Under the pieces are notes generated by a model. That model made no database searches and was not told the DNA's origin. It worked only from the letters and a program-made list of their open reading frames with translations. The position numbers and the translations under genes are program-made. Shown piece after piece: positions 1-64,000 of a stretch of DNA of 64,000 nt. Position 1 is the stretch's first letter. Each line of letters starts with the position of its first letter. Where the stretch lies: NCBI GenBank assembly GCA_003550305.1, contig QKYT01000078.1:158392-222391 (forward strand). Direction: 5' to 3'. The DNA comes from Glomus cerebriforme. Lineage: Eukaryota > Glomeromycota > Glomeromycetes > Glomerales > Glomeraceae.

Positions 1-1377
1 GCTAAGAGATCATGAATTAACTAATTAAAAGAAAAATTAATAAAATATTATCCAAGATTGACTTCGTGATTAGATTTATAAAATGAGCGATACATCTCAA
101 ATTTAATATTGAAGGATACTCCTTAGAAATAATTTCTCAAGCTAATTGAACATTCGATGCATTGTCAGTGTCAACTGCACTAAACTTTTTTGCCACAATC
201 TTTTCTATAATCTTTTTTTATTTCAGACATGAGAAATTCTCCAGTATGATGAAATAAAGAAAAATCCTGAAGACAATAAAGATATTACTAATGAATTAAT
301 ATGACAAAATTATATATGGAAAGAGTACTTGTACTAGTCCAGCCATTTAAGGCTAATAAATAATAATAAATTTATTATTATAATGCTAGTGGATTTATAT
401 AATGAAAAGTTAAAATAATTACCAAGTGTTAAGTTTTTGAAATGCTTTAATTTTTTATTAATAGCTTAATTAACTTGTGAAGTTTCTTAATTAAAAAGAG
501 ACTCTGAAAGTATCTTTCACAAAGAAGAACAATAATTTGAATGTAATTGATATAACAATTCACAAAAAAATGGACTATCGATTACAGCAAATAGTATTTC
601 ATAACAAACAAAAGTTCGAATAAATTTCGATTAATAATTGCTACTTTGTTTAGTGATAATTCTTGATTCTCATAATAATCTTCAATTTCAGATTGAACTT
701 AATAAAATAATTAAAAAAATAATTAATTTAAAAGTTAAAATATGAATACAATTATACAATTAATAATTAATATAATTAATTATATCTCTTTTATTAGAAA
801 TTATTGATTGACTTAATTCTTGTGAGGTGATAGAAGCCATTTCATCTTTCAAGAAGTCCTTTGCAATGAGATATCTAAGCCAGTAGTTTTGAATATCTTC
901 AGGACAGTTGGCATACTCATTAGCAAGATGAGATTATAACATATTTACATATGTGTATGATCATTTTTTATGGCACAACTTGCATTCTCCAGAAAAATGG
1001 CTTGAAGACTTTAATAGAACTTGCATGAAATATTTTCAGATTTTATCCTGTTTGTGACTGCTTTTACCTTTAGAATTTTGTCTAGTCATAATAGAATAAA
1101 AAAAAAAAANTGAGGTGATAGAAGCCATTTCATCTTTCAAGAAGTCCTTTGCAATGAGATATCTAAGCCAGTAGTTTTGAATATCTTCAGGACAGTTGGC
1201 ATACTCATTAGCAAGATGAGATTATAACATATTTACATATGTGTATGATCATTTTTTATGGCACAACTTGCATTCTCCAGAAAAATGGCTTGAAGACTTT
1301 AATAGAACTTGCATGAAATATTTTCAGATTTTATCCTGTTTGTGACTGCTTTTACCTTTAGAATTTTGTCTAGTCAT
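1..1377 (-). pseudogene. hAT transposase remnant, 5' part, runs off the window
   Basis: Read on the minus strand this is a decayed hAT-family transposase. A BED-type zinc finger (Cys-x2-Cys near 964-990, repeated near 1252-1278) comes first, then a segment like the hAT N-terminal helical region (about 500-640), then an intron of about 69 bp (354-422), then the start of the DUF659 domain with an N-G-W-T-S box (the family's D-G-W-T-S) and the T-D-N-A-S-N-V and C-I-A-H-x-I-N-L-I motifs (about 1-350). Several in-frame stops and frameshifts break it, so no active transposase is made. The catalytic C-terminal half lies beyond the left edge. It faces away from the plus-strand hAT gene at 2646-4901 and shares the intron position before the G-W-T-S box. 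Confidence 0.75.
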
Positions 1378-1397
1378 AATAGAATAAAAAAAAAAAA
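823..1397. repeat. exact 287-bp tandem duplication around a single N
   Basis: The segment 823-1109 is repeated without visible change at 1111-1397, and the only base between the copies is an undetermined N at 1110 after a run of A. This is the signature of two overlapping contig ends that were joined instead of merged. It duplicates the BED-finger part of the hAT remnant. A real tandem duplication is possible but less likely. Confidence 0.9.
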
Positions 1398-1639
1398 GAA
1401 AATTAATAAACTTACATTTTATACAACATAAATAAAACTATTTATATATTTAATTACTTAATTGTAATTGGCTAATTTTAATTTAGTATTTTGGCATCAA
1501 TTTCAGATTTCAGCATGAATTTCAGATTTTAGAATTTCAGATTTCAAAAATATTTTAGATTTCAGTTTCAAAATTTTGGTAAATTCAAAATATTTCAGTT
1601 TCAGGATCAGATTTATCACAGATTCCCGTGAAATAACTA

Positions 1640-1870
1640 TTACATAGATGTTTGCCTAAACCTTCTCAAAATCCTATGATTAGTTTTGGCAAGATTTTAC
1701 TATAGTTTTATTATTATTTTGGTAAAGTTTTGGCAGTTTTAGCATTTATAATAGGTTTTGATAGGTTTTACCTTTTGGCAGAATTTTACCAATTTTTTAA
1801 TAAAGTTTCACTTTTTAGCATTTCGTCAATTTGTTTAAACCTCTTAATTTTAGCAGGCAACTTTAATTAC
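1640..1870 (+). repeat. TTTTGGCA-rich dispersed repeat, copy 1
   Basis: This stretch is built from many variants of TTTTGGCA and TTTTACCA spaced 8-15 bases apart, ending in a GCAGGCAAC-like tail. The reverse complement of the same sequence type occurs at 2155-2330 and 6240-6460. It has no credible coding capacity and behaves like a dispersed repeat family. The less ordered region 1480-1640 is rich in ATTTCAGATTTCA and may belong to it. Confidence 0.6.
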
Positions 1871-1929
1871 ACATAGCATATTTTATGGATTTATATATGA
1901 TAATTTAGTTTATACGAGTATACAATTTA

Positions 1930-2110
1930 CCTAATAATTTTCCTAGGCAATTACCAGAGAAATAATAGGATTTATCACTAATAAGACTTTCTTTTCATAT
2001 TTTTTATTATGATAATAATAATTTCTATCATACTCATCATATTCATAATATCCATTATATTTATTATTATCTGATCTGAATCATCTGATATCTCCTCTTC
2101 AGAATTACTA
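1930..2110 (-). pseudogene. Asp/Tyr-rich tail fragment of a repeated gene family
   Basis: Read on the minus strand, one frame gives a short Asp-Ser-Asp run followed by Tyr/Asn/Gly-rich sequence and a tail ending near 1930. The same tail, better preserved, is found at about 20949-21090 inside the giant element. The fragment is truncated on both sides and cannot be a gene. I do not recognise the family. Confidence 0.4.
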
Positions 2111-2154
2111 GAATTATTATTATTATTATTCAGAGTGAAGTGAAAGACTATATA

Positions 2155-2330
2155 AGATTGCTTGCTGAAACCTGTTTGGTCTAATGCCAAAAGGTGAAAC
2201 CTCTTATATAGTGCTAAAATGCTGAAATGCCAAAACTGCAAAATCTGTCAAAATTGCGAAACTACCAAAACTTGCCAAAACCTCTATAATAGGTTTATCC
2301 ATAGTTTTGGCATAGTTGATCATAAGATTT
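2155..2330 (-). repeat. TTTTGGCA-rich dispersed repeat, copy 2 (inverted)
   Basis: TGCCAAAA and TGCGAAAC-type words recur throughout, as the reverse complement of copy 1 at 1640-1870. The two copies therefore form a large imperfect inverted pair about 0.5 kb apart, enclosing the Asp/Tyr-rich fragment. Confidence 0.6.
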
Positions 2331-2645
2331 GAATATAGTTATGTCAAGTTACACCAATTAATAATATAACTGAATTTAGATGATCAAATAATCTCCAATC
2401 TTTTTTTTACCATTTTCTTTCATTTTTTTTCAAGCTTTATCTAGTGTTAGTCTGTTAGAATTTTAAAACTGACTCTTAAGTATATATATTGTATGTTTTT
2501 GGAATTTTTTTTTAAGGGATTACATTAAAGGAAAAATGCATTACATATTATATATATTTGATAAACAATTCTGTTATTTCTTTTCATTAATAGTACAAAA
2601 GTTTCTTCTGTTTTCTTAATAATAAAATTAATAAAATCTGTTTAA

Positions 2646-4901
2646 ATGACTGATCACATAGCAGATACACCTATTCAAAAAAAATAAAGAAAGTCAACTA
2701 CTTAATATCATTTGGGAAGACATTCATAAATGAGTATCTATTAGTTCTGGTAAATTTGCCGCCTCTTGTAAGTACTGTAATTGTATATAGGCATGTGAAA
2801 AAGTTTCAAAACTTGAAGAGCATCTTTCAAATCATTATCAACATGCATCACCAGCAGTTGTTAGAAAGTATATGACTAAAGTAATGGAATGGCAAGATAA
2901 GTCAAAGTCATCTAAAAAAGAAAAAATTCTGAAGATCATCAAAGTATCATGGATGATTATCATGATTCAACAGAGTTTAACAAACACAGATTTATAAGAA
3001 TTAATTATGCATTAGTTAAATTCTTTATTGCTTGTAGTATTTTCTTTAGGATAGTAGAACACCCATTTTTTATTTATTTTTTAAAAGAATTAAATGCTGA
3101 ATATAATGCACCAATAAGAGAAGTTTTGGTAAATCAACTACTTGAATATAAATTAGCTCAAGTGAACTTTAAAATTAAGTCTGAGCTTGAAAAGAAAATA
3201 AATTTAACTTTAGGTTTGTTGAATTATATAGGCTATTATAAGTGTTTTTTATTTAATCTTACTTACTATCTATAACATTATTAATACAATTTAGCATTTG
3301 ATGGCTGGACCTCTGATACATATCGTTTAATTTGGAACTTCATTATAATAACTTCATTGTGTAAAGAATACCTTTATCAACTTTCTGATTTATCAGAAAC
3401 TTCTCACACTGCAGATTATTTAGTTATAGTAATTGAAAAGGTTATTGATGGTATTGGGAAAGATTGAATATATGCTGTAGTATCTGATAACGTGACTAAT
3501 GTTCAAAATGCACGAAAAATTATTCATAAAAATCATCTAAAGATTGAGAACATGTAATGCGTAGTACATTCTATTAATTTAATTGCATGTGACATCATCA
3601 AGAAGAAGTTTAGTGATCATTTATTAAGACATATTAATATTTTAACAACTTTTTTTAGAAGTTCTCATCAGATTAATTCAAAACTTGCCCAGAAAAAAGG
3701 AATTAGTGAAGGAGGATTAAAATTATACTGCAAGATATGCTGGACTACTGCTAGTGAATCTGTAAATTCAGTGATAAATTTGAAATCAGTTTTTGAAGAA
3801 ATCGCCCTCAATCACGATCATTTGCTAACAAATGATAGAATAAAAGAAATTATTCAATCATGAAATTTTTTTTCAAATTTGTGAGTTCTTGGATTTGTTC
3901 TAGATTCTCTAAGAAAAGTGGTACTTTTTCTAGAATCGAGAAGAGCTATACTTGCAGATTGTTTTCTGAGCTTGGCGAGACTCATGGCTACATTAAAAAA
4001 GCTTTTCAGATCATTTAATCCTGCATTCCAAAATTATTGTATCAAAGTAATGAATGAAAGATGTAATGAGTTTGATGATATAAGTATATTACTTGTTTTT
4101 TTGAATCCTCAATTCAGAAATGCACTACTTAACAAATCTGCCTTCAATAGAATTTTGAAATGTGTAGCTTCAATTGGAAAAAGTTTAGGTTTTGATCATT
4201 ATGAGGCTGAAACCCTATGTGATCAAATACAAAAATACAGTAATGAGCAAGATCCATTTGATCTAGATATCAGTTTTGCTAAAGATAGTCCCATGAATTA
4301 GTGGAAATATATTAATACTGAACCAGAACCAGATTTTCTTCCAAGAATTGCATGTCATTTATTTGCAATATGCCTTAATTCAGCATCTTGTAAGCGTGAA
4401 TTTTTGACTTTAGAATGGCTATACCATAAGCATTGCTTAAATCTTAATTTGGAAAAAGTAAAATTCATGTGCAAAATGATTTTATATTGGAAATTTAATT
4501 CAAAAACTGAACTTGGATTTTATGAAATTGATTTAAAAAATAATACTCGCCTTAGTAATGATAAGATTAATATACATATTGCAAAGGCTTTTGCAGAAGT
4601 GAATGATGAGAAAAATAGTGATAAATAACCTTCTATACATAGATTAATTACAAATAGTGAAATAATACCCGAAGACAATTGTCGTGTAGTAATTGAGAGT
4701 CCATGGATTAATAAATTTATTAATTTATCACATAATTTAATTACTAATGGAATTGCCGATATTCCAAGAGATATATTAGATGAATCAAATGAAAATAATG
4801 CAGAAGATGATGAAGTTAATGATAGTGTAGCAAGTGATAACAATAAGAGATCTGGAGTAGGTAATTATGATGATAATTATGATAATAATTATGAGAAATA
4901 A
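2646..4901 (+). pseudogene. hAT transposase (BED finger, DUF659, hAT C-terminal dimerisation), decayed
   Basis: A nearly full-length hAT transposase can be followed from a first ATG at 2646. A BED-like zinc finger (about 2740-2870) is followed by the helical N-terminal region (2949-3213), an 81-bp GT-AG intron (3214-3294), the D-G-W-T-S box and DUF659 core with S-D-N-x-T-N-V and C-V-V-H-S-I-N-L (3295-3860), and the dimerisation domain ending in the L-P-x-I-A-x-x-L-F block (about 4300-4625) with an acidic Asn-rich tail. One frameshift near 2940 and about six in-frame stops (for example near 3465, 3556, 3862, 4299) disable it. From 2949 to 4901 the frame is otherwise kept, so decay was mostly by point mutation. 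No terminal inverted repeats were recognised by eye. Confidence 0.85.
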
Positions 4902-5449
4902 TAATAATGAGAAATAATTACAATAGTTGATCCAATAAAAATTAATTCTAATATCATGTAATTTAAATAATGTGACATTATTAACTATTTAGAAAATACA
5001 TAATGTAATTATGCAGGGCAAAATATTTGTGATTAAAGTCCAGTTAACATATAATTATGCAGGTACAATTTTAATTTCAATTATATTACATTTATATTTT
5101 AAAACTATGCAATTTAATTAAGAAATAAGGATATTAGAATCAAAAAGTTTAAAGGACTTCATTAATTAAATTTATTACATTAGATCAAAAAATTTTAATA
5201 ACTGCATTAATTAAATTTATTATATCAGAACAAAAAAAAAAAATTTATTACATTAGAATTAAAACTGCATTTATTAAATTACAAATACTTTAATTATGTA
5301 GAATGTTATTATGTTCATCAGTTCATGTATTAAATATTATAATAAATTTTAAAATTATGTTATTCTCAAAAATATAAATACAGAATATTTTTTCACAACT
5401 AAAAACCAAATCATATTTTAATTTAATTAAATTTATAAGATAAACAAAT

Positions 5450-6063
5450 GGCAGCAATAATATCTTATAATCCACCAGTACTTGCAGCATTTTAATAGAC
5501 AATCAATACTGCTAAATAATTAATTGCAAAAAGGAGAAACTTACACTAGCAATTTGAAAGAATTGCAAATCGTCATCATGATAATGCCTGAACATTAGTA
5601 GCAAACAGGATGTTCGCTGCAACTAGCTTTGTAGCAATAACCAAACAATGCCATACAAAATGGAACGTCCTTAAAAGAGGTTATGAAAATCTCATAAGAA
5701 TAACAAATAATAATGAGGAAGAATTTCCTCTTACAAGCCCTAACAGTTTTGATCGAGNATNTTTNGGNGATATGAATGATGAATTTTGGCTGCAGACTGG
5801 TAATTATTATTAAGTATCATTAAATTTTATTTAGGCCATTTATTTACATTTTTTATTGGATTTTAGATTTGTTTAAACGGGAATACAGACATCAAAATGC
5901 TGTACATGATCATCATCGATATGAATACTGATATAGATCATGATCTTCAAGAAGAGAAAGAAGAGAAAGAAATCCCCTTCTCATGATCGATCAAGTAATA
6001 GAGATGGTAGAAGAAGAAATAGAAGGAGAGATGGATCCCGACATAAAAGATATTATAGATATT
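5450..6063 (+). pseudogene. Myb/SANT-like gene remnant with an Arg/Ser-rich tail
   Basis: From an ATG at about 5448 a broken frame leads to a helical block (5610-5800) with a K-Q-C-x-x-K-W-N-x-L-K-x-x-Y-x-N-L pattern, typical of trihelix/Myb-SANT-like DNA-binding domains. A likely intron (about 5800-5865) precedes a short basic exon and an Arg-Ser/Arg-Glu-rich tail that ends near 6063, there one frame out. Four undetermined bases lie at 5758-5768. Several stops break the 5' part. A Harbinger-type accessory protein or a captured host gene are both possible. The family assignment is by pattern only. Confidence 0.45.
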
Positions 6064-6239
6064 AAAATTTTTATTTTTATTTTATTATATTATAATTATA
6101 TTTTGTTATTTATCAATTATCATTATTACATTATTTTAATTTTGACAATAAAAAAATGAAATTATTTACTAAATATTATGATAATACAAAGCAATTATTC
6201 TGCATTTACTATATTCTACNAATATACTTATAATCAAAG

Positions 6240-6460
6240 NCCCAGTGCCTTATAAATTAGTTTAAATGCTGAAACTCTAATTAAATCATATAAAAAGTAT
6301 TGCCGAAATGCCAAAACAGTTTTGGCAAGTTTTGGCAGTTTCGTGATTTTAATAGGTTTCGCAATTTTGGCATTTTTTAATAATTTCGCAAAATTAGTTT
6401 CAGCAGTTTCACGTATGCCATTCTGCTGAAACCTTCTAGTTTCAGTAAGCAACCTTAGGA
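6240..6460 (-). repeat. TTTTGGCA-rich dispersed repeat, copy 3
   Basis: The minus strand reads as repeated GAAACTGC and TGCCAAAA words, matching the other two copies. A 72-codon open frame across it is a by-product of the repeat (Ala/Lys/Ile-rich, no domain) and is not called as a gene. Confidence 0.6.
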
Positions 6461-7684
6461 TTATATATTTTTATACGAGGTGATAACTATTATGATTACA
6501 TGGTGATTTCTGTTTGTCCGGTCACGTGCTTTAAATTTGATTGATTGACAATAAATAAATATTGATTACTAAAAAATAAAAAATATGCGCTTCAGACTTA
6601 AAATGGTTTCCATTTCCTAGTTTAATTTAACTTTATTCAATTCTTCTTTTTTTTTTAAATTCTTTTTATTAAAATAATCTGTAATATCTGATATATTATT
6701 AGAATTATTATTTGAGTTATAAATTAAAATAGTAGCCATGGTCTTGAAAATTTTATTTAAATAACTAATATTTGTCTTAGATTTCTCTCATTAAGATGTA
6801 ATATACTTTTCTTTTGAATCCTTATTTAGGTTTTTGAGCTTAATCAAAAGAAGAATAAAGTTATCAATCCAAAACATACTTTTTAATTATAATCTAATAC
6901 TTTATGAGCTTCATTAATTATGAGATTTTGACATAATATCCATATAAGTTCTTGTAATTCCATATTCATTATTATAACACTTTTGGATTAACTCTTATTA
7001 ACTAATGCTAATTCAATGAAAGTTACTGATAATATAGATTGTATATGACTTTTATTCTTTTTATGGGTTAAAGTTTATTTACTAAAGTAAACTGAAAGAA
7101 TTTAAATTTTGAAGAAAAAATAGCTATTAATTATATTACTTATAATTAGTCTAAAATAGTTAATTAATCATTATTTTAATTAACCAATAAAAATGTAAAA
7201 ATTTAAATTATGTGATTTAATTTATTAAATTCTATAAATTGATAATCATAATTTATTAATTATAATTTATAATTTGATAATCATTATAACTGATAATAAA
7301 GATGATAATTCTGAATCAAATGTAATTAATTTAGATAAAGAGTAAATAAAATTTTCAATAAATTATAATATATTATTTATGTATTTTTAAATTATATATA
7401 ATTAATATATATATGTTATTTATAGGTTTAATTAATCAAATTTATAAGTAACAGTTACTTTACCAATCTTATATAAGATATATTAGCATAATCATTGCAG
7501 AAAGGTATAGAAATGACATTTTACTATGCATAATAAAGTATTATATCAATAAAAAATCTGATTATTATTAAAATGACGTAATTTTGGCTCACATCACGTG
7601 ATAAATATATCCAAATACTTAAATAAGTCATTAGCACATTCAAATCTCTAAACATCATATAATCTATTTTTTGTTCTAATAATA
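6461..7684. other. AT-rich stretch with one paralogous fragment
   Basis: No gene is supportable here. The part 6785-7110 is clearly related to 20505-20800 in the giant element (same order of words around GTTATCAACCC and TCTTATTxxCTxATG on the plus strand), so it is a second, more decayed copy of that unknown minus-strand gene. The rest is simple AT-rich sequence. Confidence 0.5.
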
Positions 7685-7876
7685 ATGTCTTCTTCACAAA
7701 AGCTTATGAATTTAGATTTTTATAATATTATCAAAATTAAAGACTGGATATGTAATAAATTAGTAAAAAAATATGATGTGAATTTAAAGAGAAAAGATTT
7801 GAGCTATGTACTAAATAGTATTAAAAAAGATCTTATAAATATAGTGATTTTAAAATCTAAATTTGATAAGGAATAG
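7685..7876 (+). CDS. hypothetical 63-aa protein
   Basis: A short open frame with an ATG preceded by AATAATA, Lys/Ile/Asn-rich, predicted helical, with a basic N-K-L-V-K-K stretch. No domain is recognised. It may be the 5' exon of a lost gene or chance in AT-rich DNA. Nothing convincing follows it downstream. Confidence 0.2.
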   Translation: MSSSQKLMNLDFYNIIKIKDWICNKLVKKYDVNLKRKDLSYVLNSIKKDLINIVILKSKFDKE

Positions 7877-8104
7877 AAAAAAAGAGTTCAGAAAATTGTA
7901 AACTATTGGAAAATAATTATACTGATAAAATTTAATTTAACAAGTCTAAGGAAAGTTAATAACTTTTAATTACAGTTATGAATTTTTAGTTCTTTATTTT
8001 AAATGCAAGCTGAAAACTTTTAATTTCAGTGATGCAAGTCTACAGCTATGAACTCTTAATTTGATACTTAAGCATAAGTTGTAACTTTTAGTTCCAGTAA
8101 TTAG

Positions 8105-8345
8105 GGTTCCTCAAACTCAAATCAAATTAAATATGAAGCCAATTTGAATTTGTCAAATCAAATTAGGTTTAAATCAAATTTAAATCAAATTCAAATCAAA
8201 TATCAAATATTTGTCAAATTGACTAATCAAATTAAAGAATTTTTGAATCAAATCAAATCAAATTTGAATCAAATCAAAAATAAGCTAATTTGAATTTGCA
8301 AATTTGAATCAAATTCAAATCGAATGTTAAATGTTAAATCAAATT
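8105..8345. repeat. AAATC/AAATTTG simple-sequence array
   Basis: About 240 bp consist almost only of the words CAAATC, AATTTGAAT and TCAAATTG in irregular order, a degenerate short-period array. It has no coding potential. Confidence 0.75.
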
Positions 8346-8752
8346 GCATATTTTTACCAGTGATAAACCCTTGGTTTGACACAATACATATTGATTTTAT
8401 ATTTTGTTTTACTAAGAGTTGAAAGGCTATATTAAAAAATAGAAAGATGAACTTAAAACATGATTTTTCACATTTTATAATTAATAATTTACAGGTGAGT
8501 TTTAATTTTAATCCTGTAATATAGTAATACTATATTTTCTTTCAATCAGATAAATTATCAAATGATTGCAACAGGAAGTAATGTGATCTAAATTAGTGAT
8601 AACTGAAAACAACTTTAAAATAATAATAGTGAAGCTGTAAATATTTCTAATGAAATGAATATTGTTTGTAATAAGAAAATTATTTATTTTAGATTAGTAT
8701 AAGGAATTAATATATATTTATCATTATCTTTATTTTATTATCAAATAATAAC

Positions 8753-9109
8753 CTTCCAGATGACATTAAGAAATAGACTTCTGAAGATATAAAAAAATTT
8801 CTCATTTCTAGAATTAAAGATCTAGACTATAAAGAAACTGATATAAAAAAATAAGGGACCAAGATTAACAGGTCAAGCATTTTTTCAACTTATAAAAGAA
8901 AAATTAACCAGAAAGCCAGATTTATATGAGTTAAAGCCAAATTTGGCTGAGTCAATAATGGAGTTGATAGAGAAGCTAAATGAAAAATTAGGTAAGTAAT
9001 TGGAATTATGCAAACATAAAATCTTTATTATATATTATACTGTAATTTCAAGTTGTCTTATTTATATCATTTCTCTCAAGCCAAAAAAGAAGTATCAGAA
9101 GAGTTATAA
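8753..9109 (+). pseudogene. SAM-domain protein remnant
   Basis: The translated fragment shows the SAM-like layout common in these fungi: an F-L-x-S-R-I helix, an E-T-D-I-K-K block, L-T-G-Q-A-F-F-x-L, and a C-terminal S-I-M-E-L-I-E-K-L helix. An in-frame stop near 8773 and a one-base shift near 8850 break it. A good intron donor (GTAAGT at 8992) and an acceptor at 9079-9080 join it to a short last exon ending in TAA at 9107-9109. SAM domains mediate protein-protein contacts; the rest of the parent protein is missing. Confidence 0.55.
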
Positions 9110-9284
9110 TTATACAAAAATTGGGACTGATATTTTTATATGTGAATGCCATAGTGGATCCATTATATGAATATTCTGCATGTCTAAAATAAATAATTAG
9201 CAAATTTACATTTTTATTTGTTGCAAATAAATATTACTTGTAATAATGCAAAAACATTAATAAAGTGCACTATTTTTTATTATA

Positions 9285-9715
9285 GAATAATATATACGAT
9301 TTTATATTCTACTGAGATGAATTTGGCTTTTTAGCATAAAAATATATATTTTTCTGTACTTCTATTAATTGTGAAATATATTTGGATATATGATGGATTT
9401 CTTGTGTTGAAAAGTTATTAGGTTTATTTTTAGCCAAATGTTGATAAGAACTATTACATGCTAAGCATAATGAAAATTGAAAGCTTTTAGAAAATATTCA
9501 AATTGCTCATTTTTAATTTTTATATAGTCAAGTTGATTGAAATTAGAATTAGGATCAAAAGCTCTTGAGTATGCATATTTGACAAGAGATGTTCAGTTTG
9601 CTCTAGTTGGCTTGACCATTTTTTTGCATGTACATGTTTCTTTCTTTAGATTTACTCCACAATAAAGACATTTTTGACAACCATAACATATTCCAATCTT
9701 GTATTTTTTGTCATT
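9285..9715 (-). pseudogene. zinc-ribbon-type protein remnant
   Basis: Minus-strand translation gives a cluster of Cys-x2-Cys (two pairs), then Cys-x-Cys, a Pro-x-R-A-N block, an acidic helical segment, and another Cys-x2-Cys after a frameshift near 9465. The Cys pairs suggest a zinc-binding protein. In-frame stops and the shift make it a pseudogene. I cannot name the family. Confidence 0.45.
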
Positions 9716-9733
9716 TTTTTACGTGTTAAAATT

Positions 9734-9747
9734 CGCGAAACGCGAAA
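9734..9747 (+). promoter_or_regulatory. tandem CGCGAAA sites (SBF/E2F-like)
   Basis: CGCGAAA occurs twice back to back (9734-9740, 9741-9747), and with the preceding TT the block also reads TTCGCG-AAA-CGCGAA, an inverted pair. CRCGAAA is the known fungal SBF (cell-cycle box) site. In DNA this AT-rich the double CpG-rich word is unexpected. It lies about 590 bp upstream of the nagB start codon and 250 bp upstream of the small frame at 9997. Regulatory function is inferred. Confidence 0.35.
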
Positions 9748-9996
9748 TTATACAGAAATTCTTTTATAATTATTGGTTAATCTATGTTGATCATCACGTG
9801 AAATTCGAATACCGAATATCATAGCATGATCAGACTAATAATCACATGGTCGCATTAATTTGAAAATGGCCACAGAAATCACATGTTGATAAGATCGGGT
9901 AATTGTTTTAAATCTTTCCAAATTCGTAATAATGATGTAATCGAAATAAATAATTACCCAATCTTTTGTTCATGTGTGTGATAAATCTAATAAAAT

Positions 9997-10140
9997 ATGC
10001 GGAATATCAACGATCTTCCACAAGGTGATTTTTCAAATTTGAACATTTTTAACGATGATTTAATGTACATCAACTTTAAAAAAAACTATTTAGGAGTTTT
10101 TATAATTATCAATTTCCAAATCAATTCAACAACACATTGA
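9997..10140 (+). CDS. possible 47-aa upstream ORF
   Basis: A complete small frame (ATG 9997, TGA 10138) lies between the CGCGAAA pair and nagB. Its first third is fairly polar and its end hydrophobic. It could be a leader or upstream ORF in the nagB transcript or a chance frame. No domain is seen. Confidence 0.2.
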   Translation: MRNINDLPQGDFSNLNIFNDDLMYINFKKNYLGVFIIINFQINSTTH

Positions 10141-10322
10141 TATTACACTCAAAAGTATTCAAACCTTTTTTTTTTTTTTTTTAAGAAATTACAAAAAAAA
10201 AGGTATGGGGAAATATAGAATCTCTCTTTATACGCGAACTTGTTTTTTTTTATTATTTCAATTTCTCGTCTGAGATTATTATACTTTATTTTTATAAAAC
10301 ATCAATTTTATAAAAGATAAAC

Positions 10323-11836
10323 ATGCGTCTCATCATTCGTTCCGATTATAATGAAGTATCAGAATATATAGGTAAAGAAAATAATAGATAATAATATTAT
10401 TATTATATACGGTAATATAATTCTAAATACTTTTGTCTTATTTATCATAAGCCACTTATGTTAAAGATCGTATTATTGAGTTTAACCCAACTCACGAACG
10501 TCCTTTTGTTCTCGGTTTACCAACTGGTTCTTCCCCTATTGGTCTATATAAAAATTTGGTAAAATTTCATAGAAACGGAGAGTTAAGTTTTAAGCATGTC
10601 GTTACCTTTAATATGGATGAATATGTTGGTTTGCCTAGGTAAAAAAAACCCCGAAATATATAAGTTTATATTTTAAAAATTTGATATTATTTTTTACCAT
10701 TTTATCTAATTTATCAAGGGATCATCCGGAAAGTTATCATTCTTTTATGTGGCACCATCTATTCAAACATATCGATATTGATCCTAATAATGTAAATATT
10801 CTTAATGGTAATGCTGAGGATCTTAGTGAAGAATGTGCTAAATTTGAAGAAAAAATGAAAGAAGTTGGGGGTGTTGAATTGTTCATCGGAGGTTTGATTT
10901 TTTTTTAATTATTTTACTTTTGATTTATCGTGTAACAAATATTAAGGTTGTGTAATGTTAGGTATTGGGCCCGATGGTCATATTGCTTTCAATGAACCTG
11001 GATCTTCTTTAATGTCAAGGACTCGGGTTAAAACTTTAGCTTATGATACTATCTTGGCGAATTCAAGATTCTTTGATAATGATATTAACAAAGTACCAAG
11101 AATGGCTTTAACTGTTGGTGTTGGGTATGTTTAATAATAAGTTTATAATTTTGGTAATTTACCATAATTTTTAAATATACTTTATATACTTGCTCACGTG
11201 ATCTAGAACCGTTATGGATGCTCGCGAAGTAGCGATTATCATAACTGGAGCACATAAAGCTTTTGCTCTTGCCAAGTGTATTGAAGAAGGTAATCAATTT
11301 ATAATTTATTATTTTATAATAAATTACTCAATATATTTAATAATATTGAAATTTTTTTTTAATTCGATCAGGTGTAAATTTCATGTTTACCGTTTCGGCA
11401 ATTCAGTTACATCCAAAAGCACTAATTGTTTGTGATGAAGATGCAACACTTGAATTGCATGTTAAGACCGTGAAATATTTCAAAAGTATTGAGCATGTTA
11501 TTAAAAATCTTATTGGAGCTGAAAATGTTGGCTTACAAGGTAATATGAAACATAATGTCAATAAAAAATAATTTATTTTCTTTTTAAATTTAAAAAAAAA
11601 AATTTTTTTTCTTTATAAAAAAAATATTTAATATTAAATATCAACATTAATTATGTAAAATATTCGTAAAATAAAAAAAAAATTATCTTTATTGTAAAAT
11701 CCGATGAAACTATTTTGTTTTTTTTTATTCAAATTTCATCTTTTAAATGATAATGATAGGCAACGTCAAGAAATATCCCAGTCCAGAAGTTACTCCAACC
11801 AGAGAAGCATTTTATAATTTACCATTCAAAAGATAA
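10323..11836 (+). CDS. nagB: glucosamine-6-phosphate deaminase (isomerase), 7 exons
   Basis: Converts glucosamine-6-phosphate to fructose-6-phosphate and ammonia in the cytosol, the last step of amino-sugar (chitin monomer) use. Exons: 10323-10371, 10452-10638, 10719-10891, 10962-11124, 11207-11289, 11372-11539, 11760-11836; all introns are GT-AG and close in frame, giving 299 aa, slightly longer than animal enzymes. Family motifs are intact: L-P-T-G-S-S-P near the N-terminus (phosphate loop), F-N-M-D-E-Y-V-G-L with the catalytic Asp, [13 protein letters not shown] with the second catalytic Asp, His and Glu, and V-G-V-G-T-V-M-D-A-R-E. The start is the first ATG and begins the usual M-R-L-I-I strand. 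The gene is single and not in an obvious cluster. It appears functional. Confidence 0.95.
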
Positions 11837-12990
11837 TATTTGATAATGTACAGTATATATATGAATATATATTTTTTATTTTACATATTCTATGATATAT
11901 GTTTTACTGTGATTATAAATAATAAATTTTAGATTCCATTAAAGATCTGAAAATAAAGTAAAAAACATACCGTATTCATAACAAAAACACGATTCACAAT
12001 TGAAAACGCAGTTACACCGATACACTGATTTCACCATTGTAAATCGCAGCTATACTGAACTTATTGATCATCACAATCCGTAGCTGTTTGTTTTTCTTCC
12101 ATTTTTGAGAAAAATTTCATTATAATTTGGCTCCGATTATAGAAAAAAAAACGTGCATTTTTATTTGTTACATTTAAAAATGATACTTTTTTGGTTCGTA
12201 ATATGAAAAGAAGGAAAATTATAAACCGTTTCAGAAATTTGAAAGAAATTGACGATAGAATCCTTTTCTTTTGACTTCTATTTCTGTATTTATTAAAAAG
12301 GATCGTGAAACCGTTTCAGAAATTGAATCTTTTAAGCTATAAACGTCACTTTTAGCTTTCATTTATATATTTACTAGGAAGAATTCTGAAATATCGTAAG
12401 AAAATACGGAAAGGAAAGTGAAGAAATATGAATTTCAAATTTCATTTCTTCATTTATTAGGAAATAAGAAAATAGTAACCCAATTCGGAAGGAAAGAACT
12501 TACTTTCATGAAATTATTTTTAAACATGATTCATATGACTCATATGACAACATTGTCATTATTTTGACTAATATCTTGTAAAAACAATTGAATGTAATGT
12601 AAGTTTGTTTTTTGTTACATAACAATTTAAACCATAATCATTATTATTATATAAATTATACTTTAACAGTTAAAAGTAATAATTGACTAAATTTGGTTCA
12701 GAAATAAATTTAGAAAACGGTCAATAGGTCGTCGTTGATCATCAGCATGCATTATTTGACTGCAATTAAGTATCCAATTGAATTACATAAAAAAGTAAAC
12801 ATTCCCCCTTAAAAAAGAATAAAAAAAGAAGGAAATTTAAAAAAAACATTCAATTCATTTAATTATCATTTATTTAATTAATTCATGTGACCGGATCTGA
12901 GAAAAAAGGGAACTTAAATTATTATGTTTAATGTATTTCATACGTTTCAAACCGGGAGTCGATATATCAGACAAAATTTTGTACTCCGAG
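11837..12990. other. intergenic, nagB 3' flank to lipase promoter
   Basis: AT-rich sequence without a supportable gene. Just after the nagB stop there is TACAGTATATATATG (about 11848-11862), a plausible 3'-end element. Region 12170-12510 contains loose repeats of GAAACCGTTTCAGAAATT and TTTCATTTxxxTATTTA words, apparently a small decayed repeat. Confidence 0.5.
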
Positions 12991-12997
12991 ATAAAAT

Positions 12998-13005
12998 ATA
13001 TATAA
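12998..13005 (+). promoter_or_regulatory. TATA box of the lipase gene
   Basis: TATATAAG lies 77 bp upstream of the ATG at 13082, within ATAAAATATATATAAG. The spacing and the GC-richer flank (CCGAG, GCAG) fit a core promoter. Confidence 0.4.
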
Positions 13006-13081
13006 GCAGTTCAAATTTCTTCATAAAAAAAAAAAAATATTTTTATTCTTTCTTTTCTAAAATACAATTTCTTTTCTAAAA

Positions 13082-15085
13082 ATGGCGGCACTCGAACGCT
13101 TGGAAAAATTCGATTCTGAAAAAATATTTACAAAAAATGATATACATAAAGCTGATATATCATCAAGTAATAGTAAATCTTCCACTATTGAACATAAAGC
13201 TGATATATCATCAAACAATAGTATATCTTCTACTGTTCAAAATAATGATAATATATCATCACATAAAAATGATACATCAATTCCAATAAATGATAAAATC
13301 ACTAAAGTTGATCTTCCACATATTATAGATTTAAGTTCTACACCAAAAGGATTTTTACCTAAATCCTTAGAAAATGTTCCTCTTCTCTCTCCTTCCATTA
13401 ATTATTTAACTTATTTTATACAAGTTGTACAACATTTATTTCTTACTATAATCTTTGATTGGACTGCGATGATCACTCACCCAGTAAATTTCTTATTAAC
13501 CTTTGTGGCTTTCCCTTTGGCTGCCATTATATTATTCTTCCTTGAAATTATTTTAAATATAATATCTTTATTAAAATTGGATTCAAATAAGTATGAAACT
13601 TTATTACAATCTTGGTCTAAATTAATACCTAAATCAGAACTATGTAAGTATTAAAATGAAAATTTTTTTAATCATTTGAAAAAAAAAAGATCTAACCCAT
13701 GCTTATTTTTTTTTTTTTTAGTAATTAACCTTCGTTCGGGAATGGAATCTTTAGATCAATCTCAACTTCCGGATGAAAATCAAGTACATCAAGGTTTCAA
13801 TCTAAATCTAGCACAATTTTTATTATTTCTCTCATCTATCATGTATGAAAGAAATGAGAAACAAGTTATTGAAGCTTATCATATGATTTCCGAAATGAAA
13901 AAGGATATTGATTCTGCAAGTGATGATGATTTACAAAAAATTAATAATCTACTTAAAGAAAGTGAAAAGAGAATTTGTGATCAAATAAGAGAGTTTAATC
14001 TCCAATTCACTTCACTTTCCGAATTGAATACTCTTGGAGGCCCTTATGTTGGAATGTTTTGGTCTGAAGAAAATAATTTTATAATCATAGCTTGCAAAGG
14101 TAATATAATAATAAATAAATAAATATATTTATTTATTTATAATGTATGATTTATTAATGATCAATTTATTTAATTTTTAGGAACAACCCCAACAAATTTT
14201 AGTGAATGGTTAACAAATGCCTCCTTCCAACGTATGGATGCAAGGGATTATTTATTTGGAGAGGTTCATCAAGGATTTTATAGTTTTCTTTTCCCTAAGA
14301 ATGAATATGATTCAGCAAGACTTGATAGAAGTTGTCCTGCAACAAGAATTATTGAAGCCGTTCGTAGAAAAGGTGAAGAGATTCGAACTCGAAAAATGAG
14401 GAAAAATCATACAACACATGAGAATACACCTCTTGTAAACGTATACGTTACAGGTCATTCTTTAGGAGGAGCATTAGCAAATTTAATATATGGACGATTA
14501 ATAAAATTTCCTCAAAATTTAGGAGAACATTGTACGTTAAGAGATGGAACAACATTTGCAAGTCCATCAATTGGAGATTCTGATTTTGCGGCAGAATTTT
14601 CTTCATTATGTAATCAATCAAATGAAGAATATAAAACATTGTGGAGAATTGTAAATGATAGTGATATTGTACCTCGTGTTCCACCTGGTCATCATCATCC
14701 AAACTTACGTAAATATACCCAAAAGATCCATATAATGAATTATTTTCACGTTGGTGATGAAGTAAGATTTTATCAAGATGGTAGTCGACCTTCATCTATG
14801 CGTGATATTTTTGATGATAATAAAGAATTAATGTTCTTTAAACATGATGTAGAATGGAATGATGAATGGAAAAGTTTATTCGGTCTTTATGACCCTTTTG
14901 ATCGAAAAAAAGGTCAACAGAAAATAAAATTTGATCCTAAATATGACGGAAAATTAATTCCTATTGAAAAATTTCTGATACCTCTTATCCGCAATCATAT
15001 GTCTCATCGTTATCTTGTTGCTTTGGAAAAATCTAGAGAATTTTTTGATATTAATAAATCTGATAAAGCTGAAAATATGGTATAA
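13082..15085 (+). CDS. membrane-anchored class-3 lipase, 3 exons
   Basis: Predicted triacylglycerol-type hydrolase (Lipase_3 alpha/beta fold), 614 aa. Exons 13082-13643, 13722-14099 and 14181-15085, with donors GTAAGT and GTAATA and pyrimidine-rich acceptors; the frame closes across both introns. The N-terminal 70 residues are Ser/Asp/Lys-rich with an imperfect internal repeat (H-K-A-D-I-S-S). Residues about 115-170 hold hydrophobic segments that look like one or two membrane spans. The core has the nucleophile elbow G-H-S-L-G-G-A-L-A (Ser about 407) and the acid motif D-I-V-P-R-V-P-P (Asp about 475); the third residue is probably one of the His in R-N-H-M-S-H near residue 586, though this is less certain. 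A location in endomembranes or lipid droplets is inferred. No defect is seen. Confidence 0.9.
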
Positions 15086-16383
15086 GTTTATAATGTGGGC
15101 AAATTCTCATTTCTTTTTTGTAAATACTGTATATTAACAGTTAACAGATTTTCCTGTAGAATATAATATATATATATATAATATACTTAATTTTATATTT
15201 AATTATTTCTTTTTAGAATTATTTTCTTATATATTTTCTTATAATAATTATACAACTGTTGTTAAAAATATATCTAAAATAACCAATTAAAAAAAGGAGT
15301 ATAATATTAATTAAAATTTTATCATCCCAAATACGATTTATTTTTGTTTTTATAATTTTGCATTTTATTTTGTCTTTTTTTGGTTAGTTACGTTTTATTT
15401 TGAATAAATTATATTAATTTGGTTAGAATTCCGAAATTTTTTTGTTATCCAATTTTAACACTATCGTGTAATGAAATATTTATTGTATCTCCTTTCACAA
15501 AAATTCTTATCGCTTGTTTTCCTAATTTCTTTATATAAGGAATAGAATATTTATTTAATTCATTATTTAAATTAATTCGTATTTCAAAGGAACTTTGAAA
15601 AATTTTGAATGGATTTTACTTTTCTTTTTTTGGGTAAAAATATTTCTAGAAAAATAACAAAAAGAATTTAACTGATAGGTCATTAAATTTTTGGTGGTTA
15701 GACTTTTAATCCATTTTTAAAAACATTAAAGGTAAAACAATATATAAAAAAAAAGGAAAAGTAGTATTGGAAAATTGTTTGTAATTTTAACGACATGAAT
15801 TCACGATTTTAGGGTTAATTCGCTTAATAACGTTAATTTCAGCCATGAAAATCACACTTTTGTTGTTAACATATTTGTCAAATTAATGTCGGCAAAAACT
15901 CTAAATAATCACGTGATTTTTTATGTGACGGAATAGTATAAATGGTATAATAATCGTTCTAAGAGATAATTTGACATTCAAACCAACATTTTATATGTTA
16001 AAGAATTGCATACGACAGAAAAACTATCCGCTTATGCTTTAATCACATTTGTTATTTATTATACGCGACCGAGAATTCCTATTCCTTCAATATAAAATTA
16101 TTTCAATATAAATAATTCAAAGAAAGTACAGTATGTGAAATGTGACTTCAGGAACTTTATTATACCATGATTTACATCATAATCATAACAAATCAGAACA
16201 AACTTTAATTCAAGGATAATTTTTGGCTCTTGAACATTAAAATATATATAATGTTCTACAGTAATTCAAAAAAAATTAGTTATTTAATTTGATAATTGAA
16301 ATTATAGTACAACAATTTATTGAATTTCTTGATTATACAAATTAAGCACTAATTCTATAATAAATTTGAAATTATAATATACT
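15086..16383. other. intergenic, lipase to Crinkler header gene
   Basis: AT-rich, no gene seen. A (TA)n run sits at 15165-15182 just after the lipase, with an ATACTGTATATT word at about 15125. The stretch 15900-16140 is less AT-rich and has TATA-like sequence but no reading frame that I can support. Confidence 0.45.
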
Positions 16384-16879
16384 TTAACCACCACTCTTTT
16401 CCAATTTGGCAAGCTTGAACTCAAGAGAATTGATTCTTTCAATAATTGATTTTGATTCCTCAGAATCCTAATAAAATAATTGATGCTTTAGTGAAGCCTT
16501 ATCTTTAAATCAATCAGTATGATCATCATTGTAACCTTACCTTTTGAACTTCATTAGGACATTGAACTAAAATATGAATATTGTCTTCAATGAGTTTATC
16601 TTCGAATACATCATCAATTTTGCTTAATCCAAACAGTTCCTCGCCATCTAACACTGTCTTGATATCGGAAAAGTTGATTTTATCATCAAACTTATTGAAA
16701 GGAACATTTACCTTCCAGAGATCAAGTTCATCAGCGGTAAAAGCATCGAAACGAGGCTGTTTCCTCATCTTAATCATGTGTTTGAGGTAATCAACCCGCT
16801 TGTCTCTGTCAACTTCAACTGAAAAGGCACGCTTGATAGGGTCACCATGAACAAGACATAATATTGTAGCAGTAAACAT
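16384..16879 (-). CDS. short Crinkler (CRN) header protein with a coiled-coil tail
   Basis: Two exons, 16541-16879 and 16384-16467, join in frame (donor GTAAGG, acceptor TTATTAG) to give 140 aa. The first 113 residues are a CRN-type ubiquitin-like header: I-L-C-L-V-H-G-D at the start, an F-S-V-E-V-D-R strand, a K-H-M-I-K helix, A-D-E-L-D-L-W-K-V, and a closing H-I-L-V-Q-C-P strand. The last 27 residues form a short heptad-like helix ending in L-E-K-S-G-G. Unlike classical CRN proteins it has no NTPase, kinase or nuclease C-terminus, so it is probably an adaptor or a competing free header. CRN proteins are known effector-like, often nuclear proteins. The frame is intact. Confidence 0.8.
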
Positions 16880-17669
16880 TCCGTATCACTGAACTATAAA
16901 AAAAATCAATTGTTTTTGTTGATTGATGGCAAGTTTATACAACATTTTAAACAAAGACTAAACAAAGATACTGACCTAAGAGTTTTTTTTCTGATAATTC
17001 TATTATCACATGATAAATATGATAAATAATAGTTTAATTATAAACGTCAAACAAAAATATTTTAAAATTGATTATTAATTTTAATTATCGCCGTTTTCAA
17101 AATGATGGAGGCTGACATATAATATAATATATGCGATTACTTACGGGGAAAAAAAAGAAAGTTGGCTCTGTTCAAGATTTGAATGAGTCAATGTTTATTT
17201 ATCAACTAGTAACGTGTGACTTGTGTGACATTGTCATCGTATATAATCAATTATGTTTATTTTTTTTCCATAAACAAGATGTTAAGATAATCTTTAATTC
17301 CGATATTCCGAATAATAGCTTTGATCACATGATGATCGGCTAAAATTCAAGCTTTTTGACTACAAAACAATATAAATTTTCGCCCAAACTCCGGTCTAAA
17401 CTCAAACCAGATAAAAATTCCGAATAAATATCATGTGATAGTTATACAAAAATGCGAATTTTAAGCGACGTATTAACCGGTTAAGTTAAAAACTCTGATT
17501 AACCGGCTTTTAACTAGTTGTTGTTTTTTTGGCTAATTCCAAGCGGATTTATCACAATTAAATTACCTGACTTTCCATTTTAATCGATAAATGAATTATA
17601 TTTGAACAATTTTTTTTTTTATCCATGACGTTTTTTTTTTATCAATAACGTTTTTTTTTAAAAAAAAAA
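16880..17669. other. divergent intergenic region, CRN header gene and BTB gene
   Basis: It separates two divergently transcribed genes. No gene is supported: a 70-codon plus frame at 17131-17343 lacks any domain. T-rich runs at 17610-17670 directly precede the BTB start. Confidence 0.45.
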
Positions 17670-18281
17670 ATGGCCTCAAAAGTCCACATGAGTTTTTTAA
17701 TAGAAGACCTTTCATTAATGTTAAGTGATTCAGATGATCATAATGTAATTATTCAAGTTGGGGAAAATAAAAATATGAAAGAATTTTGTGCACATTCAAA
17801 TATCCTAAAAGCTCGTTCACCTTATTTCAACGATGTCAAATGGATTACTAAAACGGATAAAAAGGATAATATGTTTGAGTTTAAATTACCAAACATTAAT
17901 CCTACTGTTTTCGAAATGATTCTCAAGTAAATAAATTTGATAAAAATTCATCCATTAAACTTTTTTTTTTAAAAGAAAATTATATAATTATAACACTTTC
18001 TTTATTATAAATAAAAGGTATATATATACAAGTAAAGTGGATTTAACTAAACAAACAGGCGAAAATATTCTTGGATTGTTGGTTGCTTCTGACGAATTAC
18101 TTCTTAGAAAATTATTTGAATATGTTCAAGATCATTTAATTAAAAACAATCAACACGGGTTAAAGAAAATATTTTTTGTATCCTCCATACAGACTTTAAA
18201 CTTTCTAATTGCAAGAAACTGCAAGACCATTGTCTTGGATCTATCTGTGCAAATTCGCAACCATTCTTTGCTTCAAAAGAG
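17670..18281 (+). pseudogene. BTB-BACK protein gene, 5' part, cut by the giant element
   Basis: Exon 1 (17670-17926) encodes a BTB domain: D-D-H-N-V-I-I-Q-V, F-x-A-H-S-x-I-L-K-A-R-S-P-Y-F, and L-P-N-I-N-P-x-V-F-E-M-I-L-K. The intron 17927-18017 closes in frame and exon 2 continues Y-I-Y-T with the L-x-L-L-V-A-S-D-E-L-L block and the first BACK helix. Near 18165-18175, at a run of T, the frame slips by one base: the family-typical F-K-L and Q-P-F-F-A-S-K-E sequence resumes one frame over. At 18282 the giant element begins. Such BTB-BACK-TLD proteins act as Cullin-3 adaptors or stress-linked scaffolds in other eukaryotes. The gene cannot be made here. The 3' half is at 39633-40200. Confidence 0.8.
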
Positions 18282-18283
18282 TA

Positions 18284-18332
18284 GTGGGATACCACCATGT
18301 AATATAAATTATATTACATGGTGGTATCCCAC
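18284..18332. repeat. terminal palindrome, left end
   Basis: Two perfect 24-nt arms (from GTGGGATACCACC inward) flank a single central A. As a single strand it would fold into a full hairpin. The same structure closes the right end. Confidence 0.9.
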
Positions 18333-18339
18333 TTACCCT

Positions 18340-18667
18340 AGATTATATTACCACCATATAATCTGGATACCACCGTATGATCTAAATACCACCATAATCT
18401 GGGTACCACCATATGATCTAAATACCACCATAATAATCTGAGTACCACCATATGATCTAAATAATATAATCTAATTATCACCATATAATCTAAATAATAT
18501 AATCTAATTATCACCATAAAATCTATTTATTTTCGCGTATCAGGTATCTTTTTTATACTCTAGCTATCCTTTTAAATCTTTCTTGCTATCTGTATTTTTT
18601 ACCACCATATAATCTAACTACCACCCACCATTTAACCTAACTACCACTATATAATCTAAATACCACG
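18340..18667 (+). repeat. subterminal TACCACCATATxATCTAA repeats
   Basis: Roughly a dozen degenerate units of 17-21 bp with the core TACCACCATA followed by ATCTAA or ATCTGG, some changed to ATCACCATA. They are mirrored at 39240-39570. Arrays like this commonly bind a transposase or replication initiator. The spacer 18530-18600 is unrelated. Confidence 0.75.
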
Positions 18668-19279
18668 CTTTTCTTCTTGTTTCTGAGTCGTTTACATGCT
18701 AAATTCTTTAATGGAGTTGTTGGTCCTCTGTAGCTGTTTAGATATCTGGTTTTATGTTGAGGATGCTGACCTCCTGCACCTGGTTGGGTGCTGGATTCTA
18801 TATTGGAGTGCTTACCCTTTGCGCCTATTTGGTTGCCTTTCTAGATACCAAAATGTGGTAAAAAAAATATGGTGTCGGGTAGCGCAATAAATTCGTGGTT
18901 AATTTCGGCCGGCACTATACCATAATTTTGGCCGATCTTTAGGACATGTGATTTGGAGGATCCAAGCTGGCACCATGGTAGTGACTTGGTAATATCCTGG
19001 AGCTGTCATGGAACTAGTGAGGAATGCCAGAGAGGTTCCTATTAGTTCACCAGCTTGGATGCAGAATTATTAATTCCAAAGTTCTGGCTAAAATTATGGA
19101 ATAGTGTTAGCCAAAATTTTCATTAATTTTACTGCGCCTTTAGTTCTGGGTACTTTCCCATCACCTTCTTGTAACTTTTATTTTGTATATACATTATCCC
19201 CATTTTGTGAATGATTGGGAACATAATAGTGATAATGCATATATGAAATAAAAATCACAATAAGTGGTAATACTTTTAC

Positions 19280-20800
19280 TTATACAATATTACCGGCTAG
19301 GTTTAATTCTGCTTCTGACCTTCTATTTGACACCAAGAGTGAGGCCGAAGAAGACTTATCTTTTGGATGTATATCCGGTTGCCACTTTTCTGAATTTATA
19401 CTAATGATATAGTAGCCAAGTGCCAATATTTCTGAAGAAGCCTTCATATCATATCCAGATACATATCTAGAAATGTATTTAACAATAGTGCTTAAAATAA
19501 AATCTGACAAATTACAGTTTTATGACAACTTGATATAATACTAATGGAGTAATGCTATGTCTTAAAATTTTCCATTTATTTGTAAGATTTCTTGTAAAAC
19601 AGAAGATCGCATGTGGTTGCATCTTTGTTTGAGTTCACAATCCCCCTATTTCAATTGTAATCACAAAAAATCAGAATATTTGTTCATCATGGATCAAGAT
19701 TCTGTAGATGACAAATCACACATGTATCACCAATTCCTATTCAAAAATGGATTAATATCTGAGTAATCTGTACACATAATTTGAATGCGCTAACATCAGT
19801 AGGATAATAAAAATTTACCATTTATCTGAAGATTTGCAAATCATAGATTTTAATCGCTCTATTTTTATTTTTGAATTTCTTTTTAATGATGTCCTATCTT
19901 ACGATCTGCAAATATAAATCAGGGATGTGGTTTTTTATTAATAATTCAGAACTGCGTAATGAATGAGATAGAATATACCAGAACTTCTTTTGGCTTAGTA
20001 CTGGGGAAAGTTTATTAGTATAGTAACACAAAAATATTGCTCTTGGTTGAGTTTATTAATAGATCCTCTGCCTTGGCAAAAATGATGACTGCGGTTGCTA
20101 GTGATATACTACTGCGCATAGAATATTCTGTGGATATGAACCAGTGTCATATTACTGCGGAGAAGAATAAATGACGTTTTACTATGGATGATATCTAAGC
20201 CATCCACGTGATTCAAAAAAAAAAGAAATGAAGTAACATCTTTTAGAAAATAATTATTTGTCTACGCATTTCAGGACCTTTATTTTCAGCATCATTAAGC
20301 AAATTTACTACTATTTCTGTAGTTGTCAATTGGTATAATGTCGCAACTGATCCATGGCTTAACTATCCTTTTTTGTCTTCTCCCATTTGAGTGATGAAAT
20401 TAATTATATGATTGTCTATTTTATTTCTATAATATTCTGCTTTAGAGACGAGTCCATCTTGACTGGATGCATCACAAAATGCCTTCATACTAAAGAGTTC
20501 TCTCATTAAGGAGTGATATGCTTTTTTTTTTGGATTATCTCATTAGTTTTTGAACTTAATCGAAAGATTAATAAAGTTATCAACCCAAGGCATATTTTTT
20601 TGATCATATGATAATACTTCGTAAACTTTATCAACTACTAGACCTTGACGAATAAGTTCTCATAATTCTGTATCTATTACTGTAAGACTTTTGGACTGGG
20701 TCTTATTGGCTGATGTTGAAGTTACTGATGTATGGTATGGATTGAATATGTCTTTTATTCTTTTTACGAACTATATTCTTAGAAGAGTGAATTCAAAATC
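19280..20800 (-). pseudogene. decayed element gene of unknown function
   Basis: On the minus strand, coding-like blocks can be followed from about 20800 (a D-K-V-Y-E-V-L helix, N-M-P-W-V-D-N-F-I-N-L, K-K-A-Y-H-S-L-M-R-E-L-F, L-Y-Q-L-T-T-T-E-I-V-V-N-L-L) through a C-x2-C-H-L fragment near 19730 to a better preserved end (19280-19510) with E-K-W-Q-P-D-I-H-P and S-L-L-V-S-N-R-R. Many stops and shifts intervene, so the whole may be more than one gene. Its 3' end lies inside the left TIR and is therefore also present in the right TIR. A second fragment lies outside the element at 6785-7110. I do not recognise it; because it spans the TIR edge it is a candidate for an element-specific protein. Confidence 0.4.
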
Positions 20801-20948
20801 TTAAAGGAAAAAAAATATTATAAAACATGTGACATAAATACTGTGAAGAAGAATTACTGTGCATGATATCTATAAGCCACCCATATGGTTTAAAAAATAT
20901 ATGCAATAATTCAGTCTATATAAGTATGCGATCTACCTTAAAATTTAC

Positions 20949-21813
20949 TTAGACAGTTACCGGTGAGATAATAGGACTCATTATTGGTGAGGTTTTTCTT
21001 TCGTATCCTCCATCATGATAGTAATAACCTCTATCACATTCACTATATTCATTAAATTTACCATATCCACTATATCCATCATCATCCGAATCATCCAGAA
21101 AATATTTCTTCTTGATTTGCTTCTAATCTGTATTCTTCTGCAATAAATGTTTTATCACATAACTGAGCCAAATGCTGAGAGATCTCTATTATACTAGTTT
21201 CATGAAATGAAGATACTAATACATTTGAATTATCAGATTTGTAGAACCGCACGGTCTCAGAAATTTTAGTCACATGATTATCTTTGGACACGGATGAAGA
21301 GATTTCTTGAATCAATCCCTACCCATTTTTTTCATTCTTCTTTTCCTTATTGCGTCGCTTTATTTCACTACTAACAATTTTCTTATAAGCCTCAAGCAAA
21401 AAATTATTCATCTCTTTCTTTTCTAACAGTTTGTCATTAAGGTACTTTACAAAATTGGTAGGTACTGTTACCACCAGTTCTTGCTTATTATAACAAACCT
21501 TTTCAGAAAATGTTTCCACATCTACTAATAGTTTCTCATGATACTCTGCAACTGAATTAAAGTTATATGTACTATCGTCAGAAGGATTATCATTATATGA
21601 CTGCTCTTTTACTGGTAAGGAAGCCTGTTTTACTATTGCAAGTCTAGTCTCAAGCTCCTTATTTTTTTGCTCCAGTTCCTTAACTCTAACATCACGTCTA
21701 GTATTCTTCTCCATAATTTGCTTTAAAAGTTCAGCTTTTTCTGCCTCAAGCTCAGCATTCTTAGCCTCAAGTTCAACAATACACTATTTCAATACTTCAA
21801 GCTCGGATGACAT
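20949..21813 (-). pseudogene. coiled-coil protein gene, truncated
   Basis: From an ATG at 21813 the protein is a long heptad-repeat coiled coil (E-L-E-A-K-N-A-E-L-E-A-E-K-A-E-L), with a Ser/Asn-rich middle and a helical segment ending about 21319. After an in-frame TAG it continues with G-L-I-Q-E-I-S-S-S-V, a H-L-A-Q-L-C-D-K block and E-A-N-Q-E-E-I (to about 21091). There the usual continuation is lost and, one frame over, an Asp/Gly/Tyr-rich tail follows to 20949, related to the fragment at 1930-2110. Another in-frame TAG lies after the ninth codon. From memory this architecture is abundant in Rhizophagus-type genomes but has no assigned function. Scaffold or DNA-bound roles are only guesses. 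Confidence 0.55.
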
Positions 21814-22042
21814 GATTGATAAATTTTATACAAGAAGTGAAATATTCAAAAGTTAGTTAGTATATATATATAGAGACTGTAATATTTTACCAAGAGAAAT
21901 AAGTTATAAAGTTACCAGATTTTTGGGATCGCGCGGTCTCAGAAAAATGCCAAGAAAAAAAAACATTTTATTAATACATATGAAAAATAAATACAAATGT
22001 TTGGGATTGTACCTAGAATACATAAAGTTTCTATATTAAAAC

Positions 22043-23479
22043 CTATTTATTTGACTTGGTCTTTTTGAGACCCTTTCTAGCAAGGTTACTTGATAACTTA
22101 TACTTTTTTATTGTCCTTTCTTCACTTTGAGAATCAGAATCTGGCTTCTGTGCTTCATCCAATAACCATGCAAAATGTCTAAGAACCCTTTCCACCTTAG
22201 CTTGCAAATTTTCATCATTATATACAACGATAACTAGTTTTGATAGCTTAAACAATAGCTTCCTCAGTCTTGTTATACAAACATTCTGAAAAATAATACT
22301 TTTCTGCATCTGTGACAGTTTCAAAAGTTTTTTCTGTAAACACATTCTCCTTCTTCCATTTTACTAGCTTTATACTTACAGTTTCATAAGGCTGATTCAA
22401 GTTATACAGTATTCTAAAAAAAGCCTTATCCTTTACTTCTGTCTTACTAACAGTTTTTGCAGTTTTGAGCAAATCTATCATGAAATCGACTGAACTGTGA
22501 CCATTGGGCTTTTTTCTCTGGTCAAAACTTAAACTTACCTTTATATAGATTTATCCTAGTGACAAGGTATAAATAAACATATTGTAATTTTGATGCTTCA
22601 TTTTTACTGATTGGAATGGCCATTCAGCTCAGCTATAAAGATGTTTAAGTATTGCCCGAAAAGAAAGATGATTCAAATCTTTGTATTCGCAAGTGAAAGG
22701 CAGGAATACTGATAATGATGGGTCATCTGATCCATCAAGTCCGTAAAGCTGACATACTTAGAAATGACAAATCCAAGAAAGTATTTCTATGAATACAGTA
22801 AACTTGAGATTGTTCTTTGATACGAATATGCAGAGCATTTCACGAAAGTCTTGATCGTTATAAAAGAAGTATTTTTGCTGTTATTTAACACGTTGAGTTT
22901 CATCTATCATTTTTATGTGCAGGTGGATGATATATCTTACGTATATATTCTTTAAGGCCTATGTTTGATATTTGCAGTCTACTTATTTGCCTTTTGTTTC
23001 AGATAAACAACGACGTTAAAGTCTGCAATACAAATGCTGAATTAATAGATTTTATAACCTAAAATTTTGTTCTTGACTATGGTCAAGAGGGAAAAAACTA
23101 CATATCATGTGAAGTTTCTTCTTTGATGAGGTGACTTCCTTAAGTAATTCCTGTTTACGGCTCGAAGTGACAGTTGACACGTATGGGTGGTTCGACTAAA
23201 ACATGAATATGTTCTTCGGGAGGTGATTCATGGAAGTATTTCAAAGTATTTTTCATTGCAAGAAGTTCAGGTACTTCATGAAGTGAGAGATTGTTTATGA
23301 GATCATTTGTCAGGAATTTCCTTTTTTCATAACTTGAGCTTGTCTGCAGGAAAGTTATCGAACTCTAGTGCCTTTTTCACTTAATAGTATCTTTGAGCTC
23401 ACTAACAGGCTCTTCCCTACTTATTTTAACAGAGAAAGTGTTTGTGGTTGTATTTTCTTTGATATAAAGTGATAGACAT
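22043..23479 (-). pseudogene. Crinkler A: ubiquitin-like header plus nuclease-type C-terminus, decayed
   Basis: The header starts at 23479 (M-S-I-T-L) and, after a one-base slip, shows N-T-F-S-V-K-I, an E-L-K-D-T-I-K helix, A-D-K-L-K-L and the closing H-I-H-V-L-V-E-P-P at about 23190. The middle (22590-22870) has F-T-V-F-I-E-T and the D-G-S-D-D-P-S-L-S-V-F block. The C-terminus (22043-22520) carries G-H-S-S-V-D-F followed about 14 residues on by T-E-V-K, a D...E-x-K arrangement typical of PD-(D/E)XK nucleases, and ends in S-D-S-Q-S-E-E-R and a basic tail. CRN proteins of this kind are thought to act on nucleic acids in the nucleus. Several stops, at least two frameshifts and probable introns make this copy inactive. 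The breaks are described here only; no repair is attempted. Confidence 0.65.
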
Positions 23480-23630
23480 AGAGGGTTAGATACTATTTTT
23501 TTGTGAAATAGTGTGTAAAAAAATTTTATTTGCGCTAAAAATATGTCATATGTGATCAGCCACATTAGTGTAATATGTGTAAGTATTTTAGGGAAATATA
23601 TTATTAAGCAAGTTATCTTTATAATATAAA

Positions 23631-24222
23631 ATGAACAGAGCAAGGGAAAACTTTTTAAAGATCTTTAGTTCTGTGCTCACCAAAGCGTCTGTTGAAATTG
23701 ATCAAAACCCTTCTTTAGGAGAAAATAACTCTAATAACTCAACTAACAAGAATAAGATACAAGGTATTAAGAGTGTGACGCTTCTTTTCAAGTATTATTA
23801 AATATTGAACCTATTATAATTGATATTTAGAGGACGATTTGTTCTACTATTTGCCTAATGATGACGATTATAGTGATTCTGAAGAGTCTAAAGTGATAAT
23901 GATTAAACTTAGTATCTGTGTAATATCTGATCAACTCTGATTCAGTAAGTTTCTTGAAGATTGTCAAACTAACTGTTCATATTTCATTCTAAATTAAGTT
24001 TCTCTCAAAAGATTTTACAAAGAAACGTGCAAATTTCCTGACCCAAAATACTTCTTCGATCTCAAGACAAAAGGACTCACTACTCGTGAAAAATTTGTTG
24101 CATGGTGGAATGAAAACCACCCAGATTGTCAAATCACAGTTGATTCTATTGAGAAATGGACTTATCGTGATGAAGAAGATCCTTCAAGCTATAATATTCA
24201 TTGGATTGAATATGGAGATTGA
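23631..24222 (+). CDS. unknown acidic/W-W-N-E-N-H protein gene, probably 3 exons
   Basis: ATG at 23631, 150 bp from the divergent start of Crinkler A. The first exon (to about 23762, donor GTATTA) is basic-amphipathic then Asn/Ser-rich. The second (about 23831-23890) is acidic (E-D-D-L-F-Y-Y-L-P-N-D-D-D). The third starts near 24000 and gives a compact domain: P-D-P-K-Y-F-F-D-L, L-T-T-R-E-K-F-V-A-W-W-N-E-N-H-P, I-E-K-W and a W-I-E-Y-G-D end. The second exon junction is uncertain. I do not know the family; the Trp-rich block resembles a small DNA- or protein-binding module. It is one of the few element genes without an obvious stop. Confidence 0.5.
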
Positions 24223-24554
24223 GATTAGAGAGTATCGTGAACAGATATCAGAATTTAATTAAGCTTCCCTTATACCATTTTATGAACCAATTTAAGTAAC
24301 ATAATTTTTTGTAATAAAGTGCTATGTTATCAGATCATAAATTATCATAATTTAAATATTGAACATTAAATTTTAAGTTAATAATGAGCAAACATTTGAC
24401 TGATAACCACTATTCTTTATTTTTTGAGCAGAGGAAAAAGAAATAAGTTTTAACAAAAAAATATTATATAAAAATAGAGTGCAAAGATTGTACAAGAGAT
24501 TTGCTACCAATATATCACATACAGTCAAAATCAATAGAATTTATTGATGTATAG

Positions 24555-25010
24555 GTCTAAAATTACAATTATTAACATTTTTGTCAAATGTAATATCTAA
24601 CGGCCTGCCATGATGATAACTCATATTATGTGTAACAGTTATTATACCTTTCGCCTCTCTAGTTAGAAAGTTATAATATCCTTACCTTTTAAGTAGTATT
24701 CTTTCGTCAAAACATTCTGTTTGAAAAGCAGTTGTTAAAAAATGTATTATGAATATGTGAAAACATTCAAAATAAAGAAAAACAAATCACCTCCAAGCTG
24801 AATTACTTGCACATTATTTTTAAATCCTACTCGCTTTCTGACTATGTGTAATCCAGCTCCTCTACCCTTTGATATCACGTGTTGGTGGTTCTATTCCTAA
24901 CCATTCTCCACCTTGAATTTGGCTTAAAAACTATTATACCGTTATTGTATTCGCTGAGGAAATGACCGTTTACTGTCACCATTCGCAATTCCTTATTTTT
25001 ACCTCACAGA
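24555..25010 (-). pseudogene. unknown gene remnant
   Basis: Three coding-like blocks on the minus strand: G-A-G-L-H-I-V-R-K-R-V-G-F-K-N-N-V-Q-V (24790-24860), C-F-D-E-R-I-L-L-K-R (24685-24720) and an exon with I-I-T-V-T-H-N-M-S-Y-H-H-G-R-P-L-D (24555-24670). GT-AG pairs between them are plausible (GTGATT, GTAAGG donors). The 5' part is frameshifted. No family is recognised. Confidence 0.35.
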
Positions 25011-25953
25011 TTCTTATGATAAAAATTTTAAAAAGGATAAATGTGAATCATTCGTTTAGGAAATAGAATATACAATAACATTAATACTATACTTTCTTTA
25101 AAAGTTCACGTCAGCAAATTTTTTTATATAAGAACCCAGCTATACCACAATATGGTTAAAGTACCTCCAATCAATGTTGAAGGTACCACAAATATCCAGA
25201 AAAATAAAACAACTGCAATTAGTGCTGAAGGCATCACAAGTGTAAAGTAAAAAATACACCATATTTCCAAAAGGACTAGGATTATAGAAAAAGAAATAAT
25301 TAGTGAAATTGATGATATTAAAATAGACAATATGATTCCTAAAATCACGAAAATACAAGCGCGTAAACTCTACATATTAAGATTTTAAAAATTGTTTTCA
25401 CTGAATAAATGACAACGACAATTTTAAAAATAATTTTAATTGATCAATTTCTTATTTAATACATCAGATTCTGTTGTTTTAATTATATCATCCTTACTGA
25501 TAATTCATGTAATTTTTAAATATGTCATGACCATTACATTAAAAAGTGTTTACATATTGTAATCCTCCCATGTACAGAAAGTTCAGTTAAGTTTACTAAC
25601 TATATTTGTAAAATCTAGACACGCGTCTTTGTAGTAATTTAGTGCTTGTCACAAGGGCATAGCAAAATTTTGAAATTGTAGATATATATTATACTAATTA
25701 CTAATGATGCAACTTACAATTCTACTACTATTTGGGAATCTAATGGCTCAGTTCAGCATATGCAATATACTACTTTTTCTGATGACATATGGGCATAGAG
25801 AAATTTTAGTCTTTATTATGTGACAGTTATAACAACCCACAGATTCCTGCTGGATATCATGTGATAAATGTAAAGAATCTTCATGATTCTTTATTAATTT
25901 ATAGCATGATACAAAAAATAAATACAAGGGATCAGACACACCTAGGATACATA
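25011..25953. other. element interior without a supportable gene
   Basis: A plus-strand frame from ATG 25152 gives about 32 codons (V-P-P-I-N-V-E-G-T-T) before a stop and could be a remnant. Antisense hydrophobic frames over the same bases are shadows. 25380-25740 is simple AT-rich DNA. 25748-25939 has a short minus-strand frame with Cys and His but no recognisable domain. Confidence 0.35.
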
Positions 25954-27792
25954 TTATTTTTTGATAAATTTTTTGATTCTAGCCCTCTTGCTAGACGGAG
26001 AACTATCAACACTAACCCAATTCTTCAATAACCCTACAATTATGCCAATTACCCTTTTCATGTTGCTTTAAAGTAATTCAGAATTATCTTTAACTGCGAA
26101 CTTCATAAGATTAATCTGATGTTCACTACCGCTTGTGAAAAAGATGCCATCTGGAGTGTATATGATAAAATGCCACTCCGTACCTGTGGTCACAATACCA
26201 TAGTATAGTCGAATTAGTCATTCCCAAATGCTTGATCTGCAGTTCATTTTTTCTTATTTGTTTAGAATGCACTTTCAAGTTGTGCCAGATTTTAAGAAAT
26301 AAACCATCATTAATATCTCTAATATGTTAGAAAGCAAAAATGTAGATAGTAGACCCACTTGCGCATATCCAATCTTAATATTTCATGATTTTCCTTCAGT
26401 GATACAGAGGAGGTCTTCTAGACTTTTGATTGCATAGTCTACTCAGCCTGTTGCATCCTCACCGGAAATGACCTTTTGAAACACTATAAATATATCTTGG
26501 GAGGTAAGTTTTTTAGCTATAGTGATAGATGCATAGAGGATTGATGAAATAAATTCATAGTGTGTTACCTTGTTAGCATTAGTCATAGTTTTCACATTTG
26601 AAAGTTTTAAGATTATATCCTTTATACAGTGATCAAGAGCCTTATCATCATCATTAATCTCCTCAAAGACTGTGGAGAAAAAATAAGCAGTTATTACTAT
26701 ATTTATGATGGACCATTCTAGAGCAGATGTAAAATAAAAATAATCACTTACTGGGAGTAAATTGCTTAATGCTTGTTATATCTTCGCCATTGACCTTATT
26801 TTTTCACAATATCTTCTTCAAATTGTCAAGAGTTTTAAGCGAGAAATAGTTTTATAATTTCTGGCTAAGATTCTCAATAAATTTTGCAAGTCTCTTTGCA
26901 AGGACAGCTTTTATACCATAACTTCAAAACTCTTCTTTAGTTGTATTAAAAAAGTCAAGGCCAGCAATTTTCTCTTTGCAAAGAATTTTAATATCATCCT
27001 CATCAAGTTTTAAGTCTTTTCTTCCCAAATAATCGATAAGCTCCTTTGTATTAAAATCCTTAACAACATCTGACATTGTTCGAGAAGATATTTCTTCTGT
27101 TATTGAAACAGGTGAAGTGGGTGAAGAAGCTTATGAAAACATAGAGTTTATATATGTGTATTTGTACTTGCAAAAAATATGCAGTTACAGCCTTACAGGT
27201 AAAGCTAGTTATAGATAAAAAAGTATTTTGGTTTCAGCATTCGGAGAGAAATGATAGATTTTTTTGTATCGATTCATAATGCATTTGTTCAATAAATAAT
27301 ATTTTATTTATGAAATAAAAAAAATGTTGCCAGAGCAACTGATACATAAAACTTGGCCATTAGCTATTAAGGCGCTTCGCAGATATTTTGCACGACTATA
27401 TAGCATTACATTTTTTACTGAAATGCTTGAATATCTAAATATACTATAATGCGAATATCTTTTTTGTAAGGCTGACCAGAAAAATGCTCAAGAATATTAG
27501 ATATTGGGAATTGCTCACTTCCTATCTTAGTCTTATTTTGTACACTATTCATTACTGATTCAGCATTAATTGATGCTTCTTTTTTATCTGAATTTAAATC
27601 AATCGCACAGACCACGAATTTAGTAATTGGAATATTATCAAACTGAGGTAAATGTTCTTCTTTAATTTGTTTTCTGAGCGAATGGATAGATTTCCTATTA
27701 TCAATACTGATTGTAATAACATGATGTCGTATGATTTTCTTAACTGGATAGTTATTAGGAATAACAAGACAGTTAAGTCTAATTTCTGACAT
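25954..27792 (-). pseudogene. Crinkler B: header, SAM domain, PD-(D/E)XK-like C-terminus, decayed
   Basis: The header (27419-27792) starts M-S-E-I-R-L-N-C-L-V with the usual strand, helix and I-R-I-I-V-Y-L close, and remains open. After a likely intron (donor GTAAAA at 27418, acceptor near 27130; my phase count does not close, so the junction is uncertain) comes a SAM-like domain (about 26830-27076: M-S-D-V-V-K-D-F, E-L-I-D-Y-L, I-A-G-L-D-F-F, helix L-A-K-F-I-E-N-L). The C-terminus has an acidic helix, a V-D-Y-A-I-K-S-L-E-D-L-L-C-I-T-E-G-K block (D...E-x-K, nuclease-like), and a W-H-F-I-I-Y-T-P-D-G strand. It ends at 25954 after a basic tail. Roughly eight in-frame stops but few shifts. Probable nucleic-acid-targeting effector-like protein, inactive here. 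Confidence 0.65.
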
Positions 27793-28344
27793 TTTGCTTT
27801 TCCTAAATATAAAGGCTCATAGTGAATAAATTTTTAACTTTACATATATAAAGATATTTTGAAATATTTTATTATAAATAGCAGTTATATTTAATACATA
27901 CCTTAATTTTTCGTAGGAAGGTTGGCTGAACTTTCACATACTCTTACATTGCTTTATATCTTGCTGAGAAAAAGTTAAGGAGGTATGAGTCATAATTAGT
28001 ATTGTTGTCTGGTGCCAAGAGTTCTATGAAAGTGCATGCAAATAGAATTTTCAAACCTTTTCACATGTAGATCTACCGGAGAGATCATAGTTGGTTTTAC
28101 ATTTAGCGATCTTGAAATTGTGAGTCCCTCAGCCTTTCATAATATATGTTTTTGCCATCATTATTTGTTTATAGGATAGGTCCTATGTTGCAACTAGACG
28201 CTCTTTCACATTTTCTTATATTTGTTTGGGAAAAAAATAGAGGGACTTAATCAGCATATGTATTTTCTTTTCTTTATATGCAAAATTTAATATATCACAC
28301 AGACCTATTATATGATTAGCTTATTTTGTCACACATGAGTACAC

Positions 28345-29240
28345 GTATTGGCTGAGCCATTAAGGCGCTTCACAAGGTGCTGTGTATGGCTCAGCAAATT
28401 CTTCTGAACTGGTGATTATTACTCTGAGCTGATGAGCACTATTCTGGACTCTAAATTAAATGTATGCTAACCAGAGGTAAACACAATCATGATAAGCAAT
28501 ACTAATAATAATTCTGATCAAGTCAATGCTTTTATATAAGAAGAAAGATATAATAGCTATTCAGAAAAAACTCAGTATGTTCCCAGATCCAAAGAAGGGA
28601 CCTATTGAGAGTAGAAATCAAATAGCATTGAATCAAAGCAAAAAAAGAAATAACACTTGAAGATTCATTTGGGCTATTATTTGATTTGATGAGGGAATTA
28701 ATAGATATACGGGGAGATCTTAATGTGAATTGCCACCCCATTCTTATTATATTATATAATAATATACATGATCTTAAGGGAGAAACATATGGAAAAAGGA
28801 CACTTGGGACATTATATCATTTGCTTTTATATTTGGAAGAGGATATAAGTATGATTCAGAATGTTCTTGGTATTGTTAGTTATTCTGATCAGAAAATAAG
28901 TGAATTAGAAGAAGCCAATAAAAATGCAAGAGCGTATCTTCAAAACTTTTGATAATTTCTTACCTTTAGTGCCTTTGGCAAAAAATGGTTCAGGTGTGTT
29001 AATACAGAAATTTATCTATAGGAAGTGAAAATGTTTTATTTTACTGAAAAATAACTACTATTATTTCAATTGTGTAAAAATTCAGCTAGTGTCAGATTAG
29101 CTAATCTATATTTTTTGTTGTACAGGGTATAATCCAGCAAAAAAATCTTTCAAGCTGATCACTGATCCAGATTAGTTAGTAGAATACCACTATTCTGGGA
29201 CTAATATTCTTTCACCAACTCTATGTCACCGGCGCATCTG
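28345..29240 (+). repeat. internal segmental duplication, copy 1
   Basis: Matches 31140-32035 in direct orientation over leader, gene and trailer: GGCTCAGCAAATTCTTC, then TTATATAAGAAGAA, then the small gene, then TAGCTAATCTATATTTTTT and GATCACTGATCCAGATTAG. The copies have diverged by many substitutions and small indels. Confidence 0.75.
28510..28952 (+). pseudogene. helical protein of the element, copy 1
   Basis: Codes for a mostly helical protein. Start region L-L-Y-K-K-K-D-I-I-A-I-Q-K-K-L, then after a shift near 28645 an intact part (28686-28952) with M-R-E-L-I-D-I-R-G-D-L, L-L-L-Y-L-E-E-D-I-S-M-I-Q and Y-S-D-Q-K-I-S-E-L-E-E-A. It is paralogous to 31318-31839, which is longer and ends in P-L-F-S-N. 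No known domain; possibly a coiled coil. The early frameshift makes it a pseudogene or a gene with an internal start. Confidence 0.5.
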
Positions 29241-29264
29241 AGATAGAACTGAATTCTGATTATC

Positions 29265-30120
29265 TCACATACTTAGATCTAAAAGACTCTGAAGGCTTTG
29301 AGCTAAAAACTGTTTACTAGCAATGTTATTCTGTATAAGATGATTTCTAACCACTTTAATGAGATCAGGAGGCGTTAAAGTTTTCACAAAATTCTCTATG
29401 TGGATATTCGAATTTAGTTTATCTATAACTACTTTGCTAATTTTACAATATCTCCTTAAATTAAGATATTTTAAATTAAGACATGATTTAGCAATTTCTT
29501 TGATAGTTATATTGGTAATTTTACAAAAGCTAAGGCTGAGATGCTGAAGCCTTGGGCAAGAGCAAATGATATTACAAATTAATAGTTCACAAATATCTGT
29601 GCAGTAAGAAATATTTAGATATTCTAATTTATGATATGACTGGATAATTGCATATAAACCTTTACTAGTTATTATGCCCATATTACAGGATATATACTCA
29701 TCTTTTTGCAAATTAAGATACTTCAGATTGGGGTATGATTCTGCTATTTGTTTTAGTATTTTATTACTAAATCCTATGTTAAATTTTAAATCTAAATAAA
29801 CTATATTTGGGAATTTATGTGCAATATCATTGAATTTTTTATCTGAAAGTAGATGGTAGTTTGAAATTTCTAGATATGTTAGATTTGAGCTATAAACTGG
29901 CCTTTGTTTTCTTCATGCCATTTTCATAAATTTTTTCAATTGAGAGTGTTATGTCCATTCTAGCTCAATACGCCTCCATAGAATAGGGATACTGCATCTG
30001 TACCATAATTGGGATACAAATAGAGTGGGATAGAGTGACTTATCTACTGCTAAGAAATGTAAAATATATCCTAATAGTTCTGGTAAATAAAAGATACTTG
30101 ATTATGCTATATATAGTGCA
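29265..30120 (-). pseudogene. F-box/LRR (FBXL/AMN1-type) gene, stop-interrupted
   Basis: The minus strand first shows a clear F-box (about 29980-30110): Y-L-P-E-L-L-G-Y-I-L-H-F-L, L-W-Y-R-C-S-I-P-I-L-W-R-R-I-E-L-E-W. Leucine-rich repeats of the cysteine-containing FBXL type follow ([29 protein letters not shown]) to 29265. F-box proteins recruit substrates to SCF ubiquitin ligases and the LRRs bind the substrate. Two in-frame stops (near 29948 and 29910) separate the F-box from the LRRs while the frame is kept. An upstream stop near 30125 suggests a lost 5' exon. It looks like a captured host-type gene carried by the element. Confidence 0.7.
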
Positions 30121-30258
30121 TATTATATGTTATATCTTTAAACAAAAAATAAAATTACGCATATTGGTGATAGATCTAGCAAAATTTGTCAAAAGCACTG
30201 TATATGGCTCAGCAAATTCTTCTGAGCTGATGATTATTGTTCTGGACTAGTCAGAGTA

Positions 30259-31074
30259 TCATAAATGGAGAGGCATATTATTACTATATACATATTCATC
30301 CTCACTCTCATCCTTAGAGCCAGAACATTCAGACTCTGTTTCAGTATATTTTGAATCATAATATTCACTTAAATTAAGATTTCTCATAACTTTATAATGT
30401 TTGAAAAATTTAGTTATTATGATTTCTCCATCTGAATCCATTGTAGTGAAATCAGGGAATAATAGCTCGTAAAACATATGCAATGAAAGAGATAATTCCC
30501 AAAGATTTTTTTTACAGTGATATTGTCTTTTTTCTCTTTCTTGTTTTTCGATCTCTTTAGATTTATTAATGTATATTGGTAGGTTTTGATGTCTATCAAT
30601 AGCATATCCTATATATATTAGCTATATATTTCCTAAAACCAAATCATATTCAGGCTTATCAACAATTACAAAATTTGCTATATCTTTTTCCAAATATGAA
30701 GGGGGTACTATCTTATCAAAGATATTTGGCAAAGTGACAGAAACTTCTTTTCTATTAATCTAACCCCTCCTCATCATTTTCTTACCAGCATTTGTTACGC
30801 CAATGCCAAGGTCTTTTATTGCAGGATATCTTGACCCATATTCTCTAGAAATATATAAATTACTAATGCTATTATAAAAGGATTTAGGGTCAATCAGTGT
30901 TTTGCAAGTGAATGTACAATTCATTATTAATCTTTTGCAAATTTCTTGAAGCGCCTCATCTTTTCATATATTATTTATACTGCAACATTTTTTAAGTTCC
31001 TGTATTGATAAATTCTTTAGAATAAATAGTATTAACTTAGGCGTAAACTGATCAAGTAAATTAACTGTATGCAT
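30259..31074 (-). pseudogene. F-box-like protein gene with three in-frame stops
   Basis: From ATG 31074 to TAA at 30259 the frame is continuous over 272 codons except for three stops (TGA near 30972, TAG near 30765, TAG near 30625). The N-terminus F-T-P-K-L-I-L-F-I-L-K-N-L-S-I-Q-E-L-K-K-C resembles a short F-box. The rest is unknown: D-L-G-I-G-V-T-N-A-G-K-K, P-P-S-Y-L-E-K-D, a basic helix and an acidic C-terminus (S-E-C-S-G-S-K-D-E-S-E-D-E). With no frameshifts, point mutation alone silenced it. Confidence 0.55.
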
Positions 31075-31139
31075 TTTATATGATTAGTAGAAATTTCAAT
31101 CGGAAAAAATAGAGAGACTAGTAGCTAATATTTTCTTTT

Positions 31140-32035
31140 GATATATGCATATGGCTCAGCAAATTCTTCCAAACTAGTAATCACCACTCTGGATTGATAA
31201 TCAGTATTACAGACTTGGCCTTAAGGCGCTTTGCTAAATTTTCTGCATTAAATATATTACTTTATTATAGCAATCATAGCAAATAATCCTGAAATAGTTA
31301 ATCAATTATATGAAGTGCTATTATATAAGAAGAAGGATATAATAGCTATTTAGAAAAAACTTGGTATTAATGGTAATACAAATCAAATGGTAAACATTAA
31401 AGCAAGAAGGCGAAAAACACTTGCTGATTCATATGAGTTATTAAATTTGGTGGAGGATATAATACTAATAATACGGGATGATCTCAGCATTGATGGCAAT
31501 CCCATTCTAGAAGAGGCACTCCAAAACAATAAAGCTTCTATGGATATTTCATATAGAGAAATATGTAATTTGCTTTTATACCTGAAAGAGGATATAATAG
31601 CAATTCAGGATGAACTCAGTATTATTGATTATTCTAATCAAGAAAGGGTAGAAAAAGTCAATGAAAAAGTAAGAGTATATCTTCAAAAGTTTGAGGAATT
31701 TCACAGTCCATTAGAAGATAATCCAAGTGTGATTTTACAGAAATATAGTGAAATGGTGATAAATAAAATTCAGTTTACTGGAGAGGGACATCCACTATTT
31801 TCAAATCTCTTCCTCAACAATTACACAAAATTTTCATAAAAAATTCAACTAGCACCGATCAGTGCCCATGTTTAATATAAGTTAGCTAATCTATATTTTT
31901 TATCACATAGACTATAACCCAATAAAAAATCTTCTGAGCTAATCACTGATCCAGATTAGTTAGATCAGTAAAATACTACCATTCTGGGGCTAATATTCTT
32001 TCACCAGCTCTATCATCACTCTGGATTGACATTTA
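31140..32035 (+). repeat. internal segmental duplication, copy 2
   Basis: Direct repeat of 28345-29240, with the same leader, small gene and trailer words. The minus-strand F-box genes at 29265-31074 lie between the two copies, so the block could be a composite that grew by duplication. Confidence 0.75.
31318..31839 (+). CDS. helical protein of the element, copy 2
   Basis: Open from ATG 31387 for 150 aa; homology to copy 1 begins at 31318 but an in-frame TAG lies near 31360. Helical, acidic: L-V-E-D-I-I-L-I-I-R-D-D-L-S-I, N-P-I-L-E-E-A-L, L-L-L-Y-L-K-E-D-I-I-A-I-Q-D-E-L, then Q-K-Y-S-E-M-V-I-N-K and P-L-F-S-N. The shorter form may still be made. No known domain, and function unknown. Confidence 0.5.
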
Positions 32036-32091
32036 TCAGATAGCTAATTAGCCTTATTTTTTATTATATGCATTTTTTTCTGATCTTTCCT

Positions 32092-32379
32092 TTAGGCTAG
32101 ATGCTTCCAAATCCTTTGATGCTTAATCATGTTTACCATTTTATCAATATCAGAATCAGATGAACTAGACTCAGATGAATTAGTCTCAGATGACAAACTA
32201 GATTCAGACGAACTACTCCCAGATGACGAACTAGACTCGAATGAAATAGTCTCTGATAACGAACTAGACTCAGATAAACTATTCTCAAATGAGCTTGATT
32301 CAGATGAACTAGTCTCAGATGAAGTAGACTTGGGTGGGATATTGGTTAAGGCTGTCAGATCCTTTTGGTCACTTTCCAT
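32092..32379 (-). CDS. Ser/Glu-rich low-complexity protein, 95 aa
   Basis: Starts M-E-S-D-Q-K-D-L, runs through about 60 residues that are mostly Ser and Glu with Thr/Asn, and ends in a basic helix (D-K-M-V-N-M-I-K-H-Q-R). The Ser-Glu tract translates as an Asp-Glu-Leu tract on the other strand, so the plus frame 32129-32443 is its shadow. It could be a disordered linker protein or a repeat-driven frame. It follows the recombinase-like gene on the same strand. Confidence 0.4.
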   Translation of the reverse strand: MESDQKDLTALTNIPPKSTSSETSSSESSSFENSLSESSSLSETISFESSSSSGSSSSESSLSSETNSSESSSSDSDIDKMVNMIKHQRIWKHLA

Positions 32380-32472
32380 TTTGATTATTTATCTGATAAA
32401 CTTAATATCTTACCTCGAACGAAAAAATAAAATTAATAAATGATATCCTGACCCTCTAACCCATATATATGA

Positions 32473-33440
32473 TTAGTTTTCATTAAAGAGTTTGAATGCT
32501 TTTACCTGATGATACGGTTCTCTCCTTAACCAATAATTTACTATAGTATAGTTTTTTGCAGGAGAGGCATGGTTATTAGGCAAATATTGAAGTGATTTAC
32601 TGGCAATAGTCATAGCCTTTGATAAATTCTTTACTCCATGAGCTACAACTGCAAATACTGCCCCTAATTTGCGCAAATAGCTTGGAAGCAGTAATTTATC
32701 ACTTTTTAGGAGAAATTCATCTTTTTTCAAAAATGCACTTAAGTATATAGATTCAGGCTTTTTAGGATCTCTTAACTGTTTAAAAGAAATTGCTTTCTGA
32801 ATCCATGTAAGTAATTGTCTTGCCCGCTTCTCGTTCTTTTTCAGTGATTCAAATACTCGAAGAATGTTTTATATCCCCTATTTTTTGCGTATCCAGTTAT
32901 ACCTCCATTAAATATGTGCAAATTTTTAATTTCAGCAGGATGGATGCAGAGCATGATCATTACATCTGCTAGAGCTTATTTATTAGGTATATTAGATATG
33001 TTATATTCATCTAATCTTTCCTTAACTGATTCTAATAAAAAGTGATCCAGAAAATCGATCCCTTCATTTTTGTGTTATTCAGTGCGTTCCTGTTGGATTT
33101 TATTAGATGCTCTAGTTATCTCCAGAATCTTGGTAGCAAAGATTATTTTTTCTGAAGTATTGAGGGTTCACAATTCTCTTCAAAACCTAGAGAGATGTAA
33201 TAAGATGATGACAGGATCAGAAGCAGTTTCAACTAAGGTTTTAGATATCACTTTTACATTTCTTTCACTAAGATTATCCTGAACAATACGCTGAGCCATT
33301 TCTTTAATAGTTTTCTCAGAACAAGTACTATTAGATACCTGATACAGTACCTGCTCCGGCCAAAATATGTTTTGCATATATTTGAAAATTGTGGGTAAAT
33401 AGGATATGCAGAAAAAAATACATAATCATGGAATCCCATT
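32473..33440 (-). pseudogene. tyrosine-recombinase-like protein, decayed
   Basis: The minus strand encodes an integrase-like protein. An N-terminal helical region (33180-33377) with E-K-T-I-K-E-M-A-Q-R-I and L-V-E-T-A-S-D-P is followed by a core block (about 32880-33010) L-A-D-V-M-I-M-L-C-I-H-P-A-E-I-K-N-L and I-T-G-Y-A-K-N-R-G. The position of the first catalytic Arg of tyrosine recombinases (the R-x-x-E pattern) is His here, and K-N-R fits the beta-hairpin Lys. The C-terminus (32473-32730) has P-S-Y-L-R-K-L-G-A-V-F, an S-L-Q-Y-L-P-N-N-H segment and K-N-Y-T-I-V-N-Y, placed like the L-R, H/W and Tyr boxes. Five or so stops and a shift near 32860 break it. Family call is by motif layout. Confidence 0.55.
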
Positions 33441-33685
33441 CCAAAGCTATGAACGAATTATTTATATCAATTCACATTTTAGTAAAGTGTACGTACTAGA
33501 GCTAATATTTCTTCCAGTTCTAAAGCATTTGTCTTAGTGAACATATCATATAAAACATTTGGCTTATACTTTGAATGAGCTAAATTCGGATGATAGAGGA
33601 ATTTTATGAATATGTTGTTTCTCTAAGCTTTTGTCTCTTCATGCCTCTAGCATAATTTTAATAGTTAGCATAAAGTGAGATTGTG

Positions 33686-33997
33686 TCAATTAGCTTTGAG
33701 TAAAATTTGCAATAGACTTATTTTTTTATTAACCACTGCTAGTAAACTTCTTTCTAATACAATGTTCCAAATATGATATGAAATGAAAGAAAGATATCTT
33801 TTTAATATTGGCAATTCATGTAAAGGTGGAATTAAAAGCCTTTCTTCTCTCCAATATATATATCCTCTGAGTAGCAATTTATGATATACTGGCCCATTTA
33901 TAATTATCATGTGATTAGATTTGGGGTTATATATTTTTTTGTAAACTTTATTAGTCAGTGGATCTAATATATCCATAGCATTAGTATGAAAAGTCAT
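33686..33997 (-). CDS. N-P-K-S/G-P-x-Y adaptor-like protein, truncated
   Basis: Open for 103 aa. The N-terminus has Y-N-P-K-S-N-H-M-I-I-I-N-G-P-V-Y-H-K-L-L, which resembles the small adaptor motif (N-P-x-T-x-x-x-I-x-x-x-G-x-x-Y-x-x-L) found in proteins of large DNA viruses, without the usual Cys. It continues with L-L-I-P-P-L-H-E-L-P and F-I-S-Y-H-I-W-N-I-V-L-E, an F-box-like or helical segment, and then stops. It lies between the recombinase-like and primase-helicase genes on the same strand. The virus-type resemblance is by pattern only. Confidence 0.4.
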   Translation of the reverse strand: MTFHTNAMDILDPLTNKVYKKIYNPKSNHMIIINGPVYHKLLLRGYIYWREERLLIPPLHELPILKRYLSFISYHIWNIVLERSLLAVVNKKISLLQILLKAN

Positions 33998-34497
33998 TTA
34001 TGACCTATTTTAATATTGAATAATTTAAATACATATTTTATTATAAAATTAAAAGTGAAATAGAGTTTTATATCCTAAAATACTTACATAGATCATATTA
34101 TTTACTAGTATATCAAAAGAGATAGTTCCATTTGTGGGGGAATCTGTACTCATACTACTGGTTGTGCAAGACACTGGAAATTATATGAAAAAATATGAAA
34201 AAAAGACCATACCTGGTTTGTGGATTTCCTACTGATGTTGATTCGGAGTATTGCGCCAAATATTGTTCTAAATATTTTGCAAAATATCATGCAATGAATT
34301 ATTGAATAAGAATGAAGTATGGGGCTGTTGCCCTTCAACCCAAAATCTCCTCTAAATTGTCTGTCAAGGAATGAGCAAAAAATATTATTTCATTCATTAG
34401 TCGATTATTATATAAAATCTTAGCAGAAGCCTATGTCTCAAAAGTATGTAATTATGTATCCTGACTAGAGTGCCACAAGAATAGATATTTTTTACTG

Positions 34498-34553
34498 ATA
34501 GATGTAGCCTTCTGCAGAATTATATTATATAAAAATGGCAGAAAGCTATACAT
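34498..34553. repeat. TGTAGCCTTCTGC hairpin, copy 1
   Basis: GATGTAGCCTTCTGC (34501-34515) faces GCAGAAAGCTATACAT (34538-34553) across an AT-rich loop with TTATATAA, an imperfect version of the hairpin at 38275-38330. It sits immediately 3' of the primase-helicase gene. Confidence 0.6.
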
Positions 34554-34560
34554 ATTAAAT

Positions 34561-37500
34561 AGTATTAGCATATATTGAATAAGTCCTGAATATTTTTTGT
34601 AATTTGTGTATTATCCACTTTACTAAAACTAGTAAAATTATCTAATATTAATCCATTGGATAGAAATTTACTATACCTATATCGAGTATCTTTCCTATTT
34701 TTCCAATAAATTTCTCCATCCGTTTGATATGAAGGTAATCTAGGAGTGTCTTTAGTATCAAATGATCCATCTAGGTAATAATACCTGCAACTTCTATCTA
34801 TAGCCTTAAATTTCAACCCATAAGTTGCATAAAGTGCTGAATTCAGTAAACCAAGTTTTGTCTGATCTGTTTTTAATCCTGATTTTTTAGCTTTGCATGA
34901 TGCATCTGTATTATCAAATACCTGAGCCATTCTGGGAAATAACTTATGGAGATATGATAATGATTCAGGAGAATTCAGATGCATCTTAACATTATCAGAT
35001 TTATATCTGGTTCTATCATCGATATCTAGTTGGTGTGCAAATTCTTAATAATTCTAGGTAAATTCGATGCCTCTCAGCCCGGGTTGCAGTTGTGAGCCTA
35101 TTTTCTCTGTAATCTTTATGGAATATAGCCTCAACAGCCATTTTATTGTTAGTACCAGCATCTCGTAATTGCTTATAAGTCCTAAACCATTTCATATGAT
35201 TGTAATTCCCATACTTTGAGATGAAATTCTCAGTTAATGATTCAGGTGAAATTTTATAATAATTTACAATATGATGCCTGTCTAAAGAGCGCATCTCTTC
35301 TAAAGTCTTCTTTGATTTATTCTTCAATAATTTAGCAGTCTTACGATCGATAATAGTAGCATTAGATACATCTGCTATCTCCTCTACTTTAATGGTAAAG
35401 AAACTCGCCTTCACTGTTTAGGATAGTGACATCATAGTATTTTCAGGTTTAGAAATGAGTTCTATGACAGAAATTATCATACCCACATTTTAGAGAAAAT
35501 CAATTATCTTCCAACCAAAATAAGTGCTAGAAACAGAATCTTTTCAACATATAGGCCACCCATAAACGAACAGTTGGTATATCCTTATTCTGAATGATAG
35601 AGTCTATATCTGAAAATATTTCTCTATTCTGAAGTTTCCAGGGGAGACATTCGTATTTAGTATTTAACAACCATTGGAATAATCCATTCTTTGTGACTGG
35701 AATGTTAAAAAATCTCTGCTCAATATAGCATATATAATTTTTAATATACTATAACATCTGATTCGTTCTAGCATTTGTTTCTATGTAGCAATTAAAAAGA
35801 CAGAATGCTTGCTCAAACTTTGGATTAGTGCAAGATACTCCTATTTTTAGAGTACTAGTATATGCAACAAGATTCACATCACTCCATGATTCTTCTACAT
35901 TGCTAAAATCCTGAGCTTTTTCCATTGAATTGGATTTGCCATAATATTCCTTGATTCGTAATTCTGAAAAATCAGTCTTAGGAGTACGAGAAATCCCTTG
36001 TACGTCCTTTCTGAGATGGCAGATAAGTGAAGTACTTTTCTGATTCTCAAATGGTAGTGAAGACATTTTCTTGGCCCAATCCCAGAGTTCAGCTAATACA
36101 ATTTCTTTATTAGGAGCCAAGCGGAATGTCTTATCTTTCTGAGGCTGATAAGTATTGTGGATAACTGAGAATGGTTTATCCTTATGAAAGGCCTTAATCC
36201 ATTTGATATTTAGATCAGTTAGATCGTTATCCATGATGATAATGTGCCTTGCATTTTAAACCAATTTATATAACTTTTCTATCAATTGTCTGGCCAAATG
36301 ACTCTGTACCTGAGCAATTATAGACACTATTTCATCAAGCTACAAATCGTATTGGATTGGAGAGTATTTGCATTTTTTATTACATTTACAATTATTAGTA
36401 ATATAATGTAAACTTTCTATCTGATATACTACCCTCTTGTGATCAGGTAGATTTATATTACTATTGATATCATAATATGATTTGAGATTGAGTCTTGTAG
36501 TAATAGCATTCAAGTAAGAGTGGCGCGTAGATAATACTAGCAAATTCACGTCATCAGATATAGTAGGATGCTCTAGAACATATGTTTTTCCTGTCTTCCA
36601 AGGTAATCCTACATAGATATTGCCTTCATTGGGTAATAGTCTTACATATCTTTCCTTATATATTTCTGTCGCTGTAAAGGTTTCATTATACTTAACCCAA
36701 GATGGTATTTTTACGAAGACTTTAGGAAAACCTAGACCCTTTATTCTATAAGAGGTGGAAGATAAATTTTTATTTTCTTTCTGAATTTTTTCTGCAATAG
36801 ATGGGTCACATTCAAAAACTTTTTCACGTTCATCACTATTTTGCCAAAAGCATTTTACGATAAACATCCCACTGCTAGCACATACATAACCAAACTACCA
36901 CTGAACCTTGTTATGTATGCAATTACATTATGAACACTCTAGTGGAGCTTTCTGGTTAAAATATATGAAGTTTTCTGAGTCCTTTTCTTCAATAGTCCAA
37001 TCCCTAAGATAGTTAGAATGTCTTTACAAAACAAGGTCTGTGCATTTTTGTAATATATTATGACCTACGATTATTCTTAGTAGATTATTATTTTTTTCTG
37101 TACTAAGTAATCAGAGTCTTACTCCAAACTCTAAGCTAGTAGGTGACTGAAGATTGAGGTCATTTCACTCATTATCTAGTGAGAATTGAAGAATGCGTTT
37201 CACATGATCTTTTTTTGCTAAACCAATAAGGCAAAGGTTAAAATTCTGACCAGGTAATCCTCGATCAATATACTTACCAAATTTTTTCCTGATTAAGGTA
37301 TATACTAATTCTGTGAATGCTTTGAGTTTATGATGATCGATAAAGAGAGCCAGTGCATATAAAATGTGGTAGCTACACTTACTAGGGTCTGATAATATAG
37401 CGATTACCAATCTTCTGAGAATATCTTCCCAGCTACAATCAAGAATTCAATATAAAGCTCTTATGAAAGATAAACAGATTCAAATGAATACTTCTTGTAC

Positions 37501-38137
37501 ATTAACACTATTTGCTTTCATATCTTCTTGTAAAGTATCTATATCGATTATGGCTCTTAAAGGGTTTTAACCATTAATACATTTATGAATCCCAGGCAAG
37601 TCGTATACTTCAGAAATATCATCTGCAATGGAAAACTTTGGGCTCGATTACCATCTTGGTCGATTTTGATAACCAATTTATCTTTTACTTCATCCTGGTC
37701 ATAAGCATTATATAAACTAGACTCTTTTTCATTTAGAAAGAGAAATAAATAGATTGGAAAATATTCTAATGATCTCTTTTCATCTGACATATCTCTAGAT
37801 GGTGATAGGAAATTTCTCGAATGACATTTAGCAAGTCCTTGAAAGAAAAATTATTATTAAACTTTTCCTATCTTAAAGTATATGCCACATTAATCTTTTG
37901 CTTTTTTATATTTGGTGGTTGAACCAATGGAGTCTTGATAGTGCTGGTTAAAGTGCAGAAAGCTTCTTCATTATCTGATTCATAATTAAACTCATAGTCA
38001 TTATAATCATCTGACCCTAAGTCAGATTTATTATCAGTGCAACTGCTTGAGTTACTTAAATATTCATCGGAACTGATGCCATCATAGCGGGCAGTTCCAG
38101 TGTGATCAGTTTGGTTGAAAATAATTGAGATATGCAT
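34561..38137 (-). pseudogene. primase (AEP) fused to origin-binding-type SF2 helicase, decayed
   Basis: A large minus-strand gene from ATG 38137. An acidic Ser/Asp-rich N-terminus (37868-38137) is followed by an archaeo-eukaryotic primase domain (about 37165-37640): I-D-I-D (the D-x-D metal pair), S-D-P-S-K-C-S-Y-H-I (S-x-H) and N-F-N-L-C-L-I-G. After a broken Cys-containing linker comes a helicase domain (35749-36867) like herpes-type origin-binding proteins: G-L-P-W-K-T-G-K-T (Walker A), L-V-L-S-T-R-H-S, V-V-Y-Q-I-E-S-L-H, and L-D-E-I-V (Walker B, just after a stop at 36340). A C-terminal region (34565-35414) follows, with no domain recognised. Such fusions start and unwind replication forks in viruses and plasmid-like elements. 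About ten stops or shifts (near 37870, 37800, 37165, 36340, 35749, 35430) inactivate this copy. Confidence 0.75.
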
Positions 38138-38274
38138 GTCATTAGTTTGAAAAGGTTTATATTACTTTATAAAATTCAGAAATGTTTAATTATTTTTTTT
38201 TGATGAATACAAAAAAGAAGCGATATCGAACTTAGTCGGCAAATTATAAAAAAATACAACTTGATATACCCTAA

Positions 38275-38330
38275 AAAGTGTAGCCTTCTGCGTAATCTAT
38301 TATATAAAAATTGGCAGAAGGCTACACTTT
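38275..38330. repeat. AAAGTGTAGCCTTCTGC hairpin, copy 2 (perfect arms)
   Basis: Seventeen-base perfect inverted arms (38275-38291 and 38314-38330) around a 22-nt AT-rich loop containing TATTATATAA. It lies about 140 bp upstream of the primase-helicase start codon. Confidence 0.85.
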
Positions 38331-38390
38331 CTAGACATGTATTTGGGTATGGTATAAATGGACCAGCTATGATAATACGTAATGCAACTG

Positions 38391-38446
38391 AAAGTGAAGG
38401 TATCTGTGAAATTATTATATAAAAATATGGCAGATGCCTTCACTTT
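38391..38446. repeat. AAAGTGAAGG hairpin, copy 3
   Basis: Arms 38391-38406 and 38431-38446 pair over 16 bases with one mismatch around the same TTATTATATAA-type loop. It is the same size and layout as copy 2, 60 bp further from the gene and just inside the right TIR. Confidence 0.8.
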
Positions 38447-38494
38447 TTTAGATATGTACTCAAATATAATATAGCCTCTGTGTAAGATTTATCC

Positions 38495-39632
38495 TTCCTA
38501 GATATGTATTCAGATATGATATGAAGGCTTCTTTAGAAATATTAGTACTTGGCTACTCTTTCATTAGTATGAATTTAGAAAAGTGGCAACCGGATATACA
38601 TCCAGAATATAAGTCTTCTTCAGCCTCACTCTTAGTGTCAAATAGGAGGTTAGAAGCAGAATTAAACCTAGTCAGTAATATTGTGTAAGTAAAAGTATTA
38701 TCACTTATTGTAATTTTTATTTCATATATGCATTATCACTATTATGTTTTCAATCGATCACAAAATGGGATAATATATATATGAAATAAAAGTTACAAGA
38801 AAGTGACGGGAAAGTACCCAGAACTAAAGGTATAGTAAAATTAACAAAAATTTTGGCCAACACTATTTTATGATTTTGACCAGAACTTTGGATATAATAA
38901 TTCTGCATTCAAGCTGGTAAACAAGTTGCTACCATGGTGCCAGCTTGGATCCTCCAAATCACATATCCTAAAAATTGGCCAAAATTATGGTATAGTGCCA
39001 GCTGAAATTAATTACAAATTTACTGCGCCACTTGACACCATATTTTTTTTTACTACATTTTGGTATCTCGAAAAGCAACCAAATAGGCGCAAAGAATAAG
39101 TACTCCAATATAGAATCCAGCACCCAACCAGGTGCAGGAGGTCAGCATTCTTAACATAAAACCAGATATCTAAACAGCTACAGAGGACTAACAACTCCAT
39201 TAAAGAATTTAGCATGTAAATGACTCAGAAACAAGAAGAAAAGTGTGGTATTTAGATTATATAGTGGTAGTTAGGTTAAATGGTGGGTGGTAGTTAGATT
39301 ATATGGTGGTAAAAAAATACAGATAGCAAGAAAGATTTAAAAGGATAGCTAGAGTATAAAAAAGATACCTGATACGCGAAAATAAATAGATTTTATGGTG
39401 ATAATTAGATTATATTATTTAGATTATATGGTGATAATTAGATTATATTATTTAGATCATATGGTGGTACTCAGATTATTATGGTGGTATTTAGATCATA
39501 TGGTGGTACCCAGATTATATGGTAGTATTTAGATCATACGGTAATATCCAGATTATATGGTGGTAATATAATCTAGGATAAGTAGGATACCACTATGTAA
39601 TATAATTTATATTACATAGTGGTATCCCACTA
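38495..39632 (-). repeat. right terminal inverted repeat of the giant element
   Basis: Reverse complement of 18282-19472. It contains, from inside out, a 55-codon copy of the element-gene end (plus strand, 38521-38688, W-Q-P-D-I-H-P), the unique block, the subterminal repeats (39240-39570) and the terminal palindrome. The frame 39012-39215 (minus) is the mirror of 18696-18890 (plus); both are conserved as part of the TIR and need not be genes. Confidence 0.85.
39582..39630. repeat. terminal palindrome, right end
   Basis: Twenty-four-base arms around one central T with a single mismatch (GTAGG against CCCAC). It mirrors the left palindrome in size and position. Confidence 0.85.
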
Positions 39633-40200
39633 GAGTTTCTATCACTTGATAAAGATATTCTTTATAGCTTACTTAAACGAGACAACTTGAGGATTAAAGA
39701 AATTGAGATTTGGGATAATTTAATTAAATGGGGTATTAAACAAACTCCTAGTTTAGGAAGTTCAAATAATAATAGAGATAAATGGAATGATAATAATTAT
39801 AAAGCATTAGGAGATACTTTAAATCAATTTATTCCTCTCATTCAGTTTGTGAAAATTAGTCCCGGTGATTTTTTTGATAAAGTTTTTCCCTATCGAGCTG
39901 TAATTTCTCATCATATTTATGAAGATATTTCCAAATTCCATTATAAAAATGTATTACCAGAAGCCACTTCACGAGTTAGAAAAAACAAGTTTAAATTAAT
40001 TATAAAAATTAGATTTTCTTTCCTTAATGTTCTCTATAAAAAGAGACAAAGACAAATTTCAAGGAGGTAAAACAAAATAACGAATCATCAGATTTTATTT
40101 ATCGAGGTAGCCAAGATGGAATTGATAGCATAATATTTAGTTTATAATGTGACAGTTATATTATGGTCTGATTTTGTTCGATCAAGGAAGTTGAAAAGTC
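39633..40200 (+). pseudogene. BTB-BACK protein gene, 3' part with TLD remnant
   Basis: Directly after the element the frame reads E-F-L-S-L-D-K-D-I-L-Y-S-L-L-K-R, E-I-E-I-W-D-N-L-I-K-W-G-I and F-I-P-L-I-Q-F-V-K-I-S, the second half of a BACK domain, and H-I-Y-E-D-I-S-K-F-H-Y. It is open to 40069. One frame over, F-I-Y-R-G-S-Q-D-G-I-D (about 40095-40130) is the start of a TLD domain that is then lost. So the host gene was a BTB-BACK-TLD protein and its 3' end was already damaged or has decayed since. It belongs with 17670-18281. Confidence 0.8.
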
Positions 40201-40381
40201 TTTTAGTACTGTAGTTTAAATTTTTATTAAATGTAAATCTTGAAGTTTTGAAAATAAAATTTTTGTGTAATAAAATAAAACTATAACAATTGCTCATTAA
40301 ATAGTCCTGATATGCATTTTACTTTGGATATACGAAAAGAAAATGATAATATATGAACTTTATTAAGTTATTATGATAATA

Positions 40382-41875
40382 TTATTTATTATTTTCAACT
40401 AAAAATTTTCTAATGATACCAAAATTTTTATATTTTTCAATTATTTTCATATTTTCAATATTTTTATCTAAACTATCACCAAATCCTTTAATAACAATAA
40501 AAGAAAAAGATTTTTGTGGTAAACGATTTTTCCAATTAATAAAAAAAGATTCTAAATCTTTTGAAAGTAATTCTGAAGCTACATAATTATATAAAAATAA
40601 TTCATGAAAATTTTTTGATGAATAATTAACAATAATTTCCAACATTTCATTTTCTTTTAAATAATTACTACCACACCAAATTTTAATACTTTCTAATTCT
40701 TGACAATTATTAAAAATTATTTTTAATGTTTCTAATTCATCCTTCATAAATAAAGTAAATAAAGATTTCAAATTAGGACAAAATTTAGCTATAGCCAAAT
40801 TTAAAGAATTATTACATCTATATACATTTAATTCTTTTAAATTTTTTCCATTAATTTCTAAAAATTGAATTAATTCTTCAACTTTTGGACAAGCATATTC
40901 AAATTTTAAAATTTGTAATTTTAAAAAAACAACATATTGTAAATCATTAAATTCTCTAATTATAGAATCACTATATTCTAATGATAAAATAAGTTCATTT
41001 AAATTTTTAAAATTTGAAATAAATGATAATGAACCATAACTTTTTCCTTGTAAAGATAATTTTGTTATTGTATTTGAATGATTTGTTAAAAAAGGTATAA
41101 TTTCTGACAAATCCATATATTTATAAGGTTGAGTTAATGTTAAACATTTCAAAGAATTTTGTAAAGATATTAAATCTTTTAATTCATTTGAAATATTATA
41201 TTTAAATTTTATATCTAATGATTGAATATTATGACATAATTTTGATAATTGAAAAAAAAATTCAGTATGATCAGAATTACATTTTAATTCTGAAAGATCT
41301 ATTAAACATTTTCTTGCATTAGGAAAATTAGTAAATGGTATAAATTGATTTGGAATATTTATATTATTAATATCTAAACAATATATTAATTTTTTTAAAG
41401 AAGAAATTTGATTTATAAACATTTTAATTATTTCTTGTGTTACTAGATGATTTTTATCTTTTATATTTAATGGAGTGATAGTAGATTTTTGATTTTTAAA
41501 ACTTTTAAGATTTTTTTTAAGAACATCATCTATTATTATATTAAGTTCAAGAATTGAAAGAACTTTACAAAATGATGGATAATTAAAAAGTGGAGGTTTT
41601 GAAATTGAATTCGAAATAAAAATTCCATTCTTATATAAAAGTTCTTTTGATTCATTAGGAAGACAATTTATTAAAGTATTAAGAATTTTAATTTGATGTT
41701 TATAAGAAATGGATTGTTTAAAATTCCAAATGTTCCTCCATAAAATTCTAACAGAGACTTCACACCAAGAGCGATTAACTAATGAACATGAATATAAAGT
41801 TACTTTATCATTTTCTAAATATTCAAAAATTTCGTTAAGACAATCGGCATGAAGTTGAAAAGAAGACATTTTCAA
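40382..41875 (-). CDS. F-box/LRR protein, intact single exon, 497 aa
   Basis: A complete uninterrupted frame. The N-terminus is an F-box (H-A-D-C-L-N-E-I-F-E-Y-L, L-Y-S-C-S-L-V-N-R-S-W-C-E-V-S-V-R-I-L-W-R-N-I-W). The remainder is degenerate leucine-rich repeats (L-K-C-L-T-L, I-T-K-L-S-L, L-N-E-L-I-L-S-L, L-K-E-L-N-V-Y-R-C, C-P-N-L-K-S-L) with many Lys, Ile and Asn. Predicted substrate receptor of an SCF ubiquitin ligase in cytosol or nucleus. Two Met codons lie at the start (codons 1 and 3); the second matches paralogs better. Single-exon layout is usual for this expanded family. It sits 300 bp from the disrupted BTB gene, convergently. Confidence 0.9.
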   Translation of the reverse strand: MKMSSFQLHADCLNEIFEYLENDKVTLYSCSLVNRSWCEVSVRILWRNIWNFKQSISYKHQIKILNTLINCLPNESKELLYKNGIFISNSISKPPLFNYPSFCKVLSILELNIIIDDVLKKNLKSFKNQKSTITPLNIKDKNHLVTQEIIKMFINQISSLKKLIYCLDINNINIPNQFIPFTNFPNARKCLIDLSELKCNSDHTEFFFQLSKLCHNIQSLDIKFKYNISNELKDLISLQNSLKCLTLTQPYKYMDLSEIIPFLTNHSNTITKLSLQGKSYGSLSFISNFKNLNELILSLEYSDSIIREFNDLQYVVFLKLQILKFEYACPKVEELIQFLEINGKNLKELNVYRCNNSLNLAIAKFCPNLKSLFTLFMKDELETLKIIFNNCQELESIKIWCGSNYLKENEMLEIIVNYSSKNFHELFLYNYVASELLSKDLESFFINWKNRLPQKSFSFIVIKGFGDSLDKNIENMKIIEKYKNFGIIRKFLVENNK

Positions 41876-43724
41876 TTTTTTTCAATTGGAATGTTTATAA
41901 AAATCTTGGAATTTTTTTTTTTTTAAAAAAATAATTTAAATAGTTGAAGAAAAAAAAAGGTAGTTCATTATATTACTTTTTAAAGTAAAATATCCGTAAC
42001 ATTCATTTATTTATAGTAGAAAATTCCTTAATATATAGCGTACAATGTACGATGTAAATCATTGTTTATATTTATATTGAAAATAATAATATTCCCAAAA
42101 ATAGATTGCCGTAATAATACAATGTGTGAAACTTTTTACAAATAATCTACACATTGTCGTACAATTTTGTTTAGAATTTAAAGAATTTTACATACAAAAA
42201 AAAACATCGTACGTCAGCTGACGCATTTAATTTATTAGTATTTTGGATGACTAAATAAACTTATCACCATATTTGTTCATATTAAAATCGTGGAATTTAC
42301 AAAATATTTAATTATTATTTTCATTTTTAAAGCGATTTCTTTATATTTTTTGCACCCAAAACATTTATCATAATCAATAATTAATTTAATAGTAATAGCA
42401 AATTATAATATTGATATTTGTGTTACTTGTGGAAATCTTATTATACTATTTCCATAACGTACTACAAAGTTTCCATTTTTTTTAAATACCTAATGGAAAT
42501 TGGGCAGTAGACATCGGGGTATCCATGATGGATACCACATCACTTCGACCAATGATATTTTCCTATTGACATGTTTCTTGGATAATTTCCGGATGGCGTT
42601 TTTAATATTTTCCAGAAAGTGTTATACAATGACTAAGATTCGGATTTATATTTTTAAGGTTGTTTAAATCTTATTAAAATGTAAAGCACATAAAACACTC
42701 GTTACACAGTACATCAATTATCATTGTGATAATATTCAATAAATAACTGAATAAAAACTATTACATATTTAAGAATTTTAAAGAAATATACTAAGCGTAT
42801 ATGCTACTTTCTATTTACATATTGTATAATCAGTATTACGTTTAACAGCCAAAGCAAATAATTTTGCCAAGCCAATGTTTGTACCATGATTATGAAATAA
42901 ATGAACTATTTAGACTCAATTTACACTGGTTAATCCGTTAATCGTTTTTGGTATTTTATGGAGGAACATTTAGAATAATTCTATACTATATAACTATATA
43001 TACTCTTTTCCTAGTTAAGTCATTTACAATAATTTATTTTATTTGTTTATTTATAATTGCTTTTATTTATACAGTACATAATAATAATAATAATAACAAA
43101 GTTTATATAAAATTTTGAAATAAAAGTATTTTATTTATAAGAATCTTAATTTTATTATGTATTATTATTATTCAAATTAAGTCCCCGTGATATGAAATAG
43201 TTATTCCAGCAGGATAGACATGGAATAACACGGTTGCGCTGAAAGTCCGCCATTACTCATAATTTGATAAAGCTCCATTGTTTGATTATGTATCATTTTA
43301 CAAAAATTCTTTTAATAGTGATATGAATATATATATATTTTTTTTTGGAAATTAACGAAACCTAAATTAACGTTAGAGGTTTACTTTGAAAATTTTTATT
43401 TGTTTAATTTGTTTTATTCTTTGAATTTGTTATTTGATGGAGTAAAACTTGTAAAACTTAAAAAACACAATCAATATACTGTACAGTATATATATATTAT
43501 CCTTTTTACCTTTTTTAGTTTAAATTTTCATAAAAAAGGAAATAAAACAATAGGAGAAATAAAAAAGATTCACTATTGCTATTGTATACAATACATCAAT
43601 CGAGTGTTTCACATTCGAATTTCGAATCCAATAAATGATTTTTTTGCTACGCCAAAGAATAATAAATTCTGTTACATCTTTCTTATTAATACATTATCAC
43701 GTTAAAAAAAAAAATATCTTTCTT
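41876..43724. other. intergenic, no supportable gene
   Basis: AT-rich. The F-box gene promoter side (41900-42100) has T and A runs. A perfect 18-bp palindrome ATATACTGTACAGTATAT lies at about 43473-43490. The 101-codon frame at 43400-43705 is Phe/Ile/Lys-rich without a domain and is probably chance. Confidence 0.45.
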
Positions 43725-44045
43725 TTCTTATAGATTTTAGCTTAGAACAGCCTTGGTGGTAATTTTAATAGGAGGTTATTTATTTTTATTTTAAGAACAT
43801 TTATTAACGGTCTTTTCTTTTTTTTTCTTGCAGATTTCAATTTAGACCTTTTGAAATAGCCTTGGAGGTAATTTCAATAGAAGGGAGGAATTATTTATTT
43901 ATTTTTATTTTAAGAATGTTTATTAACATTCTTTTTTTTTCTTGTAGATTTCAACTTGGGCCTTCTGGAATAGCCTTGAAGGTAATTTCAATAGGAAGGG
44001 GGGGATATATTTTTTTATTTTATTTATTTTAAGAACATTTATTAA
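43725..44045 (+). repeat. three tandem exon-like units
   Basis: Three units of about 95-120 bp, each with a T-rich tract, TTTTCTTGCAG (or TATAG, TTGTAG), a 26-34-nt core ending in AGCCTTGGAG (or variants), then GTAATTTCAATAG and a spacer TTATTTTAAGAACATTTATTAA. The layout copies acceptor, mini-exon and donor three times. No parent gene is identified nearby. Confidence 0.65.
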
Positions 44046-44082
44046 TGTAGGTTTCACTGGTGCTAAATGTTGATATATAGAT

Positions 44083-44403
44083 TACCATATAGTTCCAAAA
44101 TTAAGCATACTTTTTTTGTTATAGGGATGCTAAATTTTGGTGTATAATTTTTTTAAAAAATCATATTTATTTTAATTTTGTATTTAGGATATCTCGTGAT
44201 CCAGTAATTAAAAAATCAATGAAATTTAGCTCATTAGATTCGTCTCAATAAAAGGAATCTAATGGTAGTTATTTTATATCTCTAGGATAAATATTGGCCG
44301 AGATATCATAAATTTATTATCAAAAGAGTGCTTATTTTCAGGTTATTTTTATATGTAGGGATGCTTATTTTTGGGTGATGCTTAATTTTGGAGTTATACG
44401 GTA
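44083..44403. mobile_element. MITE with 24-bp TIRs and TA target duplication
   Basis: TIRs at 44085-44108 and 44378-44401 (outer ends CCATATAGTTCC and GGAGTTATACGG, inner part TTAAGCAT shared) match at about 20 of 24 positions, with TA on both flanks (44083-44084, 44402-44403). The 317-bp interior is non-coding. TIR and TA flank fit a Tc1/mariner-type non-autonomous element. Confidence 0.7.
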
Positions 44404-44577
44404 GATATTTATTTACACATAATAGATAACATTAAAGTTAACTGCTGATTGTATGTTTTTTTTAATCAAAAATTGATTCCAGATAGGTTTATTATTTTAA
44501 TTTTTTCATTTTTAATTGAATGTACAATTATAATAGTATTTATTTGTTATAAAGTAATTAAGTACAAATATTTAAAA

Positions 44578-46872
44578 TTAATAAAGAAATATATCAATCT
44601 TTAAAACCCATTGTTGCATATTCTTAAGTCTATTATCCAGTTTACGGACCTTCCTAAAACTCTTGCTTTCCTTATCTTTTGTTACGATATCTTGATACTC
44701 GTAGTCGTCGAATATTTCGTCTGGTACCACAAAGACTAAATTAACAGGTTTTCCTCTTTTATAAGCTGGCATGTTTTCAACAATTCTAACTAACTCGGTT
44801 TGTTTGATTGGATGATTTTTTGACACCGTCACTTGAAAAATCATGTCAGGCATGTAAAGTAAATCTGCCGCACCAAAATTTGGTGTTTCTGGCAGGATAA
44901 TCATGCCATCCCCTTTAGTTGAAAGTTCCTCTGCAATTCGTATAAATGTTGTTTGAGGTTTACCCATAGAAACTTTTCGAAATTTGGGTTTATTTTTTGA
45001 ATTATTAGGGCGTTCAAACAGCTGTCTCATGTGAAATGTATCATCATCAAACCGGAAAAGATGAATTACGTACATCTCGAACATAATCCCCCTGGCACTG
45101 GGATATTCTTTCATCTTTTGAATCTGCTCCAAAAGAGAGCTCCATGCCTGTTTCTCCAGCTTTTCCTCGATCTTATCATATATATAACGAGAAGCCCATT
45201 GGAGGCGGTAATGATTATAATAGGGATCTGGCCATTGATGTATTAGTCGACTGCTGTATTGAATAAAATAGGCATCTTCGATAAAGCACAATATAAGGTC
45301 ATCAAAGTTTTTAACTTGCTTGAGAGAAAATAGAACGTGTTCAAAAGCTTCCTCTATAATAATTTCGGAGTCTTTATGATATACCATCGAACGTTCAGCC
45401 CTTCGGAAAACGTATCTTGGCACACCGCCTGCCTTGGCATAAAGGGCAAGCATTATGTTTTCCGGAACGTTTGAGAAAATATTTTTCTGCAAAATGACAA
45501 TTCCTCAAACGACCAAGGTGGCATGCGAATAGTTCGCACAACATCCTTTTCGTAAAATTGAAATTTGTCTTTAACAACGCCTTTTGGCGATAAAGCAACT
45601 ATTGTTTTTGCAAAAACCAACTTTGGGGATAAAATCCCGTCCGCGAGGTACCATGTTTCAGGGTCATCAAGATAGGCCGAGAAGTCATCATAGCTCCCAT
45701 AATTGATATTAAGTCCTTCAAAACAGTAGAATTTTTCACTTTGAAGAGGTTGAAAAATGATCGTGGCATTATTGGATTCACACAAAAGCCGAATTAGGAA
45801 GTAAATCAAGAAACATGATTTACCGGTACCCGCCGTTCCGGTGATTAGAAACTTGTGATCGATATCCCCAGATGATGCTTGGTGGATTAACATATGATAA
45901 ATTTCCTCGTATGATTCTCTTACATATAGTGCCGGTTTCCCAATCACTGCAAGCGGTTTATCTTGAGGATGTTTAAAAATCTTGCCCTTATAATTCTCTG
46001 ATTTTTCTTCTTCGATTTCGGTTGAAGAAGAAATCTCGATCTTTTCTATTTCTTTGGTGTTGTCACTCTCAATCAAATAACTGACTAATTCACAAATGTT
46101 ACTAAATGTTGGATCTGATAATGAAAAATAAAGAGTAATGATCAATAATAAATCGTAGCTCGTAGGAGTCTGACGACACATTCTAGTGTGTCGTAATAAA
46201 TTTTTTCAACGCGATATGACTTTATTTTTCGATATCGTTGTCTCATTGCCGTCTGCACTATGACTGACATATATGTTCCGTGAATATGATGTTTTTCCAT
46301 CTTTCCAGGAAAACGGCGACGTTCGACTTTTGCTGAATTAAGAGAATTCAAGAAAGGAAAAATATTAGGTAAATTTTACTAACACAGAGATGTCTTACCA
46401 GCAATGGGTTGTCCTACGATAACGCGAATGTGTTTTTTGGACGGGTTTGACGATAAGAAGCAGGAAAAAAAGCACAAGATTTAAGTAAGTATTCGGTTTT
46501 GTTGGCAAATATGACACAGTGTATATGAAAATGAAGCTCGCTTACCAACAACAGGAATTCCAACGACAACTTGAATGTTTTTTCCTCCGAGGCTCGTAAA
46601 AGTTTCTCCAATCGTATTTGCTGATATTACCAATTTGTTGTCATCGCTTAACATATAATTAATATTATTAATTACACTCTGATCAACGTCGACTTGCCAT
46701 AGAATGAGTTTGTCGGCGTCAACATTAGCGAAGTCGTTCGGTTTCTTATTTCTGATAATTTCCCTGAGATCGAAAAGATCATTATTCGACCTAACTGTGA
46801 CTTTGAAAGCAGACGTACAGTACTTCCTTTAGCAAAACACCAAAGAGTGGTGAGCTCATCAACAGTCGACAT
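44578..46872 (-). pseudogene. Crinkler with P-loop NTPase and nuclease-type C-terminus, frameshifted
   Basis: ATG at 46872 opens a header (L-W-C-F-A-K-G start); one base is missing near 46815 and the header continues one frame over to N-I-Q-V-V-V-G-I-P (about 46560, donor GTAAGC). A second copy of this closing segment (H-I-R-V-I-V-G-Q-P) occurs at about 46405-46440. After a basic linker (46150-46350), a P-loop domain (45453-46130) shows I-T-G-T-A-G-T-G-K-S-C (Walker A), A-K-T-I-V-A-L-S-P and M-P-P-W-S-F-E-E-L. At a short A-run near 45490 one base is lost and the last part (44578-45492) follows: a G-G-V-P-R-Y-V-F helix, then a D-G-M-I...D-M-I-F-Q-V-T-V-S-K core typical of CRN restriction-type nucleases. 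NTPase-plus-nuclease CRNs are known in fungi. The two one-base losses could be sequencing errors. Described only, not repaired. Confidence 0.75.
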
Positions 46873-46880
46873 TATTAAGT

Positions 46881-48590
46881 ATTACGAATTATTACAATGA
46901 ATAAATAGTGAAGGAATTTTTGCAGATTGAGGTCGTATATATGAGAATCGATTGTCGGCTTGTCGCACAAATTGATCTGATGATTAGTAATCATACATAT
47001 TTATTTTTTTTATTTTTATTTTTATAATTACGTAGTTTATTTATAAGGACAATTATAATCACGTGATAAACTCATACATATTTATTTCAGTTATGATTTT
47101 GCGAACTTATTTCTTCTTAAACAGTCACATGAGATACGGTAATTAGGGATGGCAAAAAACATGCTTAAAAATATTGTTTATTGATTAAAATTTATTATAA
47201 TAATCATGTCGATCAATGTTTTAAAACAATAAAAAACTGATTTAAATTGTTTTAAAACATCTTGTTTTAAAACACGTGCCATCCTAACGATAATTAGTCC
47301 ACTTCCAGTATCCACAAAATTTTTCCACCCCCACGTGACCTTTATTGTCACTGGTGTCACACCCCCTGTTTTCCATTTTTGCTATGTATTCCAGAGAGAT
47401 TTTTTTCGGTGTGGAAAATCCAGGCCGAGAATATATAATTCCGGCCGAAATCACGTGGAGTGGAAATTTTTGTGGTAATAGAGTAGTGTAGGACTCTCTT
47501 AAGTACAAGCTGGCTCGAAATTTAAACACTTAGCATAGTATTTTTTGCTATAGTTGCTTTAGATTGTGCATAAATTTCATAGCCTGTTAAATACATATCA
47601 TGATTATATGATACTGATGCCAACTTATTCTTTTCTGAGTGTGGAGTAGGTTGGGATAAAAGCTCTAGTTGAGACGCTTCATTTTTGCCTCTTCTTGTAA
47701 TATGTATTGTTTATGTTACCAGATTATAAATTCCCTTCTATCAATAGATTGAAGAATTTCTTTTCTTCTTGCATGTTTCTTTGAAATAGTATTTCTATTA
47801 ATACATGTCTGGGAATCTTCGTTTACTTATTTTCCGGCGGTCTCATATTGATAGTTCTAATTTTATAAGTATTGTTTATAAAGAGAAGAAAAAGTTTAAA
47901 GGTTAATAAAAAAGGAAATAGATCACTATAAATTGTTAAAATAGTTAAAATAGTATATCATGTGTATATTTATTTAGTGACACGCTCCTGGAGATTACCC
48001 ATTTATTTCATGGGGAGGGGAATACCATGTTTTTTTCCCTTTGGGAAAAAAACCCAACTCCTCATGAAATAAATAATACTTGTACTTTAACAAATTATAA
48101 GGTTCAGACCTAATAATAGTAATAATAGCAAGATATTCTATGAGATCGGAAAAATTCAGGTCAGAATCATAAAAAATTATAAAGCAAAAAGATGTTTATT
48201 TAATAGATTCTCCTAGATCTCAGTATGTTTGGTTATAAAAGATCTACAAGCAACATAATAATCGTGTAAACCTTAAAAGATTGTTTTGCCCCAAGTTGAC
48301 AATTGGCCTAAATTATCAGCCCATTTTTATAATGCCTTAAGACATACCCAACGATACTTTCCTTATATAGTAATTATTTTTGATTTGGTGCATGACCGGA
48401 GAAATTCGGAAGCAAAAAGTAAATATAAAACATACAAGTATAATAATACAGTATGTGTAATTCTAGAAATTATAGAATGGAATCAAAAAATACAGTATCC
48501 CTGCATATTGTCATCATATGTGGGCGTTTGTATACGTATTTATTTCCGTTACTGTATCAATTCTTCGTACCATGGTTTCTTTGTTTTTCA
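46881..48590. other. intergenic with short palindromes
   Basis: No supportable gene. It contains three copies of the perfect 12-bp palindrome TGTTTTAAAACA (47217, 47248, 47263), a less AT-rich block with CACGTG words (47270-47460), a double inverted repeat at 48001-48074 and a cluster of TACTGTA/TACAGTA words (48447-48609). Frames at 47284-47529 and 48286-48612 lack domains. Confidence 0.45.
48001..48074. repeat. 74-bp nested inverted repeat
   Basis: Outer arms ATTTATTTCATGGGGAG (48001-48017) and CTCCTCATGAAATAAAT (48058-48074) pair with one mismatch; inner arms TTTTTTCCC and GGGAAAAAA (48031-48051) pair perfectly around TTT. It could be a tiny MITE or a cruciform/terminator structure. Confidence 0.65.
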
Positions 48591-48592
48591 CG

Positions 48593-48600
48593 TATATAAA
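48593..48600 (+). promoter_or_regulatory. TATA box of the small secreted protein gene
   Basis: TATATAAA, 92 bp upstream of ATG 48692, right after CACG. It lies inside the TACTGTA cluster. Confidence 0.4.
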
Positions 48601-48691
48601 GCTACTGTATAAAAAAAATGCCAACTAGAATTATTATCAATCTATTTACAATAGATACAAAAGTTATAAACTTTTCTCAAGAACTATCAAT

Positions 48692-48904
48692 ATGAAATTT
48701 AATGTCGTTGTATTAGTATCAATCAATCTGTTCTTTTTTTCAATTCTTACAAGCAAGACAAATGCTGCTTGTGATAATGAGGCGATCATAAATACTTATT
48801 TTGAATGTAAGTCATCTGAAGCCTCATTAAGTATTGTTGGTTCTGACCCAGCAGATCTTGGTTGCTGTGACCAAATCAAACTATTGTGCCCGGATTTTCA
48901 GTAA
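48692..48904 (+). CDS. small secreted cysteine-containing protein (effector-like), possibly with a second exon
   Basis: A 70-aa frame with a textbook signal peptide: a basic start, a hydrophobic core (V-V-V-L-V-S-I-N-L-F-F-F-S-I-L) and a cleavage site around T-N-A-A at residues 23-26. The mature part is acidic with Cys at 27, 39, 58, 59 and 66. Either the protein ends with TAA at 48902, or the strong donor GTAAGT at 48901 (splitting the last codon) leads to another exon that I cannot identify. Small secreted proteins are typical candidates for host-interaction effectors in mycorrhizal fungi; function is unknown. Confidence 0.65.
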   Translation: MKFNVVVLVSINLFFFSILTSKTNAACDNEAIINTYFECKSSEASLSIVGSDPADLGCCDQIKLLCPDFQ

Positions 48905-50479
48905 GTACATATTTCTTTTTATGAGTATGAAATATTTAATTAAAAACTCATACAAATTATTTGTATGGTGATAGTCTGATATCTGAATGTGGATAATTAG
49001 GGTAACTCTTTTGGATAAAATTAATATAGCAATTTTCTAGTTGAATTTTTATCTGGCCTTATCACTTTTTAACATTTTAATTGTTATTGTTATTATAACA
49101 TTATTTTATTATGTGAATAATTTTTCATCATTGAAATTTTGTAATTTTTTAAGATTTTAAAGAAGTTATTAGATTAAATTACATTAAAATGAGTAAAATA
49201 ATAAATCAATAAAACTTTTCTGCTGTAATTGTTTAATGCATGATATTCGCACTATTCCTATTTTTTTTTATCGATAATAATGATAATAATGCGACGTATG
49301 TATCATTGGGTAAGAATAAATCACGTGAGTTATAATAAAAAACATGGATAAAAAAAAAATAAAACTGCAATCCCTCCCCTTAAATTTTTTTTTATTACGA
49401 GATCTAAATTTTATTTGTCCGGGTCAGAGTGCATAATAATCGCCAGTTTTTTTTTAATTTTTAACAGAGGATTTTTCAAATGGAACCAGGATAGGTGAAT
49501 AGAATTATTAACGGGCAAATTTGATTTTTTGAGGCTTTGAAAAAAACAAATTCCTATTAAAATAAAGGTAAAAACAAAATATGTAATGATCTAAAACAAT
49601 ACACAAGAAAAAAATATATTCAGGGGGTTTGTACAACATGTAATATAACCCAAATTACCACAAAATTTTACCCATAATTTTTGCCGGTGAAAATTAAATA
49701 TTTTTTTTTCAGTTTAAATTTAAAATTGATTTTTCATATAAAATATTAATTTCATATTTATTTGTAATTTTTTATTTACATTTTATGAAAATATAAAGTT
49801 TTATTAATTAATTAAAAATGAAAATTTTGATGTTGAAATTACTTTTGATATTATAGCTAAATGCATTCTATCTTTAATAAATTAAATAAATTAAATCTCA
49901 ATCTTTTTCTTGTGTTCATTCTATTTTGTTCAATTACTGCGTTCTTTAATATCTTAATATTCTTTCTCCACTTTTTCCCCACATTTCGTGGAAATTGTCT
50001 CAGTATACCTTTCTTTGTTTATATATGTCTTTTCTTCAGACTGTTCTTTCAATTTTTTCCCTTCTTCCCATCTCTTAGCTTAAAATTATTATTAAACCCG
50101 TGTCATAGCCATTTTCGACCAGATGATTTAACGCTGTTCATTCGGATAATTTGATGGATGTCAATCATATCGATCTACTGTAATATTCCGTTTCTTAAGT
50201 CAGAAGAAAAAAAATTTTTTTTTGTATTTCTTATTTTTACAGTCTATACATACAGTATATCGTTTAAAGATATACTTTTTTTAAAATTAGAATACTTGCG
50301 TATCCAAATAAAAATTTAAATATTATCATACAGCCTTGTAAATTCGCATATTTAATTATAGTAATTAAATCTTCAATTTGCTAGTTAACCTATAAAAAAC
50401 ATCTACTTATTTAATATATTATACTAGAAAGATGAATGAAAAAATATGGAATATTAAAAAAAGACAAATTAGAAAACAG
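48905..50479. other. intergenic, no supportable gene
   Basis: AT-rich with long T and A runs. A 97-codon Phe/Leu-rich frame at 49861-50154 is hydrophobic throughout and has no neighbouring exon signals; it may be chance or a membrane microprotein, and I do not call it. Confidence 0.4.
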
Positions 50480-51478
50480 TTAAAAAAGGAAATACTTATA
50501 AAGAATTAAGCAAATTGCTTGATTTTGAATATTTAAAGTAACATTTTTTGAATCAACAAAAGGAGCAGGATCATAAGCAGGTGGAGGAACAATGGTATAA
50601 GCAGGGACAGGAGTGTAATATACAATATAACTTGATCTTCCAATATCGCCATATTGTTGTTCAACCTTAAATCTTTGATAATAACCCAAACTGTCATAAA
50701 TAAATGAAGCTATAGTATTGGTTGTTCATTGACAAAAAGTTTCAGTAATCGAATGAATGTATGATAAAATTGTCATAAATATGTATGATATAAATATACT
50801 TACTACGTCAATTATACAACTTATTACAAGCATAACGATCATTGTGAAAATAGTCTTAATATACCAATCCACACAGCATTCCATATCCATCCTATCAAAG
50901 TCAGATTTCTTGATTAATTGTTCACAAACATCTTTATTGAAATAAAATGCTACAGCTGAAAATATGATTGAAACTGCAAATCCTAAAATAAGTTGCCACC
51001 AATAGAACATGGCATAAATTCTAACATATTTAGTGTTATTCTGAATTCAAATATATCAAATACAGTATATCATTATTTCTCATGTTAATTAAATTCACAG
51101 TAAAATAAGTTTTTAATAGTTGAGAATACTTACCTTTAATACGCCGATTATACCAGAAATATAGGCAAAAGTAGCACCTATGTAGTATGTAGATAAATCA
51201 ATATAAAAGAATCCAAATTTGCTTAAAATTGATAAATGATACGCGTTGGATAAATAAGCTATCTGATAGGATAACGAATAAACGAATGAGATGTCAACCT
51301 GCTGAGTAAATATAACTTTCCAAGAAAGAATACTCACAGTTCCAAGAGAGGCTAATATAAGAGTAGCCACCCTAAAAACAATGAACATAAGACTCATAAA
51401 TATAGCTAATTAATGATCACTCAATTCTTTTAAATTGTTTTACCTAAGACTAATAAAGCAATAATACTTAGACAACAT
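50480..51478 (-). pseudogene. multi-pass membrane protein with P-P-P-A-Y tail, one in-frame TGA
   Basis: Three exons join cleanly: 51444-51478 (ATG, 35 nt), 51134-51371 and 50480-51040, with donors GTAAAA and GTAAGT. The protein has about five hydrophobic segments (for example V-A-T-L-I-L-A-S-L-G-T-V-S-I-L, L-I-L-G-F-A-V-S-I-I-F, T-M-I-V-M-L-V-I-S-C-I-I-D-V-V), an extramembrane loop with Cys-Cys, and a cytosolic-looking tail with V-P-P-P-A-Y, a PY-type motif that can bind WW domains. A TGA at 50726-50728 separates the last membrane segment from the tail while the frame continues to 50480. CGA to TGA is the simplest origin. The family is not recognised. The truncated 5' part could still be made. 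Confidence 0.6.
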
Positions 51479-51854
51479 GGTAATTCAAACTCTGGGGAGA
51501 CAAAAATAAATGAAAATGTCAGAGAATTAAATGAGTTTTTATATGAATATCAAAATTTTGATCACGTTATGTAATTTAAAGATAAACTTTTTCTGGCGTA
51601 ACCACAGCATCTCCATTTCCGCTTTTGTTGATAGCAGTTTTTGATGCTTTTAATAATTAAAGAATTTTAGCCTATAGTTTCACGAAACTTTTAACCAATA
51701 AAATGATATCATTTTATAAATTGTTTATATTTGCGAGACCTATTGTGATTGGACAAACTATTGATGTAAATAAAATTAAATTGTGGCTAATTTTTTTTAT
51801 GTCGATCACCCGAATACTTTTCATATGAATTAATTAAAAACAAATAAATTCAAT

Positions 51855-53132
51855 ATGAAAGAAATTAAACTCGATAATGATGTAATTGAGCAGATAAAAG
51901 ATTTTAATAATCGGAAATTAACTGATCGTTGTTGGTGTCATTTTTGTAATACTAGAAAATTTCAAAAATTGGAGTAGTGGAAATCATGATTTTATTCAGG
52001 AAATACAGTTAAAAGCTAAATATGATATGGAAGTATTAGAATGGATTGAATATGATAGATTTGAAAATGTTGAATATTTGGCTAAGGGAGGATTTGGAAC
52101 TACTTATAAAGCAATTTGAAAGTTGGATTTATACGTTTGTGGGATTCTGAAAATAATCATTGATGAGTAGAAAATTAGCGGTTGCTTTAAAATGCTTGCA
52201 TAATTCACAAGATATTACAACGGAATTTTTAAAAGAAGATCTCTTTTTATTTAATTTGATGTTTAACCTTTTATAATGTTAACTATTTTTCGTTGTATAA
52301 ATTTTTTTTCAGATTGATTTACAAATTTTAGCAAAAAATATTTGGATAGTTCGCTGTTATGGTATTACTAAAGATCCAGTAACAAATAACTATATGATGG
52401 TAATGGAATTAAAAGAAGGTAGTTTAAGACAATACTTAAACACCAGTTTTAATTCATTGAATTGGAAAGATAAGTTGAATAATTTATGCTGTATTGCTTA
52501 TGGCCTTCAAGGAATTCATGAGAAAGGATTAATTCATCATGATTTTCATTGTGGCAATTTATTAAATGATTCAGATACTAAGTGTTCTTATATTACTGAT
52601 TTTGGATTATGTCGACCAGCAAATATAAAACTTTCTCAGAGTGAAAATAAAGAAGTATATGGAGTATTACCTTATGTAGCTCCTGAAGTTTTAAGATATT
52701 CTCAGGCAGGTGATATTTATGGATTTGGAATTATTGCATATGAAGTTTGCACAGGATTACTTCCTTATCATGATATGGCCCATGAAGAATTCTTAACTAC
52801 CAGAATTTGTCAAGGATTGAGACCAAAGTCTAATTATAATATTCCTCAATTATTAGAACAATGTTTCAAAACGACCTAAGGCAGATAAATTATGTGAATT
52901 GATTGGAAAATTATGGAGTGATTCTAATGAAAATGATTCAGCAATTTATAAGCAAATTAACGAAGCAGATAAGATTAATGAAAAATCATCTTCCTTAACA
53001 GCAACTACTGATAATCTTTCATACACTACACATCCTCAAGTAGTTTACACAAGTAAACTTTTAGATTATAAAAATCTTCCAGAACCAAAAAATGCTTATA
53101 ATATCTCAGGTAATTATAATTCAATATCTTAA
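51855..53132 (+). pseudogene. TKL-type protein kinase gene, decayed
   Basis: ATG 51855 begins M-K-E-I-K-L, then C-W-C-x-x-C-N (a small Cys motif), the lead-in W-S-S-G-N-H-D and the glycine loop L-A-K-G-G-F-G-T-T-Y-K. The Lys strand V-A-L-K-C-L lies at about 52175. The part 52394-52879 is open and has H-H-D-F-H-C-G-N-L-L (catalytic loop, His-His-Asp for HRD), I-T-D-F-G-L-C (DFG), V-A-P-E-V-L-R (APE) and the lower lobe. A one-base shift near 52875 precedes the tail (to 53132) with K-L-W-S-D and a Tyr/Pro-rich end. Further shifts near 51975 and 52115 break the N-lobe. An intron around 52250-52312 is likely. Such kinases are strongly expanded in these fungi. Not functional as it stands. Confidence 0.8.
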
Positions 53133-53389
53133 TTATTCTTACAGGTATTTTAATTTGTAATTTATAGTTTTTATTTCAAAGTATTGATTTTATCGAACTC
53201 TAAAGGTAATTATTTGTTCATTTACAGTAATATTTTTGACTTATTAATTAATTAATTTTTATTATATTAAAATAGGTTATGTCAATTAATATTCGATTTG
53301 TTTTAACGAACAAAAATTTTCGTGACAATCCTAATTACAGTATTCAATTGAAAGTTAGTGAAAGGAATTGTTTTCATTAGATGGTTTCA

Positions 53390-54673
53390 TTAAAACTCTG
53401 ACATAAAGAAATTTTTAGTTCCATAATATTATTATCTCTAAGTAACAATAAAGAAATTTAAGATTTGGACATTTTTGGTAAAAAGTCTGAATAATTCTTT
53501 GATTACAAGCCACATTATGAGATGTATAATCAATTTTTATTTCAATAAGAGATCCACTTGAATTTTTGATTAAATTTGTTAAAACTTCGAGTGGAATACG
53601 TCTGGTGTATAAATGGTAGAGATAAATTCTCTAAATAATTCCATAATATACAGAAATTACCAAACAATTCTAATTCTTTTAAATTCACCAATTATGTGGT
53701 AGGTGCATATATAATAAAGAATTCTTAAGAATTTTACAAAATGATCTATCTTTGATAAAATTCTTAGCTAGAAGACAAATTTCAATAATTTTTTTTGGGG
53801 TCTCAACTAATTTGACAATTCCAGAGTTGTTATTCTCTTCTTCAATAAAAGTTCCAGTTCTTTAACTGATTCACATATTTCTGTTAGTTCATTTAAAACA
53901 TCATTCTTGATACTAGTATTACGCCTAAGAAATTTAAATTCTTGAAAAGCAATATTTAACTTCAAGAATAAGATGCATTTGATGATCAAATTGTCGAGGC
54001 ATATAAAGGTGTGTAAATTTAGTATCTCTATTAATGAAAAGTTTGACAATTTCTTTTTTAATGATTGGAATTTCAGATTCTTCACAAATTGTATCAATTA
54101 TTTCATTTAAATTATTTAAATTTAAAAGTCTACAAAAATTAATATAATTAAACAAAGGTTTCCTGAAATTTTCATAAAATTAATGCCTTGACTCTTTATG
54201 TTGTTTTTTGATTCGTCTGGTAGATGTAAAATGATTACATTTAGCAATTTCTCCATGTCCTCCAAATATTTTCAGGGATTTCAAAATGGAATAATGGGTG
54301 ATTTCACAGATTCAATTGGATTGGATTGAGTCGATCCAACGGATTGGATTTTACTATTAAATTTCCAATCCAGGGTGCAACCCACGATTGGCAACACCAT
54401 ACACCGTATACCACCATCTACCCTCTTCTACCACCACCCTTCGAATTTTAATAAAAATTTTTTTAAATTACTGATGTGATACAAAAATCTATAATCCAAT
54501 CCGATCCAATTGGAGTGGCAAATCCAATCCAATCCAATCCAATTGAATTTGTGAATACACCCAATCATTTCACACCAAGTTTTATTAACTAAAAGACATA
54601 AGTGAAGAATATTTTTATCATTTTGAAATTCTTCAAATATCAAATAAAGAACATCTTTATTTAATTTTGACAT
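53390..54673 (-). pseudogene. F-box protein gene split by a MITE
   Basis: The F-box starts at 54673 (M-S-K-L-N-K-D-V-L-Y-L-I-F-E-E-F, L-H-L-C-L-L-V-N-K-T-W-C-E-M-I) and is interrupted at 54562 by a 267-bp element. Beyond it (54295 downwards) the gene resumes with I-P-F, two TGA stops at positions where the family has Trp, K-Y-L-E, a helical stretch with L-P-D-E-S-K and, after shifts, L-N-N-L-N-E-I-I-D-T-I (to about 53807) and decayed LRR sequence to about 53390. It is related in layout to the intact gene at 40382-41875. Damage includes the insertion, Trp-to-stop changes and frameshifts. Confidence 0.75.
54296..54562. mobile_element. 267-bp MITE in the F-box gene, 3-bp target duplication
   Basis: Ends GGGTGATTTCACAGATTCAA and its inverted counterpart (GGGTGTATTCACAAATTCAA on the other strand) form TIRs that run into ATTGGATTGGATT repeats on both sides. 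AAT flanks both ends (54293-54295, 54563-54565), and keeping one AAT restores the F-box reading E-M-I-I-P-F. The centre holds TACCACCATCTACC and TACCACCACCC, reminiscent of the subterminal words of the giant element. Confidence 0.75.
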
Positions 54674-57600
54674 TTTTTTATCAAAAAAATTTTTTCTTGT
54701 TGCAGTACAATATAAACAAATTAGATTTTCACGTCTCCATCATAGAATATCAACTTTGTAGTTATATGTTCACGTGACTAGCACTGTTACACAGATGTTT
54801 ATAATTTTGGTAGAATTACAATGAAATGAAGCTAAGAATTTTCTATACTAAAATGTAAAATTATATTTACTCAGTGATCATTTACTTTAACTTACATATT
54901 TTTTTTCTTTTTTAATAAAAAATAATAATGTTTTATTTTCTAAATCTTTTGATCATAAACTTTTATTTGATAATATTTTCTTCGTTATTTATTTCGTTTA
55001 CAATGTTTAAATATTAAACCTTTATCGACATCTAACTCCAAATAATGAGTCAGGTGCCTGAAAAATTTCGAAGGATTCAATATCAGTTTAACGTACTTGG
55101 CTGAAAAAAATTTGAAAGATGAGAGATAATTTAAACGAATATATGAAGATCTTAATAATATAAAAATTATGTTTATTAAATATAAAATTCAGTTGTCCTC
55201 ATCAAAAGAGGAATATTTTTTGGGCATATTCCCATTTTACAAATATCTTTAATAAAGATTCTAGTTATTCTTTTTCCGGTCAATTCATTAATAATTTAAA
55301 ATGTAATATCAAATAAAACATATATACTGTAGTTAAAAGTTTTCGTATAATTAGTAATTTAATTCTAATATTTCTAATATGAAATTAATAAATTATTCTG
55401 TATTGACATTGTATGCAAAATATTAATCAAAGGAATTATATGTTTGTTAGAAAATGGTACTTACCAGTCCCTATAGCTATAGGCTATAGCACTATGCCAC
55501 AAAGAACCAGTTACAAAATCCAAAAATAATGAACATATTCAGGGAGACCTTAGCCTGCCTTCTCCTTCGCAAACTTGACCGATCCTTTGATTTGCCATAT
55601 CTTAGATTATCAACAATATTTCTGATACATTTAATAAACCAGATCAATATTATCTTAAGAAATTTGATTTACACTTATATGTTTATTTAGAAGAAAATAT
55701 TGCGAAATTTCATAATAATCGGAAAAGCAATAAATCTACTGCATATATTGATATCATTATTTAGAATATTTTGATAATCCAAATTTTTTGTCACTAAATA
55801 CAAAATAAGTCCTTATTGATAGTCTGGAGTAGGATCATTAAAATCAATTATTTTCCAGCAAAATTATCATTTATTTTAAGAGCCATTTTAATCATAAAAA
55901 TTGTTGTTGATTTGCATATAATTCCGACCAGAATTAACATAATCGAAATCCAACTTTGATCTTTTTTTTTATGGTTTAGTATCGTGAACCTACTCGCAGT
56001 TGTTTATCTGATATAAGATGAAAATCAATTAGTGTTTTTTTTAAGATTAATATTCTAAAGTCCTTAATTCTGGGCAAAATTTTGGTCATAATTCCTTTTG
56101 TATCACATAAACACACACGCTTTATGTGCATTACATTTGATTTCCGCATGATTTTCACGCTGATCATCAAGTAGTAAATGAAACTATAAATCGATCAGTA
56201 TAGAAGGATTCCGGCTACGCCTCGCGTTTTAAATAAATTTAATTAATCTCTACGCTATACTGCCAAAATTAAATTGTATAATTATATGATTATTTTAAAA
56301 AGTAGTGATAAATTAGTTTCCTTTATTTAATTCTTGACAAATAATAATTCTTTCATGTGCATATTTAAAAAATTTTGTCGATCTTATATTAATATGTTTC
56401 TATTACTGTATATATTCGGCGCAACTAATAATATGAGATATTTAAAAATGAACTTATTATTATTTAATTTGGGGTTGTGTGCTATATATAAATCCGTTGA
56501 ATATCTACAAAAATAGGAAGAAAAAATTTTTTTTTTTGAAACATCACGATAATCTTTTGAATTGATTGAAGTACAATTAAACGCCATTGTTTCATTTTAG
56601 ATCAATAACCTGCCAGTATTTTGTATCCGGCCATGTTGTCTTACGCATACAGAAATAGTCCGGTTCGATTCCTGAACAATGATTAATTATTAATTGCTGC
56701 TTTAATAATAAAACCCCAACAAATTAAAAAGAAATTAATGACACTTCCTTCTATTATAATCTAATAAAATCTAATAATGCTATAATTAAACAAAAAACAA
56801 CTTTTTGTAAACCATTATTATCGAGCAGGAAAGATATGTAAAGCTATCAAGCTACTTTCAGATTGATTAAATGTCACAGCAGCAGTTGTTAATAAAATCA
56901 TCTCGTGTTACTGCATCCCTGTATATACTTATATATTGTTCTATAGAAATAATAGGAATTTATCTAATTAGAATATTTCAATACGTAATATGTTGCAATA
57001 AAAAATTCTCCACAAGCATTTTTATGGTAAAGTGTGTGGCAGAAAAATAAATAGACCCCTACATATTACTTCTTATATAATCAGTAAAATAACTGGAAGA
57101 CATAACTCATTTATAAAACTTTATCGGGTAAATAGTCTTTCGATTTAACTTTTAGAACAATGCAAAGACATCCACTTTTTTATTGTAGTGCTAAAATGGC
57201 ACGCCTGTGACATTTTTTCTTTTCGGTTATTGTCAACTCACTTTTTATTCAAAAAAAGCGGTGGAATTAATGCAAATATTCTCATATCGTGATTGACATA
57301 TGAGCATAAATATTCTGCAAGAAAACAGATTTGTAATCATTAATATATTGTCATCTAATGAAAAATTCGAATATAAAATGCTGCACATTTGTTTTATCGC
57401 TCAATAACAAATTATAATTATAATTTCTTATATATTTGTCAATTATATATATATTTTTTTTATAACTAAACCTTTGTTAAATTTATTTTTGAGAATAAAC
57501 AATAAATTAGCATATTTCAATATTCTTTTCAATGGGAAACAAAGAAAAAAAAAGAGAAGTAGACCTTTTTTACGAAGAGAAAAAAACAAAAAAATAGACT

Positions 57601-57698
57601 AGCGAAAAAGGGATATGATTATCCAGAATATTACATAACAAACTATATAATTAAACCCTAGCTTAAATTACAAATAAATTATTTCTAATAAATTTTCA
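54674..57698. other. long AT-rich intergenic region with one coding-like scrap
   Basis: No intact gene. A plus-strand stretch 55608-55765 reads as a clean 50-codon block (N-K-P-D-Q-Y-Y-L-K-K-F-D-L-H-L-Y-V-Y-L) ending in TAG, and another scrap near 55140-55255 ends in Y-F-L-G-I-F-P-F-Y-K. Both may be exons of a dead gene. GGTTCGATTCC at 56662-56672 matches a pol III B box, but no tRNA fold was found. Confidence 0.35.
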
Positions 57699-57798
57699 AC
57701 ATTCTAAAATGGCACATATTCGGTCGGCAGGAATGTATCGATAGGGTGGGGAGTCGTTTTTTCAATCAAAATATTGTCACGTCTATAAAATTAAATTT

Positions 57799-58086
57799 TT
57801 ATAAATTATAATCTTTATATGTATTATGTTTCATAAATAACTTATGTATCGTACCTGATGTAAATTCTCCGAGAGAATTGAGTTCCGGACAGGATATTTG
57901 ATAGTCTGATTGTTGAAACTTGATTAATCTCGTAAAGTCTTTAAGTTTGTCCTTCATCATGAATTGAAGCAATTTGAAGCAAATATTATATTTTTCGAGT
58001 GTTTTTTCTTTAGTAAAAATAAGGGCTTGATTCTCTTTTTTTCTTTTAATATTTCCAATTGAAAATAATATTGACGCGTGAATCAT
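57799..58086 (-). CDS. hypothetical protein, 95 aa, possibly the first exon of a longer gene
   Basis: An open, mostly helical frame: a hydrophobic start, then a Lys-rich helix, C-F-K-L-L-Q-F-M-M-K-D-K-L-K-D-F and P-E-L-N-S-L-G-E-F-T-S. A good donor (CAGGTACGA at about 57856) after T-S suggests that the last 15 codons may be intron. A coding-like tail with T-P-H-P-I-D-T-F-L-P-T-E-Y-V-P-F lies at about 57701-57775 on the same strand after a TTTTATAG acceptor, but my phase count does not join them. No domain recognised. Confidence 0.4.
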   Translation of the reverse strand: MIHASILFSIGNIKRKKENQALIFTKEKTLEKYNICFKLLQFMMKDKLKDFTRLIKFQQSDYQISCPELNSLGEFTSGTIHKLFMKHNTYKDYNL

Positions 58087-60226
58087 TACTGTTGGTTCTC
58101 AAAAATAAATTAAAGAAGGTTCGATTGTATAATTGTATAAAAAAGGGTTCAAAGATGAATATTCAAAGCTGAGAAATTTATAGCATTTTTATATTTAAAA
58201 ATTTCTCTGTTTGTTACATAGTATAATAATAAATTATGTCAACGATTATGTTAATTATGTCAGCAAGCTATTAATTTGAATAAACTTTAATATCATTATA
58301 TAATAATTATTCTTTTTTTAGTTAATTCAAACAGAGAATTTTTTTTTTTTTCATAAAAGGTACCCATTGTTATTTATTTTTCAAAACCTTACTAATGATA
58401 TTCGATACTTTTGTTTGTTGTAATAATAGAGTTTAGACTATACTTAAACTTCAATAGAATAGTGATACTGCAGCATACTTTCATATTTACAAAATTAATA
58501 AATCATTGTTGATTACAAGTTCCTTTTGCGTTTCAGAAATTTTTCTTTCAACCTTGAACTTTTTAAAAATTTCATTTATTTAATACATTTGAAATTTTTT
58601 TTTTTTAAATTCGTTCTTTGTTATCTAAAGAACAATGTCAAAGTATTCAATTGTTTTTTTGATTCCTATTAATATCACCTTATAACGTATGCAGCATTTG
58701 TTTACTAAACATCCAACTGATGCAGAAAACTCAAATTATAAAGCATTTGAATAAATGAATTTTGCTAATGATTGAAATTTTAATCAATTCCGATAAGTAA
58801 ATTATTTATTATAAGTTCTATTTTAACTTTATTTGGATAATTATTTGAAACAGGGAATTTTCTTTTAACTATGGGATCTATCCTTTAACAATCTTGGAAA
58901 AAAAAGATTTCAAACTTTAAATTCTCAACCAATCAAATGCATAAATCGATCATGAGATAAGCAAACCTAATTCGACAAATTAATGTCTTTCATTGTTCTT
59001 TTGAGCCGTCATTATTTTCCTTCATTTTACAATGATATTTTTAAATAAAACCAATAAATCTATTCAAATTCTTTCTAGATGATTTAATTCGGCGTTATAA
59101 TAGACCGCCCACAAACTTTAAAGCTATGATTGGTTTTTTAAAGAAACAAATACACAAACATTTGATAATATTTATCGCTTTTATAATTCCCCCTTTTGGA
59201 TCAATCTCATCACGCGTTATGATTATTATAATTGCTTATAAACCAATCTCTTTATCATTAGAATAATAACCTGTGGATTTTTGATTATAGAATCTATGCA
59301 TAATCAAACCCTTGATCAAGGATCTTAAAAATGGATCCTTGAACTAGAATCCATGAACTATTAAAAGAAGGAATTGTTATGTAAAAACAAATATGTCGAA
59401 AACAAACTCGGAAGAACAAGGAACAAACTTTTACGCCTAATTTCTTTGTTATATCATTTTGAATCGAATTAAAGTTTAGCTTACTTAATTATTATTAGTC
59501 ATATGTGTGTATTTTGACATTTTTGATTTACTTATTTGTATATCTCATTTTGAGACTTTTATTAGCGTTCACCTTATGACGTGTATGGCATTATTCACTA
59601 TATATTTTTAAGAAAGAAAAACTTTTCTGGGGCACCAAAGAAACTTTTTATCAATGTTTATCGCAAGATGTGAATGAATTTTATTACATAATTCAAAATA
59701 ACAGGTAATGGCATTTTTTTCTAGTTGAAACTGTCTTATTGGATATATCCATGTCAACAAAATAATTTGACTAAAAATCAATTCTGATAATTCTCCAAAT
59801 TTGTACTCTTGAAATACAAAATGACATAAGTGTTAATTTTGCGTGAAAATAGAATCCAAAGTTGATATTATAATTTATGAGTAAAAAAAAAAGATGAACT
59901 TTTTATGCCATTTTGATTGTAATATATATATTGATTTAAAATATATTAAATTTATTATCATATAATAAAGAGCATGATTAACTAAAGAAATGTTAACAAA
60001 TGTCCATCCAGAAAAGAATAATGTTTGAAAATTAAAAAGTATAACTTCGTTTTCTTAATAATTTTGACCATATTCGACATAATCTACGTGAAATTATCTA
60101 CACAATATGCACTACTTACTGTATATAAAATTATTCGGAAGAATCAAGCAGTTTTTAAATGATTCTTTCTTTACATTAACATTCTTTTTTGTTGTAAGGC
60201 AAGATATTGTATATAACACAAAAAAA
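58087..60226. other. intergenic, no supportable gene
   Basis: AT-rich with homopolymer runs. No frame longer than about 50 codons has coding character and no repeat family was recognised. The sequence before 60227 has a TTGTTGTAAG acceptor-like site at about 60199, so the next gene may have an upstream exon. Confidence 0.4.
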
Positions 60227-60572
60227 ATGCACAAAACCTACGAAGTTAATAATCCAGAATTAGAATCATATGACAAAATACATCAACAACAAATCCTCCA
60301 TGAAACTCAGAAAATGCAAGTTCAGAACAGATCGATCGAGTATAAAACTCAAAGGTGATGTTCCGGGTGGGAGAAATTCATTCGAGAGGACGTGTCTATA
60401 TATCTAAAGAATAGTTTATCTTGATGACAAACGAAATAAGATCCTCAATCAGCCGCGCTATAATTTGAGTTCGTATTATCATCTTCAAGACGTTGCAGAA
60501 ATTATTCAATATATGGACGATGGAATAGAAATGGCAAATGCACTCGAAAAGATAAGAAAACACCATGCATAA
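60227..60572 (+). CDS. unknown 96-aa helical protein, 2 exons
   Basis: Exons 60227-60354 and 60410-60572 are joined by a 55-bp GT-AG intron (GTGATG donor, CTAAAG acceptor) that closes the frame exactly. The product is polar and helical: Y-D-K-I-H-Q-Q-Q-I-L-H-E-T-Q-K-M-Q, then K-T-Q-R-I-V-Y-L-D-D-K-R, L-S-S-Y-Y-H-L-Q-D-V-A-E-I-I-Q-Y-M-D-D and an E-K-I-R-K-H-H-A end. No signal peptide or membrane span if it starts here. The frame stays open upstream to 60107, so an earlier exon is possible. The near-perfect splice fit and balanced codon content argue for a real gene, but I do not recognise the family. Confidence 0.6.
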
Positions 60573-61925
60573 TTAACAATTGTTTACAATTATCTAAGTT
60601 ATAATTATAATTAATAATAATAGTTTTGCTTTGGTTCAGTGCCAGCTATCCTATCAAAATGTACCGATCATTGTTAGCTATTATTTCGACTATTTTATGA
60701 CGGATGATAACAATTAATCATACAAGACGGGAATTACGTCTTCTAATACCGAACTTAGCGTTTGTTTAGCGACATGTTATTTTCTTTTTCGGTTAATTTC
60801 TCGATTTTACTTATTTTCATCATTAACATGAATGGGTTGTCCGGGAAAAATAATTTTAAATTGTTGGATATTTGTACAACCAAAATCTGACATTACTATC
60901 GTTGATTAAGCTATATAATAACAGAGTCTTACATTTAACAAGAGAAGGTGGATTTATTTCATTCTTGTAATCTTGTTCGAAGTTTTATTTTATTTTTAAT
61001 ACGCGAAAACTCGCATAAAATTTTAGACCAGATTAATAAAACATTAATACACCTTTTTTTAATAAATAGTAATTTACATATCTTACGAAATATTTTACAT
61101 TGCCAAATATCCAACCAATTGGCCAAATTTATAGATAGTATCGACCCGAATTACAAGTATAAAATTGTTTAAATGGTTTAAAAAATATTAATAAATAAGC
61201 ATTTCTCGTATGGCGGATTAGCCACAGTGGCAAATGCCAATCCAAACTGTATTAATTAAGAAAACGCTTTTTGTCAATTGTTATTTTCTAAAAAAAAAAA
61301 TCCGATTTTTATCAACGATCCGGAGTATCGTTATCAATAACTGTTGGCGATATGAAATTAGCTTAAGAGTATTGTTTTGTAAATATTCTAACTAATAATT
61401 AATTAATTTGCGTTATATTAATTTATATATTATGTAATTTGCGTCACAATTTGCATTATTTACAGTCTTTTCCCTTCAAAGTATCTATTGAGAACATGTG
61501 GACAAATAATTAATATTATGTAACATGTATGGCCAATTATTCGTCATCATTTTGTAATTTTTTTTATTTATGGATTAGATGAAATTTTAAAGGGAGTTAC
61601 AAAACATGTGATCGTAGATCAACAGTTAAAGTTTTTATTATGCATATTTTATGTCATATGAGCAATGATCATCAATTTTTATTTAAATAACGCCACAATT
61701 CTATTGGCAGTTTCTGCAGGTGATCTATTTATCACCTGATTGTACCTTCGAATTTTTTTTTTTTTTAAGCTTTTTAGTTTTCCCGGTCTTCCCCTTTTGT
61801 TTCTAATATCTTAATTTCAGGTAATATTCTTTAGCTTTGCATATATTATTTTATAGATACATTTACATTATTTATTTTATAGAACTTGTTTCTTTTCAAC
61901 AGTTTATAATAATATTTCATTAAAT
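60573..61925. other. intergenic and MPC1 5' flank
   Basis: A 74-codon frame at 60948-61172 (Leu/Ile/Asn/His-rich) has no domain and is uncertain. In the MPC1 leader a CAG/GTAATA donor (about 61820) and a TTATAG/AACTTG acceptor (about 61883) could mark a 5'-UTR intron. Confidence 0.4.
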
Positions 61926-62759
61926 ATGGCTTCTTATGTTGGACGCCTCTTTCAACAAATCAAAAGCAAAGAGTTCCGGGACTACCTTATGAGGTAATTA
62001 TTTATTAATTGATCATGTAGTATATAAATTATTTTATATTGTAAATATTTATTTTTATTAATAATTTTTTTTTTCTAGCACGGTAATTATTTAATGTATT
62101 TTAATGTTGAATTTAATCGTAATATTTTTGTTGTTATTATTATTATTCTATGACGAATATTAAAATTAATTTGTTAATTATTTCCTTTAATTCTATTAAT
62201 TATATTAATTAAGCACTTTTGGGGGCCAGGTATGATTTTGTGTTATCATTTTATAATTTTTTTTTTCGCTGATTATACCGAACTTGTTGTGTAGTTGCAA
62301 ACTGGGGACTTCCATTAGCTGCTATAGCTGATTCTCGAAAAGATCCTGAAATCATATCACCAAAAATGACAACAGGTGCTTTATACGTAAAATTATCATC
62401 ATCGCTATTATTATCATTCAATTCACTAATTTTTTTTTAAATTTTTTTTTTTTTTTTAAGCTATGCTTATATACTCTGCTACATTTATGCGCTTTGCTGT
62501 TAAAGTAAAACCTGCTAACTCATTACTATTTGCATGTCATTTTACAAATGAATGTGCACAGTTACTTCAAGGATATCGTTATTTAGATTATTATCAGTAC
62601 GTGATGATTTAGTCTATTTATATATTTATTCTTTTTATTTTTATGATACAATGATACTAATATTTCTAATTAATTAATTTTATTAGTTTTGGAGGAAAAG
62701 AAAGAAAATTAAAACAATTAGAAGAAAGTGAAAAAATACCTTCTCCTGTTATTATTTAG
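61926..62759 (+). CDS. MPC1: mitochondrial pyruvate carrier subunit 1, 6 exons with two microexons
   Basis: Encodes the small inner-membrane subunit that, with MPC2 or MPC3, imports pyruvate into the mitochondrial matrix. Exons: 61926-61993, 62079-62082, 62214-62229, 62295-62375, 62461-62596 and 62687-62759, total 378 nt, 125 aa. The family signature is complete: [53 protein letters not shown] and Q-L-L-Q-G-Y-R. The 4-nt exon (CACG) and the 16-nt exon are required: joining exon 1 directly to exon 3 loses the frame. Length fits the family. A short Lys/Glu-rich tail ends P-S-P-V-I-I. Confidence 0.95.
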
Positions 62760-63301
62760 AAAAAAAAAAAAGTCAATAAAAAAAAAATTTTTTTTCATTT
62801 ATTATTTATCAAAATGACATGATTTTAATTTAAAATCTTTTATCCTTTTTATTCCCAACATTTTTTCATTGGCGTAGTGTAATTTAATATAAGGTAATAT
62901 TTTTATATTATTATTTACGCTTGAGTTTTATTTTCTTTCTTAATGGAGGTGATGTTTATAATGATATATTAGTATGCCTTTGTAATGAAAATGTTTACCA
63001 TCATTTTATAATTTATTTTGAAATCACATGAATAAGAAATTAGATATAAGTTGTTAAAAAATACGAACAGACGACGTTGCTGATATTTTAATTCTGGGCT
63101 GAATTTACGACGACATAAGTTGTTGAAGTTTAAAGTGAGAATTGTGTCTCTCTGAAGCCTTATCTGTTATAATATACATTAGACAAACTCCCGACATGTT
63201 TTCATGTGAAAAATTTAAATATATTATGACCAGGATAGGCTAGGTAGCAAGCGTGGTCTATGAATTAATAGCGCCGATGATAATAAATCAAAGGATGAAA
63301 C
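62760..63301. other. intergenic, MPC1 3' flank
   Basis: T- and A-rich 3' sequence after MPC1 and then a less AT-rich stretch (63060-63300), probably the promoter region of a rightward gene. No gene is supported. Confidence 0.4.
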
Positions 63302-63385
63302 ATGAACCAAACAAGAAAAGTTGTCGTTGAGCCATTCAATAGATTAATAATTCCATCACAAATAACAGCTGAAATTGATCGGGAT
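63302..63385 (+). CDS. possible first exon of a rightward gene
   Basis: ATG 63302 opens 28 clean codons (M-N-Q-T-R-K-V-V-V-E-P-F-N-R-L-I-I-P) ending exactly at a GTAAGT donor at 63386. The basic-hydrophobic content looks coding. I could not find a convincing second exon before the window ends: the TGTGCAG acceptor near 63681 leads to only a few codons in phase. Confidence 0.35.
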
Positions 63386-64000
63386 GTAAGTTTTTATATT
63401 TATATATAATCATTTTTTTTGTCATTATCCAAGAATCTAACGTAGTTATATGATTTATACGAATAGTAATAATTATTAATTATATTTTTTCATATTTTAT
63501 TATGAAAATATGACAAATTTAATGAGAAATTTTCTATGAAATTGTAAGAATCATTCAATGAAAGTTGTTTATGTTTAATAAATCAAAAATATTAGATCAG
63601 GAATCAGATGTTAAATATTGCTTGAGTATTCTAGCTACAATAGATTCAAAATTGACTACGTTATAATATTTATTAATGTGCAGATGATCCAACAGATGAA
63701 TACAGATTAGCAAATTTTTCGCTAAATTTAAGTTGGTTATCATGGACAAATAATATATTTTAACGTAGTCAAATTTATTTAATAATTCACAGTCATAAAT
63801 ATGAAAAATATGAATAATAATACTTAATATGTTTAATTACTAATATTAGTATATTACAAAATATTACAAATGATTTTATCATGATTACAAATGATTTATT
63901 AATTAATATAAATTGGTTAGTTTTTTTTATCGTTTTTTTGTTAAAAAAAAATTCCTTTCCTGAATTATTCTGTTAAAAATAAACAAAATGTTTCAACAAC
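63386..64000. other. window end, AT-rich, no supported feature
   Basis: Probably intron or intergenic sequence. It contains several copies of ATTACAAATGATTT and TATTAATAT-type words, but no supported exon or RNA gene. Confidence 0.35.

Follow-up and report, generated by a model that had tools for sequence, protein, structure and literature searches.

A decayed giant inverted-repeat element of probable viral descent in a BTB-BACK gene of Glomus cerebriforme

The insertion and its ends

The window, that is, the whole 64,000-nucleotide stretch of Glomus cerebriforme DNA analysed here, holds a large insert with terminal inverted repeats (TIRs) within a host BTB-BACK gene (Table 1). The host frame rejoined at the junction has no stop and resembles, over residues 1-63, uninterrupted BTB-BACK paralogues on contigs C668 (76%) and C388 (73%), which were found when 150 of the 538 candidates were scored. 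The insertion, already proposed in the first-pass annotation together with the rejoined frame, is confirmed.

Comparison with other copies set the ends of the element proper, which measures 21,349 bp and reads AGTGGG...CCCACT. Because the base outside AGT... differs among the copies (T, G, C or A), the limits first drawn (18282..39632) each move inward by one base and the target-site duplication is 5 bp. The GAG initially taken as a 3-bp duplication is the core of AGAGT, and the empty site is unchanged. The TIRs of 1,191 and 1,137 bp bear out the early estimate of ~1.15 kb. Their arms pair in six main blocks that are 84-100% complementary (18282-19473 with 38495-39632); a MAFFT alignment gave 1055 identical columns out of 1133 aligned, with 62 gap columns, and homology falls to background beyond ~1.2 kb. 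A second element, with its left end on C40 and its right end on C1101, is flanked by CATGT, and a third, on C860, by GAATT. Exact 5-bp duplications were present in all three pairs with both ends readable, a count leaving out C738, C796 and C625, in each of which one end is degraded or unlocated.

Both TIRs end in palindromic tips. All 31 tips examined are ~50-bp palindromes at TIR ends, 30 of them retrieved with a search pattern demanding a palindrome at positions 1-11. Arm positions were complementary in 701 of 751 cases over the 31 tips, and 48 of the 50 mismatches were transitions. At tip positions 13-22, which the pattern leaves unconstrained, 294 of 310 were paired, and each position showed two to four kinds of base. 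Evidently, the tip arms co-vary, at the pattern-free positions too. Kaumoebavirus, of the extended Asfarviridae, is described with a 102-bp terminal hairpin adjoining a 1032-bp TIR (PMC7909422). The tips may be opened hairpin telomeres, the palindromes being what is read in integrated copies, an idea to which we give slightly less than an even chance.

Table 1. Features of the window element and its host gene
Feature	Position	Strand	Remarks
Whole element	18283..39631	.	ends from other copies
Target-site duplication AGAGT, left copy	18278..18282	+	
Target-site duplication AGAGT, right copy	39632..39636	+	
Left TIR	18283..19473	+	inverted-arm alignment
Right TIR	38495..39631	-	inverted-arm alignment
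Palindromic tip, left end	18283..18333	+	51 bp (24-bp stem, 3-nt loop); fold z -11.5
Palindromic tip, right end	39581..39631	-	51 bp; fold z -9.4
Host BTB-BACK gene, 5' side of junction	18207..18282	+	paralogue match
Host BTB-BACK gene, 3' side of junction	39637..40070	+	BACK E 0.004, below cut-off; paralogue match
Further Crinkler N-terminal domain (two ORFs)	23155..23664	-	E 0.001 and 0.003, under cut-off in each ORF
Cargo conserved with sister element	25957..26202	-	homology
SAM-like/Crinkler-associated cargo	26756..27130	-	homologous to L071:744-1412
Crinkler N-terminal domain ORF	27415..27816	-	PF20147 E 4e-8, above cut-off
Conserved unknown protein	28523..28949	+	match in two frames; related to 31282-31839
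F-box/LRR gene	29265..30101	-	LRR_4 9e-8; F-box-like 4e-5, just under cut-off; syntenic
Conserved unknown protein	31282..31839	+	58% to L071:2557-3198; related to 28523-28949
Ser-rich ORF	32092..32388	-	by eye: sister element has similar start, same place
Putative tyrosine recombinase/integrase, broken	32473..33425	-	two frames; pieces with 4 and 2 stops
Conserved protein, broken	33482..33997	-	4 stops; relative L066:940-1455
Small Cys-rich conserved protein	34115..34371	+	match in two frames; tblastn to L066:1545-2036
Primase + UL9/origin-binding-type helicase gene, broken	34565..38161	-	PF02399 E 1e-4; resembles 1202-aa open frame of C730

Gene content and order across the family

The helicase gene of the window copy carries four frame changes, and 14 stops within its five matched pieces. 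It scored 20.9 bits against PF02399 (cut-off 20), a family found in all 15 aligned helicase homologues (chosen from 88); origin-binding protein structures were matched by this type of helicase at E 7e-5. Of the primase-helicase annotated at first, the helicase part stands; the primase half is putative, by a motif read by eye. A further family in the same role can be labelled D5-like only weakly, as Pox_D5 gave E 0.008, below the cut-off, and RFX scored better; D5 was reported as undetected in five R. irregularis genomes (PMC10640383). The relative of the broken conserved protein next to these genes weakly matches 2C_adapt (PF08793), below the cut-off, and that of the small Cys-rich protein gave no Pfam match.

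No PolB match was found in the window copy. In relatives, profile matches were obtained to DNA_pol_B_exo1 (E 1e-13, C625) and DNA_pol_B (E 1e-11, C860), of families PF03104/PF00136, and the best solved structures, at E 1e-25 and 1.5e-17, were chains named 'DNA polymerase' with lengths of 992-1206 aa. These chains we take to be African swine fever virus Pol. In a published tree, the R. irregularis DNAP branches within Asfarviridae (PMC5294986). By the profiles, the structures and that tree, the PolB of C625 and C860 can be assigned to the asfar type.

The R/K/R/H/Y series of the putative recombinase is kept in 97/114, 107/108, 106/118, 110/114 and 111/112 of those homologues, among the 120 listed, that have a residue at the position, in line with the recombinase-like genes annotated before. 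Among 272 well-filled columns its first arginine ranks 113th in conservation and the second 89th. Profile libraries gave no significant match as a tyrosine recombinase (in one library, among the best 25 of 46 families), nor was hhalign against phage integrases significant. Weak matches were obtained to the Tc5-transposase DNA-binding HTH in 8 of 18 homologues (best E 0.004) and to PIN_12 in 4 of 18 (best E 0.0006), and one homologue carries the database name 'd5-like helicase-primase'. The identification is thus at motif level. As tyrosine recombinases are reported to make no target duplications (PMC12220804), the 5-bp duplications suggest another enzyme or a special mode; whether the recombinase is the integrase of the element we judge an even question.

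With the left TIR as query, 79 segments, including the two arms of the window element, were matched in the assembly (1,117 contigs), forming 50 TIR loci. Fourteen of these have an asfarvirus-like PolB 1.4-3 kb inside and pointing inward, while 17 others have the primase-helicase and/or the putative tyrosine recombinase inside, likewise pointing inward; the two ends never share one TIR (0/50 loci). Within 15 kb inward of a TIR, PolB was found at 15 loci (14 pointing inward; 0.31 expected by density), the UL9-type helicase at 4 (all 4; 0.11), the D5-like gene at 13 (12; 0.26) and the recombinase at 15 (14; 0.37), whereas the outward control beside the 50 loci gave zero for each. The recombinase lies 4.3-8.6 kb inside the TIR at 12 of 14 loci. 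None of the four gene families occurs inward in the expected orientation at 19 loci, and none inside at 17. The inward genes and the empty outward control place the loci in one family, a new TIR element family almost beyond doubt. A lack of other copies with matching ends would have refuted the first-pass suggestion of such an element; it was not refuted, for the same genome has two further complete end pairs besides the 50 TIR loci.

In fuller members the order is [~1-kb TIR with ~50-bp palindromic tip] PolB> ... cargo ... <tyrosine recombinase <2C-adaptor-like protein <primase-helicase (UL9-type or D5-like) [TIR], as assembled from partial copies, none of those read being complete and intact. 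The C860 element, of 31.8 kb, is itself decayed (18.8 kb and both ends read), and the unit size is estimated at about 21-45 kb, or 25-45 kb for the family with the full gene order. Crinkler, SAM and F-box/LRR genes make up the cargo. In the window the cargo is largely syntenic with the sister element on C625 and not random. The effector-like gene noted previously is a Crinkler N-terminal domain; of the F-box assignment, the LRR part held while the F-box-like match fell just under the cut-off, and the relative of the SAM-like cargo matched SAM_1 at E 0.002, also under it.

The window copy is dead and internally reduced, with no PolB, a broken helicase and recombinase, and depleted CpG. The missing PolB, the breaks in the replication genes and the palindromic tips had all escaped the first-pass annotation. 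The CpG o/e of the window copy is 0.42 versus 0.96 and 1.01 in the flanking 10 kb on each side; in other copies, stretches retaining long open frames gave 0.84-1.02.

Alternative explanations and known systems

The best of the alternatives, though improbable, is a conventional DDE TIR transposon whose viral replication genes and effectors are captured cargo. A DDE transposase is compatible with exact duplications of 5 bp, the 17 loci lacking the four gene families are as expected of non-autonomous derivatives, and the Tc5-type HTH matches point the same way. Nevertheless, the constant end position of PolB or recombinase/helicase, seen in 31 of 50 loci, is too regular for cargo, and a transposase catalytic domain was absent from the ORFs scanned, namely 25 of the 99 of the window element with its borders and 26 of relatives.

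Scattered, immobile fragments of endogenous asfar-like giant viruses are a somewhat less probable explanation. The PolB genes have been so read, in agreement with the DNAP tree above: 59 putative viral regions were reported in five R. irregularis strains, all but a 1.5-Mb one below 300 kb, and in those below 300 kb the described gene content is confined to PolB, at 15-33 copies per genome, and/or a single mRNA-capping gene (PMC10640383). A recurrent TIR-bounded unit with fixed gene order, exact target duplications, a unit size put at 21-45 kb and zero outward matches argues against such relics.

We give the same low standing to a Polinton or Polinton-like virus with an rve integrase and capsid genes that escaped notice. 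TIR length, AG...CT ends, self-encoded polymerase and size would suit it, as would the TIRs with a 5-6 bp target duplication that characterize Polintons/Mavericks and are found in the window element, and 'Maverick' is one of the TEs reported as recently expanded in R. irregularis (PMC8647823). Polintons, Polinton-like viruses and virophages are likewise described as 14-40 kb long, with TIRs ranging from hundreds to thousands of bp, with short target duplications and with a self-encoded family-B polymerase, some also having a tyrosine recombinase (PMC12220804, PMC8547959). However, the PolB of the relatives is of PF03104/PF00136, resembling a viral polymerase of 992-1206 aa, and not of the protein-primed type, and the conserved core holds the recombinase-like gene. 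The UL9- or D5-like primase-helicase, the palindromic tips and named homologues confined to Glomeromycotina further distinguish the family. No match to rve or capsid was obtained in the same sets of 25/99 and 26 ORFs, C860 having been read over 18.8 of its 31.8 kb; absence of capsid rests on published searches by others, which report MCP as not found in five R. irregularis genomes (PMC10640383).

The hairpin-like tips and replication genes would be accounted for by a linear plasmid or an episome with hairpin ends that integrates only by host repair, without its own integrase, but the exact ends and duplications in 3/3 readable pairs make this marginally less probable still. An assembly chimera, to which the fragmented assembly and the copy split over C40/C1101 might point, is dismissed by the duplication, the in-frame host join matching paralogues and the same structure on many separate contigs.

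Among known systems, the extended Asfarviridae (Kaumoebavirus; ASFV) share the PolB kinship, and the hairpin that lies immediately beyond a TIR of 1 kb (PMC7909422) is comparable in size to the palindromic tips of integrated copies, whereas the new family forms integrated units, by estimate 21-45 kb long, that are present many times, bear target duplications and have their own recombinase-like gene; no virion or transcription genes of Asfarviridae were seen in the 25/99 window ORFs and 26 ORFs of relatives. Transpovirons, including that of a pacmanvirus, are similarly linear DNA with TIRs, a helicase and an association with large DNA viruses, yet are described as 7 kb long and living with virions rather than in a host chromosome, the account naming a helicase but neither PolB nor recombinase (PMC11788076). 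Teratorn is comparable as a virus and a transposon fused into one giant mobile element, though described as a piggyBac-type transposon of 180 kb in medaka. Its viral part is a herpesvirus. Starships are described as giant cargo elements of fungi with a tyrosine recombinase. They belong to Pezizomycotina, with the captain recombinase at one end, and we know of none with TIRs or replication genes. Starship identity was rejected on the TIRs and on the internal position of the recombinase (12/14 loci); the captain domain was absent among the best 25 of 46 families matched by recombinase homologues. Cryptons are to our knowledge small, lacking TIRs and replication genes, and the TIRs of the window element exclude this identity as well. 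The resemblance would lie in the recombinase, which is putative in the new family, Cryptons being described as tyrosine recombinase DNA transposons of fungi (PMC12220804).

Proposed mechanism and implications

The best reading is a class of TIR elements in Glomeromycotina that is virus-derived and self-replicating and that differs from Polintons, Cryptons and Starships in the tested features; the family of mobile elements is apparently undescribed. That the class is virus-derived and self-replicating we regard as very probable, and that the insert is a dead member of such a mobile replicon family, integrated in a Rhizophagus-type genome as explained here, as likely. The first-pass view of a virus- or plasmid-like giant inverted-repeat element outside known classes, with cargo and with replication and recombinase-like genes, is supported in part; its ends, its duplication and the state of the window copy are corrected.

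In the proposed mechanism, the element would copy itself as linear DNA by means of its own PolB and primase-helicase, although neither activity nor an extrachromosomal form was observed. The tip palindrome would be a hairpin telomere, nicked at its base and copied out upon integration, where the recombinase may resolve or integrate the ends and a 5-bp staggered join would be made. The integrated copy would then be methylated and decay by C-to-T change. A bolder proposition, possible but rather unlikely, is that capsid-less asfarvirus descendants live as a transposon in arbuscular mycorrhizal fungi. The replicon would be linear and hairpin-ended and would encode a polymerase and a primase-helicase of its own; its tyrosine-recombinase-like enzyme would act on the tips as telomere resolvase and integrase, and with its standing Crinkler/F-box set it would have spread effector-type genes through Glomeromycotina.

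Viral PolB and origin-binding genes have been published as separate viral relics, the 'replication origin-binding' genes of these fungi being interpreted as transferred to the common ancestor and inherited vertically thereafter (PMC10234402); full-text literature searches returned no account joining both into one element. If they are parts of one element, the lone asfar-like PolB genes, reported as infection traces (PMC5294986, PMC10640383), would be explained together with the origin-binding genes. If that element is mobile, claims of gene birth and virus infection would need revision, and the Crinkler and F-box/LRR families would gain a vehicle. The element would moreover be a transposon whose genomic copies preserve viral hairpin telomeres, making the virus-to-transposon step directly testable. 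Perhaps the same element also lies behind part of the unclassified or 'Maverick' repeats.

Element ends, host gene and palindromic tips

The terminal inverted repeat (TIR) arms of the window element are 1,191 and 1,137 bp long and identical in 1,055 of 1,133 aligned columns, in agreement with the first-pass annotation, which gave about 1.15 kb. Its limits of 18282 and 39632 and its 3-bp GAG duplication did not withstand comparison of copies. All four bases (T, G, C, A) occur directly outside AGT... in other copies; therefore, the outermost base belongs to the host, the element spans 18283-39631, and the duplicated sequence is AGAGT (5 bp). A 3-bp duplication is rejected on this ground, as are CACTA-type ends (TAGTG...CACTA as read first); CACTA elements have the reverse of these ends. 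A second readable end pair, with its ends on two other contigs (C40 and C1101), is flanked by CATGT, and a third, that of a 31.8-kb relative on C860, by GAATT. Exact 5-bp duplications, each of different sequence, were thus found in all three readable pairs, the left end of the C738 relative, the left tip of that on C796 and the right end of that on C625 having been searched for and not located.

When a single AGAGT is kept, the host frame joined across the junction aligns without gaps or stops to uninterrupted BTB-BACK-like paralogues, the best showing 76% identity over 63/63 residues; 150 of 538 candidates were scored. On the left, the longer host ORF lies in a different frame from the joined one, which indicates another change of frame further upstream in this host copy.

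The outermost 51 bp at each end form a 24-bp stem with a 3-nt loop, with folding z of -11.5 and -9.4 (-2.9 for a control of 52 nt alongside). A pattern derived from the tips matched the genome 36 times at 30 sites, some of them without a TIR match, and the reversed control gave 0; six sites matched on both strands, for which one orientation was taken. The tip on C796 (L078) represents a second TIR subfamily, beginning AGTCGC..., of other sequence and the same palindromic form. Across these 31 tips, arm positions are complementary in 701 of 751 cases, and transitions make up 48 of the 50 mismatches. Pairing holds in 294 of 310 cases at positions 13-22, on which the pattern placed no constraint and where two to four base types occur per position, which means that changes in the two arms go together and that decay comes afterwards. 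This co-change would be directly explained by a hairpin telomere that was copied out during integration; alternatives for the same pairing are gene conversion between the arms and selection to keep a binding site symmetric. A 102-bp hairpin outside a 1,032-bp TIR has been described in the asfar-like Kaumoebavirus (part of PMC7909422).

Features in the window and in fetched stretches of relatives (L numbers)
Position	Strand	Feature
1-8000; 52001-56000		CpG-poor flank stretches, o/e 0.28, 0.47, 0.61; possibly more silenced repeats
823-1397		287 bp in two identical copies with one base between them; either a recent tandem duplication or an artefact of the assembly
14174-15085	+	ORF matching class 3 lipase (E 1e-19), upstream of the split host gene
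17959		longer left host ORF
18283-39631		element, 21,349 bp
25957-32388		cargo: Crinkler domain, SAM-like, F-box/LRR, related unknowns
28385; 30203; 31150		three related 66-nt repeats near two related unknown ORFs
40382-41881	-	open frame in right flank, 499 aa, F-box-like domain
44001-48000		GC up to 0.33; possibly another mobile gene, ORF 45453-46205, with sub-threshold P-loop-type matches only
L067:1-2129		DNA flanking the C860 element, CpG o/e 0.13; perhaps an older repeat
L070:3222-3575; L074:4672-4998		ORFs, retropepsin-like by eye, inside two sister elements; no Pfam match for either

Gene order in the family

The proposed search for further copies was run in the same genome (112.5 Mb, 1,117 contigs; window G000:C918:158392-222391). 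The window TIR matched 79 segments and the C860 TIR 83, own copies included, which were reduced by hand to 51 intervals and, after merging, 50 loci; the two further end pairs described above (CATGT and GAATT) belong to these copies. Tips found by the pattern alone (e.g. on C953, C85, C206 and C651) are outside this count. For each gene family one interval per locus was entered by hand, the remaining segments being dropped as additional pieces of the same loci. The counts are lower bounds, since the searches scored the best candidates only (40 of 126 and 40 of 107 for the TIRs).

Gene families on the inward side of the 50 TIR loci
Family	Segments	Loci	TIR loci with gene within 15 kb inward	Pointing inward	Expected by density
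PolB	74	47	15	14	0.31
UL9-type helicase	25	16	4	4	0.11
D5-like	63	39	13	12	0.26
Putative recombinase	72	55	15	14	0.37

On the outward side, none of the four families gave a match at any of the 50 loci. PolB lies 1.4-3.0 kb from the TIR match at 14 loci, 17 others are helicase and/or recombinase ends, and no locus is of both types; 17 of the 50 have none of the four families inward, and two more have them in opposite orientation only. The recombinase follows the D5-like gene 1.4-2.6 kb downstream in 20 of the 22 pairs that share a strand within 12 kb, and the UL9-type gene 3.5-8.9 kb downstream in 6/6, while 8 of 10 PolB-recombinase pairs within 60 kb are convergent. These positions and orientations give the unit as [TIR] PolB> ... 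<recombinase <primase-helicase [TIR], in which two alternative helicase modules apparently occupy the same slot. Unit sizes were estimated from gene and TIR positions, except for the window and C860 elements.

Judging by table entries (same scaffold name, same-length contigs), the linkage may extend to other genera. In Diversispora, the recombinase and origin-binding genes share scaffold 73, and the origin-binding gene and PolB share scaffolds 426 and 117; in Gigaspora rosea, 42,450-bp contigs would link recombinase with origin-binding gene and 312,926-bp contigs recombinase with PolB.

Replication proteins, putative recombinase and a possible mode of movement

The PolB pieces of the C625 and C860 elements match the family-B models for the exonuclease (E 1e-13) and for the polymerase (E 1e-11). 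Among solved structures, they match best to chains of 992-1206 aa labelled DNA polymerase (E 1e-25 and 1.5e-17), which we take to be the African swine fever virus polymerase. The R. irregularis DNAP was placed within Asfarviridae (PMC5294986, in part). No PolB match was obtained in the window copy.

On C730, the relative of the window primase-helicase is an open frame of 1,202 aa, with 91% identity to a Rhizophagus clarus protein (P0002) and 88% to one of R. irregularis (P0004) over the whole query region, which points to a Rhizophagus-type arbuscular mycorrhizal fungus as the probable host. The Herpes_ori_bp model matches the helicase in 15/15 aligned members (hand-picked from 88), and solved origin-binding proteins are matched with E 7e-5. 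The helicase half of the gene as first annotated is therefore upheld. The primase half is proposed as putative from motifs read by eye, and the window copy of the gene is broken. The D5-like protein matches Pox_D5 with E 0.008, under the cut-off, and RFX scores better; a further point against the D5-like label is that PMC10640383 reports five R. irregularis genomes in which no D5 was detected. A 2C-adaptor-like neighbour is likewise under the cut-off (E 0.0016).

The protein is called a putative tyrosine recombinase for its conserved R-K-R-H-Y series, kept as R in 97/114, K in 107/108, R in 106/118, H in 110/114 and Y in 111/112. In conservation, the columns of the two arginines rank 113th and 89th of 272, so not among the highest; the residue replacing them is Cys or His in 25 of 29 cases, which is what C-to-T decay of CGN codons would produce. 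Among the 120 listed of 453 homologues, four are named 'integrase' (P0103, P0126, P0191, P0199) and one 'd5-like helicase-primase' (P0194). No PHROGs, NCBIfam, Pfam or PDB profile among the matches listed was that of a recombinase; weak matches were to a Tc5-type HTH (8/18) and PIN_12 (4/18). Alignment with lambda, HP1 and Cre by hhalign was not significant (P 0.24-0.54), the best local matches being located at the arginine or histidine boxes.

Among the 88 helicase, 99 PolB-piece and 120 listed recombinase homologues, every organism named is of the Glomeromycotina, a statement covering name-bearing rows, many PolB and recombinase rows being without a name. Scans of viral contigs yielded no relatives with the primase-helicase alignment (118 pattern matches), the recombinase alignment (35) or the PolB piece (1), and no match with the subterminal DNA pattern; a search of the TIR against phages gave no lead.

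Judged from this anatomy, the element most likely replicates as linear DNA by its own polymerase and primase-helicase, with hairpins closing its ends; opening of these ends where the palindrome begins at its base would then allow them to be joined to a target cut with a 5-bp stagger. In cryptophyte Polinton-like viruses, true duplications are lacking with the tyrosine recombinase and are 6 bp long with rve (PMC12220804, in part). The exact 5-bp duplications would accordingly mean a sequence-matched 5-bp crossover, a recombinase of unusual type or a DDE enzyme that escaped notice.

Known classes, decay and cargo

The element would work similarly to self-synthesising elements. It differs from Polintons in polymerase type, and from Cryptons and Starships in bearing TIRs, so that the misfit with Maverick and Starship noted earlier is borne out by tested features. 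A reading as a GEVE fragment was considered and rejected. The parts are already published, the joined unit apparently is not: in the sections consulted, PolB copies (15-33 per genome) were read as viral regions and the major capsid protein as absent (PMC10640383), the origin-binding genes as a single ancient transfer that was then inherited vertically, and the Crinkler and F-box/LRR genes as novelties of Glomeromycotina (PMC10234402). The R. irregularis TE curation used profiles of reverse transcriptases, named transposase superfamilies and DIRS/Crypton tyrosine recombinases, and lists Crypton and Maverick families (PMC11075540, in part). No description of such an element was found in the portions of the open PMC literature consulted.

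A functional window copy is rejected, because the primase-helicase matches come in five pieces of changing frame (1, 0, 11, 2 and 0 stops), with stops also in the recombinase pieces (4 and 2) and the 2C-like gene (4). The TIR arms differ by 71 transitions and 7 transversions. Read as C-to-T, the transitions fall at CA 36, CC 15, CG 13 and CT 7, where the left arm has 144, 104, 32 and 127 sites of these kinds, so that CG is most affected per site, followed by CA. The element has a CpG o/e of 0.42 as against 0.96 and 1.01 in the nearest 10 kb, though parts of the flanks further out are CpG-poor as well; the ratio is 0.84-1.02 in the long-open-frame stretches of C730, C953, C1101 and the right part of C625, 0.66 at the left end of C625 and 0.45-0.54 in the decayed C860. 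CG methylation over TEs has been reported in R. irregularis (part of PMC8647823).

The cargo stands largely in the same order in the C625 sister element, which indicates an inherited set and excludes a random one. Several copies (fetched stretches L066, L069, L012 and L013) have single N bases scattered in their tips and in frames that are open apart from these.
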